This document shows, in pieces, positions 1 through 64,000 of a stretch of 64,000 nt of DNA. A model generated the notes under the pieces. The model was not told the origin of the DNA. It searched no databases and saw nothing but the letters and a program-made list of their open reading frames with translations. How positions within the stretch are numbered: position 1 is the stretch's first letter; every line of letters begins with the position of its first letter. Location: NCBI RefSeq assembly GCF_963675165.1, contig NC_087379.1, forward strand, positions 2,360,201 through 2,424,200, in the 5' to 3' direction. This stretch comes from Halichondria panicea. Its lineage: Eukaryota; Porifera; Demospongiae; Suberitida; Halichondriidae. The position numbers and the translations under genes are program-made.

Positions 1-1
1 T

Positions 2-1411
2 CCTCGTCCCAAACAGAAATTGGCCGGATCCAGTCCTAATATTGATGCTCATCGTAGTCTCAAACAAAGGAATTTGTCAAGATCCAGATCTGTACAATCT
101 ATACCGCACATGAAACTAACTCCTCCTACTCCTGATGGTCCTCGTCCCGGACAAATAAGGAAGGTGTCTGGATCCAAATCTGTGCATCTTGAAGTACCTG
201 GTACTAATCGTCTTCGTCCCAAACAAAAAACATTGTCCGGATCCAGCTCTATACAATTAGAAGAATTGTCCGATTCCAGTTCTGTACTACTAGAAGAATT
301 AGACAATCTTCATCTCAGACAAAGAAATTTGTCCGCTAGATCTGTACTGTTGGAAGAAGTATCTCCTCCTAATACTGATGATTCTCATCCCAAACTAAAG
401 ACGTTGTCCGTAGAAGTAGAAGTGTATGATACTGATGATGATCCTCGTCCCAAAGAAGAGAAGCCGCCTGAATCCATACAGCTAATACAAGTAGCTCCTG
501 CTAATATTGATGATGATCCTCGTCCCAAAGAAGAAAAGTTGTCTGAATCCATACAGCTAGCTCCGGCTAATACTAATGATAATCCTTGTTCCGAAGAAGA
601 GACTCTGCCGTCTGAATCCATACAGTTAAAAGAAGTAGCTCCTGCTAATATTGATGATGATCCTCGTCCTCGTCCTAAACAAAAGAAATTGTCCAAACCC
701 CGACCAAACGTTAATACTACTCATCCCAAACAAAAGAAGTTGTCCGTACATAGAAGTGCTGATACTGATGATGATCCTCGTTCCAAAGAAGAGAAGCCAT
801 CTGAATCCATACTGCTAATACAAGTAGCTCCTGCTAATACTGAAGATGATCCTCGTCCCAAAGAAGAGAAGCTAATACAAGTAGCTCCTGCTAATACTGA
901 TGATGATCCTCGTCCCGAAGAAGAGACTCTACCGTCGGAATCCCTAAAAAAAGTAGCTCCTGCTATTACTGAAGATGATCCTCGTTCCAAAGAAGAGAAG
1001 CCATCTGAATCCATACAGCTAATACAAGTAGCTCCTGCTAATACTGAAGATGATCCTCGTCCCAAAGAAGAGAAGCCGTCTGAATCCATACTGCTAATAC
1101 AAGTAGCTCCTGCTAATACTGAAGATGATCCTCATCCCAAAGAAGAGAAGCTAATACAAGTAGCTCCTGCTAATACTGATGATGATCCTCGTCCCGAAGA
1201 AGATACTCTACCGTCGGAATCCCTAAAAGAAGTAGCTCCTGCTATTACTGAAGATGATCCTCGTTCCAAAGAAGAGAAGCCATCTGAATCCATACAGCTA
1301 AAAGAAGTAGCTCCTGCTAATACTGATGATGATCCTCGTCCTCGTCCTAAACAAAAGAAGTTGTCCAAACCCCGACCAAAAACTGATCGCCCCAAACAAA
1401 AGAAGTTGTAA
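2..1411 (+). CDS. Repetitive acidic/proline-rich protein, 5'-partial
   Basis: An open frame enters from the left edge: the first bases already read as the same Pro-Arg-Pro-Lys-Gln-Lys repeat, so this is the 3' part of a longer exon or gene, ending in TAA at 1409-1411. No ATG start is visible. About 470 residues are built from degenerate units of roughly 25-30 residues with the pattern APANTxDDPRPKEEKxSESI, alternating with PRPKQKKLS units. Composition is rich in Asp, Glu, Lys, Pro and Ser, so the chain is probably disordered. I recognise no domain, and no function is proposed. The repeat periodicity persists just past the stop (1412-1455) in degraded form. It could be a real disordered protein or a coding minisatellite. 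The long frame with substitutions but no internal stop favours coding. Confidence 0.55.
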   Translation, partial: PRPKQKLAGSSPNIDAHRSLKQRNLSRSRSVQSIPHMKLTPPTPDGPRPGQIRKVSGSKSVHLEVPGTNRLRPKQKTLSGSSSIQLEELSDSSSVLLEELDNLHLRQRNLSARSVLLEEVSPPNTDDSHPKLKTLSVEVEVYDTDDDPRPKEEKPPESIQLIQVAPANIDDDPRPKEEKLSESIQLAPANTNDNPCSEEETLPSESIQLKEVAPANIDDDPRPRPKQKKLSKPRPNVNTTHPKQKKLSVHRSADTDDDPRSKEEKPSESILLIQVAPANTEDDPRPKEEKLIQVAPANTDDDPRPEEETLPSESLKKVAPAITEDDPRSKEEKPSESIQLIQVAPANTEDDPRPKEEKPSESILLIQVAPANTEDDPHPKEEKLIQVAPANTDDDPRPEEDTLPSESLKEVAPAITEDDPRSKEEKPSESIQLKEVAPANTDDDPRPRPKQKKLSKPRPKTDRPKQKKL

Positions 1412-1792
1412 GTGCTGATACTGATGATGATCCTCTCCCAAACAAAAGAAGTAGTAACAACTAGTGATTAGTGATAATTATGGAATTTATAATTATGGAA
1501 ATCAAAATACATTTGTGTGCATGCCCAGTTCTAGCCTCGATCCCAGGCCGCACTTCCCGCTAGGGAAGAGGCTAGACCAGTTCCATCTCCACAGATTAGG
1601 GGGCGTTCAAAGAGGCATACATAAAACTTGTAAGCGGGGCTCAATGTAGCATATCTAATAGCTAGCTAGCCGGCCTGTACTGTACTACTACTGTAGCTAG
1701 TCGAGTGTGCATGTGATGCATATGCTGAACTCTGATGTGGAGTACTATATATATGCGTGTAGTATCTAGATGTGAAGGTATATGAATCGAAC
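1412..1792. other. Intergenic gap with a small inverted-repeat element
   Basis: Residual repeat sequence continues to about 1455. At 1534-1584 a short inverted repeat is visible: TAGCCTCGATCCCAGGCC at the left and an AGAGGCTAGA end at the right. The same left end recurs at 48181 and, inverted, at 43158. The rest is AT-rich with no coding signal and contains the upstream region of the next gene. An in-frame TAG at 1760 fixes the upstream limit of that gene's frame. Confidence 0.5.
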
Positions 1793-2920
1793 ATGAAGAA
1801 ACAGCACTGTACATTGATATCAGTATTGCTCCTGTGTGTGGTGGTCCTCTTAGCTTGGAAGGTCTGGACCACAATCACCCTGGAAATAGAGATCTATACA
1901 CAGGTTGAGGCTCAGATAGCAACAATTGCTAACACTCTATCCAAATGCAAAGCATTCCAAGATCGAAACGATCACTCACAACACAATTCCGGATTGAACG
2001 GAGAGGGAATTAAGAGATGTGTTATCGGAACAATTTTAAAGGACAAACAATGTATTCCATGCCCTCGAGGGACGTTCAGTTTACCAGGATGGATAGCGTG
2101 TGATAGTCATCTCACTTGTGATCAAATTCAATACGATGTTAGTGTCACAAATCACTTGTTTGTCATCGGGCAATGGCATTACAAGTCAGCTGAGTGGAGT
2201 GGTTACCAAGTAATACATGCTTCGATGGAAACGGAACATATGTCATCAATACATTTTGATCCTAAAGTTATTGGTGACGTCCTGAAAAATTCAAGCTTTT
2301 TACACCCAATCGGTTTCTGTATTGAAAGGGGTACAATTGTGTTTGTACAACCTTCAGTATCGACAATTAAAGGTCGTGCAATTGAATTAGAGGCAATGAT
2401 GATTCGCAATTCCAAGTGTGACAGTTGGATAGTTCGATTTAAACTAGCTATTGACTTTGTAAGGACATTATCGCAGCTGCATTCAACCCCTGGTGGTCCT
2501 GTGGTCTTATGCAACAGTCTTAGCTTGGAGCAAACTCTCAGACAGTTGGCAATAACTGAATATTGGGAGCTCACTCTAGGAGCTTTCGATAATTTGCAAC
2601 AGAGGAAGAACGGTTCTCTCATAAAATGCAGCGACAAAGAAATGAAAGGAGATTTTGTAGCTCCTGAACAAAGATGGCCATATCGTGAAACAAAAGTGTT
2701 CAATATCCAGCAGCAACCAGGCTATACTGAAGCTTCTGATGTGTGGAAAATTCCCGACATTACTGAAACTCTTCTGGGCAACTCCAAAAATGCACGTAAA
2801 GTTTTAGACTACTTGTCTCTGACACACTTTTTATGCAAGAGTGAAGACGTGAGATCAATTAGTGCTGCTGAGGTGTTGCAACAGTATGTAGAAGTCTGGA
2901 AACTGTTGGTGTATTATTAG
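1793..2920 (+). CDS. POMK: Protein O-mannose kinase-like type II membrane protein
   Basis: Intronless 375-aa frame; the first in-frame ATG is at 1793, with a stop at 1760. A hydrophobic segment near residues 8-26 after a short basic N-terminus gives a type II signal anchor, placing the rest in the ER/Golgi lumen. A Cys-rich stretch (CVIG...CIPCPRGTF...CDSHLTC) precedes a divergent kinase fold, with GDFVAPEQRWPY and DVWKIPDITETLLG matching signature blocks of POMK (SgK196) as I remember them. In vertebrates POMK phosphorylates the 6-position of O-mannose on the alpha-dystroglycan core M3 glycan. One oddity: where I align the vertebrate MCDS catalytic-loop motif, this protein reads LCNS, so the expected catalytic Asp appears as Asn. 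Family assignment is confident; activity is not. The stop lies only 187 bp before the next gene's ATG. Confidence 0.85.
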   Translation: MKKQHCTLISVLLLCVVVLLAWKVWTTITLEIEIYTQVEAQIATIANTLSKCKAFQDRNDHSQHNSGLNGEGIKRCVIGTILKDKQCIPCPRGTFSLPGWIACDSHLTCDQIQYDVSVTNHLFVIGQWHYKSAEWSGYQVIHASMETEHMSSIHFDPKVIGDVLKNSSFLHPIGFCIERGTIVFVQPSVSTIKGRAIELEAMMIRNSKCDSWIVRFKLAIDFVRTLSQLHSTPGGPVVLCNSLSLEQTLRQLAITEYWELTLGAFDNLQQRKNGSLIKCSDKEMKGDFVAPEQRWPYRETKVFNIQQQPGYTEASDVWKIPDITETLLGNSKNARKVLDYLSLTHFLCKSEDVRSISAAEVLQQYVEVWKLLVYY

Positions 2921-3107
2921 CTAGAATCATTCTAAAATCAAATTTTATTCCCTGTCTAATTATTCTTGCGTTTCATCAGAACAAAATCGCTAGCTAGTGA
3001 GGGGCGGAGCCCATAATAACTGTTGTAAATGACGTCATTAGGGTACTCCCCATGAAAAAACAATGGGTGTTTTTCAGTTCGCTAGCTACATCTAGGTCTG
3101 TTTCTCC
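2921..3107. promoter_or_regulatory. Short gap between POMK-like gene and TRANK1-like gene
   Basis: Only 187 bp separate the POMK-like stop from the TRANK1-like ATG. It must hold the 3' UTR of one gene and the promoter and 5' UTR of the other. No TATA box or clear polyadenylation hexamer is evident. The start codon at 3108 sits in a CCATGG context. Confidence 0.4.
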
Positions 3108-6100
3108 ATGGATCCTGATGCAGAAGAACTGACTTTCCCACAGCAAAGTCCTTTTGTGGCAACTCTAGACAACTTGGCAGCAAATGCTTTCTATGACGTA
3201 GCCATCAAGAGGGAGGCGAGCAAGTTGAACACTGGTCCACAATGGTTTGAACCTGTTCCCTGTGAAGTTCGCTACCCCTTCACTCTAATTCAAATCCCCA
3301 AGTACTCCGGCGTTTCCGTAAGAAAATATTTGAAGCTTCGTGGTAGTGCCTGTGTGATTGTGAGAATGTACCCGTCACACAAAATCATAGACATAATAAT
3401 TATTGTCAAAACTGGATTACCATTATCCAGTTTTATACTAATAGGTATCACAGAGCCATTTTTAGTGCTCTAGATTTGATTTTTATGAAGCCAAAAGCTA
3501 GGCTTAGATTAACGATAGTTACATGTGTATTATTATTATGACAATTATGTGACAATCTTCCAGGATGCTAAAGAGATCTCAGAAAAGATGAAGAACTCAG
3601 GCAACAACTATTTCAAGCGAGGAGACCATTGGGAGGCTATCTGGAAGTACGAACATGCTCTCTTCATTGCTCGGTCCTTCCCCCAGCTCAAGGAAGAGTC
3701 AGCCTTGCTACATTGCAATATTGCAGCTGCCTGTCTTAAGCTCGGAAAGGACGACAGATCTGATCTTCTGGAGGGCTCCATGTTTCCACCTAGCACTATT
3801 CTGTGGTTTGTATACACTCAACAGCACACCACTGAGGCCATCAACTTCAATCCCTCAAACAGTATCCTTTGTAAGGTGTGTGCACACGTCAGTATGAGGA
3901 GGTGGGCTCACTAATAATCCTCTGTGTATCAGAGCTCTAATGGCTTGTAAACGGGATGAGTATAAACCATTACCGTAACCTTTCCTCATCATTACCGTAA
4001 CCTTTCCTCATCATTGCCTCTGTCATACTGTATGTCGACTCTCCCACAAAGCCTTTGTTGATAAGCATCTTACTAGTATGATTTTGGCCAGCTGCCAGCA
4101 GGAAAATTGTTGGCTGAAACACTATACTCACCAAAATAACTCACATGTTTGTATAATCATATAATGTACGCCCACTGGCTGCCAATTCTCAAGCATTAAC
4201 GACATGAACCTCAGGAATCTAATATTTGCACACGAAAGTACAAGTCATTCTATTGTGCTGATGCACTTCCATTATGCTCATATTAGAATGAGAATAGATG
4301 ACAGTAGATATTATTATCCTACTCTCTATTCCCTCTTGCAGGCTCACTACAGACGAGGGGAGAGCTTCAAGATTATCCTGAACATGCCTCAGCTGCAGAG
4401 CTCCATTCGGGCAATGTGTGGCATACTGCCCAATGGCTCAGGCTCTGCCAGTGAAGATGCTTTCAGTCAAGTCGTTGCCGATTTCGTCAGGTGTATACAG
4501 ATGCAGAGCGTTCCCGATCCAAAAATCTTCAGTGAAGCCACCGTGCTTGCCGTCAAGTATAGTACGTTGTTGTGTGTCAGTGGTACTTAGAGACAAATTT
4601 GGGAAACAAAATTTATTGAGAGGTGGCCTTTGTTGAGGGGTTGTTTTGCACAATTAAGCTGTTCATTGGCCTGAGTGGCTGACCTTTACAGCATTTGACC
4701 TTTCAGAGGGGTTCACTGTATTTGCTCTTTCTGTAGTCTGCTACAATACTGTACGTTTTTGGTAGACATTTGTCACTATAAAATAAACCTTTCTCTTATT
4801 TTTACCATTTGCCATGTATTATATAATTATTGCTGTTACCAGTACTTACTCTCTATACTGGTAACAGTTTGTGGATACTTATTACACAATGTAACTACAT
4901 GTACCAGTACCTAATCCTTATACAGAGAAGTTTGATACTTTATTTGTCTTTAGTAAATATTCATCTCTTCTACAGATCACTGTAGACTCCTCCCCCTTCT
5001 CACGGAGCGCCACGTGAAGAGCGGGTTCCCCTCACAGATACTGCAGGAGATGCTTCAACGGGAGGACATACAAACCGGTGACTTGCACCAACTCCTCATA
5101 AAGCAAGAGATACGCTCCAAACAAACACCTCATTTTGATGCCTCTAAAGTGAGCGTGGCTGATCTAATGAACAGGGGACTTGGAGATACTCCGGTTTTCA
5201 AGAAACTGTACGAGTGTGGGATGAGAATAAAAGGAAGTGATTTTGTGCTGGCTAGAGAGCTGTATCAGGAGAAGACTATCACCAGAGGAGTGTACGAGTT
5301 TGTCATGAGTAAACAGAAAAATTCCCCCGAGGTTAGTTTGATTGATTGAGGCTGTGCGTGTGTGTGTGGGGGTGGGAGTGATGTGTGTGTATGTTGTTAC
5401 TGTGTGTGGGGGGGTGTTACTGTGTGGGGTGTGTGTGTGGGGGGGTGTTACTATGTGGGGTGTGTGTGGGGGGGGTGTTATTGTGTGGGATGTGTGTGTG
5501 GGGGGTGTTACTGTGTGGGGTGTGTGTGTGGGGGGTGTTACTGTGTGGGGTGTGTGTGGGGGGGGTGTTACTGTGTGGGGTGTGTGTGGGGGTGTTTGTA
5601 CATGTGTGTGCTGTTTACTGTAACTATTTTGTGGAATGGTGTGTTTGTAAACAGCTTGCTTGAGTTGACTGGTTTATTAAAGTATAGACAAGCTTTATGT
5701 GTACCCAGAGGAGGTCCGACACGAGTACCTCGATTAGGCTAAAATTAGTCACATGCAACAATGACTTTAACGTTGAATTTTGCACGTGACCAAGCCTAAT
5801 CGTGGTACTCGCGTCGTACCTCCTCTGATGTGTACCACATTAGCTACGTATACATATACATGTACATTGTACTACTATATACGTTTCTTATACAGAGAAG
5901 TTTGACAACTACCCTCCCCCCTCACACACACACAATAGGAGCAATTCTTCAAACTGAAGCAAGAAGGCAATGTCCTGTTCAGTAAAGGCTCGTATGAGCT
6001 TGCCCTGGGGCTATACTACCAAACCCTGAACCACTGTCGCACTAACGGAATGGTGGAAGAGATGGCGGTTGTGAGGGCTAACTGCGCTCAGGCGTGTCTC

Positions 6101-7696
6101 AAGCTGCATCTGTACAGTGATGCCTACTCACACGCGGACCAGTGCCTCACTCTTAACCCTTCCTCACATAAAGTCAGATTAATGTTTATTTTTACACGTA
6201 ATCTAAAAGGCTTCTCTCTATTAAAGCTTCATAAAAATTGTTACATGTATTGTACCAACGAAACTAAAGTTTTGGCTGTTCAAAGATGCTTTATTTAACG
6301 TTGGGTCCGCTGTATTTTGAGAGTACTAGAGTAATTTATTACTCCATGCAGGGTTACTTCCGTCGAGCCGAAGCCCTGAAGGCCATGTTGGAGTCTCCTA
6401 ATAAGTCCACACCACCTCCTGGGACGTATAAGAACGTTGTCAAGGACTACCTGCAGAGCCACGCCTATCAATCCAACGTAGATACATTCCTCAATGCTGT
6501 CCACGTGGCCATTGATGAAGGTGAGGGCTAAACGTCAGCAAGTTAGCAGTTGCCCAATATGTGCATAATTATTATCTAGTCTAGTTGTATTTTGTATGCC
6601 AGTTCTAGTGAGAGCTTGTTGCCCTGTACTGTATACATGTAGCACTGACATCATTTTAAAATTAAACGTTTTTCATAGCACATGCACATGTACTTGTAAC
6701 ACATGCAGTGTTTAGCTGATTTTCTTAGGCTCTACTACTAAGTGGTGTTATCCTCATGCAATGCTACATGTACACATGTATGATCACTTGTACCCCCGGG
6801 GGCCTCCAGATGTGAGTCTGGACGTGATACCCCACCTTCTCCCCTCTGAAGTGAGATCAGGTTTTGCAGACGAAGTCCTCTATTCATTACTTAGACGTGA
6901 CAACGTCTCAGACCGCCACCTCAGGTACATACTCTTTGACTGGCCGCAGAAACTACCAAGACCATTCAATACATCTAAACTTAAGATAATTGAAATCGTA
7001 AACCGTGTACGAGATGCACCATCATACGAACGCATGTTTTCCTTTGGTCTAAAAGTTACAGACGACCAAGTTGTCATGATTGTTCACTTTCTTCCCGGGG
7101 ACTGTGCGGATATACTACACGTTATCTTGAACCACATCAAAAGCAAGGGGGAACACCCTACGTTGATAACATTTCTGAACGTGGGTTGCTCACAAGCACT
7201 GGTCGATCGCAAGTATGACCTAATTGTTTGTATGATGCAACACGGCGCTAAGCCGGGTCCGAAGGATCTGAGGGCTTGTGAGGGTGTGAGAGACCACCCC
7301 CTCGTACGTAAGTACCTGGAAGAGGGTACACCCGTTGACCCCATCCTCGAGGAACAAGAATTTAGTAAGGTGTGTGCATGGTGCATGGTGTGTGGTGTGT
7401 GGTGGTGTGTGGTGTGTAGTGGTGTGTGGTGTGTGGTGTGTGGTGTGTGGTAGTAGTGGTGTGCGAATCACTGATCAAGATTGTGTACCTTCCTATGTGT
7501 ACACTGTAATATTTCATGTAATAGCTAAGCTCTAGGGCTGAGTACTAATCAGCTGATACTAGTATGTACTGTACACTCTCTCTTGCTGCCCCCACACACA
7601 CACTCTCATGCCCCCCACACAACTTTCTTTCCCCCCCACACACACACGCACTCTCCTGCCCCCCCCCACACACACACATTCTCCTGCTGCCCCTAC

Positions 7697-7753
<57 letters not shown>

Positions 7754-10700
7754 CAGTGGCTACTCTTAACCTGGACGCCCGGGGCTACTTCAAGTCTGGC
7801 AAATACCCTGAGGCCATTCTGCTGTATAAGAAAGCCGTAGAGCTATGCCAGGAGCACAAACTCACAAAGGCGGAGGTCACCACTCACCTTAATCTTTGTC
7901 TGGCCTACCTAAGATACGGGAAGCATGTCGAAGCTTACACTGAGGCTGATGCCTGCATCAAGTTGGCACCGAGATATGCAAAGGTCGGTAGTACTTATTA
8001 TTATTGATGCTACACTGAAGTACACAAGAATGAGTGGCAACTATATGAGGGGGGGGGGGCTACTCATCACATAGAGCCAAACATTGCTCACACATGCGTT
8101 ATTACCACATGTATAATACATAAGTAAGAGTTAAGTGCAGCAGAATTAGCACAAACATGCTCCTGAGAAATGCCTGAGAGTCTGCTGACCTGTAGAGCAT
8201 GTACTTACAGTTTAATTGCATTCCAAAACATGTACATGTACATGTACGACGCATGATTCTGTATCTAGCATGTTGAATAATGCTAGCTGCTCATCAAACA
8301 TCTAGTTTTAATGGACGCCCCTTCTTGCATAATACTCTCCACTACCCTCACTACTTACACCCACACTTCTCTTGTTACACCTGTAGGCATATTTTCGTCG
8401 AGCCGAGGCACTCAAGAAGTGTGTGGATGAGCGGAGGGGTCCCAATGCATCTAGAGAGCTGCTGATTGGCTACCGGAAAGTGGTAGAGGACATCTGCAGA
8501 GGCAACCTCTTGGAGCCCAACCCTAAGGCATTCGCTGAAGCTGTCATCGTGGCTCTGGAATACAGTGGGTCTTAATAATTGTCTGTATAGAGACAATCTC
8601 CATTTACACATAGTGTCAATGTGCCGGCACCTTAGAGGGCAACGTTGTGTAGAAAGATTAACGAGAGAGATGCTCAGACACATGCATACTGTCTTGTGTA
8701 CTAGCTGTACATGTATTGAATTGTACGGAAAGATCATAGATTGATGTACATGTATTGATAGTGTTTTGATTTGCTAGGAAATATCTGTACATAATAACTA
8801 TGCTAATATTATATAACTTGTACGCTTAATCATCCATGATGTGATTGACTACCCTCTCTTCCTTCCACAGAGGAGCAGGACAAACTACCCACGCTGCAAA
8901 CATATCCCAAGTCTTTCTTGACCAGCGTTCTCAACGAGGTAGTCGCGCGATCAGACTGTGACCACAGACACTTACACTCTCTTGTTTGCAAGCTCTGGAG
9001 TCTGAAGGACTTCAGTGCAGCGGAGTTGTCCCTCAAAAGAGTCCTGTCAACTCTTGGAGTCACCCAGTTGTCCACCATTCAACGGCTCTTTGAACTAGGT
9101 ATACAGTACGACTTGGGTTGTAGTATTACAATGCATTCAGGGGCGTAGCCAGACTATTGAGACAGGGGTTTCCTTAGAAAAATCAGCGGCGCAGTAGCCC
9201 CGCGAAATTTTTGACCACGCCCACTTCCGGTGCCACACCCTCTTGATTGGGGCACACCTACTGCTCATTGACTTTTTTTACATGTTTGTGAGAAGCTAGC
9301 TAGCTAGCTAGCTATAGACATACTAAAAGGCAGGTGTTAATTAATTGTGTATTGCTAGTCTAGCTGAGCACAATTAAATGTTATTTACCTGAGAGGTTTC
9401 ATGTGGCTGAGATTGTTCTAAACTTATACTTCCTGAATTAAGTTGTGCTTAGAGCTGAGTCTGAGAATACTGGGATTGATACTAGAACTTAAGTCCTGGT
9501 CTTCTTTATTTGAGGTAGCTAGCTAGCTGAGACTAGCTGAGACAAAGCCAAAGTGAAACGCTTCATGGTGCCATCTCTAGCTCTGATGATTGATTTGCAG
9601 CCACGTGCATGAAAAGATGGGCAGGGCTGCTTGATTTCAATTATAGGAGAGCCCTGCCCAATTTTCTCAGCAGCTCCTGGGGGGGTTTCTGGGCAACCAG
9701 GAAACAATGGTAGCTACGCCCCTGGCATTACAGCTGTAATGGACATAAAATTGTGGTCCTTCATCTCTCTTGACTTTGTAGAAATAATCTCTTAATTGCT
9801 ACATGCATTACTCGTGCTGCTGTGTACTCTAAATCTATTGACATACCCCATGTACTACATAATTACATAATTATCAGTATGTGTGTCAGTTGTATGCAGG
9901 TGCACTTTCATCTCCATCGTTGCATTTAGGTATGAAGGTCAAAGAAATCGACGCTTCCGTTGCCATTGATCACCTGAAACATGACAACCCCAACCAGCTG
10001 CAAGCCTTCAAGCTTATCGCCTCAAAGTGCCCAAAAGAACATTTAGATAAACTCTGCACTAAAGCATTCCTCAGCAAAAAGACCCCGTTTGTGTTCTCGT
10101 TCATTGAATGTGGATCTTATGTACCTGGTAAGGGGATAGAACTATTGGAACTTACACTGAAAACTAAGGAATACATTACTGGAATGGAAGTTGTTCAAGC
10201 CATGAATGCTGAGCAAGTAGCAGCCATTGACCTTGGGGAAATTATCGACACGAATTTAGTTCATGCCCCAAAATTGTTGAAGTTGCTAGTGGAACGTGGT
10301 GCTAATCCTAACGGTCTTGACAGAAAGTCACCTGTCGTCATGGTGCTTTCAATGGAGTACATGCACATTGACAAGAGGTGTGAGCTGGTGTGCATTCTGT
10401 TATTGAAAGGGGCAGACTGTAGTCACCTCTGTCGGATGAGGAAGGGGACCACAACGCCGCTACATGTTGCCACGGAGATTGCATTCCAAGCAGGTAAGAG
10501 CATTTGTTTGTTAGCTTTAAGTGCATCTATCTCTCAAATACTCAACTTTTGCACAGTAACATTGAAGAATTTTTTATCCACGTAAAAGGCGTAATTGATC
10601 CTCTTCTCTTTATTTTATCCCTCCAGATGGCAATACCACCCTCATCTCAGCTGTGCTCCAATCCCCGAACTTTAACCCCAAAAAGCTCACCAATGACAAG

Positions 10701-13700
10701 CAAGAAACCCCCCTCCACCTGGCCGTCAAACCACATCGCAAACGAGTGCCGAGTACAAATATCCTGAAGGTACTCTTGGAGCCGGGAATTATCGATCCTG
10801 CTAAGAAAGATAAATCTGGAAGGAGAGTGGTTGACCTTCTCTCTAAGAATGACAATCGTATGAAATTGATTGAGACAGCAACGAGGCATTACAGGGCAGG
10901 CGGTGGTAGTCTGAGCAAAAAGAAACGAAAGAAAGGGAGTGCAAGCAAGCAACCTGAAGTGAAACAAGAAAGTGATCAACCTGGTGATTTGGAAGTTGTT
11001 GAGGAAGAAGTTCCTGTCGTGGAAGAGCCAGTTAAAATCCAACCAGCTCCTGCTCAAAAGCCTCTAATTGATTACAGCAAATTTTCGCCTTATGAGAAAG
11101 TGAATTGGCTTCTTGAAAGATTGCTCTTACAGAACAAAGACTATTTTATTCTCACCATTGAAGAGCCGTCTAGTGAGGATAGTAGTGTGAAACCACCATC
11201 ACCAAACTCATCGGCTTCACCCGAAGTGCCCCCCCAAAGAAATCCAACTAAAGAGAAAGCAAAACAAAAGGGACAAATTCGAGACCTCGCCCCTATTCCA
11301 CGTGAAATATCCTCCGTACCGGAATCAGACACTATGAACTCGGTTTTCGTTGAGTTAGGTTTCAATCTGGACACTTTACCGTGGGAAGTCGAAGGGACGG
11401 AAAAAATTATCAAATTCTTCAAAGATGTAAAGAGGAACTGTGAAAGTGATCGGGTTTGTGCAGCAAGGGCCATCTTCAGCCTAGCAGAAGGCCACAGAAA
11501 CAGGCACCTAGCTAAACCAGTGAGCAGCGAACCTGGACTATCCCTCTACGAGTCAAGAATAACAAAAGTTGCTCGTTTACTGTGGGAGAAAGCCATCACT
11601 TATTCGTCCAAGCTGACTGGACCGAGCACCACCCCAGTCTACACTCAGATCATCCGGGTATGGGATGTTGTGTTGGATCACGATGCATTGGAGAGGAAAA
11701 TCAAAGCTTGCACAGAACAGATTGAGTCATCTCATCGACGCGGTCGTCAAGCCTCCGTTAAATGGGTACTGCAACCTCAAGATACTGCCCCTATATCTGG
11801 TGGTGTTCGTGGCAGAGAAATGGTCGAACTGCCAATGCGTTTCCTCTTACCTGGCGGTGACTTACAAAATGCTGATTACGTGTTTGTACCTGCTGCTAGC
11901 ACGAAAGAAGACGAATACAACATCACAACTTTTGTGTCATTCGATACGATCTCTTTTAAGAGCATTCTTCTCGGAACAAACGAGAGACGAGACTACCCTT
12001 TCAAAGAGTGGCAAAAAGAGCACGAAATTATCAAGCTCCGTACGAAGGAAGCTATTTTGCTCCTGGGAAGAAGTGGAACTGGAAAAACAACATGCTGTCT
12101 GTACCGACTCTGGAATGAGTACAAAGAGTATTGGAACCCGCAGTCCCAATTCTACAACTTAAAAATTCCCAGGAGGGCTTTGGTGTCTCCCATAGCTCAA
12201 AAAGAATTGTATGAATCAGAAGATGAGATGTCTACTAGCGATGACGACGAATCTTTGAACGAGGATCCTCTCTCTCGACAAGACAGTACCAAGTCCACTG
12301 ATAGTTCTGGGTCACATTCCGTTCCGCCAAGACAAGCCAGTACACATTCCTCGTCTGACTCCAAAGCAGAAGCAATGCTGGCCAGTTATCAACAACTTGA
12401 CGATATAAGCACTGATGAAGTACTAGTCGAGGAAGATTTGCATCAAGTATTTGTGACAAAAAATTATGTGTTATGTGATCAGATCAAAAAGCGATTCTAC
12501 AACATGGCAGCAGCTCACGACTTCCTTAGTGAGCACCTGAAGTTTGAGAGCAGTCCTCTTCCAAATAATTTCTCTGAAATTGATAATCTGGCATTCCCAA
12601 TTTTCCTAACAGCTCGTCAGTTTTACATCATCTTGGATAATTCCCTTGGTGACGGAGAAATGTTCTTTCGTCGAGATGCAGACGGCAACGTTTCTGTGAA
12701 AGTTTCAAGTATGGACTACGATCACGAAGACATTGAGATTCTTCTTGACCTCGAAGAGAGTGACAGTGAGGGGGAGGAGAGTGGACAAGTTACTATGGCA
12801 ACCCAGGGTCTCGAGCACGCCACTGGGAAACAGCACGTCGAGCGATGGACTGAAGTCACTGCTCTCTACTTCAAAGAGATTGTGTGGCCGACTATATCTC
12901 ATCAGTGCCATGTTTCAAGCAAAGATTTTGACCCCTTACTGGTGTGGATTGAAATACAGTCATTCATTAAAGGCTCAGAAAGAGCGCTCAGAAAAGGGTC
13001 ACCACTGAATTGCTCCGAGTATCTTGAGCTGGGCAATAAAATGGCACCAAACTTTTCGAGTGATCGAGAAACAATCTTCAAACTATTTCAGAAATATCAG
13101 CTGTTTCTTCAAAGACTACGGCACAGCGAGTTCCTATTCGACGAATGTGAACTGATGCATAACCTGTACAAGAGACTGCAAAAGGTCCGTAATGTGCCGT
13201 GGTCCTTTCATAGCGTCTTCATAGACGAGGTACAAGATTTCACTCAAGCCGAGTTGGCAGTGTTCATCCATTGCTGTCGTGATCCTAACTCCATGCTCTT
13301 CACTGGAGACACAGCTCAGAGTATAATGCGAGGAATTGCATTCCGTTTTGAGGACCTTCGTTCCCTTTACCACCAAATTCACCAGCACACCTCCTTGGTT
13401 CAAATACCTCAGAAACCGTACAGACTTACAATCAACTTCCGTTCCCATTCGGGCGTGCTGAAACTAGCCGGCAGTGTGATCGATCTCATCAGCGAATTCT
13501 TCAAAGATTCCATCGACCAGCTCCCAGATGATGAAGGCATGTTTCCTGGCCCCATTCCAGTTCTTGTGGAGTCTTGCAAAGTGGACGAGCTAGCTCTACT
13601 GCTCAGTGCCAATAAGAGGAAGTCGTCTGCTATTGAGTTTGGTGCTCATCAAGCGATTATTGTCCAGTCAAAAGAGTCAAAGGAAAGACTACCCGATATA

Positions 13701-16700
13701 TTGAAGGGAGCCATTGTGCTCACGATATTCGAAGCCAAAGGGCTAGAATTCGATGATGTACTTCTCTACAACTTCTTCACTGATTCCTTGGTAAATGCAG
13801 TATTTTTGCTCTTATGTACATGTATAATTATACCTGACATTTAAAGTTGTGAGGTCTTGTATTTTCTTAGCAGCCTTACAAGGCGTTGTAAAAGTCTTGT
13901 GAAAATTTACCCAAATGTTATAAATGTGCATGCAGTACAATTGTATAAGCCATGTGAGCAGCCTACGTAGGTACCCTTCATTTTGATTTGGCTCTGTATA
14001 ATCATAGTCCAAATTCAATTTACTTAGTATAGGATCGAGCTTGTTCAGATGGTACACCTGTTTGCTCAAATCCCACGGAAAAAGATTTACTTTTGATTTT
14101 AACACAGCACCTGAAAACCCATCTCTAAGTTTTTAGTAAATCCGATTAACGTACATTGTTGGACCAACGGAACTACATGTACAATTCTATCTAACGCTAG
14201 TGCATATTGTTCAGCTAATTTTGCCACAATGTTTTATGGCATTGTACACTAACCAGTCTGATTTTATTGTACTTATACAAACTCTCTTCCCCCCCCCCCC
14301 CAGATCGATGAGAAAGGATGGAGAGTCATCTCCTCATATCTTGAAATGTCTCGACACAAGACCAAAATTTCCACCTCCTCTACACTACCTGGTGCTTCAG
14401 CCGGACCCAGGAGTCGACCTTTCGACCCCAAACTCCACAAGTCCTTAAATGCCGAACTGAAATATTTGTACACGGCCATTACTCGTACCAAATGCAACCT
14501 TTGGATATACGACTCCAATCAGAAATCAAGGCTCCCAATGTTCGATTATTGGCACAAACGAGAGCTTGTCAAAGTGGTCAGAACTGACACACCCTCAGGC
14601 GTACATGTAGAGGGTATGTACAATATTGTCTTTGCTTCCAACTCTACCATGGAGCAATGGAAAGCTCAGGGAGACAATTTCCGAAAGAAGCATCTCTGGG
14701 AGCAGGCCAGATTGTGTTACGAACGCTCTGGAGAAGAGAACAAGTATCTAGTGAAGGAGGCACAAGCTTATCAGCTGGTGAAAAACGCTCGACATCAAAA
14801 ACCATTCCTCTATTTCGAAGCTGCTCTTTTGTTTTTAGAGTGTGATCATTTGCACCACGGGACCAACTATCTGACAGCTGCAGCCCTTTGCCTGAGGCAC
14901 GCTAAACCCTCTAAACTCCCACAAGCCGGGAAACTGTACGAACTGCTTGGAGAGAGTGGCAAAGCATGTCAGGTCTATTTGAAAGCTCGCGACTTTGAAA
15001 ATTTTATAAGGCTCAAGGAATCGATCAAAGACTACAGTTCTGTCGTAATGACTCTACTAGGCAAGCCTTTCATGAGAAAGAGAGAAGCACTAATGAAGGC
15101 TAGGGAGTACGAAGTAAACGGCATCGAATTAGCCCCAGAACTTTCAGCTAGTAAGCTCTCCTACTCGTGTGCCAAGTTTTACGCTGAAAGGAAAGACAAG
15201 GAGACTCTAGTGGATGTACTGCAATACATGCCAGAGACGGAACGAAAAGTAAGGTTCTTGAAAGAGTCGAAGCTTTACGACCAAGCCTTCACAGAGTACG
15301 AACAAAACAAGCAGTACAGTGATGCCTGTAGACTGGCAGCTGCTCAAGGATGGTTCGATCGTGGTCACAAACTTGCCACATCTGCTGGTTACCAAGACGA
15401 AATAGATTCCTTCATTCTGCAAAGAGCCAAATCCAAGTACAAGTACACCATTGCTAAAAGTGGTGAGAAATTGACGTCAGTTCGAGTGGTCAAAGAAATA
15501 GGCCAAGATGTGATCGATGACCTGTCGTATCTGTTTGAAAGAGGCAAGAAACAAAGGAACTCGGTCAGTACCTATGCTGCCCTCCTGCTTGGAATGATCA
15601 CTTCAGACAAGGGTCTGTGTAGACTAGCATGGCGTACATTTAAGCTCCTCAAGCACAAAATTGGAGAATTGGAAGCCTTTCATCAACTTCAAGAACTAGC
15701 CGACGAATCAACAGCTTCCGTACTCGAAGTGTGTCAACTTGCAAAGGAGATCGGAAGAATGTTTCAAAGTGCCAAAGACATTAACAATGTTATACACCAA
15801 GGGCTGAGATTTTATGATATTCGAAAAGTAGGTCAAGTTTATTGTCTCCCACGTGATCAAGATATTTGGATGCCGAATATTATTCAACAGTGCCAAAATG
15901 AAACTGAAAAGGTGGATATTGATGGAATGCATAGATTAGACATCAAAAAAGTTCGTGCTTGTATTTCAGAGCATTGTGCGGACTATATAAAACACTGGGT
16001 GAATCGGTTCCAACTAGACACCAAGATCCCTTACAGCTGTGACACTTTCTCCCTACACAAGCCACTCATAACAAAACGGTTCCCAGATCGAGAATACGCA
16101 GTCGAAGAAGTTTCCAGCGAGGCTCTACGAAAATACATTCAGTCTGTTCTGGAATATTTAGAGCTGCGCCTGATTCTTGACAAAGATGTGGAGGGAATGA
16201 TTTCACTTCTTCTAGCACTGTTCAGCCCGCAAGTCACTCGATATCTTCCACAAAGATTCAACGAGCATCATGTGAGCGTGATACGAAACTACACTTTTAC
16301 ACACACTGCATTCACCACCTGGCTCAAAGAATCCATCCTTTCCCCTGCAAAGAATTTCCCAGAACGTGTGTCCATCGATCAATGGCTGACAGCATGGAGA
16401 GCTTGCTGCCTGTTTTCACCTCGCATGAAGCCACTGTTCTCCGCTCTGGAAGAGCTAGAAACTCTTGTGAAGAAAGCTGAAAGTGGTAGCGATTTCAAGC
16501 CACCTGCTGGTTTTGTGTACAAGAACAAAGATGAAGCGTATTACCATGTGTTCTCAATGTGGCTGCTTTCTTGTCAGCAAATTAGGGACGACGGTGATGT
16601 TTTGTGGGGTTCTAGACTTGCCATCTATCACTTTGTAAGTGAGATTGCTTCCAATCAATGCATATCAATTTCGGTGGCCAATATGGTGGATGTGTTGTCT

Positions 16701-18764
16701 CTGCACTGTACTGTGTTATTGGCCATCATCACTCACGTTCAAGGCCGTCAGAACCGATCCTCCTCTCTGACTGTCCCTCTACTGTACAAGAGTACAGTAC
16801 AGCTGTTTGACAGCATGGTCTCGCATGAAGACACCAAGTGGAAGTTGCTCCAAGGTTGTGCACATGAAATTAGCACAAAACCAGACCGAGCTCTCCCCAG
16901 ATATTTCCGAGATTCTCGTCTGCTACTAATACGATCTCTAGACATCCTCTTGGGTGCCTACAAACATGCCCCGTGGTTTAGTGTGCTCAAATTTGCTCTG
17001 AAAAAGCTTCCTCATAACGATGACACTCGCCATTGTCTTATCCTCACACTGACCATCTTCGGTAATCTCGTCATGCTCTGTGACAAACAAGTTATGGCTT
17101 TTTATCATGAGAAATTAATGTACATTTTCACTCGAATTCAAGACAAACAAGAAACTGTACCACCAGATTACGTTAAACATGTGATTGCTGCTCTCAGCAG
17201 TCCCACATTTGTCAACCCTCGCGAGGTGTTCGGTCTCGTTGATACACTCCTACACATGAAGCGTGGGAGGCAACCTCTAGCAAAACTGGTTCTGAAACAA
17301 GTTGGAAAAAATTACAAAGTCGACTTCATCCCATTGCCAAGTCAACCAAATCGATTGCAAATGCCTCCCAGAGTGTATCAACAGCCCCCACTACCCCCCA
17401 CATTGCAACCCGTTCCATCCCCTCAGGGTCAAACTTCGAATGTGATGGCCACCATTTCATCACCCCTTCCCCCAGCTCAGACCCAGCAGTATGAAGCTGA
17501 TACGAGCATTGCGACCCCACACATGCAACCTCCTATTGGCTCTGGCAGGACCACCCAGGCACCTCAAGTGCCCATGACTGCAAGGCAATATCCTACACAG
17601 CCTAGTATGTTTCCTACAACCTTCCCGCAAGAGAGTGATACAGGAATTTTTTTTCCTAGCCACCTAAGCAGGAAGCCATTTGTCAATCAGATGGATAACA
17701 GCTACAACCCTCCTTTCCCGATGGAAGGTGCTCCTGGTAAAGTTTCTCGACTGCCTCAACAGCCCACGGGAGCTCCGCAAATACCTGTTACAGTGAGAGA
17801 AAACATGCTACCTTCAATGGCCGCCATTGGCTCGTCTGTACCAAGTGAAGAAGATGCTGATTCTGTTACCAAGCATGTGGTAGCTTCTTACTCCATAGAT
17901 GAACTGCGACAACTTGCTTCTTCCAATCAAGAAGTATACACCTCGGACTTCGAGTTCTCACCATGCAACTCAGATTTCGGTGATGAAGAACCAGGCTATC
18001 TAGAGAATGAAGAAGATGGTGGATTTGATCAAGCATTGAGCAGCAGCCATGCCCATTTACCTCCTCTACCCACAGTGGATCCAGAGCTGGTGGACCCCAC
18101 CATTGTATCGCAAGGAGATTGCAGTGCGTGTGGTGTTAGCTTCTCCCCAAACGAAGATCAAGAAGGTGACCGTGCTACTACTTCTAGTGCATTGCTTTAT
18201 GCTCATGTCACGAGCGAAGCTCATCGCTTAAACACTATACTCTGTAAGCGATTTTTGTCTATTGTTGATTCTGAAGAGAGTGAAATTTCCTACCCACGAT
18301 TGTCCCAGAAGCTCCACGACTTAGTCACACGCTGCGAAGGCCTTAAAGAGTCAACTCACACGGAAAATGTGTATAAACTGATCGATAGCATCAAGGAAAG
18401 CAAGGAGAAAAACGATATTGTTCTCACTGGTATACAAGACAGACTCGCTTGGAGGGAGGGTATTCAAAAAGTCAGTAAAATGTTGGAGACTATGGACAAA
18501 CAGTTGTTCACTGGAGAAAAGATGTATAAAGAACTAGAATCGCACAAGGTACATGTATACAACAGGGAAGTTTCGAACCCTGAGGAATTGGACGCTGGGG
18601 AGTTGGAAATATTGAGTGGGCAGTACGAGGAGGGAGCAAAGGTTGATCAGGGGTTAGAGGTGAAGCGGATACGGACGGCTGCTGAGAAGCAAGTGTCTCG
18701 TCAGCGGAAAAGAGAGAAGAAAGAACGACAAGTTAAACATGGTGGGGGAAATAACAAAAACTAA
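3108..18764 (+). CDS. TRANK1: TPR and ankyrin repeat protein with UvrD-like helicase domain
   Basis: Thirteen phase-consistent exons: 3108-3317, 3564-3875, 4342-4561, 4976-5331, 5939-6172, 6352-6520, 6810-7369, 7753-7983, 8387-8564, 8871-9098, 9930-10493, 10627-13790, 14304-18764; 10,887 nt, 3628 aa (human TRANK1 is about 2900). Exons 2-9 carry TPR units (NYFKRGDHWEAI, YAKAYFRRAEAL across a junction). Exons 11-12 hold ankyrin repeats (ETPLHLAVK). Walker A GRSGTGKTT is near residue 1568 and Walker B FIDEVQDF near 1954, followed by TGDTAQSI, EAKGLEFDDVLLYNFFTD and, after the last intron, LYTAITRTKCNLWIYD: superfamily-1 helicase motifs in order. The last exon adds TPR-like helical repeats, a Pro-rich linker (17340-17840) and a C-terminal CSACGVSF zinc-binding motif with downstream His. 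The protein's molecular role is poorly known. Residual doubt concerns exon 2, where about 25 residues interrupt a TPR. Confidence 0.92.
5352..5605. repeat. G-rich minisatellite in TRANK1 intron 4
   Basis: Tandem units of about 29-31 bp, each a GTGTTACTGTGTGGGGTGTG core followed by a run of 4-7 G, repeat roughly seven times just after the exon 4 donor. The runs of G on the sense strand could form quadruplexes in the pre-mRNA. Confidence 0.85.
5706..5827. mobile_element. 122-bp MITE with 9-bp target-site duplication (TRANK1 intron 4)
   Basis: Imperfect terminal inverted repeats of about 35 bp start with CAGAGGAGGT at 5706 and end with ACCTCCTCTG at 5827. The 9-bp direct repeat ATGTGTACC lies immediately outside both ends (5697-5705 and 5828-5836). 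A 9-bp duplication is typical of Mutator-like elements. There is no coding capacity. Confidence 0.85.
7700..7752 (+). repeat. (CA)n running into the TRANK1 exon 8 splice acceptor
   Basis: About 26 uninterrupted CA units end in the AG at 7751-7752 that is the 3' splice site of exon 8. C-rich sequence (7590-7690) lies upstream. The acceptor is fixed by reading phase: the exon upstream ends EEQEFSK and exon 8 begins AVATLNLDARGYF. Confidence 0.85.
9138..9724. mobile_element. 587-bp non-autonomous DNA transposon (TRANK1 intron 10)
   Basis: Perfect 12-bp terminal inverted repeats (CAGGGGCGTAGC at 9138, its complement ending 9724) are flanked by the 5-bp direct repeat GCATT (9133-9137 and 9725-9729). 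No transposase frame is present. Ends beginning CAGNGGCG with 5-bp duplications suggest a hAT-like element of the 5-bp class. It resembles the element at 51925-52292. Confidence 0.85.
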
Positions 18765-19153
18765 ACTTACGAACATTGATACATACCGGTAGTTTCTCTA
18801 GTATATTTTCAAGTGTTTATTCTCAGTTCATGTGTACTGTACATGCATCAACACTGATAATTACCCTTACAACAGTACGTTTTTGTTTTACTTTTATTTT
18901 TAATAATTTAACGTATACGTGTTCATGTGATGTTAACAATTAATGTTAATTAGTGTATAATTTTATTTTATAACTATAATTATAGATCTCCCCTTGATCA
19001 AGCATGCGTGGTATAATTATATCGACATGCTGATAAACAAAGCAGAAAATAATTTTATTGATCATAATTTTAATTAGTGAAGGGGGTTAATTGTACATGC
19101 ATGCAGAACCACAAAATAGAACCAGAATTTTGTCTTAGAATCAGTTCGATTCA
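18765..19153. other. Convergent intergenic gap
   Basis: 389 bp of AT-rich sequence between the TRANK1-like stop and the stop of the first START gene, which converge. On the minus strand an AATAAA-like hexamer is seen near 19052-19059, suitable for the START gene. No other signal is seen. Confidence 0.4.
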
Positions 19154-19758
19154 TTACTTCTTTCCAGCATATTGCTCATGATAGTACTTCTCGAGACTGT
19201 CCCTCCACGTTTCAGGGGCCCTAGAGGCAAAGGCATTGACAATCATGTGAGGGATCCACCCTTTCATGTCATTCTGTAGCAGTAAGGACATCTTGGTTGA
19301 GCCAGGGTCACTGGGGTCGGGCCGTACAATCACACCAGAGAGAATAGTTTCACCTCTGCAATTGGTAAAAGTGCATGCAGTAGTACAGATGGTACTATAT
19401 ATAAGCATACTGTGAGTTGCTTAATGGGCATTGTAGCTACTTATAGTTTAGAGAGGCCGTCAAGAAGTCCTGTTAGTCATGACTTCATTTGCTTGAGCAG
19501 TAATACGTAGTGGCTGAAACAAAAAGAAATATCTACTAGAATTCTTCTAATTCACCAAATCCATAAAGGTGATCGTTTAACACAGTACACCCACATGCAA
19601 CTGATGACTCACCTGATGGTCCCGGTATCTCCAGCGGGGTACTTCTCATGAGTGGCATTCTTGTAGAGAAAGTAGGTCATGTTAGCAGCCTCATCTCTCC
19701 TCATACCGATGTGCTGAACAATGTCCCTGTCAGTTACACCAATCGGCATCTTGGCCAG

Positions 19759-19838
<80 letters not shown>

Positions 19839-20945
19839 CGTGTGTGTGTTGAGCCGGGAGGAAGTGTATGAGAAAACATTGCATGCAATAGTAGGAGCTT
19901 GCTAAGCCTAGCTTGGAGAAAATAGACAATTGGGAATTATACGTTATATATATACACACTATCATTATGAACAATTGTGAGTGTAAAGACGTGATGTGGG
20001 TCCATATAGGAACAATGAGAAAGGTAAACCACACACTAATAAGAAACCACAGATTTGACACGGACTAAAGAGCTAAGGGCTCATTGATAATCGCCGTAAT
20101 ATGCACTCACCAGTAGACCACCCTGTAGTGCTTGTGTGTTTCCACGAGATCGATGATAGGGAAGGCTGTGTCCCACTCTTTGCGTCTCTCCAAGTCATAG
20201 AGTAGCTCAACAACTGCGGGGGAGCCGAGGGGGTAAATCTACGTTAACACTTTCCACACATTAATCAACACTTTATGGGCTAGCAAACAAACTCGTTTTG
20301 TACAGTATGTTATGTACATTGCCGTATGGCTCAGTACAACCGGTACTGTAGCATGCTACCGGGCGGTGTATGCTAGGTAGTTGTGCACATACTAGTACAT
20401 GTAGCTTACTTTTGTCTGGAGGTATACCGGGAAAGGAGAGGAAGCCCTGCAGAAGGTGGTTCGTCAGAAATGGAAGTTGCATGTTTAAAGAGTAGTTGTA
20501 ATGATTTGAGTTGAGTTATTAAGTTCACAACTAACACGAAACTACTACATACAATAGCTCCAAACGTAATGTACTCCTGCTCCAAATGACAGCACTATTA
20601 TATCAAACACAACTAATGAACGAGCTCTGCCCCTCACCTTGATGAGATGCACTGGTTTGTCTTCCTCATTCTTGCACCATACTTCACAAAGGTCATTCTT
20701 TCTCAGAAACTTCCAACCTTCTTCACGACTGCTCTCCTTCTCCTCATGCAGTATTTTCTGGAGGTCTAGAATGTGTGTGGAGGGAGTGTGGGAAGGGGAC
20801 AGGTAAGTCTTTATACCAGCTATTAAAATCACCTTGCAGGACTCTCTTTAAACTAATATAGAGATACATTTTAGAAATTAGATTAAAACTAAGCTGGCCT
20901 ACCATCCTCTGAGAAGGGATTGTAGTCATCATCAGCGGTAGCCAT
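19154..20945 (-). CDS. START-domain lipid-transfer protein, copy 1
   Basis: Six exons in transcription order: 20945-20903, 20765-20638, 20446-20410, 20213-20111, 19759-19613, 19355-19154; 660 nt, 219 aa, all GT/AG and phase-consistent. The protein begins MATADDDYNPFSED and is otherwise one START domain. Blocks LLYDLERRKEWD, HYRVVYWLAKMP, VTDRDIV and the C-terminal WIPHMIVNAFASRAPETW match the PCTP/STARD10 layout, including the usual length for a minimal START protein (about 210 aa). START domains bind one lipid in a hydrophobic pocket and move it between membranes; the ligand cannot be read from sequence. No signal peptide or membrane segment is seen. Tandem partner of the gene at 21197-24425. 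Its exon 5 acceptor abuts a long (CA)n. Confidence 0.87.
19761..19850 (-). repeat. (CA)n at START copy 1 exon 5 acceptor
   Basis: On the minus strand about 40 CA units end directly in the CAG acceptor of exon 5 (exon base 19759). The paralogue has only a few CA units at the same place (23029-23040), so the repeat expanded after duplication. Confidence 0.9.
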
Positions 20946-21196
20946 GCCAGTCTAGTCAGAATATATAGTGGTGTAAACAGTATAGTAGTAGCCCTTGAAC
21001 TAAGTGTCAAAATGCAATAATTTGTGGTGGTATTAATCGTTATCATTTATCCACGAAGATGTGACGATCTTAACCATTCAAATGAAGCAACGGTCTATAC
21101 AGTACAGAAGATATGCATGATTGCAAAAAATTATCAATAAAAATTAGTCCATGAATTATTGTCTCCTGGGTGGCATTATTATTCGCCCAGATTCCC
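20946..21196 (-). promoter_or_regulatory. Upstream region of START copy 1, with conserved block
   Basis: The gap to the stop of copy 2 is 251 bp. A 23-bp block at 21059-21081 (plus strand begins ATGTGACGATCTTAACC) is repeated at 24534-24556, at nearly the same distance upstream of the copy 2 ATG (about 110 bp). The flanks have diverged, so the block may be a retained promoter element. Confidence 0.55.
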
Positions 21197-22393
21197 TTAG
21201 TTTTTTCCAACATAATGCTCGTGACAGTGCTTCTCTAGACTGTCCCTCCACCTCCCAGGAGCATGGGAAGCAAAAGCATTGGAAATCAAATGAGGGATCA
21301 ATCCCTTCATGTCCGTCTGTAGCAGAATTGACATCTTGGTGGAGTTAGAGTCGCTGGGGTCAGGCCGTACAATCACACCAGAGAGAATAGTTTCAGCCCT
21401 GCATGTGAGGTGTGTACATACATACCAATGGTTTTAACAACAACAAATGTGAACAAGAGAGAGTTGCTTAGTGGATCCTAGCAATTATTATATAGAGAGG
21501 CTGTCAGGAAAGCCTCAGTTCTATATAAATTATGATCACATTTGCTTGATTATATATAGCTATAATAAACGGTTTTGTGTGGTACTGGAGTTTGCAGAAT
21601 CTTTGCAACACACTAGTAAAAGCGTGGAGCGTTACGCGTTCCTTATATGAATTTTGTGGACACACTGTGGTCCGTTACTACTTAAATGTATGAGCATTTT
21701 CCATACAAGGAACCACAATGCTCAAAATTAACACTGTGTTACAAAGATTCTGCAAACTCCAGTGTAAGTATATATACTACGTCACTTTCAAACCACATTT
21801 TAAGTGGTGTTAATGAACACGTATATATAGGTGTAGTGGTTAATTAGTTATTAGCACACCGTGCAAGATTACCAATTGCAACAGTCAGTGCTCGTCACAT
21901 ATTTAGGCCAAAAGTAGAATGGAATGTGCGTGAGAGTTGGATACTCCTCTTAAGAACTCCTATGGCTATTATAGTACATGCAAGAGAATAGCCTACACGC
22001 ATGTATATACTATAAAATGAAAGCACGCTGGTGCTGATGCCTCGATGTAGGCGCCAAAGCTTTCCGTGAATGCAGAAAAATAGTGGGAATGATCGACGAT
22101 GATTATTGCTAAAAAGGAAAGTTCATTTATTGCAGCTCTTTTCCCACTCTTGCAGCTAGAGTTCTATAGTGCAAAGCTAAGTATAGAATAGCTTTATAGG
22201 TATATCAACAGATGTTGCTGCACACAATTTAAGTTTGAAGAGTGGCATAATTCGACAATGAAGCCGCTTATTTTGCGAATCCACTAATTGCAATCCAAGA
22301 AAACATGCATGACTATAGAAGCCTATGGAAATTCTTACTTGTACGTCATTGAGCAGCTATAATTATAGCACTAATAGCAGTCTATAATTATAT

Positions 22394-22489
<96 letters not shown>

Positions 22490-24425
22490 ACACACAGATA
22501 CACTAACACAACTCTGCACACGCAAAACCGAGGAAACAATAATCATTATGTATAACACAGACAAAACCTAGCAACAGATGCCTCAGTTGAATAATTGTCG
22601 TGAATTAATTTACTATAGAGTTATAGAGGTACATGTATAGTGGCTGCAGCCCACTAAAACACTAAAGTTTTGTTGTATATAGCAAGGTTTTAATGAACCC
22701 GTTAAAGTAACTACCAACAGGCAAACCTACAGCAACAGGCGCCTCAGTTAAATATTTAGTAGTATACTAGTGCATGGCTGCAAGAGATTGGCTTACTTAA
22801 AAGAACCCGTATAAAGGTAGACATACATAGCAACAGACATGCAGAGGCTTGAGAATGTCATACACAGTACACCTCACTCACCTGATGGTCCCGGTATCTC
22901 CAGCGGGGTACTTCTCATGAGTGGCATTCTTGTAGAGAAAGTAGGTCATGTTAGCAGCCTCATCTCTCCTCATACCTATGTGCTGGACAAGGTCTCTGTT
23001 GGTCACACCAATCGGCATCTTGGCCAGCCTGTGTGTGCATATGCGTGTGTGTTGCCAGTTGTGGAGGGAGTGCACGAGAAAATGAATGTTGATTGATGAG
23101 AAATGGGAAAGGTGAACCACAACTATACTAATGTTTCGACTGCACCTAAAAGATCATAAGGGCTCATAGAATATATTACAGTGACTGATATTATGCATGC
23201 AGGCACTCACCAGTAGACCACCCTGTAGTGCTTGTGTGTTTCCACGAGATCGATGCTAGAAAAGGCTGTGTCCCACTCTTTGCGTCTCTCCAAGTCATGA
23301 AGAAGCTCAACAACTGGAAAGAGCACAAAATCTGTATTCTAACGAATGTTATTAAACGCATTTTATGGGCCTCAGAGAGCAAACAAACTTGTTTCACACA
23401 TCCATGTAGAGATTCAGTACAACCATCTGCCATGCTATAGGTATATGGCTTACTTTTGTCTGGAGGTATGCCAGGAAAGGAGAGGAATCCCTGCAGAAGG
23501 TGGTTCATTCAGAATTAAAGTATGGAAATTACATGTTGTTGTCGATGGATATAAGGAGACAGTCATAATAGAATTGTATATACAGTATAATATAGACTAT
23601 CGCATTCCGGCTCTCTGAAGTACGTATACGTCCACCTTGACACCAGCCATTTGGTTTGGCACAGATTGCTGGCTATAATATGTTTGCTGGACAAAAACTC
23701 GCCCTAAAATGCGGCCACCCGCTATCTCGGCCGGATACGACATTTTGGGTGTGGCTTGGCAGATAAAATTGGATTACATTTACCATAATGATGCAATTTA
23801 TCCTTAAGACAGAACTGCAAAATTTGTTCATTATATTCGAGGTAGGGTCTTTTTTAAGCCGTGCTATTTTGAATTGCAACTATTCTGACCAAGATGCATT
23901 GTCCCAAGGGGGTGGCCGGATTAACGAGAGTCTACTGTAGCTGCATGTGCAGTACGATTTCACAATAGTGATCTAACACAGCACCAAAACGCATAATTAT
24001 AGCTCTGCATATAATAGCACACACAACTATATGAACGAGCTCTGCCCCTCACCTTGATGAGATGCACTGGTGTGTCTTCTTCATTCTTCCACCATATTTC
24101 ACAAAGGTCATTCTTCCTCAGAAACTTCCACCCTTCCTCACGACTGCTCTCCTTCTCCTCATGCAGTATTTTCTGGAGGTCTATAGATATATATGTGTGT
24201 ATAGGGGGGAGCAATTAGGGCGTCTCAATCATGCATTATAATAATAATTATCAGCTCTGGTGCACTATCATGCAAACCTGGCTACATGCATGCATAGATT
24301 ATTGCAAAAATAATTATTTCTAGGTACTAGGTGACTGCTCATACAGACAAAATATGACTGAACTATGGCATAACTGCCCTACCTTCCTCTGAGAAGGGAT
24401 TGTAGTCATCATCATCAGTAGCCAT
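21197..24425 (-). CDS. START-domain lipid-transfer protein, copy 2
   Basis: Exons in transcription order: 24425-24383, 24180-24053, 23490-23454, 23313-23211, 23028-22882, 21398-21197. Every exon has the same length as in copy 1 (43, 128, 37, 103, 147, 202 nt), giving 219 aa. Exons 2-5 encode nearly the same protein. The last exon is more diverged (for example SHAPGRWRDSLEKHCHEHYVGKN-type end against SRAPETW in copy 1), so the C-terminal helix that caps the lipid pocket differs most. No stop or frameshift was found, so both copies look functional. Intron 5 is about 1.5 kb and carries a MITE and a long (CA)n; the other introns are short. Role as for copy 1, with possible change of ligand or regulation. 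Confidence 0.87.
21584..21763. mobile_element. 180-bp MITE in START copy 2 intron 5
   Basis: Inverted arms of about 30 bp: 21584 onward begins ACTGGAGTTTGCAGAATC and 21763 backward gives the same sequence with few mismatches. A TA lies at each side within two bases, compatible with a Tc1/mariner-type element whose left end lost two bases. Non-coding. Confidence 0.75.
22395..22497. repeat. (CA)n microsatellite with two CATA interruptions
   Basis: About 50 CA units, interrupted twice by TA, inside intron 5 of START copy 2 and far from any splice site. Confidence 0.95.
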
Positions 24426-24622
24426 GCCAGCTAGTGAGCAGTCAATATAAATTATATCAGTAGCTGGTCAGAATTCACTGTACACTACACCTTTGATCAA
24501 CCATAAAAATGTCAATAAATCTCTCACACAAAAATGTGACGATCTTAACCATTCAACTTCATTCCTCAAAATCACATTTAATCTTACATTGGATACTAAA
24601 TACACAATAAAAGCTAGCCAGT

Positions 24623-26280
24623 CTATCGATAACGACGTAATGACAGCGTGTTGTGCTTTCTCCAATTGGCCCATTGAGATCCTCCCATGACCTTGTTGTG
24701 ACGATGACCCTTTGCCATACCACGATTCTTCCGGCCAGCAGCAGTCAATCCACGGAGCTCGCGATGCTTGTGCACAGCCTTACAGATCCAGTTGATCCTG
24801 GCATCACGACGGACGGCCTTGTGCTGGGGGTCAACTAGAATGACCTCAAAGAACTTGTAGACAGAGTCTTGAGCGACCCAGTACGAGTTGAGCACACGCA
24901 GTCCACCACAGTACCTGCCGGCTCTCTCCTGTGAAGGGTGAAGAGTTGGTTATAGGAAGAAATACACACCATATACACAGTTCTTAAGGGAGGCTTATTT
25001 TTTGCTGATAATTTTGGCAAAAAGCAACTACAGAATCAATAGGTACAACATTGAAATTGAAAAAATGAGCTCCTTTAAGATAGGGTAGTAGGCAACTAAG
25101 AGGATATATGGGGTGCATATCCTCCGAGTAGGTGTGGTATACCTAACTTATATACCACGTGACCGCAGCACTATAAAAGGACCCCCTAGCAACAATTCAA
25201 CGCACTACAAATAGAACAAGGCTATGCCAGATTTTGCAGCCATCAAAGAGCTAGTTGAGCAATACGTCGACTCCTACAGATGCTTAAGAGCTTCCTTAGT
25301 CCAAGCGTTGACCATTCGACGTCCCTTACTGGAGTTGCAAGCTCTTGGGTAAAATGTATCTAAACCATGCCCGTGGACCCATGGAGGCTTAGCCATCTTG
25401 TTGGAGAGCAGCTTCCGTGTTTCTGCCGTGGCTTTGAGTCTTAGTACCGTCAAGCATGGCTCCTCTTTCTCTTTGCTTACTTTCTTGAACAAAAAAACAA
25501 AAACTTGAAACTGTGCATGCATGCATGCCTGGGGCCGTATGATAATTATTTTTCAATGTATCTTACAGCTGTTGACCAATGAATGCAAGTGTGGTATAAA
25601 GCATTGAACCCTACCTGTAATTTAATACAAACATAAGACAAATTTTATAAGGGAATGTCACACGTATCTCAAAAATGGCTGCTACCCGTAACCAAAGTTG
25701 CTAAACCATACTATGCATAGTACGATATTGCACGGCACTCACCTCAGCCACGGAGCGAAGACTCCTCTGGAACTTGAGTTGATTGATACCAATATTGGTG
25801 GGTTTGCCGAGCTGGTGACCTTTGTGAACCTTCCTCTTTCGACCACCACGACGGACACGTACACGATAGATTACATATCCTTGCTTGGCCTTGTAACCGA
25901 GGCGACGGGCCTTATCGGGACGTGTGGGATACGGTGCTCTGTGTACACCATTCAACTGGCGATACTGCCAACACCGAACACGAAGCAAGAATCGGAGGAG
26001 GTCAGACTGCTTCTTTCTCCACAGCTCTTCTAAATACTTGTATGCTCCCATGATTACTTATACCCTGTACACAGACAAAGAAAGGTGCCATGGTGACATT
26101 GCAATGTACGTAGAGAGATACATACACAACACATTTGCAATAATTATAGACGATGGACTTATGAAAGATGACTAAATAGGTAACAACAACAAGATGCAAA
26201 CGGATTAATAATACATGTACCATTTATACATGTACCTTGTCGCGAAGCTTACAATCTCTTCCTGACCTCGTGGCTAAAAG
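24623..26280 (-). CDS. RPL15: 60S ribosomal protein L15
   Basis: Coding exons 26051-25743 and 24928-24623 encode 204 aa, the same length as human RPL15. Residues [29 protein letters not shown] and the C-terminal block ending HNTSL-like RRYR match the family (eL15), a core large-subunit protein that contacts 28S rRNA. A non-coding first exon is inferred from about 26280 to 26236 (donor GTACAT), joined to 26064 by a TGTACAG acceptor. The minus strand at 26280 begins CTTTTAGCC, a pyrimidine tract of the kind that starts ribosomal-protein mRNAs (5' TOP), so TSS is placed there. It is transcribed divergently from NUPR1. The intron at 24929-25742 holds an unexplained coding-like patch (separate entry). 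Confidence 0.95.
25172..25500. other. Coding-like patch inside RPL15 intron
   Basis: On the plus strand TATAAAAG (25172-25179) precedes a 42-codon ATG frame at 25224-25352 ([18 protein letters not shown]...). On the minus strand 25480-25274 reads as a well-composed frame containing [13 protein letters not shown] and [15 protein letters not shown] recognise neither. It may be a fragment of a transposon or of a duplicated gene lodged in the intron. Confidence 0.3.
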
Positions 26281-26394
26281 ACGGTACTTTTATTGCGCAT
26301 GCGCACTCATTGTCGGTAATTAAGGCTAGGCTTAATTAGCCCTTGTAAACAAACCAGCAAGGGGTATAAATAAACAGACAGTTACGTGATAAGT
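26281..26394. promoter_or_regulatory. Divergent RPL15/NUPR1 promoter
   Basis: About 110 bp separate the inferred RPL15 TSS (minus, about 26280) from the NUPR1 TATA box and start region. It contains the palindrome TGCGCATGCGCA (26294-26305), matching the NRF1 consensus, next to the RPL15 side, and TATAAATAAA (26365-26374) on the NUPR1 side. So one gene seems to use a TOP/NRF1-type start and the other a TATA-directed start. Confidence 0.65.
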
Positions 26395-26609
26395 TTCGAC
26401 AGCTTTCTCTCAGCTTGCATCAGCTTTGTGAAACGTGAATATATAACCTCAGGCTCTCTCTACCATCAACAAATACCTTGGTAAGAATATACTTTAGCTA
26501 TAAAAGTGCATTGGCTAGATCTAGTTCTAATTATGATTTCATATGTATCTAATTCTGTTTTTCTATTTGTAGCTGATCTTCACCAATAACCTTCAACAAT
26601 ACAACAGCA

Positions 26610-26822
26610 ATGTCTGACGATACCTATTTCGATTCCTACGACTACTACAATTTTGGAGCCGATTTTGACAAACTGAACCGAGTGAAAATGACCGGTGCCA
26701 GTGGCGGCCATTCTAAAAACAAGAAGACGGGACCAACTGCAAACGATCGAAAGATGGTTGTCAATATCCAGAACTCTTTAAAGAAGGAAAAGAAAGCCCG
26801 GCAACGATTGAACTCAGTTTGA
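26610..26822 (+). CDS. NUPR1: Nuclear protein 1 (p8) family
   Basis: A 70-aa single coding exon preceded by a non-coding exon (about 26394-26480; donor GTAAGA at 26481, acceptor ending TTTGTAG before 26574). DSYDYYNFGADFD followed by a short basic spacer, then TANDRKMVVNIQNSLKKEK, matches the NUPR1/p8 (Phospho_p8) pattern: an aromatic acidic N-terminal box and a basic C-terminal helix with a bipartite nuclear signal. NUPR1 proteins are small, disordered, stress-induced chromatin and transcription cofactors. The human protein is 82 aa. The TATA box upstream fits an inducible gene. The long 3' region (26823 to about 27430) has AATAAA hexamers near 26903 and 27428. Confidence 0.85.
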   Translation: MSDDTYFDSYDYYNFGADFDKLNRVKMTGASGGHSKNKKTGPTANDRKMVVNIQNSLKKEKKARQRLNSV

Positions 26823-28374
26823 GAACGTCTGCCAGCCCCACAATTTTGACCGTGATTAATGGATTTGGCTCACTGGATTATGCTACCTTCTTCCCCAAAA
26901 AAGGAAATAAAACTGTCGCTGTACATGTACAGATGTCACCTGCAATAACTGTTGATTGTGGTTGCCATTTTTGTTTGTGGTGTGTCTTAATTGTTTACGC
27001 TGCTTGTGGTCTCGTTGCTAACAGCTTATCACAATGTTCATCATTAGTAATGCTACATGTGTTGTTTCCCTTATCTTAGTTAGCTGTTTCGTCTAGCATT
27101 ATCAGTAAAAATGTTACATATTTGGATTCATCTAATTGATTTTCACTCGAGGATGCTAAAAATTGTTTTTTTGCAGTGGATGGTATTGCCCCACTTTTCT
27201 ATTGTTAATTTGAACCTAATTATTGATATTCATGCTCGTAATTCTAACAATGGGTATAAGCTTATTCAGCTTGTGAATGTACTGTAAGCCAAATAACAAG
27301 TACAGCTGCAAACAAGTGGAAATAATATGTATTAGAAGCAAATTCCTTAGGATAAGTTTCAACAGAGTGCATATTGCAACATCATTGCCCATTAACTATT
27401 TGCATTGCATGCTGATAGACCTATTATAATAAATAGTACTTGTGTACCCCAACAATATTATTGCTATATAGTACAGCTTCACAATACCCCTACCAGGGAT
27501 GTGCTCACACTGGTAGGTGGGTGCATGGTGAGTACTAGCTGACATTGTTGATCAGATGTAGATTTATATATTTGCACCATACCGAATGGACAACACATAC
27601 ACAAGGTTATAGCACGAGAGAAGTAATAATTGCATAGAAATCTCTACATAAGTGAAAAGTTAAGAGTTTTAGAGTTATAGAAATCACTCATTGTTGTCAG
27701 CAGTGAAATCAAACGGTTCAAAGCTCTCTCATTCTAATTTCTCACACAAGTATACGCAAGCTGTGTGTATGTGAGTGGGTGTGTGTGAGTATGGTAGGGA
27801 GGGGAGGGGAGGGGAGGGGGGAAAAACAAATAATGTTGGCAAAGAGAGTATTGACCACTAAAAGGCTTAAAGAATAGTACATAGAACACGGTACAGCTAT
27901 GATGTGTGTTACCTTTGAAGGTGGTTTCCCTGGGCACAATCTAAAGCCACACCCCCATACCCTGCCCATATCTATCAGTGAAGGCTTGTCTCAGGGCTCA
28001 GGCACTGGAATAACCTACAGTGACCACCACTATCACACGTTAAACACACAAAACTATCACTAATTCGTCTCTGTATTTTTACCAAACCTTGCTGGTGCTA
28101 ATTAATGGCTTCCTAAAATAAGATTGCAAAGACTTACCATATATCGGGAAATCTTGAAAGCTTAGAAACAGACCTCCAAGGGCCGTAATTTGACCTTGGA
28201 CCATGGACTAATAATAATCCATGGTATTAGGCCGAAATTGGCAAATTCTTTATCTCCCTTGCAATATCAAGTGATATCATTTAAAAGGCTTCTTTCTAAG
28301 CTTTCAGAAACTATTTTTTCTTTATCAAATGTATCGGTACTGCTAGATTGTACATTGTATATATTTATAGTTAT
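26823..28374. other. NUPR1 3' region and non-coding DNA
   Basis: No supported gene. Contains the NUPR1 3' UTR, a G-rich run at 27795-27821 (repeated GGGGA, potential quadruplex), and a segment at 27749-27890 whose start (TACGCAAGCTGTGTGTGTG) and end (ACTAAAAGGCTTAAAG-like) recur at 48668-48765, marking a dispersed repeat with an internal TG tract. Confidence 0.5.
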
Positions 28375-28397
28375 GCCTCGGTGCACATGGCATACGG

Positions 28398-28469
<72 letters not shown>

Positions 28470-28640
28470 CGTGTGTGTGTGTGTGTGTGTGTGTTCCAGC
28501 TGTAACTGCTGAATGTGATGAAACTAACAGCCATAGGCTTCTAGTTACATTCTCTTGGATTTTAATTTTGATTTGCAAACTACTACTTTCTCGAGTTATG
28601 GAAAGTTGGAGGCCATTGAAGTATCAGTTTAGACTCTTGC
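28375..28640 (+). repeat. Dispersed repeat R1 with internal (TG)n
   Basis: ATGCCTCG...CATACGGTA, a long TG tract (28400-28494), then TTCCAGCTGTAACTGCT and CTCTTGGATTTTAATTT to TTTCTCGAGTTA. The same order occurs at 43440-43640 and, more diverged, at 49740-49920. The family is unknown; the TG tract sits at the same internal point in each copy but differs in length. Confidence 0.7.
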
Positions 28641-28811
28641 GTAGCAAAATCTGTAGCTATTCTACTTAGTAGTTGTCTCTGCATCTGTTTTTAGTTGCCA
28701 GAGTAATAAAAGAGCAGCAAAATTTCCATTGCTAACATCTATGAGCAGCCATTGCATTGATTATTGCATCATGCCATTGCATCGATTATTGCAACAGCCC
28801 AACTTAGTCTC

Positions 28812-28915
28812 AGAGGAGGTTTGAAAAGTGCAGTGCAGCTCAAGCAATTAGCCACAGCGTGGGCGGATAATTAGTGTTCAATCTATTTGAGCTGCACCTG
28901 TCATACCACCTCTGA
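28812..28915. mobile_element. Small MITE related to the 5706 element
   Basis: Left end CAGAGGAGGTTTGAAAAGTG and right end TCATACCACCTCTG form imperfect inverted ends, with GCAGCTCAA / TTGAGCTGC inside. The terminal hexamer and AGGTNNGA motif resemble the element at 5706-5827. Target duplication is not clear. Confidence 0.55.
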
Positions 28916-28980
28916 CCATATGTTGTTGTTTTGAACTTTGAACTTCAATCATCATTTTTAGCAACAACACAGTCAATCAT

Positions 28981-29314
28981 TAGTCTCGAATTCCAGCCGG
29001 TTCTCATTGTAAGCGTGGGAGGGAGAGAACCGTCTGGTGACTCTGGGCAGAACGTTCTGTCAGTCAGGAATGTAATCATCCTGTTAACCACGTGGATAAT
29101 AACCCACAATTTAGTTGTATAGAGCGGTTGCATTCTCGAAGCTATCTTACATTCTTGTGGGTAAGGCTCCAATGAATATACTCTTCTTGCGGGTAAGGCT
29201 CAATGAATATACTCTACCCACATTCCGTCCGACGACAGAAAAGTATGCCCAGAGTCACCAGACGGTTCTCTCCCTCCCACACTTACAATGATAACCGGCT
29301 GGAATTCGAGACTA
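28981..29314. mobile_element. Inverted-repeat element with 69-bp arms
   Basis: Arms 28981-29049 and 29246-29314 are reverse complements with about three mismatches (left begins TAGTCTCGAATTCCAGCCGG). The spacer holds a tandem duplication of about 31 bp (29154-29216, core GGGTAAGGCT). No ORF. Confidence 0.8.
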
Positions 29315-29445
29315 AGTCAACCATTTCCTACTCTCCCTGCCTGCAGCTTCAATCCACCGAGGCATCAGCACCCATGGTGCTTTTATTTCACAGGTAATGG
29401 AAAGGAAAGTTTAAAAATAAAATAATCAATTAATAACTTACCAGT

Positions 29446-29695
29446 ATTGTAATGATATCGGACACCCTCTTTGCTGTTGGTGGAGTGGATAGTAGTGAAG
29501 ATGAAACCACTCAAAGGGTCTACGCCTAATCATCCTCGATGGACTCCCGGCTCTACGTTGGTGATCTACCATCTCCTGTAGCACACGCTGCCACTGTGTC
29601 ACTGTCTCCAAGAGTGCCTTGTAATTGGAGGATGGAACAAAAAAGAAAGACAATCAACTGTGTATAAAATTAGTATCACAGCAAATATTTCTGAT
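29446..29695 (+). pseudogene. Broken Kelch-domain C-terminal fragment
   Basis: The sequence matches the last about 80 codons of the Kelch exons at 34823, 46323 and 57736 (ISDTLFAVGG... YVGDLPSPVAHAATVSLS). TAA replaces the TAC/TCA context in YAYSS (29527-29529), and bases are missing before ECLVIGG, so the frame is lost. It is a relic of a fourth copy of the kinase-Kelch family, with no kinase part nearby upstream. Confidence 0.85.
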
Positions 29696-29699
29696 ATTA

Positions 29700-31187
29700 T
29701 TGTCGACCAGGTATACAGTTGAAAAATAGTTATAGCTGTAGTATCAGTCAAACTGCTTTTATGACTCTTACACACTGTATATATTAGCTTGAACACAAAA
29801 TATTATCGAAAATGTCATACATAAATAGACAACAGATTATCGGATTCTAAAGATAATCGCTACGACAAAATACACAATGAAAACGTTGCAACTATTGCAC
29901 ATTTAAACACCGATCAAGACATAACTTTTTTGCTAGGTACAGCAAGTTTGCTTAATATCGATGTACATTATCAGCAACTAAGAGTGTGCTTTAGTTCTCA
30001 ATGTTCTCTACCTTTGGGCTCTCATACTTGTTGACTTTTGTACTATCTGAGGACCTGCTTCCTGTGAGAGCGTGGCTGAGGGGGTGGCAGCAGAGGGAGT
30101 CCTGCTCTCATAATTATGCCACTGTGTGTGTGTGTGTGTGTGTGTGTGTGAGTGTGTGGGTGGGGGGGGGGGGTTAGTTGAGCATGCTATATAGTAAAAG
30201 GATGGGATATATACACACGTATAGTAGCTGCTGATACATTGTATACTTGTCGATACTGTATTAATACGAGCAGCTTTCAAAGGTACTGGAGATATATACA
30301 TGTACATGTATACGAATCAAGGGAGAGATTTATTAAAAAAAAAAAAGGGATGAGACTGAACTTACCAGTATTGTTGTTGGTACGCTGTTGGTATTGGTGG
30401 AGTAGATATTTTGGCTGGTGGTTGCATGGCAAATGAACCACTTTGTCAAATTGGTGTCCAATGTCTTATTCTTTAGTGCTTCCTCTAAGCTGGGATTGGC
30501 GAAGAACACGTCCGGAGTCGATAGATTTTGCTCTCACTTTGACACAAACACTCTCAGAACGTTTGTCTTCCTTTGACTAACTGGAGCAGAGGCCAGAGAG
30601 TTGAGCTCCTGAGGATTGAGTGTCGATATCTCTTCCGTTTCTGTCTGGGGAGATAGTAGTCAGTGACAGAGCCGGGGGAAGGTGGGCGGTTGTTGGTTAC
30701 GTACCGTTCCTCTGAATCATGTGAGAACACCTTGTTCTGTGTACGTGTGGGGAGGAGGGGACAGTTGGTTGCTCTACTCAGCAAAGGAGGTTAATAAACA
30801 CATAATAATTATTATATGCTGTTCCGTGCAACAAACACATTATGCAATCAAATTTTTGTCAGTAATTTTTGTCAGTAAACATATTTGATGGATTAAGTAA
30901 GCACTGAATGCACTAGCGAAAGGGTTTTGTTGATCTATGGTTGAGTTTAGTCTCGCAAGTCAGCCGTTAAAATGTATATATCGTCTGGCAAATTACACAT
31001 GAGCTTGTGCAGCGGTCTAAGTGGCTGTTTGCATTGATAAGTGGTTAGTGGTTAGAGGACGGATGTGTGAAACCACATAATTAGATTTGACAAATCTATT
31101 TTAGCTAGCGGTGCAACTGTGCAGTTTCACAATTACTATACAAACACTTCTCAGGCACTTAGAGCACTATATTGGTGGCGTGGTCAT
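29700..31187. other. Non-coding stretch upstream of copy A
   Basis: No supported gene. A (TG)n plus poly-G tract lies at 30123-30173. Two minus-strand patches at 30110-30008 and 30710-30554 read open for 34-76 codons with Ser/Pro- or Lys/Arg-rich content, but have no recognised domain. The rest is AT-rich. Confidence 0.35.
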
Positions 31188-31376
31188 ATAGCCGGTAATT
31201 TTCGGGGGACAAAATTTAGACATTTCGTGGATAATATTTTCGTGGTTGCTGGTTGCTAATTGCACTGCAGGCAAAGGTAGTCAAGGTCGCTTCATTTGGG
31301 GGTAAAATATTCATAGTCAGAGCTCCAACCACGAAAACCACAAATATTTTGTCCCCCGGAAATTATACCAGCTATA
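31188..31376. mobile_element. TATAGC-type MITE
   Basis: Left TATAGCCGGTAATTTTCG, right complement ending GCTATA. Interior contains TTCATTTGGGGGTAAAATATTC, shared with 34899-35013. Member of the TATAGC-ended family found repeatedly in this window. Confidence 0.75.
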
Positions 31377-31589
31377 CAGTATCACAAACTTCACCAAGAT
31401 CAACAAACTTTCTTTAAAAGGTGCATGGTAAGTTTATAATACTGTAACTGCAAATGGTCCTGTAAGACAGCTAATAATGCTTTACATTCCATTCATGCAT
31501 ACACAGCTGAAAGATTCATTGCTAATTCAATATAGCTGGATTGCCTATTTAATATTACATGCTTTTCTATTCACACAGTAACGAAGACA

Positions 31590-34500
31590 ATGGCTCTAAA
31601 TCCACAAGCTTTCGAGCAGTTCACACTGAGACAAATTCGCATTACTGAGAATGAGTTAGGACATGGTTCCTACGCTGTTGTCATGGAGCTAGAGTATCGA
31701 GGACTGAAATGTGCCGGCAAGAAGCTTTATCAAGTTCTCTACGAGACTGGAATCGGGCATGCAGCACGAAGGTATCTAGAGGAGTGTCACCTGCTCAGTC
31801 AAACTAGGCACCCCAACATTGTCCAGTTTCTGGGAGTCTGTTTTGAGGAAGGCTCTCAGTTCCCCATCCTAGTCATGGAGTTTCTCCCCATCAACTTGAC
31901 CAGCTGCCTCGAGCGCTATGGTATTCTCCCCGATGAGATCAACTTCTCCATCCTCCATGACGTCTCACTGGGCCTGGCCTACCTCCATGGCCAAACACCA
32001 GTCATTGTGCACAGAGACCTCTCAGCCAACAATGTCCTCTTGTCCACTAACATGACGGCCAAGATATCTGATCTGGGGGTTGCTTGAATATTGAACCTCA
32101 TCCCCCTTCAAGTGAGTCGAATGACGGAGACCCCTGGCACCCCAGCGTACATGCCCCCCGAAGTGATGGTTGCTAACCCCCACTACAACACCAGTGTGGA
32201 TGTGTTCTCCTTTGGGATAATGATGATTCACACCTTCACGGCAGAGTGGCCACTACCAAAGATTGGCCCCAACAGAATCGATCCTGCTAATCCCAATGGT
32301 CTGATACCAGTGACGGAAGCTGAACGACGTGAAGAGTTTCTTCGAAGCATTTCCCCAGACCACCCTCTGATGGACCTCATCATGCGCTGTCTCAGCAACA
32401 ATCCTCAGCAAAGGCCTAAAGCAGCGGAGATAGTGGGTCGGATGGTGGGTGTGGTACTTAAACACCCTCCCTCCTTTGAGAACAGAGTGGAGATGCTCCA
32501 GCGAGTGAGTGCTCTACTGTCAAAGAAGAGGGAGCTTGAGAAGGAGGTTGTGAGGAAGGACTCGGCAATCCAGGAGAAAGCAGGAGATAACGAAGCACTG
32601 GCCGGGGATAAAAGACGACATGAGGAAGAAAGTAAAAACACTGTCGAGCGTATGCAGTTGGTGCACTCTGTGGAAACTGATCAGTTTAAATTGGAGAATG
32701 AAGATCTTAAAGGTAAATTCGAAGAAAGAGAGACAATTGTTATCATGAAAGATGCTAGGATTACTGAGTTAGAACGTCGATGTAAGCAACTCACTGAAAA
32801 AGTGGAGCAGCAAATCAGAGACAAAAACTCTATTATTGCTGACAAAGATTTGACTATTGCTCACAAAGATTCAACTATTGCTCACAAAGATTCGATGCTT
32901 GCCTCCAAATGCACTTCCCTTCAGAAGAAAGAAGCCACCATTCAGATTTTAAATGACCAACTCACCAAAACTAGACACTACCTGACCAGTAAACCACAGG
33001 TGAGCTCATCAACACTGTACTACTAAGTGCATGCACACATCTAAAATAATTATAATACTTAGTGTGACAGGCTCTGGGAAAAGGGCCAAAGTGGCGCAAG
33101 CTATAATTTTTGCGATCTATATACCAGATGATAGGGCAAAGAATTGCCTACGCATTGATATTGTTAGTGTGCACATACCTCGTTCCATTCCTGAGTTATG
33201 CGCGTTGGAAACTCGAAGCTGTAAAACAGCAGTATTGAGAAATGCCCACTCAAAGATTGCTAAATTGGGGAAAGTAAGGTAATGGTGGCTGCTTAGACAA
33301 AGTACTTTATTTGGATTCAGAGCATCAGATTTTGCAGAGAGGTAGTAGCAAGACTGTAGATAACATTAGAAAAAATATTTTTTTATGAGATTATACACTG
33401 TAGCAAGTAATACATGTACTACATGTATGTATGATAGAGAAGAGAGTATCGAACGTAGGCATACTGTACATCAGATGTATGCGGAGAGTAACGTGACCTG
33501 TCACAAGCTTGGAATTTGCACACTGACCAATCTAAGCGTGGGTGATGTAATCTACTTTCAGATACAGGAAGTCACGTTACTCTCAGCATACATCTGATGC
33601 ACAGTATGCCTACGTTCGATACTCTCTCTGTCATAATTATACTCTTGACTGTAGCCTATAAATCTTGATACCAAAATCTGCTCCCAGAGCCTGTCACATA
33701 ATATGATACCGTCTTTTCATAATTATACATAATTATATTCCACCTTACTCTTCCAATACTATGATGTGTACAAAGAAGCGCCTTAAATAACCAGTTTCAA
33801 TTTTTTTCCCACATGAAATATAATGTTCACAAGATATTAACGTTACAATCATTCTAAACTTGATTTGCAGCACACAAGCGATTGACTGTCTGTATTCTCC
33901 AGTCCTTACAGGTTCAGTTGTCCTACAGTCAGTGCTCTACAGCTCCAGTGAATATGACTAGTGGAGTAGCGGTAACCATCAATGGCAAGGTCTACTATGG
34001 TGGAGGAGTCTGTGATGATGATTATGGCAGCTACTGTGTTCACTGTTACGATCTGCCGCAAGATGTCTGGTCAACTCTGCCCAGACTTCCTGTACGGTAT
34101 TTTGGTCTAGGGGAGGTCAAAGGTGAACTGGTAACAGTTGGCGGTGTGACTTCATCCCTCTCTGTATCCAACGTGGTACATGAGTTTGTCAAAGGAAGTA
34201 ACTGGAAACAGACGATCCCACCCATCCCCATAGCGAGGTATTGGCCAGCAGTCATTAGTCTTCCAGCATATCTGGTTGTAGCAGGAGGTGGGTTATTCCT
34301 TGGTGCCCTCACTGATAATGTTGAGATCTACAACATCAGCACCTCCCAATGGAGCGAGACAGACAGACTACCGTATATTTGTAATGACCAAAGAGGAATT
34401 GTCTACAACAACACAGTGTACCTAATGGGGGGATCTGACGGCAAGAATCTAAACAAGGTGTTAGCTACTCAAGTCGACAAGCTCATCTCAATACACCGAC

Positions 34501-34823
34501 AGGATGATGGGAGTGCCAACAAAGCCGACTCTGTCTGGAATACATCATCTAACACACCGTCTTACCACCCCTCCCCTGTAATGATATCAGACACCCTCTT
34601 TGCTGTTGGTGGAATGAATCATGAAGAGGAAGCCACTCAAAGGATCTATGCCTACTCGTCCGCGATGGACTCCTGGCTCTACGTTGGTGATCTACCATCT
34701 CCTATAGCACACGCTGCCACTGTGTCACTGTCTTCAACAGAGTGCCTTTTGATTGGGGGATGGAACAAAGGAGAAAGACAATCAACTGTGTATAAAATTA
34801 GTATCACAACAACCATTAATTGA
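31590..34823 (+). pseudogene. Kinase-coiled-coil-Kelch gene, copy A (one in-frame stop)
   Basis: Two coding exons, 31590-32999 and 33912-34823, joined in phase 0, would encode 773 codons. Domains match copies B and C: TKL-like kinase (GHGSYAVV loop, CAGKK, HRDLSANN, DLG), coiled coil with repeated IAHKDST units, and Kelch repeats. Codon 166, just after DLGVA, is TGA (32085-32087) where B and C have CGA (Arg). It is the only defect seen in the gene. The remaining 1.4 kb of frame, both splice sites and the Kelch exon are intact. CGA to TGA is a CpG transition, so this is a recent nonsense mutation, a polymorphism or a sequencing error. An upstream non-coding exon with a GTAAGT donor near 31429 and a CACACAG acceptor at 31578 is shared with B and C. 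Confidence 0.85.
33062..33698. mobile_element. DNA transposon relic with nested MITE in copy A intron
   Basis: Outer ends GTGACAGGCTCTGGGA (33063) and its complement (to 33697) with TA nearby on both sides. Nested inside is a second inverted repeat with arms of about 65 bp, 33432-33497 and 33570-33634 (left contains AGAGTATCGAACGTAGGC). No transposase was recognised. Confidence 0.7.
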
Positions 34824-34898
34824 TTGATAGGTGTATTTTATTGAGTGAATGCTGAAAGGTTAATTTGTGTAGTACCAGCTCCACCCCCTTATATACCG

Positions 34899-35013
34899 TA
34901 TAGCAGGTAATTTTCGAGGGACAAAATATTCGTGGTCGCTTCATTCGTGGGTAAAATATTGTGGTCAGACCTCCAACCACGAATATTTTGCCCCACGAAA
35001 ACTACACGCTATA
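34899..35013. mobile_element. TATAGC-type MITE after copy A
   Basis: Left TATAGCAGGTAATTTTCGAG, right CGAAAACTACACGCTATA; interior matches 31188-31376 (TTCATTCGTGGGTAAAATAT). Confidence 0.75.
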
Positions 35014-35039
35014 CAGTAGATTTCTTATAGATTTCATGA

Positions 35040-35215
35040 TGTGAGACACTATTAAACTGTTCTCCTGGTGTCATCCTGTGCTCTGAGAGTGTGGATGTCC
35101 AGCCTGCCCTACACTGATGAGCATAAGGTATTATTAAGGTTCTGGTCCATCCTAGGATCCTAGGAGTTATAGGTCTCACAGGAGCCACTGTGAACTTGTC
35201 CACTGCATGCCCCGG
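35040..35215. pseudogene. Relics of DNAJC25 exon 1 and of CWF19L1
   Basis: At 35055-35090 the plus strand reads AACTGTTCTCCTGGTGTC, then CCTGTGCTCTG after a 3-bp insertion, as in DNAJC25 exon 1 (57964-57996). At 35107-35215 the sequence matches 51378-51475, whose minus strand encodes VDKFTVAP followed by a GTGAGA donor in the decayed CWF19L1 gene. So remains of two genes lie side by side here, as expected of a decayed segmental duplicate. Confidence 0.65.
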
Positions 35216-35399
35216 GCCCAGAGGAGGGAGGACACAATTAACCTTAGCTCTAATTAGCTAATTATCGCGACCTTTTAATTACATTCTTTGAATGATTCAT
35301 CTTTTCTTTCTTTATAACCTCTACATATTGGACACAAGAGCTAGAGCCTTTTCTCCTACTGGAGGTACCCCTATGGCCAAGTTGTCAGGACCTGAAGGT

Positions 35400-35590
35400 A
35401 ATAGGACCTATAAGAAGCTCCTCAAGTACTCCTATCTCTAAGATCCCTGTGAGAAGCATCCCAGGCACTCTGATCTTGTCTCTGTGAGAAGCACTCTTGA
35501 TCCTGGAGACAGGATCCCTATGAGGAGCACCCCAGGCACTCCTGTCTCCAAGATCCCTATGAGAAGCACCCCAGGCACTCCTGTCTCTGT
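35400..35590. repeat. Minisatellite of about 37 bp
   Basis: Degenerate tandem units around CCCTATGAGAAGCACCCCAG followed by GCACTCCTGTCTC. Four to five units. No gene assigned. Confidence 0.7.
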
Positions 35591-35599
35591 GATAAAGCT

Positions 35600-37188
35600 G
35601 CAACATGGAATTGTTTAGTTCAGAGTGTCTCCAACATGAAGAACATCAATGACACTAACAGTCTCAGCTTCTAGCACCCCTTTATTTGTATGGTTTGCTC
35701 ATAGATAGTAGAGGGGAGGGATTGGAAACATCTCAGGTGACCAATGTATTGCCCTAGAGAATTCTGACACCATGCGTGTTGCATTCCGCAAGTATTGATT
35801 GCGATTGATTGCGAGCCAGATGCAAAGACAAAAGAGAAGAAAGTGAAGAAAACTGCAGTAAGCACTGGCAGAGCTAGTCTGTATGTACATTATCCATAGT
35901 AAATGTATGGTTTACATCATTTACCTAATTTATTTGATCATCAGAGCTCCATGTTATACTGTTTTACATGTATTTAGCTAAGAATTGGTAAGTAAGAAAC
36001 TTTATGGGGGGATGTCTTGAGCTAGGAAGTAGTCATGGTTGCTTGAGAGTGATCAGAGTGTAGAGGGAGCATTGAAATATGCAGTAGGCATAGCCAAGTT
36101 GAGCATTATGCTGTTTAATGTTGAATATTTGCTTTTAAGTGTGAAAACAAGGATTCAAAAGTAACTTATTTTGCAGGGGAGCTACTGGTTAACAATAAAT
36201 TATACATCACTATTGTTTAGTTCTACATGTTGCTTAATGATCCCGATGTGCAGTAAGAAAAGATTTTCCTTGCTAACGTTTATCGTTTTGGAAATATACT
36301 AATTCAAACTTACCCATACATTTTTTCCCAGGGGTACTCAGAAAATCAGAAAATCTGCCAAGACCCTTTTGTATGCCAACGGCAGAGGGGAGGGACACAT
36401 GATAACCCCACTGTTATGTATTATGATTAGTAAATTCTTTTGCAAGAGCTAAACAGTGACCGATGACGAGAATACACCATTGCCTAAAAGGGCGTCAGGC
36501 TCATAAAAATTATGTTTTGTGTTTGTAAACATTTTTATGTAAACATCAAAATTGTGTGATTGTGTGAAAGTCATAATGTTATGAAGCAGTGAACAGTGCC
36601 TAGTACTAGTACCATAAAGTATAAATAATTATTGAGTTCTTCCTAGATTTAATTTCTTTGTAAATGCATGCCTTGTTATTTTCAAGGCTTGGAGAATGTG
36701 TAATCTTCACTCAAGTATTTGCAAAGAGAAAAGTGTCAGTCATTCAGATGTACAACAGCAACCAGAGCAACATTTCTATTGAAATTTGACCAAGTGCAGC
36801 AATAACATGCATCATAATTATAATTATACACGTAATAATAGCTGTTAGCCATAAATATAATGCTCATGATTATCAATGTTCAATTTATAAATAGTTGTGG
36901 TCAGTTATATTGCAGTAATTTGTGACGGAGGAGGAGGATGATCAACTGGCACATTGTAGTATATATTCGCACGTACATTTGATAAAACAGTAATAATTGA
37001 TAGCAACGAGGGATCCATTCGTTTGGGAGAACTTTCCTCCAATTTTACTTGACGGTGTGAAGTGTAAAATGTGCCCACCATATCTCTGAAGAAGCATTCC
37101 ACATCTCACATCTTCAGTTGTGGAAGCTCTTGAATGCTTGATATCTCTTCAGTGCAAGTGAGAGAGATCTTTCCAGCAGTTCACTCCT
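35600..37188. other. Non-coding AT-rich stretch
   Basis: No ORF with recognisable content and no structured repeat seen on either strand. Confidence 0.4.
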
Positions 37189-37480
37189 AGACTCGCAAGC
37201 CGTCACTGTTGCAGGCGAACAGTAGACTGGTCAAACTCCGTGTTGAGACTCGTGTTGCACAGTCAGCATATCAGAAAATATTTTAAGTGGCTGCGGTTTT
37301 CGTGACGTCAGTATACTGCATGTGATACGTAGAGTTTTCTAGTGAAACGTCACTATCATTGATCTTGTGGTAACCGCATGCGGTTAGTTGCCACAAATAT
37401 CGTGGCAAACGTTACACAAGTCTCAACACGGAGTTTGACCAGTCTACTGTTCGCCTGCAACAGTGACGGCTTGCGAGTCT
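37189..37480. mobile_element. 292-bp MITE with 11-bp target duplication
   Basis: Near-perfect arms of about 62 bp (left begins AGACTCGCAAGCCGTCACTG, right ends with its complement). The direct repeat AGTTCACTCCT sits outside both ends (37178-37188, 37481-37491). It may be 9-11 bp depending on where the ends are drawn. No ORF. Confidence 0.88.
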
Positions 37481-37511
37481 AGTTCACTCCTGTGTACCCA
37501 TGGTTAGGCTC

Positions 37512-37582
37512 TTGAATCAGCCGCCCTTCTCAAGGTCTCTCCCTCCTCAGGTAGGAAGGGCGGCTAATTCATGAGACTGGCA
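37512..37582. mobile_element. Short inverted repeat with GCCGCCCTT ends
   Basis: TCTTGAATCAGCCGCCCTTC and AAGGGCGGCTAATTCATGAG face each other across about 30 bp. A single arm of the same sequence is found at 57810-57840 (CTCATAAATTAGCCGCCCTT). Confidence 0.6.
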
Positions 37583-38450
37583 TGCAACGGAGAGACCTGA
37601 TTAGCAAAGCATGTTGGCTTTAATTACCGCATTAGTCGCTTCCGGAATTTTGAGTATAAAAAGAGCTGCCCAGGACGCGACCTTTGACCCCGAAAATTTC
37701 ATTCAAGCCTTAGTAACGAGCTGTTTTTTTCTTTTGCGCAAAAGCGCTCAGAACCCATTCATACACACCGTGAACCACTAAAAAAATACACAGAAGGGAG
37801 GGGAATACATTCCTGGTGGGTTTTCTTTTTTACCAGAATCAAAAAGACAAAAATAAAAATTTATGATTATGGCTGACAAATAAATAATGCTTAGGTAGGT
37901 CTGTAGGTACAGTAAAAGGCTATGTCTATACAGCTCCAGGTTAGCTACAGTTAGCATTACTCCAGTGAACTCTTCCAAAGAGTTTTCCTTGATTTCTTGC
38001 ATATAAATAGACGGCATTGAGACTTGAGACTACGCCATTGTGCATTGTAGAAAGTTGGCGAAATTGATTCTGAAAAAGAATTTATATCAGCATTAATTAA
38101 TGTCAGTATATCAAACAAATGTTTGCTATCATTTAGAGTTGTAGAGTGCGGTGCAAACAAGTGAGAGCTCTCCCGGGTAGGGGTTGGTAGTGCTGGCATC
38201 ATTTTGGGGAAGAACTATGCTGGTATCATGGGAACATTAGTGAGAATAATACGAAGGTTTTGGAAATACAGGTCAGTCGAGTCAGTAGTATAAACATCTG
38301 TAGGCCTGATGAAAGTTGCGAGTACATGGGATGTGGAATAATGTGGGAATGAATAATAGAACTACCAACCCCTAGCAGTGAGTCTTCCTCCAGAAAAGAG
38401 GCCAGAGAGGTAACGATATAATTATTGCTTGATACAGTAGTAAGACTTAC

Positions 38451-39090
38451 ATTTTCTGTATACATAGGTTGATGCCAGGAAGACTGTCCTGTCAACAAGC
38501 GACGGTAGTCCTTCAAAGCGACCTGAGAAAAGATGAACGTTATTAATAATAATGACTCCATGTATGAAGGTTATTATACAAATGTCATGGTGGCTATGAG
38601 CATGATGACCCACTAGTAATTGAACAGAAAAAACACCCGTCCATTTTGTCACTAGTCCCCCACCCTTCACCACAGCCATAACACCCAGCTGCTGTTTGTG
38701 CGATATTTAAAACTTACAATAGTAGTACAATCAATTTCCGTTCTTCAGGAGGTGCTTGGACGATACCCGAACCCACTAGGTGTTCCCTGGCCCTACAGAC
38801 TTTCAACACTTCACTTCGTTACTTTATCCATATAAAATGAAATGTTAATGTTAAAAAGCACTCGTAGGTTGATAAAGTCACATTACTGTATACTATATAC
38901 TACTTACTTTTATACTATAGACTAGACTATTTACCTTCTTCAACAACAACATCAGTTTGCCAAATCTTCATGTTTTCCAAGGCCAATGAACCTCTGGCAG
39001 CAAGAAAATTAAACGCTTAGCACTGTCAATTCTATCAACAAAGACCTGCTTGGTATCTTCAGTCTCAAACCAAAGCTCCTGTGGACCCCA
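38451..39090 (-). other. Exon-like fragments of an unrecognised gene
   Basis: Minus strand: a 24-codon exon 38522-38451 (begins VALKDYRRLLTGQSSW) has a TTCTCAG acceptor and a GTAAGT donor. Upstream, 39090-38925 reads openly with AYWGPQELWFETEDTKQVF. Family not recognised, and the two pieces may not belong together. Candidate degraded or partly seen gene. Confidence 0.3.
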
Positions 39091-40104
39091 GTAGGCTTCT
39101 TCTGAGGTTGAGAACACTTCTTGAAAATAAACTTTTGACAGCCATTTTTTGTTTTATGTTATGTCATGTCTACTATCTCGTGAGAGCGCGGAAGAAGGCG
39201 TTTCAAAAGAAGACCGTAAGAATATTCGAAAGAATGTGCATTGTACCGCAAGGGCGTCTTTTTGCAAGACTCAAGTAAATTCATTTTTTCATTTTCGCCA
39301 TTTTCCTGTTGCATCCGGTCAGAGCTGCCCGGAAGTATTATTGCATTACACACTAGGAAGTGATTCTTATTTGGAATGAAACGTTTTCAGCAGTGAGAGA
39401 ACAAGAAAAACAATAATTTACCACTTATGATCATGCAATGCAATGTTTATCAGTCTCTTTTCATGTTTTCTGATGCTCTGTATAACTTCTTTACTCTTTT
39501 GCAGTGAGGCTGAGGGTCAGGAGGTTGTCAGTGTTCAGTTTAGCCGTCATATTTAATGCATCTAACAGGCATCAGTGCTGGGAATGAGTGCTTTGAGCGG
39601 AATATTTCACATGTAGAAGTGTACTGCACCGTACCACCATTTAAGCCTGTTTAGCTTTTGTAATTCCTTTTTGCTTAAAAACTGGTTGTCACACTTTTAT
39701 TTTGCTATAGCGGTCCATGTTTCCTCTTCTGATACACTGGAGCATGATAGAAAGCAAATATACGCTGTTTATCCTTTCAGAACTATCCATTTTCAAAACG
39801 GGTTGCTGGTTAAGTGAATGTCCAAGTTTTTCTTGTCTGTTCTCTACAAAATCTTTTAGTAGCCTTCTGCTAGCTCTCCTGGTATTCTAGAGTTTTATTT
39901 CTTGGTCTTTTAGCCATTTTCTTTCTCTTAAAATCGTCTTCAACTTAACTGGGAGAAACTCAATTTTGTTGCTACGCATCCTTGTGGTTGACAAAGCAAC
40001 CGCATGTGAAGCATGCGCAGATTCAACCTGCATTTTGGTTGCTACAGAGGTTTTCAGGTTGCTTGTCACAAGCCTTTGTGAAGGTGAAGTGCGCATGCGC
40101 ATAT

Positions 40105-40271
40105 ATTCTCCAGACCTAAACCCAGCAGAGGAAGTGTTTAGTGAAGTAAAAAGCATAATGAAACAAAACAATGCTTTATTTCAAGTCACAAGGTTTCTGT
40201 TAGCTACGGCATTCAGCATGGTCACCAAGGAGGACTGCTTAAAGTTTATTACACATTCTGGATATTTATAA
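40105..40271 (+). pseudogene. Transposase C-terminal fragment (DDE_3-like)
   Basis: Reads YSPDLNPAEEVFSEVKSIMK and ends EDCLKFITHSGYL before TAA. The SPDLNPxEEVF block is the conserved C-terminal catalytic region of IS630/Tc1-type DDE transposases; the Glu of the EE pair region completes the DDE/DDD triad. Everything upstream is missing because the terminal repeat begins at 40045, so it cannot be active. Confidence 0.75.
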
Positions 40272-40338
40272 AATTATCATACAGGACAACAATTATACAT
40301 GTACAATTTTTTATTGAAATTCTGTTAACTGGAAAAAA

Positions 40339-41270
40339 TTAAGAAACAGTTTTGTTCAGGTGATGAAGGAGACTCATGATTGACTCTTTCTCGGAGCAAA
40401 ATTCACTTTCAGACAAAATTCCTATGCTCTTCAAATTTTGAAGTTCTGAAAGCTGTCTATACAGTTTTGATCGACCTTCAATGACCTTTGCAGGACTACT
40501 ACCAACTGCACTTGTATCTTTTGGAGAGAGAGCAGAAGTTATGGCTGTTGCAGCTTCACTCATCAAATGAGATACAGAGTTTTGACTTTTCTTGCGATAA
40601 GGAGTTCCTCCTCCAGACCTAGCAAACATTGTTGTATTTGGGGGATCGTCTAACCCTTCGTGTAAACCACCAGTAATCATTTCTCCCCAAATGCGATACT
40701 GCACCAATGTGAATTTCGACCCATACTTTTCTTTTAGATTTTCCACAGTCTCCTGGACCTCGTCTTCTTTACTGGTGTCACTTTTCTTTTTCTTTTTAAC
40801 ACTGTCTTCATTTATAGATGCTGTTTTTTTCCTCTTATTTCCTCTTGCTGTAGTACCTGGAATGCATTCTTTAAGACCATCGCACCATAGTGTTAAACTA
40901 CAATTGGGCTTATTTAAATCAGCCAAAACTTCATACACGTCTTCTTCACTACGACTCCGTATCACGGCAGATCCACGTACGTAGCCAACATCAAAGTCTT
41001 CCTGTGTAATATCTTGACACAGTTGGCTTCTTATTACTATCTTCAGATCATCACATGAACAGTATCGATATTACGAAGGGTAAAAGATCGACACACCTTA
41101 CTATCGTCCTTACACACAGCTCTCAAAACAATTTTGTCCAGTTTGGTAGACTTTTCAATCGACAAAGGGTGACCTTGGCACCCTGACAGTGGAGTAACCC
41201 TAACTCTACTGCTGTTTACTGTCACACTGTGTTGTACTAAGTTTCTAATAGCATTTTGACTAAGATTCAT
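40339..41270 (-). CDS. PB1-like / SHOCT-like ORF inside the transposon
   Basis: Minus-strand frame from ATG at 41270 reads MNLSQNAIRNLV to about 41050, then continues after a one-base frame shift (or a very short intron with donor GTGTGT near 41100) through SCDDLKIVIRSQL and DFDVGYVRGSAVIRSRSEED to LTLWCDGL, a PB1-like ubiquitin-fold arrangement. A Lys-rich linker (residues KRKK, VKKKKK) follows. The C-terminus LYRQLSELQNLKSIGILSES plus EF resembles a SHOCT helix-turn motif. The TAA is at 40339. Function unknown; position between transposon ends suggests a passenger or accessory gene. The domain labels are by eye and tentative. Confidence 0.5.
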
Positions 41271-41758
41271 TTTTCCTCTTCTATCTATGATTTTCCAAGC
41301 CACGTGTCTCAGTGGAGTCCAAAGTTCATACAGTAGAATGATTGATACGCATGCGCGGACTCTACGTGACAAGCAACCTGAAAACCTCTGTAAGCATCCA
41401 TGGATACTGATGATTATCACTCGTCCGTGCCTAGTAACACTCGTGCCTTGCAGGCACTCGTACGATCGTGCAGTTACTGGCACAGAAGACTCGTGATAAT
41501 CTGCAGTATCCATAGGATAATAATTATCATAATTATAGCGTAAATCCAAGCCAAGCCAAGCTTTTTTTTTACAGGTAAGATCAAGTGAATAGTTTTAACT
41601 GCATGTGCTTCTGTAAGCCTTACAGTAGCATATAGATAAAAGCCTTACAGTAAGGCTTACTTTTAATTCTAGCGGTCATACCATTACTTGTGTACAGTAC
41701 ATAGCCAAAGGATTATATATTTTACATATCCATGCTTATTCACACAGTAACGAATACA

Positions 41759-44700
41759 ATGGCTGTAAATCCACAAGCTTTCGAGCAGTTCAAGCTGAGA
41801 CAAATTCGCATCACTAAGAATGAGTTCGGACGAGGTTCCTACGCTGTTGTCTTGGAGCTAGAGTATCAAGGACTGAAATGTGCCGGCAAAAAACTTTATG
41901 AGGTTCTGTACGAGACTGGAATCGGGCATGCGGCACAAAGATATCTGGAGGAGTGTCGCCTGCTCAGTCAAACTAGACATCCCAACATTGTCCAATTTCT
42001 GGGAGTGTGTTTTGAGGAGAGCTTTCAGTTCCCCATCCTAGTCATGGAATTCCTCCCCACCAACTTGAGCAGCTGTCTCAAGCGCTATGGTATTCTCCCC
42101 GATGAGATCAACTTCTCCATCCTCCATGACGTCTCACTGGGCCTGGCCTACCTCCATGACCAAACACCAGTCATTGTGCACAGAGACCTCTCAGCCAACA
42201 ACGTTCTCTTGTCCACCAACATGATGGCAAAGATATCCGATCTGGGGGTTGCTCGAATTTTGAACCTTACCCCCCTTCAAGTTAGTCGATTAACGGAGAC
42301 CCCTGGCACCCCAGCGTACATGCCCCCCGAAGTTATGGTTGCCGACCCTCACTACGACACCAGTGTGGATGTGTTCTCCTTTGGGATCATGATGATTCAC
42401 ACCTTCACAGCAGAGTGGCCACTACCAAAGATTGGCCAGACACGAATCAATCCTGCTAATCCCAATGGTCTGATACCAGTGACAGAAGCTGAACGACGTG
42501 AAGAGTTTATTCGAAGGATTCCTCCAGACCACCCTCTGATGGACTTTATCATGCGCTGTCTCAGCAACAACCCCCAGCAAAGACCTACAGCAGCGGAGAT
42601 AGTGAGTCGGATGGTGGGTGTGGTACTTGAATATCCTCCCTCTTTTGAGAACAGAGTGGAGATGCTCCAGCGAGTGAGTGCCCTACTGACAGAGAAAAGG
42701 GAGCTTGAGGAGGAGGTTGTGAGAAAGGACTTGGCAATCCAGGAGAAAGCAGGAGAGATCGAGGTACTGGTGGAGAAGAAAAGACGACAAGAGGAAGAAA
42801 GTGAAAACACTGTCGAACGTATGCAGTTGGTGCACTCTGTGGAAGCCGATCAAATTAAATTGGAAATTGAAGATCTTAAAAGTCAACTCGAAGATAAAGA
42901 GACAATTGTTAACACGAAAGATGAATTTATTATATCAAGAAATGCAAGGATTGTGGAATTAGAAACTCAATGTCAACAACTCACTGAGGAGGTGGAGCTA
43001 CAAATTGCTCACAAAGATTCGATCATTGCCTCCAAAGATACTTCCCTTCATAAGAAAGAAGCCACCAATCAGAGTTTGAACAACCAACTCACCAAAACCC
43101 GAGACTACCTGACCAGCAAACCACAGGTGAGTTGATTAACACTGTATACCATAAAATTAGGCCTGGGATCGAGGCTAATGCAAAGCTAGTGGGGGGTATG
43201 GTTTCCTGGTATTGAACCACAAAAATATTATACGAGCATTTCTGCTGAGGGCTCTGGAGCCAAATATATAGCGAAAATTTTCACCCATGAACATTTCTCG
43301 CTATACAGTAAATGATTTGCTGTACAGTCAAGTTAAATAGGGCATTGAAATGATCTTTTTGTTGAGAAATTTTTTTGATTAGCCCCCATACCCCATCGAA
43401 ATTCCTGGATCTGCCCCTGTACAGCCAATGGCTCATAATTATGCCTCGAGGCGTAGCCACACGAGGGATACGGTAAAGCTGACTGTGTGTGTGTATTCCA
43501 GCTGTAACTGCTCAACGGTTGCAATGTGACGAAAACTAACAGCTTCTATAGGCTTCTAGCCACGTTCTCTTGGATTTCGATTCGTGGATTAGCTAACTAA
43601 AGCTTCTTTCTCGAGTTACGGCTAGTTTGACTCACCCTTTAGAATCTTTCATCTGTTCGCACAAACTTTCTATTTAACACATGAGTTAGCCTTGCACTAA
43701 AGCGCTAGCTTTTCGTTAGCTACTAGAGTCAGAAAAGATCTGTTAGAACAGCTAACTAGCTAGCCATTGTGAACTTGAACTCTTTGGACACACCCTTTAA
43801 TTATTCCTGTGAATGCAATGCGCATGCGCGCTCATTCCCACATGTTAGAGAATCCAGTGGCAGAATCAACTTACTTGAGGTCCTAGTATAGTATACCGGT
43901 AAGCCACAAAACAATGATAACATAATTATAGACTAGATAACAATAGATTCATGTACACAGTCTTTTCTTCTCAGTATTAATATAGATAGATACGTACATA
44001 CTTCCTGCTTGTTTATATAATAATACTGTCTGTGCTATACTACTGTCTGTGCTTAAATTCTCTCTTAGTCTGTGCCTTTGGCAAAGGTTTGCTCCCACTG
44101 TTTGGCTACAGGCCATTTAAATAACATGCAGTTGCTTCAGTATCGTTGATTTAAGTCTGTGATTTTTTTTTTCTTTAAAATTTTTTATGCAAAAAAGCAT
44201 ACAGGGTTTACAACAAATAGCGCTAGGCTAATAAAACGTTGTCTACCTGGGAACGAACAGACGAACAAGGCAGTAAAAAAAAGAGAAAAAAAAAGAATGT
44301 TGTTCACAGCATGCATGCATGCAGTAACTACGGAGTGCAGGTATACAAACGGTGCAGGTGGTTTTTTAAAATGAGCGGGGTCTGTGCCGAGACAATTTCA
44401 TCAGGCAAGGCATTCCAATGTTTGATGACATTTATGAAATATGAAAATTTGTGTGCATCTGTTGGTACAAACGGGGTGAAGAGTTGGACTGAGTTTAAAC
44501 TTCTTGGAGATGGTTGTGGGTGGGGAGTGAAGGCTGTTGGAGGGATGCATAATTCTTTTCTTAGGATTTTAAAGCAAAGCTTCAACTTTTGCATGCGTCT
44601 TCGGATAGACAGTGGCTTTAGGTCCAGGGAGGAGCACAGAAATGGGTAGCTTGATGACCATGCAGTCTTGAGTTATAACTCTTCCCGCACATTTCTGAAC

Positions 44701-46323
44701 GTTTTCCAGTAATTTTGTGGATTTGAGTTGGTGGGGGTCCCAAACTGCCCCGCAGTAGTCTAGCTTCGGGAGTACAGTGGTTTGATATCTTGTGGCGAAG
44801 GTGTTTTGGGGCGTCACGAAAGTTCCTATGTATTCTACCTAGCAGTTGTTTGGAAGACTTGGAGATGTGATTGAATTGTACTGGACTATACTGGCTATAA
44901 TTTGACAAAGGTTTAATTTGCTCCCACTGTTTGGCTACAGGCCATTATTTTAAAACGATCAGTATACACTATACATGTAGTAACTGTGAACACCCCTTTC
45001 TTGTGAAATAATCAAAGCACATTGCAAATTATTTACCTCTTCTATAACACTCTAATACTTTTGAGCGAAAGCAAAAACATGGCGAGAGGCATTAGCAAGC
45101 GCACGCTTGCAACACTCGTTATGACAGCACTTTAAATGTCTTATTGCAGTTAGGTCATGCAAAGTCAATTTGTAATTTTTTGTGTGGCCTTAGAGAGTAT
45201 AAGTGCAATAAGTTTTTATTTCACACTTTTTTCTAATCCTCATGATTCATAGGCATCAAGCCATCTGAAAAATGCTTGTAGCTAGCTAGCTTTTTCACTT
45301 ATACTAGATCTACTTTCTAGTTTCATGTTAACATGAGATTAGCGTTACTGTACATATCCCCTAAATAAATCAACACACAAGTTATTGACCGTCTATATTC
45401 TCCAGTCCCTACAGGTTCAGTTGTCCTACAGTCAGTGCTCCGAGGCTCCAGTGGAGATGTCTGGGGGACTAGCAATAACCATCAATGGCAAGGTCTACTA
45501 TGGTGGGGGAGTCTGTGATGGCGTTGATGACATGTTTTATGTCCACTGTTACGATCCGCCACAAGACTTTTGGTCAACTCTGCCCAGACTTCCTGTATGT
45601 TACTTTGGTCTAGGAGAAGTAAAAGGTGAACTGGTAGCAGTTGGCGGTAGGGATCCATCTCGCTCTAAATCCAACGTGGTACATGTGTGTACCAAAGGAA
45701 GGAACTGGAAACGGACGATTCCACCAATGCCCACAGCGAGGAGTTGGCCAGCAGTCGTTAGTCTCCCAACACATCTGGTCGTAACAGGAGGTCGGTTGAG
45801 CTCTGGTGGCTACACTGATAATGTTGAGATCTACAGCATCAGCACCTTTCAGTGGAGCGAGACAGACAGACTACCATATGTTTGTATGGACCAAAGAGGA
45901 ATTGTCTACAACAACACAGTGTACCTACTGGGCGGATCTGACAACAATAATCTAAATGAGGTGTGTGCTGCTCAAGTCGACAAGCTCATCTCAGTAGACC
46001 GACAGCACGATGGTAGTGTCAACAAAGCTGACTCTGTCTGGAATACAATATCCAATACCCTGTCTTACCGGCCCTCCCCTGTAACGATATCCGACACCCT
46101 CTTTGCTGTTGGTGGACTGATTCGTAAGGAAGCAACTCAAGCGATCTACGCCTACTCATCCTCCATGAACTCCTGGCTCTACATTGGTGATCTACCATCT
46201 CCTGTGGCACACACTGCCACTGTGTCACTGTCTCCAGCAGAGTGCTTTGTGATTGGGGGAAGTAACAAATCAAAAAGACAATCTACCGTGCATAAAATTA
46301 GAATCACAGCAACTATTCCTTGA
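41759..46323 (+). CDS. Kinase-coiled-coil-Kelch protein, copy B
   Basis: Coding exons 41759-43126 and 45415-46323, phase 0, 758 aa. The start is set at 41759 by homology (MAVNPQAFEQF); an ATG at 41732 lies before the CACACAG acceptor (41747) and is probably intronic. Residues 20-300: protein kinase with GRGSYAVV loop, CAGKK, HRDLSANN, DLG for DFG, TPGTPAYMPPEV and DVFSFGIMM; HRDLS and general pattern suggest the TKL group. Residues about 310-456: coiled coil ending LTSKPQ. Second exon: Kelch repeats with paired Gly (VYYGGG, LVAVGG, VYLLGGS, LFAVGG, CFVIGGS) alternating with aromatic residues, forming most of a beta-propeller. A cytoplasmic kinase with a substrate-binding propeller is likely; no signal peptide or membrane segment. 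The intron carries a LINE relic. Confidence 0.87.
43268..43312. mobile_element. Very short TATAGC inverted repeat
   Basis: TATAGCGAAAATTTTCACCC faces ATTTCTCGCTATA within 45 bp: minimal member of the TATAGC family, in the copy B intron. Confidence 0.5.
43440..43640 (+). repeat. Dispersed repeat R1, second copy
   Basis: Matches 28375-28640: ATGCCTCGAGGCGTAGCC, short TG tract, TTCCAGCTGTAACTGCT, CTCTTGGATTTCGATTCGTG, TTTCTCGAGTTACGG. TG tract only about 8 units here. Confidence 0.7.
44089..44945 (-). mobile_element. LINE reverse-transcriptase 3' relic between 29-bp direct repeats
   Basis: On the minus strand 44890-44320 reads, across several frames, TTVLPKLDYCGAVWDPHQ, ENVQKCAGRVI and FSYFINVIKHWNALPDEIV, the usual C-terminal end of a non-LTR reverse transcriptase; frameshifts disable it. 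A 29-bp direct repeat (starts TTGCTCCCACTGTTTGGC) lies at 44090-44118 and 44917-44946. It could be a long target-site duplication, although about 45 bp separate the left copy from the T-rich tail. Confidence 0.75.
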
Positions 46324-46336
46324 TTATTATGGCTCG

Positions 46337-47780
46337 TGTAACAGACTGGACTATGAGAATAATACGTAGTGTACTATAATTAGATAACCTAACCTTTGTG
46401 ATATGTGATTGTAACGACCTTTTGATTCAGTATGTTTTTGGAGATGATTACTGCCGAGATTGCATTGAGAAGAAATCTAATTGAATCCTCCTAAATACAG
46501 CTAGAAACCGTCTCCAAAAGTACTCGAAGGAAGGACTATCTATCCTTTGCAGGATATTTCACTCGAAAAAGAAATCGTGAAGGAAGGAGGTCAAGTCCAG
46601 ACGACATGGCAAGTATGGAAGAGACTCAAGACTTGCCGGTTGGACGAGCTTTCGCCTTGAACTCCAGACATCTGGGAGCAGTATACGTGAAGGAAATAGA
46701 GTAAACAATGGAACTTCGCACGACACGTATTTTCGAACGATTTAGCACCACGGTAAGCAAAAACAAACAGCGTTATGCACCCTACACAAGCCGACTTACA
46801 TGCCTTAGGAACAAGCTGGGTTGAATAGCAACGCTTAACGTCGTAGCTCTTGCAATGATGACGTAATAATCCAGAAAACAAAAGTGTGCGATAGTTGGAA
46901 TTTCGAAAAAAGTAATGTATCCCCGAACCGAGGTACTTGCCGCTTTAATTAGCTAATATCGAGCTTCCCATCAGCTTTAGTATGTCCTATTTAGTATATA
47001 CGTAAGCAACACTAAAATTACTTCACTGCTACTCAAAACAAACAATAAACTTTCAAACAGTAAGTGCTGAATCAGCACTTTTAACACCCACGTGGATGGT
47101 TGTATAAAATCTGTCATTATGGACATACTAAAGCTGATGGGAAGCTCGATATTAGCTATTTAAAGCGGCAAGTACCTCGATTTGGGGATACATTACTTTT
47201 TTTCGAAATTCCAACTATCGCACACTTTTGTTTTCTGGATTATTACGTCATCATTGCAAGAGCTATGACGTTGCTATTCAACCCAGCTTGTTCCTAAGGC
47301 ATGTAAGTCGGCTTGTAATTGTGTAGGGTCAGATTCTGCATAACGCGTAACGCTGTTTGTTTTTGCTTACCGTGGTGCTAAATCGTTTGAAAATACGTGT
47401 CGTGCGTAGTTCCATTGTTTACTCTAGCCAAAGGCAGGTAACTGATACCGGACCAGAACCTAATAAGGAGCATCGATCAGATGATGAGATCGAATCAGAG
47501 GAGCATCGATCTGACGAGGAACCAAGCGAGACCGGATCCGAACCTATTAGGAAGCATCCAGTGGTAGATGCACCTAACCCGTTTCTACGAACACGATCAA
47601 GACGTATCAAACCCCCTAAACGTTTAATGACTATCACGGTTAACGCTCGAGACGAGCAGTCCGGGGTATGTAACAGACTGGACTATGAGAATAATACGTA
47701 GTGTACTATAATTAGATAGCCTAACCTTTATGATATGTGATTGTAACAACCTTTTGATTTAGTATGTTTTTGGAGATGAT
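46337..47780 (+). mobile_element. LTR-retroelement relic with fold-back insertion
   Basis: Direct repeats 46337-46449 and 47669-47780 (both start TGTAACAGACTGG, about 94 percent alike) look like parts of long terminal repeats. Just before the right one, 47425-47660 reads as an acidic chain ending RTRSRRIKPPKRLM, resembling the polyprotein tail of Ty3/Gypsy elements. Most of the internal region is gone. Confidence 0.6.
46699..47424. repeat. Long palindrome with arms of about 290-305 bp
   Basis: Arms 46699-46988 and 47120-47424 are reverse complements with scattered mismatches and small indels (outer ends GAGTAAACAATGGAAC). The 131-bp spacer has no ORF. It sits between the LTR-like repeats, so it is either a fold-back element inserted there or a rearranged copy of internal sequence. 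Confidence 0.8.
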
Positions 47781-47938
47781 AACACTCGTGATAATTATAG
47801 AGTTAAACATGCCAAACTGATGAGATAGTAGTTGCATGAAAGGTGTAGAGGTTTTCGATCCCCCCAAAACAAATTTTATGGACCCTTCAACAAAATTTGG
47901 ACCCTCCACCATTAAAACTCTGTCTATAGGGTCTTTAT

Positions 47939-48050
47939 TAGCCTCGTTCCCAGGCCGATTTGTCTCTAAAATAACGCTATAGGTCGACAACCGCGTTATT
48001 TTAAGTTGACCTGCATGGCGTTGAGAAAAATCGGTCTGGGAACGAGGCTA
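47939..48050. mobile_element. MITE with TAGCCTCGTTCCCAGGCC ends
   Basis: Arms of about 23 bp at 47939-47962 and 48028-48050 around a 65-bp interior. Single or degenerate ends of the same type occur at 1534, 43158, 48095, 48181 and 48529, so this stretch is a hot spot for the family. Confidence 0.75.
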
Positions 48051-48680
48051 GTGTCTTAATCTACAGATGTGTCCAGTGGCTGATTATTTCAATAGGCCTG
48101 GAACCGAGGCTACTGTATATATATACATGTAGCTTCTAGCTAGTCTCCCACCCGCCCTGATTGATCCAAACTTATATGTTAGCCTCGATCCCAGGCCGCA
48201 TGCACTTCCTCTGAGAGGCCTGTGAAGGAGGCTATACTTATACGTCTGATCATAGATCCTGTATCTATGGTGATCGTCTACATAATTATGGTTAAATACC
48301 CTTGTAAAAACTTCAAGTAAAAGAGGCTCGTGCGTGCGCAGCAGGGATATAGTGTGTGTCGGTTGTGTGTGAGTCAGTTAACAAACTACACTATAATGCT
48401 TGCATGTGCATGTATAGTATGATATTATCCTATGGATACTGAAGATTATCACGAGTCTGTGCCAGTAATATTTTTGGCTATATCTTCTATTTATATGCAT
48501 GAACAATGACAACTGTAAGAAAAAAGAAAGCCTGCGAACGAGGCTAGTAGAAAAATACTATAACCTATATTTATTCAGTGATCTGGTTGTTAGTCTGCGT
48601 GCATGAGTTGGTGAACAAATGAACATTTTCCCCATCATCCAAACTCTGCCAGGAAGTATGGGACACCAGTGTACGCAAGC

Positions 48681-48711
<31 letters not shown>

Positions 48712-50894
48712 CTAAACAAAGAGAAACATCGATCACTAAAAGGCTTAGAGAATGGTACTTATATAGATCCCATTTTAGCAGGGAACTATAATTATGAGCT
48801 ATATAATTTTTATAGTACCAGTACTATATATGGGCTACAAAGTGCAACATCAACATTACATTTTTATTGTGATTTACAAGGATACACAGTCATTATAATT
48901 ATAGCTAGATGCTTCGTCTAGTAACACAACCTTACAAGTACACACAGTTTATGTTGAAGTCATAATTATGAATAATTATAGTACACACAGTTTATTAATA
49001 ATTATAGTAACGATGATGCAGTGCATCATTAAAAATTAAGTATTTGCGTTCTGCAGTGCCGCTTTTATCTCACTCTTGCAGCTACCAGTAGCTAGACTAA
49101 GTGCTCTAGTGCAGTTACTAAGTAACTATCTATTAACAGTTTTTGCTATGCATGATTCTCAAGATACGGAAACTGCCTTCAATGCGAGTTTTTATGTAAA
49201 CTATAGCCAGAGCGAAGCTTTAATGTTACTTGAGGCTTGTTGGTTTCAGAGTCTTCTTTGTGTTAATATATAGCCTAGCTTGCTTAGCACTATTCTAAAT
49301 CAGTTATAGGCCTCGTCCAACGGTCACTATGTAATAGTTAGATAATGGGCATGAGGTATCTATGTGTTATAGTGTCCCTCATCCCTCGGGCTACGCCCTC
49401 GAGCTTTGGGACACTATAACCATAGATACCGAATGCACATTTAGATCCCAAAACCTATTGGCTACTAGAAATGCACTAGCTTAGCAACAGTCAACCTATC
49501 TATATAAACAGTCAACCTAGCAACTGCACCTGATTCATTTCTTTTGAAAATTAATATCTGGCATCTCTGTGGCTCTACTAAATCTTTGTCTACGGTATAG
49601 CGGGTCAGTTTCGTGGGGTAAAAAATTCGTTCAACTAGAGAAACGGTAGTTTTCGTGAGTAAAAATTTCGTTTAGTCTCGTGGCTGCACAGCATTCCTAC
49701 GTTCAGATAAGCCACGCCTATAGAGTAGTGTTTGTGTCTGTTTGTTTGTGTCTGTGTCTGTCTGTCTGTCTGTGTAGACTGCTACATGCTGCTCAAGGAT
49801 GGATCAAGTGCAAGTAAGAGTTTCTATTGGCTTCTAGTCATGTTTTCTTAGATGATTTTAATTCGTGGATTTGCAACATAAATTAATGCTTAATTCGTTC
49901 TCGAGTTACGCCTAGTTTTGCTTACTTGGAATGCCATTGCAGCCTTTTCAGAAGAGCACGTAGCCAAACAGAGGAGTAGGAAGATGTTTTTGTAAGGGGC
50001 TGCTTTACAAATCTGGGGGTCCGGGGGCTTGCCCCAGGAAAATTTTGGCACTCTACATTCCCGGAGATTAATTCTGAGCAAATTTGGTATAAAATTATCA
50101 GTATCACAATGTTTATGCTATATACTTTAAATCTATAGAATCTGTTAAGTGGGTATGAATATACAATAAAAAAGATTGCATTGCATGTGTCATTGTACTT
50201 CGGAGGAACGTTTCAATCTTCGCAGTGAAGAAAACGAACGTTTTAACTACAGCATGGATCCAATTACACTTGATCTATAGTCTAGCTACCCTCTTTAGTA
50301 GCTGTTCATGGCTACCATTGATGTCAAAAATGAGAGGAGACTTGCTTGTTGCAGATTCGCAATGTGCTTGCTCTTTATAAGAGATATCTACGATGTGGTT
50401 CATCTAGCTGACCTTTGTACTGTGTACGTAACTATGCTAGTGCTTAGTAACTAATAGCTAGCTAGCTACTAGCTGGACTTCTAGCTAGCTGCTCCGAACT
50501 TCATGGAGCAAGTAGGTAAGGTAGCTTGAGATAAGGGGGTGCTCCAGCATCCTGAGCACCCGTGCTTCCTACGCCACTGCCAAACTTGGTACTCTACTTA
50601 GTAGTTAGCTCTGCACTAGAACGCTAGCTATTGGTAGCTGCAAGAGTGAAAAGAGAGCTACAAGGCTATATACAGTATAGAGCCGCAGCCATTAATTTAG
50701 CTTTTAGACTTCGTACTTTTGGCATCCTTTTTAGCATCAATCATAGTCAATTCATTTCCCACTCCTTGAGTTTTCCTATAGATTCAGCGTAAAAACATTA
50801 TGATATCTGTGTGTATTACTTTATGTTATGTACCTTTGACACATTCAGCACCCGCGGTGCTTTCATTACTTACAATAAAGTAAGTTTTCCTTAC
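48051..50894. other. Non-coding repeat-rich stretch
   Basis: No supported gene. Contains further TAGCCTCG-type ends (48089-48235), a (TG)n at 48684-48709 within the dispersed segment also seen at 27749, a TATAGC-type end at 49600 and a diverged R1 copy at 49740-49920. Confidence 0.45.
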
Positions 50895-52653
50895 CAAAGA
50901 TTTGACTAGTTCAGTGTAGGGACAGTTGGTGGCAGTGGGTGGTTGCTGAGTCAGCTTTTTCTCGTCCATGGAGCTCATGGGTGTGACAGAGAATGCATAC
51001 AGGTACTGCAGGTATGAAGATAATGTAATCATTAGTAATACTAATGGGACTAGAATGATTTCAACTGACTCTTTTCTTCTTGTCTGGATTTCCAACTTTA
51101 AGAATCGTATCACATGATGTGGCTTGCCTTGGAGGATTTTGTGATTCCTGCATGAAATGAAGCACAATACAGTTAGCATCAAAAGTTGTGGAGGTATTAC
51201 TGTGTAGGGATTTAAATGAGGCCATTAAAAATGAGAGATATAAGACGAATGTATAAATAATAACGTTAAATGACTTTCTGAAAGCTTAGAAAGATGCTTT
51301 TCAGATGATGTGTGGAGCTGCAAAATGGTAGCCAGGCTTGAGACACATGGCCAGTTTACTCAGAGGTCCATCCTGCATGAGCATAAACTATATGTTATTA
51401 AGTACTGGTCCATCCTACAATAACTGGGAGCTAGGTCTCACAGGAGCCACTGTGAACTTGTCCACTGCCCCGGGCCAATCAGAGGTGAGGAGAATGTCCA
51501 CTCCACGGTAGCCCTCTCCACTGCACTGACCCTCCAGCCAGGACACATCAGAGCCAGTGAGCCAGTGAAATATTGTCACTAGAGGGAGAAACAAAAACTA
51601 CTTCTCCCAGTTATTCGGAAGAGAACTTACCAATAGGTTATCTCCCTTATTTGATACTGATAGTTCCTCCGTTGGTATAGCTCCCACTAAGATAGGCCAC
51701 CCTCAGACCACTGGACGCACTGTACACTCCACGCTGACCTGTAATGGAGTGTGACTCATGTGTGTACTGATAGAACATGCATACACTGTACCTAGACATG
51801 TGACATTGGGGCAGAGCTCTCCTCCATCACGTGACAAGTCTCCATAGAACTGGGCATGCTCAGTTGAACACGAGCCAAGTCGGTAGAGGCACTGTGCATG
51901 GGGGTGTAATAAATGTTACGTTAGCAGTGGCGGATCCAGGAAAAATGAAAGGGGGGTTCCAAACTAACGAGCGCGCAGCGCGAATTTTTTTTGTTACGCC
52001 CACTTCCTGTCACACGGACTAGGGAAAAATCCCATACTCTGCCAGGGGAAGTCCCATAATAGACTTGCGTAGAGCTAGCTAGCTGCCACGAACAGTCAAC
52101 TAGCTAGCCTAGGCTAACCTGAACACTCCTTTGGCAGTTGATACATCAAAACAACAGGTTAAATCATTGAATCAAATTACAATAGCTACAAAAACTGATA
52201 AATAGCTAGCTGGTGTCATTAAGCTTCTTCTAAAGTTAGTTCAAAAGGGGGGGTCAAGGGACCCCATGGACCCTCCTCTGGATCCGTCACTGGTTAGAGG
52301 AAGGTTATTTCAACATTGCTTAATTACGTACCTATTTCCACCCCCTCCCGATACTTGCTCCACTCCTCCTAGATCCTGGCAGTCAGAGCTAAAGAAAGAT
52401 ACAACACACAATAGCAGCTACATAAAGGGACAATAAATGCACTGGCACTGCATGCAGTGTATACGTGTGCATCCATTGAATCAATGAATGTATCTACCTC
52501 AAAATCTTTGTTCTTGGAGAGGATGCTCTGGACTTTGCTATTAACAGTTGCTTGAAGTGACCCTCCACATCTCCACACACCGACACCAGACTGAGTGAGG
52601 GGGAGAAGGTAGTTAATTCTAGGTGAGACAGCGACGTTCATGATCCGAGACAT
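50895..52653 (-). pseudogene. CWF19L1: Decayed CWF19L1-like gene
   Basis: Minus-strand exon remnants in the correct order: VCGDVEGHFKQL then, one base out of frame, SKVQSILSKNKDF (52580-52498); EEWSKYREGVEI (52368-52332); CLYRLGSCSTEHAQFYG through CPNVTCLG (51891-51792); QRGVYSASSGLRVAYLSG (51738-51660), then an in-frame TAA; SDVSWLEGQC and GYRGVDILLTSDWP (about 51560-51420); KLAMCLKPGYHFAAP ending in TGA (51301-51303); RNHKIL then a frame shift before VGNPDKKK (about 51090); YLYAFSVTPMSSMDE to ELVKSL (51005-50895). These follow CWF19L1, a homologue of the lariat-debranching cofactor Drn1/Cwf19. At least two frame shifts and two stops make it a pseudogene; the C-terminal CwfJ domains were not found. 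Confidence 0.85.
51925..52292. mobile_element. 368-bp non-autonomous element inside the CWF19L1 relic
   Basis: Ends CAGTGGCGGATCCAG (51925) and CTGGATCCGTCACTG (to 52292), 15 bp with one mismatch, flanked by GTTAG at 51920-51924 and 52293-52297. The left interior (ACGCCCACTTCCTG, GCGCAGCGCGAA) resembles the element at 9138. Confidence 0.88.
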
Positions 52654-52699
52654 TCAAATACAAACCACACTCTCTACTATACCCTGATCCTAGATATAT

Positions 52700-53352
52700 C
52701 CTGGAAGAGAAGGGCGTGTGTCGTAAAACCACACTCTCTACTATAGTACTATACTCTGATCCTGAAAGAGAACGGCGTGTGTCGTACCATGACCTTTTGC
52801 TTCTGCCTTATCTGCATAGATCCAGAGATTGATCTGCATTGTGTTGTCTGGCGTGGCATCTTCACCAAGATCGATCAAGCAAGGTTTCTTTACAGGTAAG
52901 TACGGTTAGTTTAAATATACAATACTGTAACTGCATATATGGTCCTGTAAGCTAGGCTGTATAGATAGATCTACCTCAAGTATTTTCTAGTGTACATTCC
53001 GTGAATGCAAAGCAAGGATTCTTTTTATTGCGATTGCTTGAATCAACTACCGTAGCGTATTATCACTATAGCGCGAAATTTTCAAGGCACTTATATTTCA
53101 GCATTTTGTTGCACAATGTTCGTGGAAATGACTGCTTACCGGAAGCCACGCGTATTAATCTTTGCACGTTATAGCAGATCATTCTAATTAAAGAACAATT
53201 TTGTGGACTTAATTTTCGTGTACGTGTAAGATTGCTAACCCCAGAAATCCGCGAAAATTAAGCCCCTCAAAAATTTCGCGCTATATGGTATATATTATAA
53301 TAGCTGCCTATTTAATATTGCATGCTTTTCTATTCACACAGTATCGAAGACA
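52700..53352 (+). promoter_or_regulatory. Leader region of copy C
   Basis: A non-coding exon ends at a TTTACAG/GTAAGT donor near 52896, followed by an intron to the CACACAG acceptor at 53341, 12 bp before the ATG. The segment after the donor (ATACTGTAACTGCA... GGTCCTGTAAG) is shared with copy A (31437-31470), so the leader exon and intron were part of the duplicated unit. Confidence 0.6.
53067..53285. mobile_element. TATAGC-type MITE in copy C leader intron
   Basis: 219 bp, ends TATAGCGCGAAATTTT and complement. Nearly the same element lies in opposite orientation at 56101-56308 (shared GACTGCTTACCGGAAGCCA and AATTAAAGAACAATTTT). Confidence 0.85.
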
Positions 53353-56300
53353 ATGGCACAAGCTTTCGAGCAGTTCACTCTGAGACAAATTCGCATCACT
53401 GAGAATGAGCTGGGACATGGTTCCTACGCTGTTGTCATGGAGCTAGAGTATCGAGGACTGAAATGTGCCGGCAAGAAGCTTCACCGAGCTCTGTACGAGG
53501 CTGGAATCGGGTATGCAGCACGAAGGTATTTGGAGGAGTGTCGCCTGCTCAGTCAAACTAGGCACCCCAACATTGTCCAGTTTCTGGGAGTCTGTTTTGA
53601 GGAAGGCTCTCAGTTCCCCATCCTAGTCATGGAGTTCCTCCCCACCAACTTGACCAGCTGTCTCGAACGCTATGGTATTCTCCCCGATGAGATCAACTTC
53701 TCCATCCTCTATGACGTTTCACTGGGCCTGGCATACCTCCATGGCCAAACACCAGTCATTGTGCACAGAGACCTCTCAGCCAACAATGTCCTCTTGTCCA
53801 CCAACATGACGGCCAAGATATCCGATCTGGGGGTTGCTCGAATCTTGAACCTCAACCCCCTTCAAGTGAGTAGAATGACGGAGACCCCTGGCACCCCAGC
53901 GTACATGCCTCCTGAAGTGATGGTTGCCGACCCCCACTACGACACCAGTGTGGATTTGTTCTCCTTTGGGATCATGATGATTCACACCTTCACAGCAGAG
54001 TGGCCACTACCAAAGATCGGCCCCACCAGAATCAATCCTGCTAATCCTGACATACTGATACCAGTGACGGAAGCTGAACGACGTGAAGAGTTTCTTCGAA
54101 AAATTCCCCCAGACCACCCTCTGATGGACCTCATCATGCGCTGTCTCAGCAACAACCCTCAGCGAAGGCCTAGAGCAGCGGAGATAGTGGGTCGGATGGT
54201 GGGTGTGGTACTTGAACACCCTCCCTCCTTTGAGAACAGAGTGGATATGCTCCAGCGAGTGAGTGCCCTACTGACAGAGAAGAGGGAGCTTGAGGAGGAG
54301 GTTGTGAGAAAAGACTCAGCAATCCAGAAGAAAACAGGAGAGATCGAAGTACTGGCGGAGGAGAAAAGACGACAAGAGAAAGAAAATGGAAACTTTGTCG
54401 AACATATGCAGCTGGTACACTCACTCGAAATTGACCAGCTCAAAATGGAAAATAACAAACTTGAAACTGAACGAAGTGTGGAGGTAGAGGACCTCAGAGT
54501 TGAATTGGAGCTCAAAGAATCATTGGCTGTCACAAAAAACTCTACCATTGCTAGTTTAGAAACTCGATGTAAGCAACTCACTGAAGAGGTGGAGCAACAA
54601 ATTGCCAACGTCAACTACACTCACAACGAGCTTGCATCTAAAGCTACGAAAATTGTTCAACTGGAAACAGAGCAAGCAGACAAAAACTCTATTATCGCTT
54701 ACAAAGATTCGACTATCGCTCGCAAAGATTCGATCATTGCCTCCAAGGATACCTTCCTTCAGATGAAAGAAGCCACCAATCAGAGTTTAAACGACCAACT
54801 CACCAAAACCAAAAACTACCTGACCAGCAAACCACAGGTAAGCTCATCAACACTCAACACTGTACAACTAAGTGCACACATCTAAAATCTGATACCATCT
54901 TTTCTTTTACTATAGTGCCAGTAGTTTATACTTTTCCAATCGATTGACAAGTTTTTAATCGATAGGATATGTGATTCTAAGAAACGACATTGCCTCAATA
55001 CTTAGCATCTAATCTATACCTTTACGCTTACAGCAATACTATACTATAAGCACCACTTCAAAAGAAGGTGCCGATCTTGAATACCGGTTTTTATTTGTGT
55101 GACTGGCTGGATACTAGCAAGGGCGTATAAAGAGAAGAGGGCATGCAACTTGCACTATTCTCAGACTCATACTGTTACAGTAGCTATTTTTAGAACTGCC
55201 CACAAAACGCCCATGCGTAACCTTTGACCGCGTAATAATGGTAAATTAGAATCTGCTGCACTTGCTAGCTAGCTCGATGATTGCATCATTCACCATTCAG
55301 CATTGACACAAAACCCAGCAATACCGGTATGGTTCGTACTAGCAGTATCAAAAGCAGAGGCAAAGCATCCAATTAACAGCACCAAACCTGCTCGAGGAAG
55401 TCCTGTTCCCTGCATTACTGATAGAGATCTACCAGTAGTTACCCGAGGCGCGTGGGCGGCCACGAGTGTAGTAGCTAGTCGTCTGGTTTGTTTCTCTGTA
55501 TCTGAGTCTGCTTACCTGGATTCCATAACACTGCGTTTACAGCATGGATAGCCTTCACACAACAAGTTTTAAGTTAATAGCTTCTTAGCTTCGTTGTCAA
55601 ATAAAGCTAAGAAGCCTCACACGCTGGCTGCTTGGCTGCATGCGTCTTTTATTCGAGGTGCGAACTTTACAGCTGAAGTGATCCCGTGTACCAGGAACAA
55701 TGGAACAGGGTCAAGCTAAAGGTTAATTTGCTAATCCTGATCCCTGAGGAGGTACGACAGTTTTTTCCATTGTGGAGACGTTTGCTTACATGGCAGTTTA
55801 CCGCGACTTTGCCATGACAAACTTTAGGCATGTAGAAAGTTTATAACTAACTGTTTAGCTATAATACATAGTAACTCCGTAAATAACACCGCTCACTTGT
55901 TTGTCCGTATACTGTATAGCTGGTTATTGAAACGAAAATTTAGTGTCTAGAAAATTGGGTATTGAAATCTCTCTACTGTAGGGGTGTGGTTATTTTAACC
56001 TCCATCCTCAAAAATATAATCCTCGAAATGTTTGGTTTGGGCAATCCACAAAAATTGAAAATAACCCGCTATACTGTATATGATTCTATTTGTAGTACCG
56101 TATAGCGCGAAATTTTTGAGGGGCTTAATTTTTGCGGATTTCGTGGGTTAGCAATCCTACAAGTCCACGAAAATTGTTCTTTAATTAGAATTATCTGCTA
56201 TATAACGTGCAAAGATTTAAAGGCCTGGCTTCCGGTAAGCAGTCATTCCGCGAACATTGTGCAACAAAATGCTTTTAGAGGCCATTCCACGAAATATAAG

Positions 56301-57736
56301 TGCCTATACAGTATATCCGGCATCTGATATCAAGTATGCCGATCATGTACGGTACATAGCGAGTTGCATGCCGTTTTCTCTTTATACGCCCTTGATACTC
56401 TAGTCAGTATCACTTAGTACTATAATTGCTGTTTAATGTTTCGCGAATTGCTCAAACTAAACATTTGTTTCCGAAAATAGAGGTTCAAATAACTATACAC
56501 CCCTGCAGTAGAGAGGTATTTCAATATCTAGAGGTAAACCATGATTCCCACGAAAATCACGAAAATAACCAGCTATGTGGTAATAGCATGTGACCAAGTT
56601 GCCTATATTGCATAAAACACGGGGGGATTCTCATGCTATAGATCACAGCGACCCCTTACCAAACCATGCCTCGAGGCTACGCGACCGTGTAATAATATAA
56701 CACGGAAAGGACTCTACAACTTTTATTATACCCTTGTAAGATTTAGCGTTACATGTACATTTCAAAGTGTCCTAAATTATTTGCAGCATACGAAATGACT
56801 CTCTGTATAATTCTCCAGTCCCTACAGGTTCAGTTGTCCTTCAGTCAGTGTTCTGAGGCTCCAGTGGAGATGTCTGAGGGACTAGCAATAACCATCAATG
56901 GCAAGGTCTACTATGGTGGAGGAGAATGTTATGTCGGTGATGACGAGTTCTGTGTCTACTGTTACAATCCACCACAAGACGTCTGGTCAACTCTGCCCAG
57001 ACTTCCTGTACGATGGTTTGGTCTAGGAGAGGTCAAAGGTGAACTGGTAGCAGTTGGTGGTGTTGATTCATCCCACTCTAAATCCAACGTGGTACGTGTA
57101 TTTAATGAAGGAAAGAACTGGAAACTGACGATCCCACCTATGCCAACAGCGAGGGATTCACCAGCAGTCGTCACTCTCCCAACACATCTGGTTGTAGCAG
57201 GAGGTGATGTGGGCCGTGTTGTCTACATTGATAATGTTGAGATCTACAACATCAGCACCTCCCAGTGGAGCGAGACAGACAGACTACCGTATGCTTGTGA
57301 GGACCAAAGAGGAATTGTCTGCAACAACACAGCATACCTAATGGGGGGATATCACGGCAATTATATAAACAAGGTGTTAGCTGCTCAAGTCGACAAGCTC
57401 ATCTCAGCAGACCGACAGGATGATGCGAGTGCCAACAAAGCCGACTCTATCTGGAATACAATTCCCAACACACCATCTTACCGCCCTCTCCCTCTAACGA
57501 TATCTGACACCCTCTTTGCTGTTGGTGGAAGGGATTGTGAAAGTGAAACCACTCAAAGAGTCTACGCCTACTCATCCTCGATGGACTCCTGGCTCTACGT
57601 TGGTGATCTACCATCTCCTGTGGCAGACGCTGCCACTGTGTCACTGTCTCCAACGGAGTGCCTTGTGATTGGGGGAAGAGACGAAGAAAAAAAATCAACT
57701 GCGTATAAAATTAGTGTCTCAACAACTATTTTTTGA
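53353..57736 (+). CDS. Kinase-coiled-coil-Kelch protein, copy C
   Basis: Coding exons 53353-54837 and 56828-57736, phase 0, 797 aa. Kinase residues: GHGSYAVV loop 21-28, Lys41/42, HRD 138-140, DLG 158-160, PAYMPPEV after the activation segment. All residues needed for catalysis appear present, with Leu replacing the Phe of DFG. The coiled coil (about residues 305-490) is the longest of the three copies and contains repeated IAxKDS units. The C-terminal exon carries Kelch repeats (VYYGGGE, LVAVGGV, LVVAGGD, AYLMGGY, LFAVGG, CLVIGG). Splice sites and frame are intact. The stop is 205 bp before the DNAJC25 ATG. An ORF start at 56753 upstream of the Kelch exon is intronic: the sequence TTACAG before 56828 is the acceptor in all copies. 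Confidence 0.88.
55915..56073. mobile_element. TATAGC-type MITE (copy C intron, first)
   Basis: TATAGCTGGTTATTGAAACG at left, AAATAACCCGCTATA at right; adjacent to the next member. Confidence 0.65.
56101..56308. mobile_element. TATAGC-type MITE (copy C intron, second)
   Basis: 208 bp, inverted copy of 53067-53285 with few differences. Together they bracket the kinase exon of copy C. Confidence 0.85.
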
Positions 57737-57941
57737 TTGTTTAGGTATTATTGTTTTTGTGAAACTATTTTTGGTGTGAAACATTTTTTGCAATGTCAGC
57801 TTAAACGTAGTCTCATAAATTAGCCGCCCTTCCTGGAGTGTTATTAATTAGACGCCCTCGCTATGAGTGGTGCTAATACGTACTTAGCCTCGAATCTGAG
57901 GCGCAGGCTAATACTCAAACTCGACTTGAACTTAACTCCTG

Positions 57942-60766
57942 ATGAAAACCATGCTAAATAGACTAACTGTTCTCCTGGTGTCCTGTGCTCTGTCAGCGTT
58001 GTTCTCCAGTGCTGCTGGTCTCCTGGAGGGACTCTACTGTGGCAAAGAGAGCTGCTATGACGGTCAGTCCCTACACTCACTAATTGACAGAGTGTGTGTG
58101 GTTGGAGTTGTGATTATGCACTTATCAATGCCAGTCCCCACTACCCCCTAACCGTAATCCATGCGGAGGGTTTAGTGGGGATTATCAATATCAACTGCCC
58201 CACCCCTGGGGGCCTGATTGAAATCAAATCCCCACTTCCCCTCCCATACCCGTACCCCCACTTAACAACCCCGGGATTTCTACACGCGTGCATGTACTAA
58301 CTTTTCCAGATATTATTGCTGTAAGTTTAGGAAGTCAAATTTCCCACCCTATCCCGCACCTCGGGGTTACTTGCTGAATCAAAACCCGACTATGTCCCAA
58401 ATTCCCCGCAGGCCTGGGGGGGGGGGGGGGTAGTGGGGACTGACATTGATAGGTGCATTATTAGATCTGGCTAGCTAGTTCAATGCATGTAAATCATTTT
58501 AGAGCTGACTAGAGATGCTGTCATTTGTTGAAACAGGTGCATCAGTATAATTATCTGTATAAGTCATTTCTTCCTAGATTCTATTATCCAGGCCAACACC
58601 TGACTAGCTGATAATTATTCTCGTTCCCTACATGCAGTTCTTCAAGTGGACAAAGATGTCACAGCTGTAAGTACATGGTGGAGCTATTGACTGTGGTCAT
58701 ACACTGTTGCTTGGTTACAGGCGGAGATCAGGAGAGCCTATCGACACCTGGCACTAGAGTACCATCCTGACAAGAACAAGGTAACAGAGGAAGAGTTGGT
58801 TGTCTCAGTAGATATACAGGTAGTCCTAAACTGTCACAAAATACTTTGTAAATGTAGTTCGTCAGACAAATAAGTTTGGACAGTCCTGATATTCTCACCA
58901 AGTGCCATAGTAAAGTGAATTTGAGTGTAGACAAATGGAGCATTGCAACTTTAGACTACGTGCATACATTGTATGTAAAATGTATACATGTAGACTCCAT
59001 TTCTTTGTGTGCCCTAATACCTCACTCCCCCCTCCAGGCTGAGGGCTCTAGGGAGAGGTTCCAGCTCATTAGCACGGCCTACGAGATACTAAAGGATGAG
59101 GAGGAGAGAGCAAACTATGACTACATGCTTGAGAACCCTGGTAGGTACAGGGCTAGGGGGTAGTTATTACTCACTACCTATAGCTAGTAACTAGAGACAG
59201 TTCCCCTGCAATTGGTGATATCTTTCCATGGCTACCTCTAATGGCAATTCTCTGTTTGTATATTAATTGGATAGTTATGCTGATGAGTTGTATTGTAAGG
59301 AAATAATAACTATAATAGCACCATTCACATCAGTACGCTTTACTGCCCCCCACAGAGCAAGTGTACCGTCACTACTATCACTACTACCGTCGTCGAGTGA
59401 CCCCCCAGGTGGACATCCGAGTGGTTGTGGGTGTGGCCATCAGCGTCATCTCTCTGGTCCAGTACCTCGGCTGGTGGCACTCATACAATACAGCCATCAG
59501 TGCAGCTCTTAGAATGCCAAGGTCAGACTAGCAAATATTGTACATATTTTGTAAGAAACGTGTGCGGATGCTTTTTCAGGTTTTAAGAGCTGTCTTTGAG
59601 GGTCCATTACTTATACTAGGAAGACACACCCACAATGTGTGAATGAGATGTTCATGATTGGCTTAATTAGCCTAAAATCATCCTTAGAAGACATGCATGA
59701 TTTAACTGTCCTAATGTCCCCAGATATCGTGGTAAGGCTAAGGAGCTGGCGGTGGAGAAGGGGTTGTTGAAGGAGGGTCAGAGACGGAAGGGCCTCTCAA
59801 GGGAGGAAATAAAGAACGAGGAGGAAACTGTGCTACGGAGAATTGTGGAGGAGAATCTCAACATTCTGTGAGTCAATAATGTAACTACAAGTGCTAGCTA
59901 GTCTTATATAGGTCAGGTCGTGTATAATGTATTAGAGATAGACTACGTATTTTATTCACAATTTGAAGTACAGTTGAGCCTCGGTTATCCGAATCCCGGT
60001 TATCCGAATCCTCGATTATCCGAATGCTAGAGCATAGTGCAATCTGAGCATGCGCAGTAGGAAATTGCCCACGTGGCTGGCAAAAAGAAGCCAGCTGGCA
60101 TGTTTTGATTATCCGAATATTTCACTTACCCGAATGGGCCCGGGGACAAAGGTGTTCGGATAACCGAGGCTCAACTGTACTACCATGTCTCGATGTTTTA
60201 CATTGTAAGGATTTCTCTGTTCTTGTAGCGGTGGATACAGTAAACCTGTGTTGTGGGATGTGCTCTGGTTCAAGATCGTGTTCAGGTAAGCTCACTACTC
60301 ACACCCTTCACATCCCACACCCTTCACACCCACACAGTCCGTATTACCTCCTACGCTACCTCTATTGGTACGGCCGGTGGGTGTGGTTGTTCACGCTCCG
60401 TGGTCAGTCCTACGGCACTGAGGAGGTGGTCTATCTCACGAGGAGACAGCTTGGACTATCCATCACTCAATGGGAGGTGAGAACAGAACAACACATTGTC
60501 TTGTTTAATTTATTGCCTCACACACACAGTCTCTGGAGGAGGTCAAAAGGTTAGAGCTGGTGGACAGGAAGTTGTGGGAGGAGTCTAACTGGACTGAGTA
60601 CAAGGAAGAAAGAGAAGAGGAAAGAAAGACGGCGCTGCTAGATAATTCCAAGTACAAGAAGTACAAGTGAGAAAATTATTACCATGACTACAATACCCGG
60701 TACCCCCACCCTCACAGGAGATACATGAAAAGCACTGGACAGAAAAGAGTCACCGCAAACAGTTAG
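57942..60766 (+). CDS. DNAJC25: DnaJ homologue C25, ER-membrane J protein
   Basis: Ten exons: 57942-58062, 58638-58666, 58721-58780, 59038-59140, 59356-59521, 59724-59867, 60229-60285, 60338-60476, 60530-60666, 60718-60766; 1005 nt, 334 aa (human about 360). A signal peptide (residues 1-26, LTVLLVSCALSALFSSAAG) leads into GLYCGKESCYD, as in vertebrate DNAJC25. The J domain spans exons 1-4 with YHPDKNK carrying the HPD motif that stimulates Hsp70 ATPase. EQVYRHYYHYYRRRV precedes the first membrane segment (VVVGVAISVISLVQYLGWW); a second hydrophobic region, around YYLLRYLYWYGRWVWLF, lies in exon 8. The C-terminus is charged. All junctions are GT/AG with consistent phase. An intron carries a pogo-like MITE. 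Confidence 0.92.
59971..60177. mobile_element. pogo/Tigger-like MITE in DNAJC25 intron
   Basis: Ends CAGTTGAGCCTCGGTTATCC and complement, TA on both sides (59969-59970, 60178-60179). The interior repeats TTATCCGAATCC three times near the left end. TTATCCGAA ends and TA duplication are typical of pogo/Tigger elements. Confidence 0.88.
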
Positions 60767-61056
60767 GGACAATCAGTTTGTATAAATTATTTTGCTTCGG
60801 TTAATTTACTCTAGGTAGAATCATTGAAACAATCATTGACATGATCCACACGCCTGGCGCATGCGCACCAAGCCATTGTGTTAGTAAGCAATTTCAATCA
60901 CAATTATTATTAAATTTATTATACATGTAATTGTTTTCATTTTTACATAATTTTTTACTTTATTCTGTGTAAGAAAAGTGTAAGACATCATTGTTTCTAA
61001 GTAGATCTATTTCATTTTTCTCTTTGACGATCTGTACCTAATAAACCACGTGGGAG
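60767..61056 (+). promoter_or_regulatory. DNAJC25-FAN1 gap with NRF1-like site
   Basis: 290 bp. GCGCATGCGC at 60857-60866 matches the NRF1 palindrome also seen in the RPL15/NUPR1 promoter and is the likely FAN1 promoter element. AATAAA at 61040 overlaps the FAN1 leader. Confidence 0.5.
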
Positions 61057-63971
61057 ATGCAAACTAGAAGATCAACTAGATGCTTAGGGATCAGTGATGC
61101 TGAGGGATCATCCACTCAGAGTCCCATTAAAAAGAGAAAGATTTCATTATCCCTGAAAAAATTAGGTGGAAATGTGACTGTGCAGGTTGCCAATACAATC
61201 ACGCCTGAACCTACAGCAGCAGTGCGGTTAGAGTCAACAGTGAGAAGCTATCTTGGCTCAGAAGTAAAATACATCAATATACAAGAAGTCAATACATCAG
61301 TATCGAGTCCAGAGTCAAAATGCAAAAGCGAACCTCAACATACATGTCGACCTAATCCGTTGCAGTCAACCTCACTCCCTGTACGCCAACAATCAAAGCT
61401 GACTGACCTACAACAATCATCGGATGGTTATTACCTATACAACTTCAAGTTCATTCTAGACTTAGTTCTACAGAGCAGCCCAGAGCGGCATGTCATTGTT
61501 ACTGATGGAGTGCCTGTGGCGGAGCAATTCAAACAGCTACCTCGTGAGTTGAACTGCATTACATTCCTTGTTATCAGTAACGTATATATACATGTAGGTG
61601 GATATTTATATGGGAGGTTTTTGGAATCACTTTCAACTATTGTACAACAGAGGGGGAAGATGCATGTTTGTTTACAAACCAAGACAATGGGTAATCGTTT
61701 GACTTTGTACATGTACCATAATTTAGTACTGGAATTACTATCATTGTACATTCCCTCAGAGAAGGAACAGCAGTTGTACGTTCGACTGTTCCTGCGTAAG
61801 CACCAGTGGCTGAGAGCCGATAAGATCTCCTACTCTGACATTGCAGCTGACCTCTCCCCTGTTCTCACAGCCCTGGTTCATCATGGATTCCTAAATGACG
61901 GTGATTATACATTGTATAACGACTATAACTTGTGCCTAGCCTAGTACCAAGTTGGTAGCAGAGCACAGGTCTACGTAAAATTGTCGATTGTTCAAGCACT
62001 CAGTGATGGACAGTACTGTATGATGAAAACTTGGATCAAAAGTAATTATAACCATTAAATTTTTCTCGTCTGTACAGAGTCCCAGTTGTCTGACCCCACT
62101 GAGGTGCTGCCTTTGTTGCAAGTTTCTGAACTGAAGGAGCTGCGTAAACAACTCAACCTCCCCTCGTCAACAGGGGGTGGTCAGAAGGCGCAGATTATCG
62201 AGGCTCTTTTCAAGCACGACAGAGAACACAAACCTTTATTTGGAAAGTCGCATTTCTTGGCATCTGTAGTGCAGCGGTGAGACAATTAGAGAAGCTCACT
62301 ATATCATTACGATACTTCACAGTAGACTGGATGCTATAGGATCTACATGTACCAAATACCGTATAGCTAGAAATTTCTGCGGCCCAAAAATTCTGTGAAT
62401 TCTGCGAATGAACGAGTAAACACAGAAATATTATCTGCAAAATTAATACTTATTAACCACGCATAATTTAACAGTTGAAGTTTAATTCGCAGAAATATCC
62501 GCAGAAGGTCTTTTTACAGCTATTCGCACAATTTTTGGGCCACAGAAATTTCTAGTAGTGGGATAAAATTTAGCGAAGATATAAATTGACGATTTGACAG
62601 AGACTGCATGTACATTGTACAATTTCTATATCTACAGAGCTAAGAAGAAGGTTGGCTGTTGTGTGAAGGTAGCTTCTCACCCTGTAGACGTGTTCTCCAA
62701 GATCACTCTTCTCTTCTCTCTCACCAATGGCCGTTGGGGGGAAGAGGACAATGAACTCTCGCAAATTATGTGAGGGCGACTACTTATGAAGTATAATTGA
62801 TTAGTGAACTGTAGCCCTACAAGTACAATTTTGTGTCCAAGCCTGATTCACCAAATTTCCCTTGCAAAGTTATCTGTAGAGTCTGACAATGTGGTAAACT
62901 TTTAATAAGAAGTGCCCATATACACGTTGCTTTTCCCGGATGCTCCTTGTCCTCCACAGATTCAAACTGTTGCAAGTCAATATTGGGGCTCTGCGGTATC
63001 CTGATTATGAAGTGAGTGTGTCGCAATCTCTCTTTCCTACAGAGGAGAGCTTTCTTAAGTGAGTACTAGCTAGTTGTGATCTCTTACAGTATTGTTCTTA
63101 ATGAGGTGTTTCAGTAGCTACTGTACTAGCAGCTGTGTTCCAAGAGTTCAAGTCTAGGGCATTTAAGAAAATAATGTACTTATCGTAAGACCTCGATTTA
63201 AGGCGACCCACCAAATATGCGACACCCAGGAGCTTCAGCAATTTCTGACCTCTAAAAATAGCGACAGCTGCGTTAATGTCGCGTTCTATATAGAGGTAAA
63301 TGTAGCCACTCCCTAGCCTCGATTGTAGCCCACAGGAAAATCAGTGTTTTTAAGCGGCCTGAAATCAAGGCAAGTAGACTCTGTAAAGTTACCTCCAATT
63401 AGATGCGACCCTCTAAATATGCGACACCAGGACTCCAATATAATTTTTCAACCTCCAAAAGAAGCGACCTCTGGCTTCGTAATTATTAAAAAGTGTCGCT
63501 TTAAATCGAGGGAATTACTTTAGAGTTACACGTGTAAGGTTAGGTTATGGTTTGTTTCTTAGATTATGAGGCCACAACTGATGGTAACTACGTATGTCTA
63601 TTTGTTTTCTCAGCTACTACGGGGCGACCAAGGAGGAACAAGCTCTTGTGGAAGCCATTGACAATAAAGATAATGCAACTGTCAATTCAGCACTAGATAA
63701 AATCAGAAGCTCATTTTACAGTGAGCTGCATTCCGATGCAATCTGTACTACTTCTCTTCCGCCATTTTTGCTCATCTTCACGTCCTGCTGGCTGTATGCT
63801 ACCATGCTCTCAAAAATGGCCGAATATCTAGAGAAGAGTGGCGAGTATGAACGTGCCAATGAGGTGCTCGAGTGTCTCTTGTGTCAGGGGGTGGTCTGTC
63901 GTGGGTCGCGAGGGAGATGGTATGAGAGACTGGCACTCAACTGTGACTACCATCTTAAAAACAAAGAGAAG
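61057..63971 (+). CDS. FAN1: FANCD2/FANCI-associated nuclease 1, 5' part
   Basis: Six exons seen: 61057-61543, 61760-61900, 62078-62276, 62638-62769, 62960-63058, 63614-63971; 472 codons in phase, continuing past the right edge (donor GTTGGT). FAN1 is a structure-specific 5' flap nuclease for interstrand crosslink repair. Visible are YYLYNFKFILDLVL, QLYVRLFLRKHQWLRADKI and the SAP-like segment PLLQVSELKELRKQLNLP, then the start of the TPR region (GRWYERLALNCDYHLK). The VRR_NUC catalytic domain would lie outside. The N-terminus is basic and Ser-rich but lacks the Cys2-His-Cys UBZ4 finger that directs vertebrate FAN1 to ubiquitinated FANCD2. The first intron (61544-61759) is 216 nt with no stop in frame, so retention would add 72 residues. 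Confidence 0.9.
62366..62555. mobile_element. MITE in FAN1 intron 3
   Basis: Arms CTAGAAATTTCTGCGGCCCA and complement; preceded by GTATAGC at 62361, linking it loosely to the TATAGC family. Confidence 0.7.
63190..63512. mobile_element. Inverted-end element in FAN1 intron 5
   Basis: CCTCGATTTAAGGCGAC at the left and GTCGCTTTAAATCGAGG at the right. The interior repeats ATATGCGACACC twice. Pogo-like by its end sequence; no transposase. Confidence 0.7.
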
Positions 63972-64000
63972 GTTGGTCCGTTTTCCTTAAGCCCTATATC

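Follow-up and report, generated by a model that had tools for sequence, protein, structure and literature searches.

The locus at positions 31590 to 57736 of the window, by which we mean the whole 64,000-nucleotide stretch of DNA analyzed here, raises the question of whether a protein kinase and a Kelch propeller are made as a single protein and, if so, what such a protein would do. A preliminary description had proposed three copies of a kinase–coiled-coil–Kelch protein at this locus. We found three gene models with the expected exon layout, each with one phase-0 GT–AG intron, but only two are intact.

Three gene models in the window

All three models lie on the forward strand. The kinase and coiled-coil exon of copy 1 (31590 to 32999) is broken by an in-frame TGA at 32085 to 32087, immediately 3' of the DLGVA codons and within the kinase activation segment, where copies 2 and 3 carry CGA (Arg); intact copies therefore number two of three. 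It is followed by a 912-nt intron (33000 to 33911) and a Kelch exon (33912 to 34823, stop codon included). The intact kinase and coiled-coil exon of copy 2 (41759 to 43126; 456 aa) is separated by a 2288-nt intron (43127 to 45414) from a Kelch exon (45415 to 46323; 302 aa plus stop) that encodes a predicted propeller. Copy 3 comprises an intact kinase and coiled-coil exon with its ATG at 53353 (53353 to 54837; 495 aa), an intron of 1990 nt (54838 to 56827), and a Kelch exon (56828 to 57736; 302 aa plus stop). The junctions 32999/33912, 43126/45415, and 54837/56828 proved exact, with GT..AG in all three copies and kinase exon lengths divisible by three. The TTACAG acceptor thought to be common to the copies occurs in copy 1, but copies 2 and 3 read CTACAG. 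Upstream, on the same strand, is the remnant of a fourth Kelch exon (29006 to 29689), which spans two frames and contains one stop. When the window was searched by tblastn with the copy 2 Kelch exon, positions 29443 to 29610 matched at 71%, 29582 to 29689 at 58% in a different frame, and 29006 to 29065 only weakly (E value of 3.1). Rfam gave no matches in window positions 28000 to 60000.

A Pfam scan of copies 2 and 3, each with its two exons joined, recovered both anticipated domains, namely, a protein kinase domain (E values of 5e-42 and 1.7e-40; 144.6 and 139.5 bits, respectively) and Kelch_1 (8.5e-18 and 5.6e-18). Neither joined protein contains a membrane-like segment, the top 19-residue hydropathy being 1.37 in copy 2 and 1.23 in copy 3. 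Residues K44, E65, H141-R142-D143, N148, D161, and E191 are invariant across the 30 aligned kinases of alignment A2, a set that excludes copy 1, and the kinase is probably active. The C3-type kinases, the type found in the window, have DLG in place of DFG; both of the C1-type kinases that were read (a second type, described below) have DFG. The label TKL-like stands in part: the profile matches CTR1, TNNI3K, IRAK4, TAK1, and B-raf, but an EGFR entry is at the top and WNK and a JAK-type kinase are among the best. The order of PDB matches is the EGFR entry, CTR1, and TNNI3K, then WNK3, a JAK-type kinase, WNK1, IRAK4, and others. The suspected coiled-coil linker appears in the structure prediction as two long helices and may oligomerize. 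The model of the kinase and coil exon is poor (mean pLDDT of 56.7), so our statements about the kinase rest on sequence.

A large, mostly clustered gene family

The window copies are outliers of a large expansion, in a set of related genes that numbers well over a hundred. Close kinase loci, defined by at least 72% identity, number 56, and 47 of them sit in one 0.85-Mb array on the same contig as the window (C3, 0.87 to 1.72 Mb). Searching the genome with the kinase and coil exon returned 121 rows, reduced to 79 loci by merging coil and split fragments and excluding 11 distant C11/C15 rows; the Kelch search returned 130 rows, of which 64 loci entered. A second kinase–Kelch type (C1), whose Kelch domain is about 29% identical to that of the window type (C3), has at least 129 Kelch exons, with arrays at 15.5 to 17.4 Mb of C1, and its kinase search yielded at least 137 rows, 131 of which entered. 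Six close loci, copy 1 among them, carry a stop in the kinase exon and two carry one in the Kelch exon, and some duplicates are identical or nearly so. The genome has animal content, with 10 wnt exon matches on 3 contigs.

Kinase and Kelch exons as probable parts of one gene

A same-strand Kelch exon lies within 5 kb downstream in 54 of the 56 close kinase loci, a different one each time. As controls, a Kelch exon lies upstream in 13/56, as neighboring genes of a tandem array, and an opposite-strand Kelch exon lies beside none (0/56). Of 30 kinase loci fetched, 29 have the phase-0 ..KPQ|GTGAG donor, and 29 of 30 Kelch loci have the phase-0 CTACAG acceptor, window copy 2 being among them in both cases. 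In blocks of 20 nt, ungapped intron identity falls from 0.93 through 0.58 to 0.33 in the three blocks next to the donor and climbs from 0.40 through 0.84 to 0.98 in the three leading up to the acceptor. These observations suggest that the two exons are spliced into one protein. It is very improbable that they are instead separate neighboring genes: the splice sites are conserved in phase 0 and conservation ends at them, order and strand are strict, a diverged family member has the identical junction across an intron of only 132 nt, and the Kelch start codon is not conserved (an in-frame Met upstream of the acceptor is absent in 17 of 30 Kelch frames). What speaks for separate genes is that AATAAA or ATTAAA within 300 nt is commoner after the kinase donor (11/28) than after the Kelch stop (5/28), so that poly(A) motifs leave a single transcript end unsupported, and that 56 of 131 C1-type kinase rows lack a Kelch partner among the matches listed (129 Kelch rows plus 11 from other Kelch searches). 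Shuffling of kinase and Kelch exons among genes was also considered and rejected, as the exon distances correlate with a Mantel r of 0.80 (16 paired genes; 0/2000 permutations as high), or 0.60 without the window copies.

A variable ring on the predicted propeller

The main feature of the family is a variable pocket, not the domain order. The Kelch exon has six GG-ended repeats, and its AF2 model for copy 2 (mean pLDDT of 92.2; pTM of 0.90) forms six four-stranded blades, as expected of a propeller, with Foldseek query TM-scores against solved Kelch domains reaching 0.79. Variability centers on a ring of 12 positions, two per blade: the residue that follows the GG doublet and a second, inter-blade position 16 or 17 residues from it. 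This ring was picked after the variability of both types had been seen, and the C1 ring was placed at homologous columns. Among 30 copies, 29 rings are distinct, differing on average at 9.7 of 12 residues. Excess amino acid changes cluster in two loop classes of the predicted propeller, BC and DA, which according to the available parts of two reports form the substrate pocket in KLHL20 and Keap1 (PMC6720452, PMC4668279). The family combines many copies, a constant signaling part, and a variable recognition part, as a germline recognition repertoire would. A Kelch pocket that differs from copy to copy beside a nearly constant kinase is as expected of a recognition, possibly immune, repertoire.

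Signs of selection on the Kelch exon

The two exons have nearly equal dS (0.109 in the kinase, 0.108 in the Kelch exon) and differ in dN (0.032 and 0.105), giving dN/dS ratios of 0.29 and 0.97, respectively. Kelch site analyses used 30 copies, excluding the broken L057, L064 (identical to L063), and L039 (window copy 2); kinase analyses used 28, excluding copy 1, L009 (copy 2), L010 (stop), L012 (identical to L011), and L028 (donor not found). Alignments A1 and A2 omit some near-duplicates and include diverged members, and for the C1-type Kelch, 8 exons were sampled from at least 129. M2a was favored over M1a for the Kelch exon in the C3 type (2dlnL of 778; n = 30) and the C1 type (228; n = 8), and for the kinase with a 2dlnL of 67 and 7 sites at PP > 0.9 (n = 28), by site models that have no gene conversion term and can be inflated by gene conversion in tandem arrays. 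The codon models were fitted with our own script (FastTree topology, F3x4, Nelder-Mead) and not with PAML or HyPhy.

Site probabilities for the loop and column tests came from a separate M2a fit of equal likelihood. With loop limits set by hand from the secondary structure of the model, 24 of 27 selected sites fall in the BC and DA loops, which make up 118 of 300 residues (P = 3.5e-8), and 0 of 27 in the 52 residues of the AB and CD loops. Of the columns under selection in an alignment of 288, 15 are shared by the two types, 12 are confined to C3, and 5 to C1 (Fisher P = 5e-14). The 12 ring codons still need selection once their rate is left free (2d of 66 to 77 in C3 and 36 to 37 in C1), and the overall rate of the C3 ring is mildly raised (2d of 7 to 10). 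Localized hypermutation behind the variable ring is not favored, rate alone fitting worse than selection in both types. A tree-free minimum-spanning count, which is conservative in being designed to favor synonymous paths, gave only a weak N/S excess at the ring codons, with normalized ratios of 1.66 and 1.22 for the C3 ring (P = 0.09 and 0.32) and 3.91 and 1.60 for the C1 ring (P = 0.03 and 0.2). Among 12 control sets at shifted positions, two matched or outscored the ring (GG+1 moved by +2, 2.70; DA moved by +2, 6.79), and others ranged from 0.31 to 1.97. By the likelihood models, then, the ring is under positive selection in both types, with a weak signal in the conservative count.

A candidate recognition repertoire

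We favor, at a probability of roughly 0.58, the view that these TKL-like kinases form a recognition repertoire that is germline-encoded and specific to this lineage, with a separate pocket for reading peptides or proteins in each. Each gene would encode a soluble, probably intracellular protein in which a coiled-coil linker connects a conserved TKL-like kinase to a Kelch propeller of six blades, and diversifying selection would have given nearly every copy its own set of residues at the 12 ring positions while the kinase stayed constant. Each pocket would bind a short peptide or protein motif of its own, kinases would be drawn together by the coiled coil, and the bound ligand would either be phosphorylated or trigger kinase activation, channeling many recognized motifs into one signaling output. 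The earlier suggestion that the propeller selects substrates for the kinase agrees with the signature of a selective binding surface, but it is one of two main readings, and ligand sensing is at least as likely. The driver would most probably be non-self (microbes, viruses, or symbionts) and less probably allorecognition; by analogy, the repertoire probably serves immune or self/non-self recognition. More tentatively, and at a little under even odds, the genes may encode animal intracellular immune receptors of an undescribed class, with hundreds of TKL-like kinases bearing private 12-residue-ring Kelch pockets, in at least two separately expanded subfamilies of one genome, probably that of a sponge, that would feed non-self peptides into a common kinase cascade.

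The pockets might instead dock diversified, perhaps rapidly evolving proteins of the animal itself, making these substrate-tethering kinases for internal use with no immune role. Keap1 and KLHL20 do bind peptides of cellular proteins at the same pocket, but 29 distinct rings among 30 copies and a ring omega well above 1 would be unusual for docking stable self proteins, and we regard this account as unlikely. Somewhat less likely again is that the array supplies labels or readers of self and non-self for encounters between individuals or cells. Self-recognition loci of colonial animals are typically large, variable tandem arrays, which this one resembles, and the wnt matches mark the genome as animal; against this, copies 2 and 3 lack a membrane-like segment (hydropathy of at most 1.37), which makes a surface role unlikely.

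Nor does turnover without repertoire function seem probable, and we rank it slightly lower still. Tandem duplication, gene conversion, and relaxed constraint could let change-tolerant loops drift, and the stops in both exons, the identical or near-identical duplicates, the weak tree-free excess, and the moderate M2a signal in the kinase all fit such a process. It accounts poorly for a three-fold dN in the Kelch exon at equal dS, for changes in the BC and DA loops with no selected sites in the AB and CD loops, for the same columns being hit in two subfamilies of 29% identity, and for selection still being required after a free rate was allowed.

Innate recognition repertoires are built from reader domains that are expanded and positively selected, but the examples considered here rely on other folds. 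If the recognition repertoire is confirmed, the Kelch propeller, a well-understood peptide-binding fold, would join such repertoires fused directly to a kinase, in a case from a probably early-branching animal. What an early-branching animal living amid many microbes recognizes inside its cells would thereby become testable. Because Kelch pockets lend themselves to expression, crystallization, and peptide-library screening, a search for ligands could be quick, and the natural ring variants would chart how a dozen residues set propeller specificity. Kelch-motif genes are among the sponge genes changed by microbial molecules or niche in the available text of two studies, which makes no link to the kinase–Kelch family (PMC6208332, PMC11000336); both Kelch genes named in that of the former go down.

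Comparison with known systems

The nearest relatives by fold are the BTB-BACK-Kelch (KLHL) E3 adaptors: NS1-BP, Keap1, and KLHL20 are among the top Foldseek matches of the Kelch exon, together with designed Keap1-like SAKe proteins. They differ in that the partner domain here is a kinase, with many copies and a hypervariable pocket, and neither BTB nor BACK was matched by Pfam when the two intact copies were scanned as joined proteins (E ≤ 1). By comparison with TKL kinases (IRAK4, TAK1, TNNI3K, and plant CTR1), which match the kinase-domain profile and whose catalytic residues are kept here, the family adds a C-terminal coiled coil and Kelch reader and, in the C3 type, has DLG for DFG. The Physarum actin-fragmin kinase likewise places a kinase N-terminal to Kelch repeats, a likeness of description; its divergent catalytic domain has its own Pfam family. 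That family is not among the Pfam matches of copies 2 and 3 (E ≤ 1), which match the canonical Pkinase model instead.

Pocket geometry is also comparable, the Keap1 pocket residues given in the available text (363/380, 461/478, 508/525, and 555/572) being 17 apart, versus 16 or 17 for the ring pairs here (PMC12664080). The domain order had been considered non-standard for animals; among eukaryotes, a kinase joined to Kelch is not unprecedented, a few Entamoeba histolytica tyrosine kinases bearing kelch domains according to the available part of the source (PMC2939887). As described there, those proteins also carry kinase and Kelch in one chain, but they are only a few genes, in an amoeba, unlike the expansion here. 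In evolutionary pattern, a close parallel is with nematode F-box and MATH adaptors, which the accessible text describes as greatly expanded, with positively selected substrate-binding domains and a proposed host-pathogen role (PMC5392922). They share with this family both expansion and selection on the binding domain, but as so described they are ubiquitin-ligase adaptors of other folds, whereas here a Kelch propeller is joined to a kinase.

Gene models and family size

The three kinase-coiled-coil-Kelch gene models between window positions 31590 and 57736 lie where the preliminary description placed them, with exon/intron boundaries read from the sequence. A first exon encoding the kinase and coiled coil (31590-32999, 41759-43126, and 53353-54837 for copies 1, 2, and 3, respectively) is followed by a Kelch exon (33912-34823, 45415-46323, and 56828-57736) across a phase 0 GT..AG intron of 912, 2288, or 1990 nt. 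The domain order described there was borne out in the joined proteins of copies 2 and 3, for which Pfam matched both Pkinase and Kelch repeats and, with a cutoff of E<=1, gave no BTB, BACK, TIR, or death domain. Copy 1 carries an in-frame TGA directly after DLGVA, where copies 2 and 3 have CGA, and is therefore a pseudogene or, in the present assembly, a null allele; a broken Kelch remnant lies upstream of it (~29.0-29.7 kb). Inverted repeats between copies 2 and 3 (46697-47426; arms 89-99% complementary) and an inverted pair (53211-53290 and 56096-56175; 91%), whose two arms lie ahead of copy 3 and inside its intron, are perhaps mobile-element remnants. Elsewhere in the window, large open frames at 10599-13844 (weak UvrD-helicase match, E 1.3e-05) and 14262-18764 (without a Pfam match at E<=0.001) are possibly parts of a single large gene, and an open frame at 61045-61944, which matches FAN1 HTH (E 4.9e-08), probably belongs to a FAN1-like gene.

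The window copies are members of a very large gene family in this genome (131.46 Mb, 39 contigs), which wnt exons present on three contigs identify as that of an animal. A genome search with copy 2 returned 121 kinase-exon and 130 Kelch-exon rows, from which 79 kinase loci were entered; 60 of these have a Kelch exon downstream on the same strand. Of the 56 kinase loci at 72% identity or more (the close type), 54 are followed on the same strand, 0.3 to 4.9 kb away, each by a different Kelch exon, and an opposite-strand Kelch exon occurs at none. At 13/56, a Kelch exon on the same strand also precedes the kinase exon within 5 kb, which fits the expectation for a tandem array. Most of these loci (47/56) lie at 0.86-1.72 Mb of C3, the contig that contains the window (C3:2360201-2424200). 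This array holds 45 of the 51 full-length Kelch rows of at least 73% identity and has two arms (0.866-1.718 Mb), with 26 minus-strand Kelch exons on the left and 19 plus-strand exons on the right.

A second type, with a Kelch exon about 29% identical to the first, is concentrated at C1:15.5-17.4 Mb and C6:0.48-0.80 Mb. One of its Kelch exons gave at least 129 matches as a query (lowest identity, 78%), 129 of 462 candidates having been scored. Among the matches listed, 75 of 131 second-type kinase rows (those entered out of 137) are followed within 4 kb by a Kelch exon on the same strand, 10/131 have one upstream, and 0/131 have one on the opposite strand. Pfam found both domains in the diverged genes L071 and L072, the only two scanned for both, and Kelch in the diverged gene L070. 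The listed rows at C1:15.48-17.39 Mb resemble the two-armed C3 layout; equal-scoring Kelch matches in both C1 arms suggest an inverted duplication or exchange between arms. Sixty listed Kelch rows on both strands of C9:0.04-1.44 Mb are shorter matches than those of kinase-linked Kelch exons, and further dense kinase-exon clusters lie at C10:1.70-1.94 Mb, C15:4.0 Mb, C11:4.5-6.5 Mb, and C15:0.68-0.77 Mb.

One protein or two genes

Good, though indirect, sequence evidence supports the reading that the kinase and Kelch exons encode one protein. A common phase 0 donor was located in 29 of 30 kinase loci and a CTACAG acceptor in 29 of 30 Kelch loci, the exception (L057) having CTACAA and an internal stop. 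Sequence identity drops shortly inside the intron at both ends, and a diverged family member has a 132-nt intron of identical phase. An in-frame Met upstream of the acceptor is absent from 17/30 Kelch loci. In 28/30, the earliest internal Met is at position 15, behind residues 2-7, which form a strand that seems to close the propeller in the AlphaFold model of the Kelch exon. Poly(A) motifs occur less often after the Kelch stop (5/28) than after the kinase donor (11/28), which would favor two separate genes; against the conserved splice sites, the identity drop at the intron edges, the 132-nt intron, and the Met positions, we regard that arrangement as very improbable.

Diversification of the predicted Kelch pocket

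Mean pairwise dS is alike in the kinase domain (0.109) and Kelch exon (0.108), and mean dN is 0.032 and 0.105, respectively; dN/dS is 0.29 for the kinase domain, 0.45 for the coil, and 0.97 for the Kelch exon, where hypervariable columns repeat blade by blade within a conserved framework. Allowing a class of sites under positive selection improved the site model by 2dlnL 778 for Kelch (10% of sites, omega 8.9) and by 67 for the kinase (5% of sites at omega 4.3), relative to the model lacking that class. In a confident AlphaFold model, 24 of 27 selected Kelch sites fall in BC and DA loops (118/300 residues; P 3.5e-8), none falls in AB or CD loops, and the other three (19, 287, and 288) are in strands. 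BC and DA loops make the substrate pocket of KLHL20 and Keap1, according to excerpts of two sources (PMC6720452, PMC4668279).

The clearest variable sites form a ring of 12 positions over six blades. In the copy 2 Kelch exon, these are the residues directly after each GG doublet (GG+1; 33, 79, 127, 175, 235, and 283) and one inter-blade (DA) residue per blade (17, 62, 110, 158, 219, and 266), with a spacing of 16 or 17 residues between the two in all six blades. We take Keap1 pairs 363/380, 461/478, 508/525, and 555/572 to be GG+1 and DA positions. The ring spacing matches that of these pairs, which are pocket residues in the source excerpt (PMC12664080). Thirty copies have 29 distinct rings differing on average at 9.7/12 positions, the ring having been chosen after variability had been seen.

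The second type repeats this pattern. A selected class was again favored among its Kelch exons (n=8; 2dlnL 228), with 24 sites at PP>0.9, of which 20 fall within the 288 columns aligned with the first type. Fifteen of these 20 are also selected in the first type (Fisher P 5e-14), which has 12 additional selected columns, and the common columns include GG+1 of all six blades; diversification has therefore acted on the same propeller face in two gene sets that expanded separately.

A higher local mutation rate alone was not favored as the cause of the ring: in a partition model with a free ring rate, selection was still required (2d 66-77 in the first type and 36-37 in the second), with a ring omega of 6-8 and about 16, respectively, and the extra rate was small in the first type (2d 7-10) and unneeded in the second (2d 0.1), although these selection statistics take no account of gene conversion. 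The closest pairs (4/435) have 0.195 nonsynonymous differences per site in the ring versus 0.017 elsewhere. A tree-free minimum-spanning count, which favors synonymous paths, gave weak ring excesses, and 2 of 12 shifted control sets scored as high as the ring. Diversifying selection on the ring is well supported; its strength is uncertain. Because of the tree-free count and its controls, we slightly lowered the probability of our main reading, a germline-encoded recognition repertoire with a conserved kinase and a diversified Kelch pocket, to about 0.58.

Proposed function and known systems

As joined, copies 2 and 3 lack a membrane-like segment, so the protein is likely intracellular. Catalytic residues are retained in the kinase alignment, and long helices predicted between the domains (low to moderate confidence) suggest a coiled-coil linker. 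Under the repertoire reading, each Kelch pocket would read its own short motif and feed a common kinase output, either through phosphorylation of the bound protein or through ligand activation of the kinase within an oligomer. By analogy, immune or symbiont recognition would be the likeliest driver; purely internal substrates seem unlikely, and allorecognition somewhat more so.

We found no prior report of this animal kinase-Kelch family or of a hypervariable Kelch pocket in the excerpts of open-access literature searched. Kinase and Kelch domains are combined in the Physarum actin-fragmin kinase. Since an excerpted source also states the combination for a few Entamoeba kinases (PMC2939887), the pairing itself is already known. 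The proposed logic is comparable to that of nematode F-box and MATH adaptors, as excerpts of one source describe them (PMC5392922).
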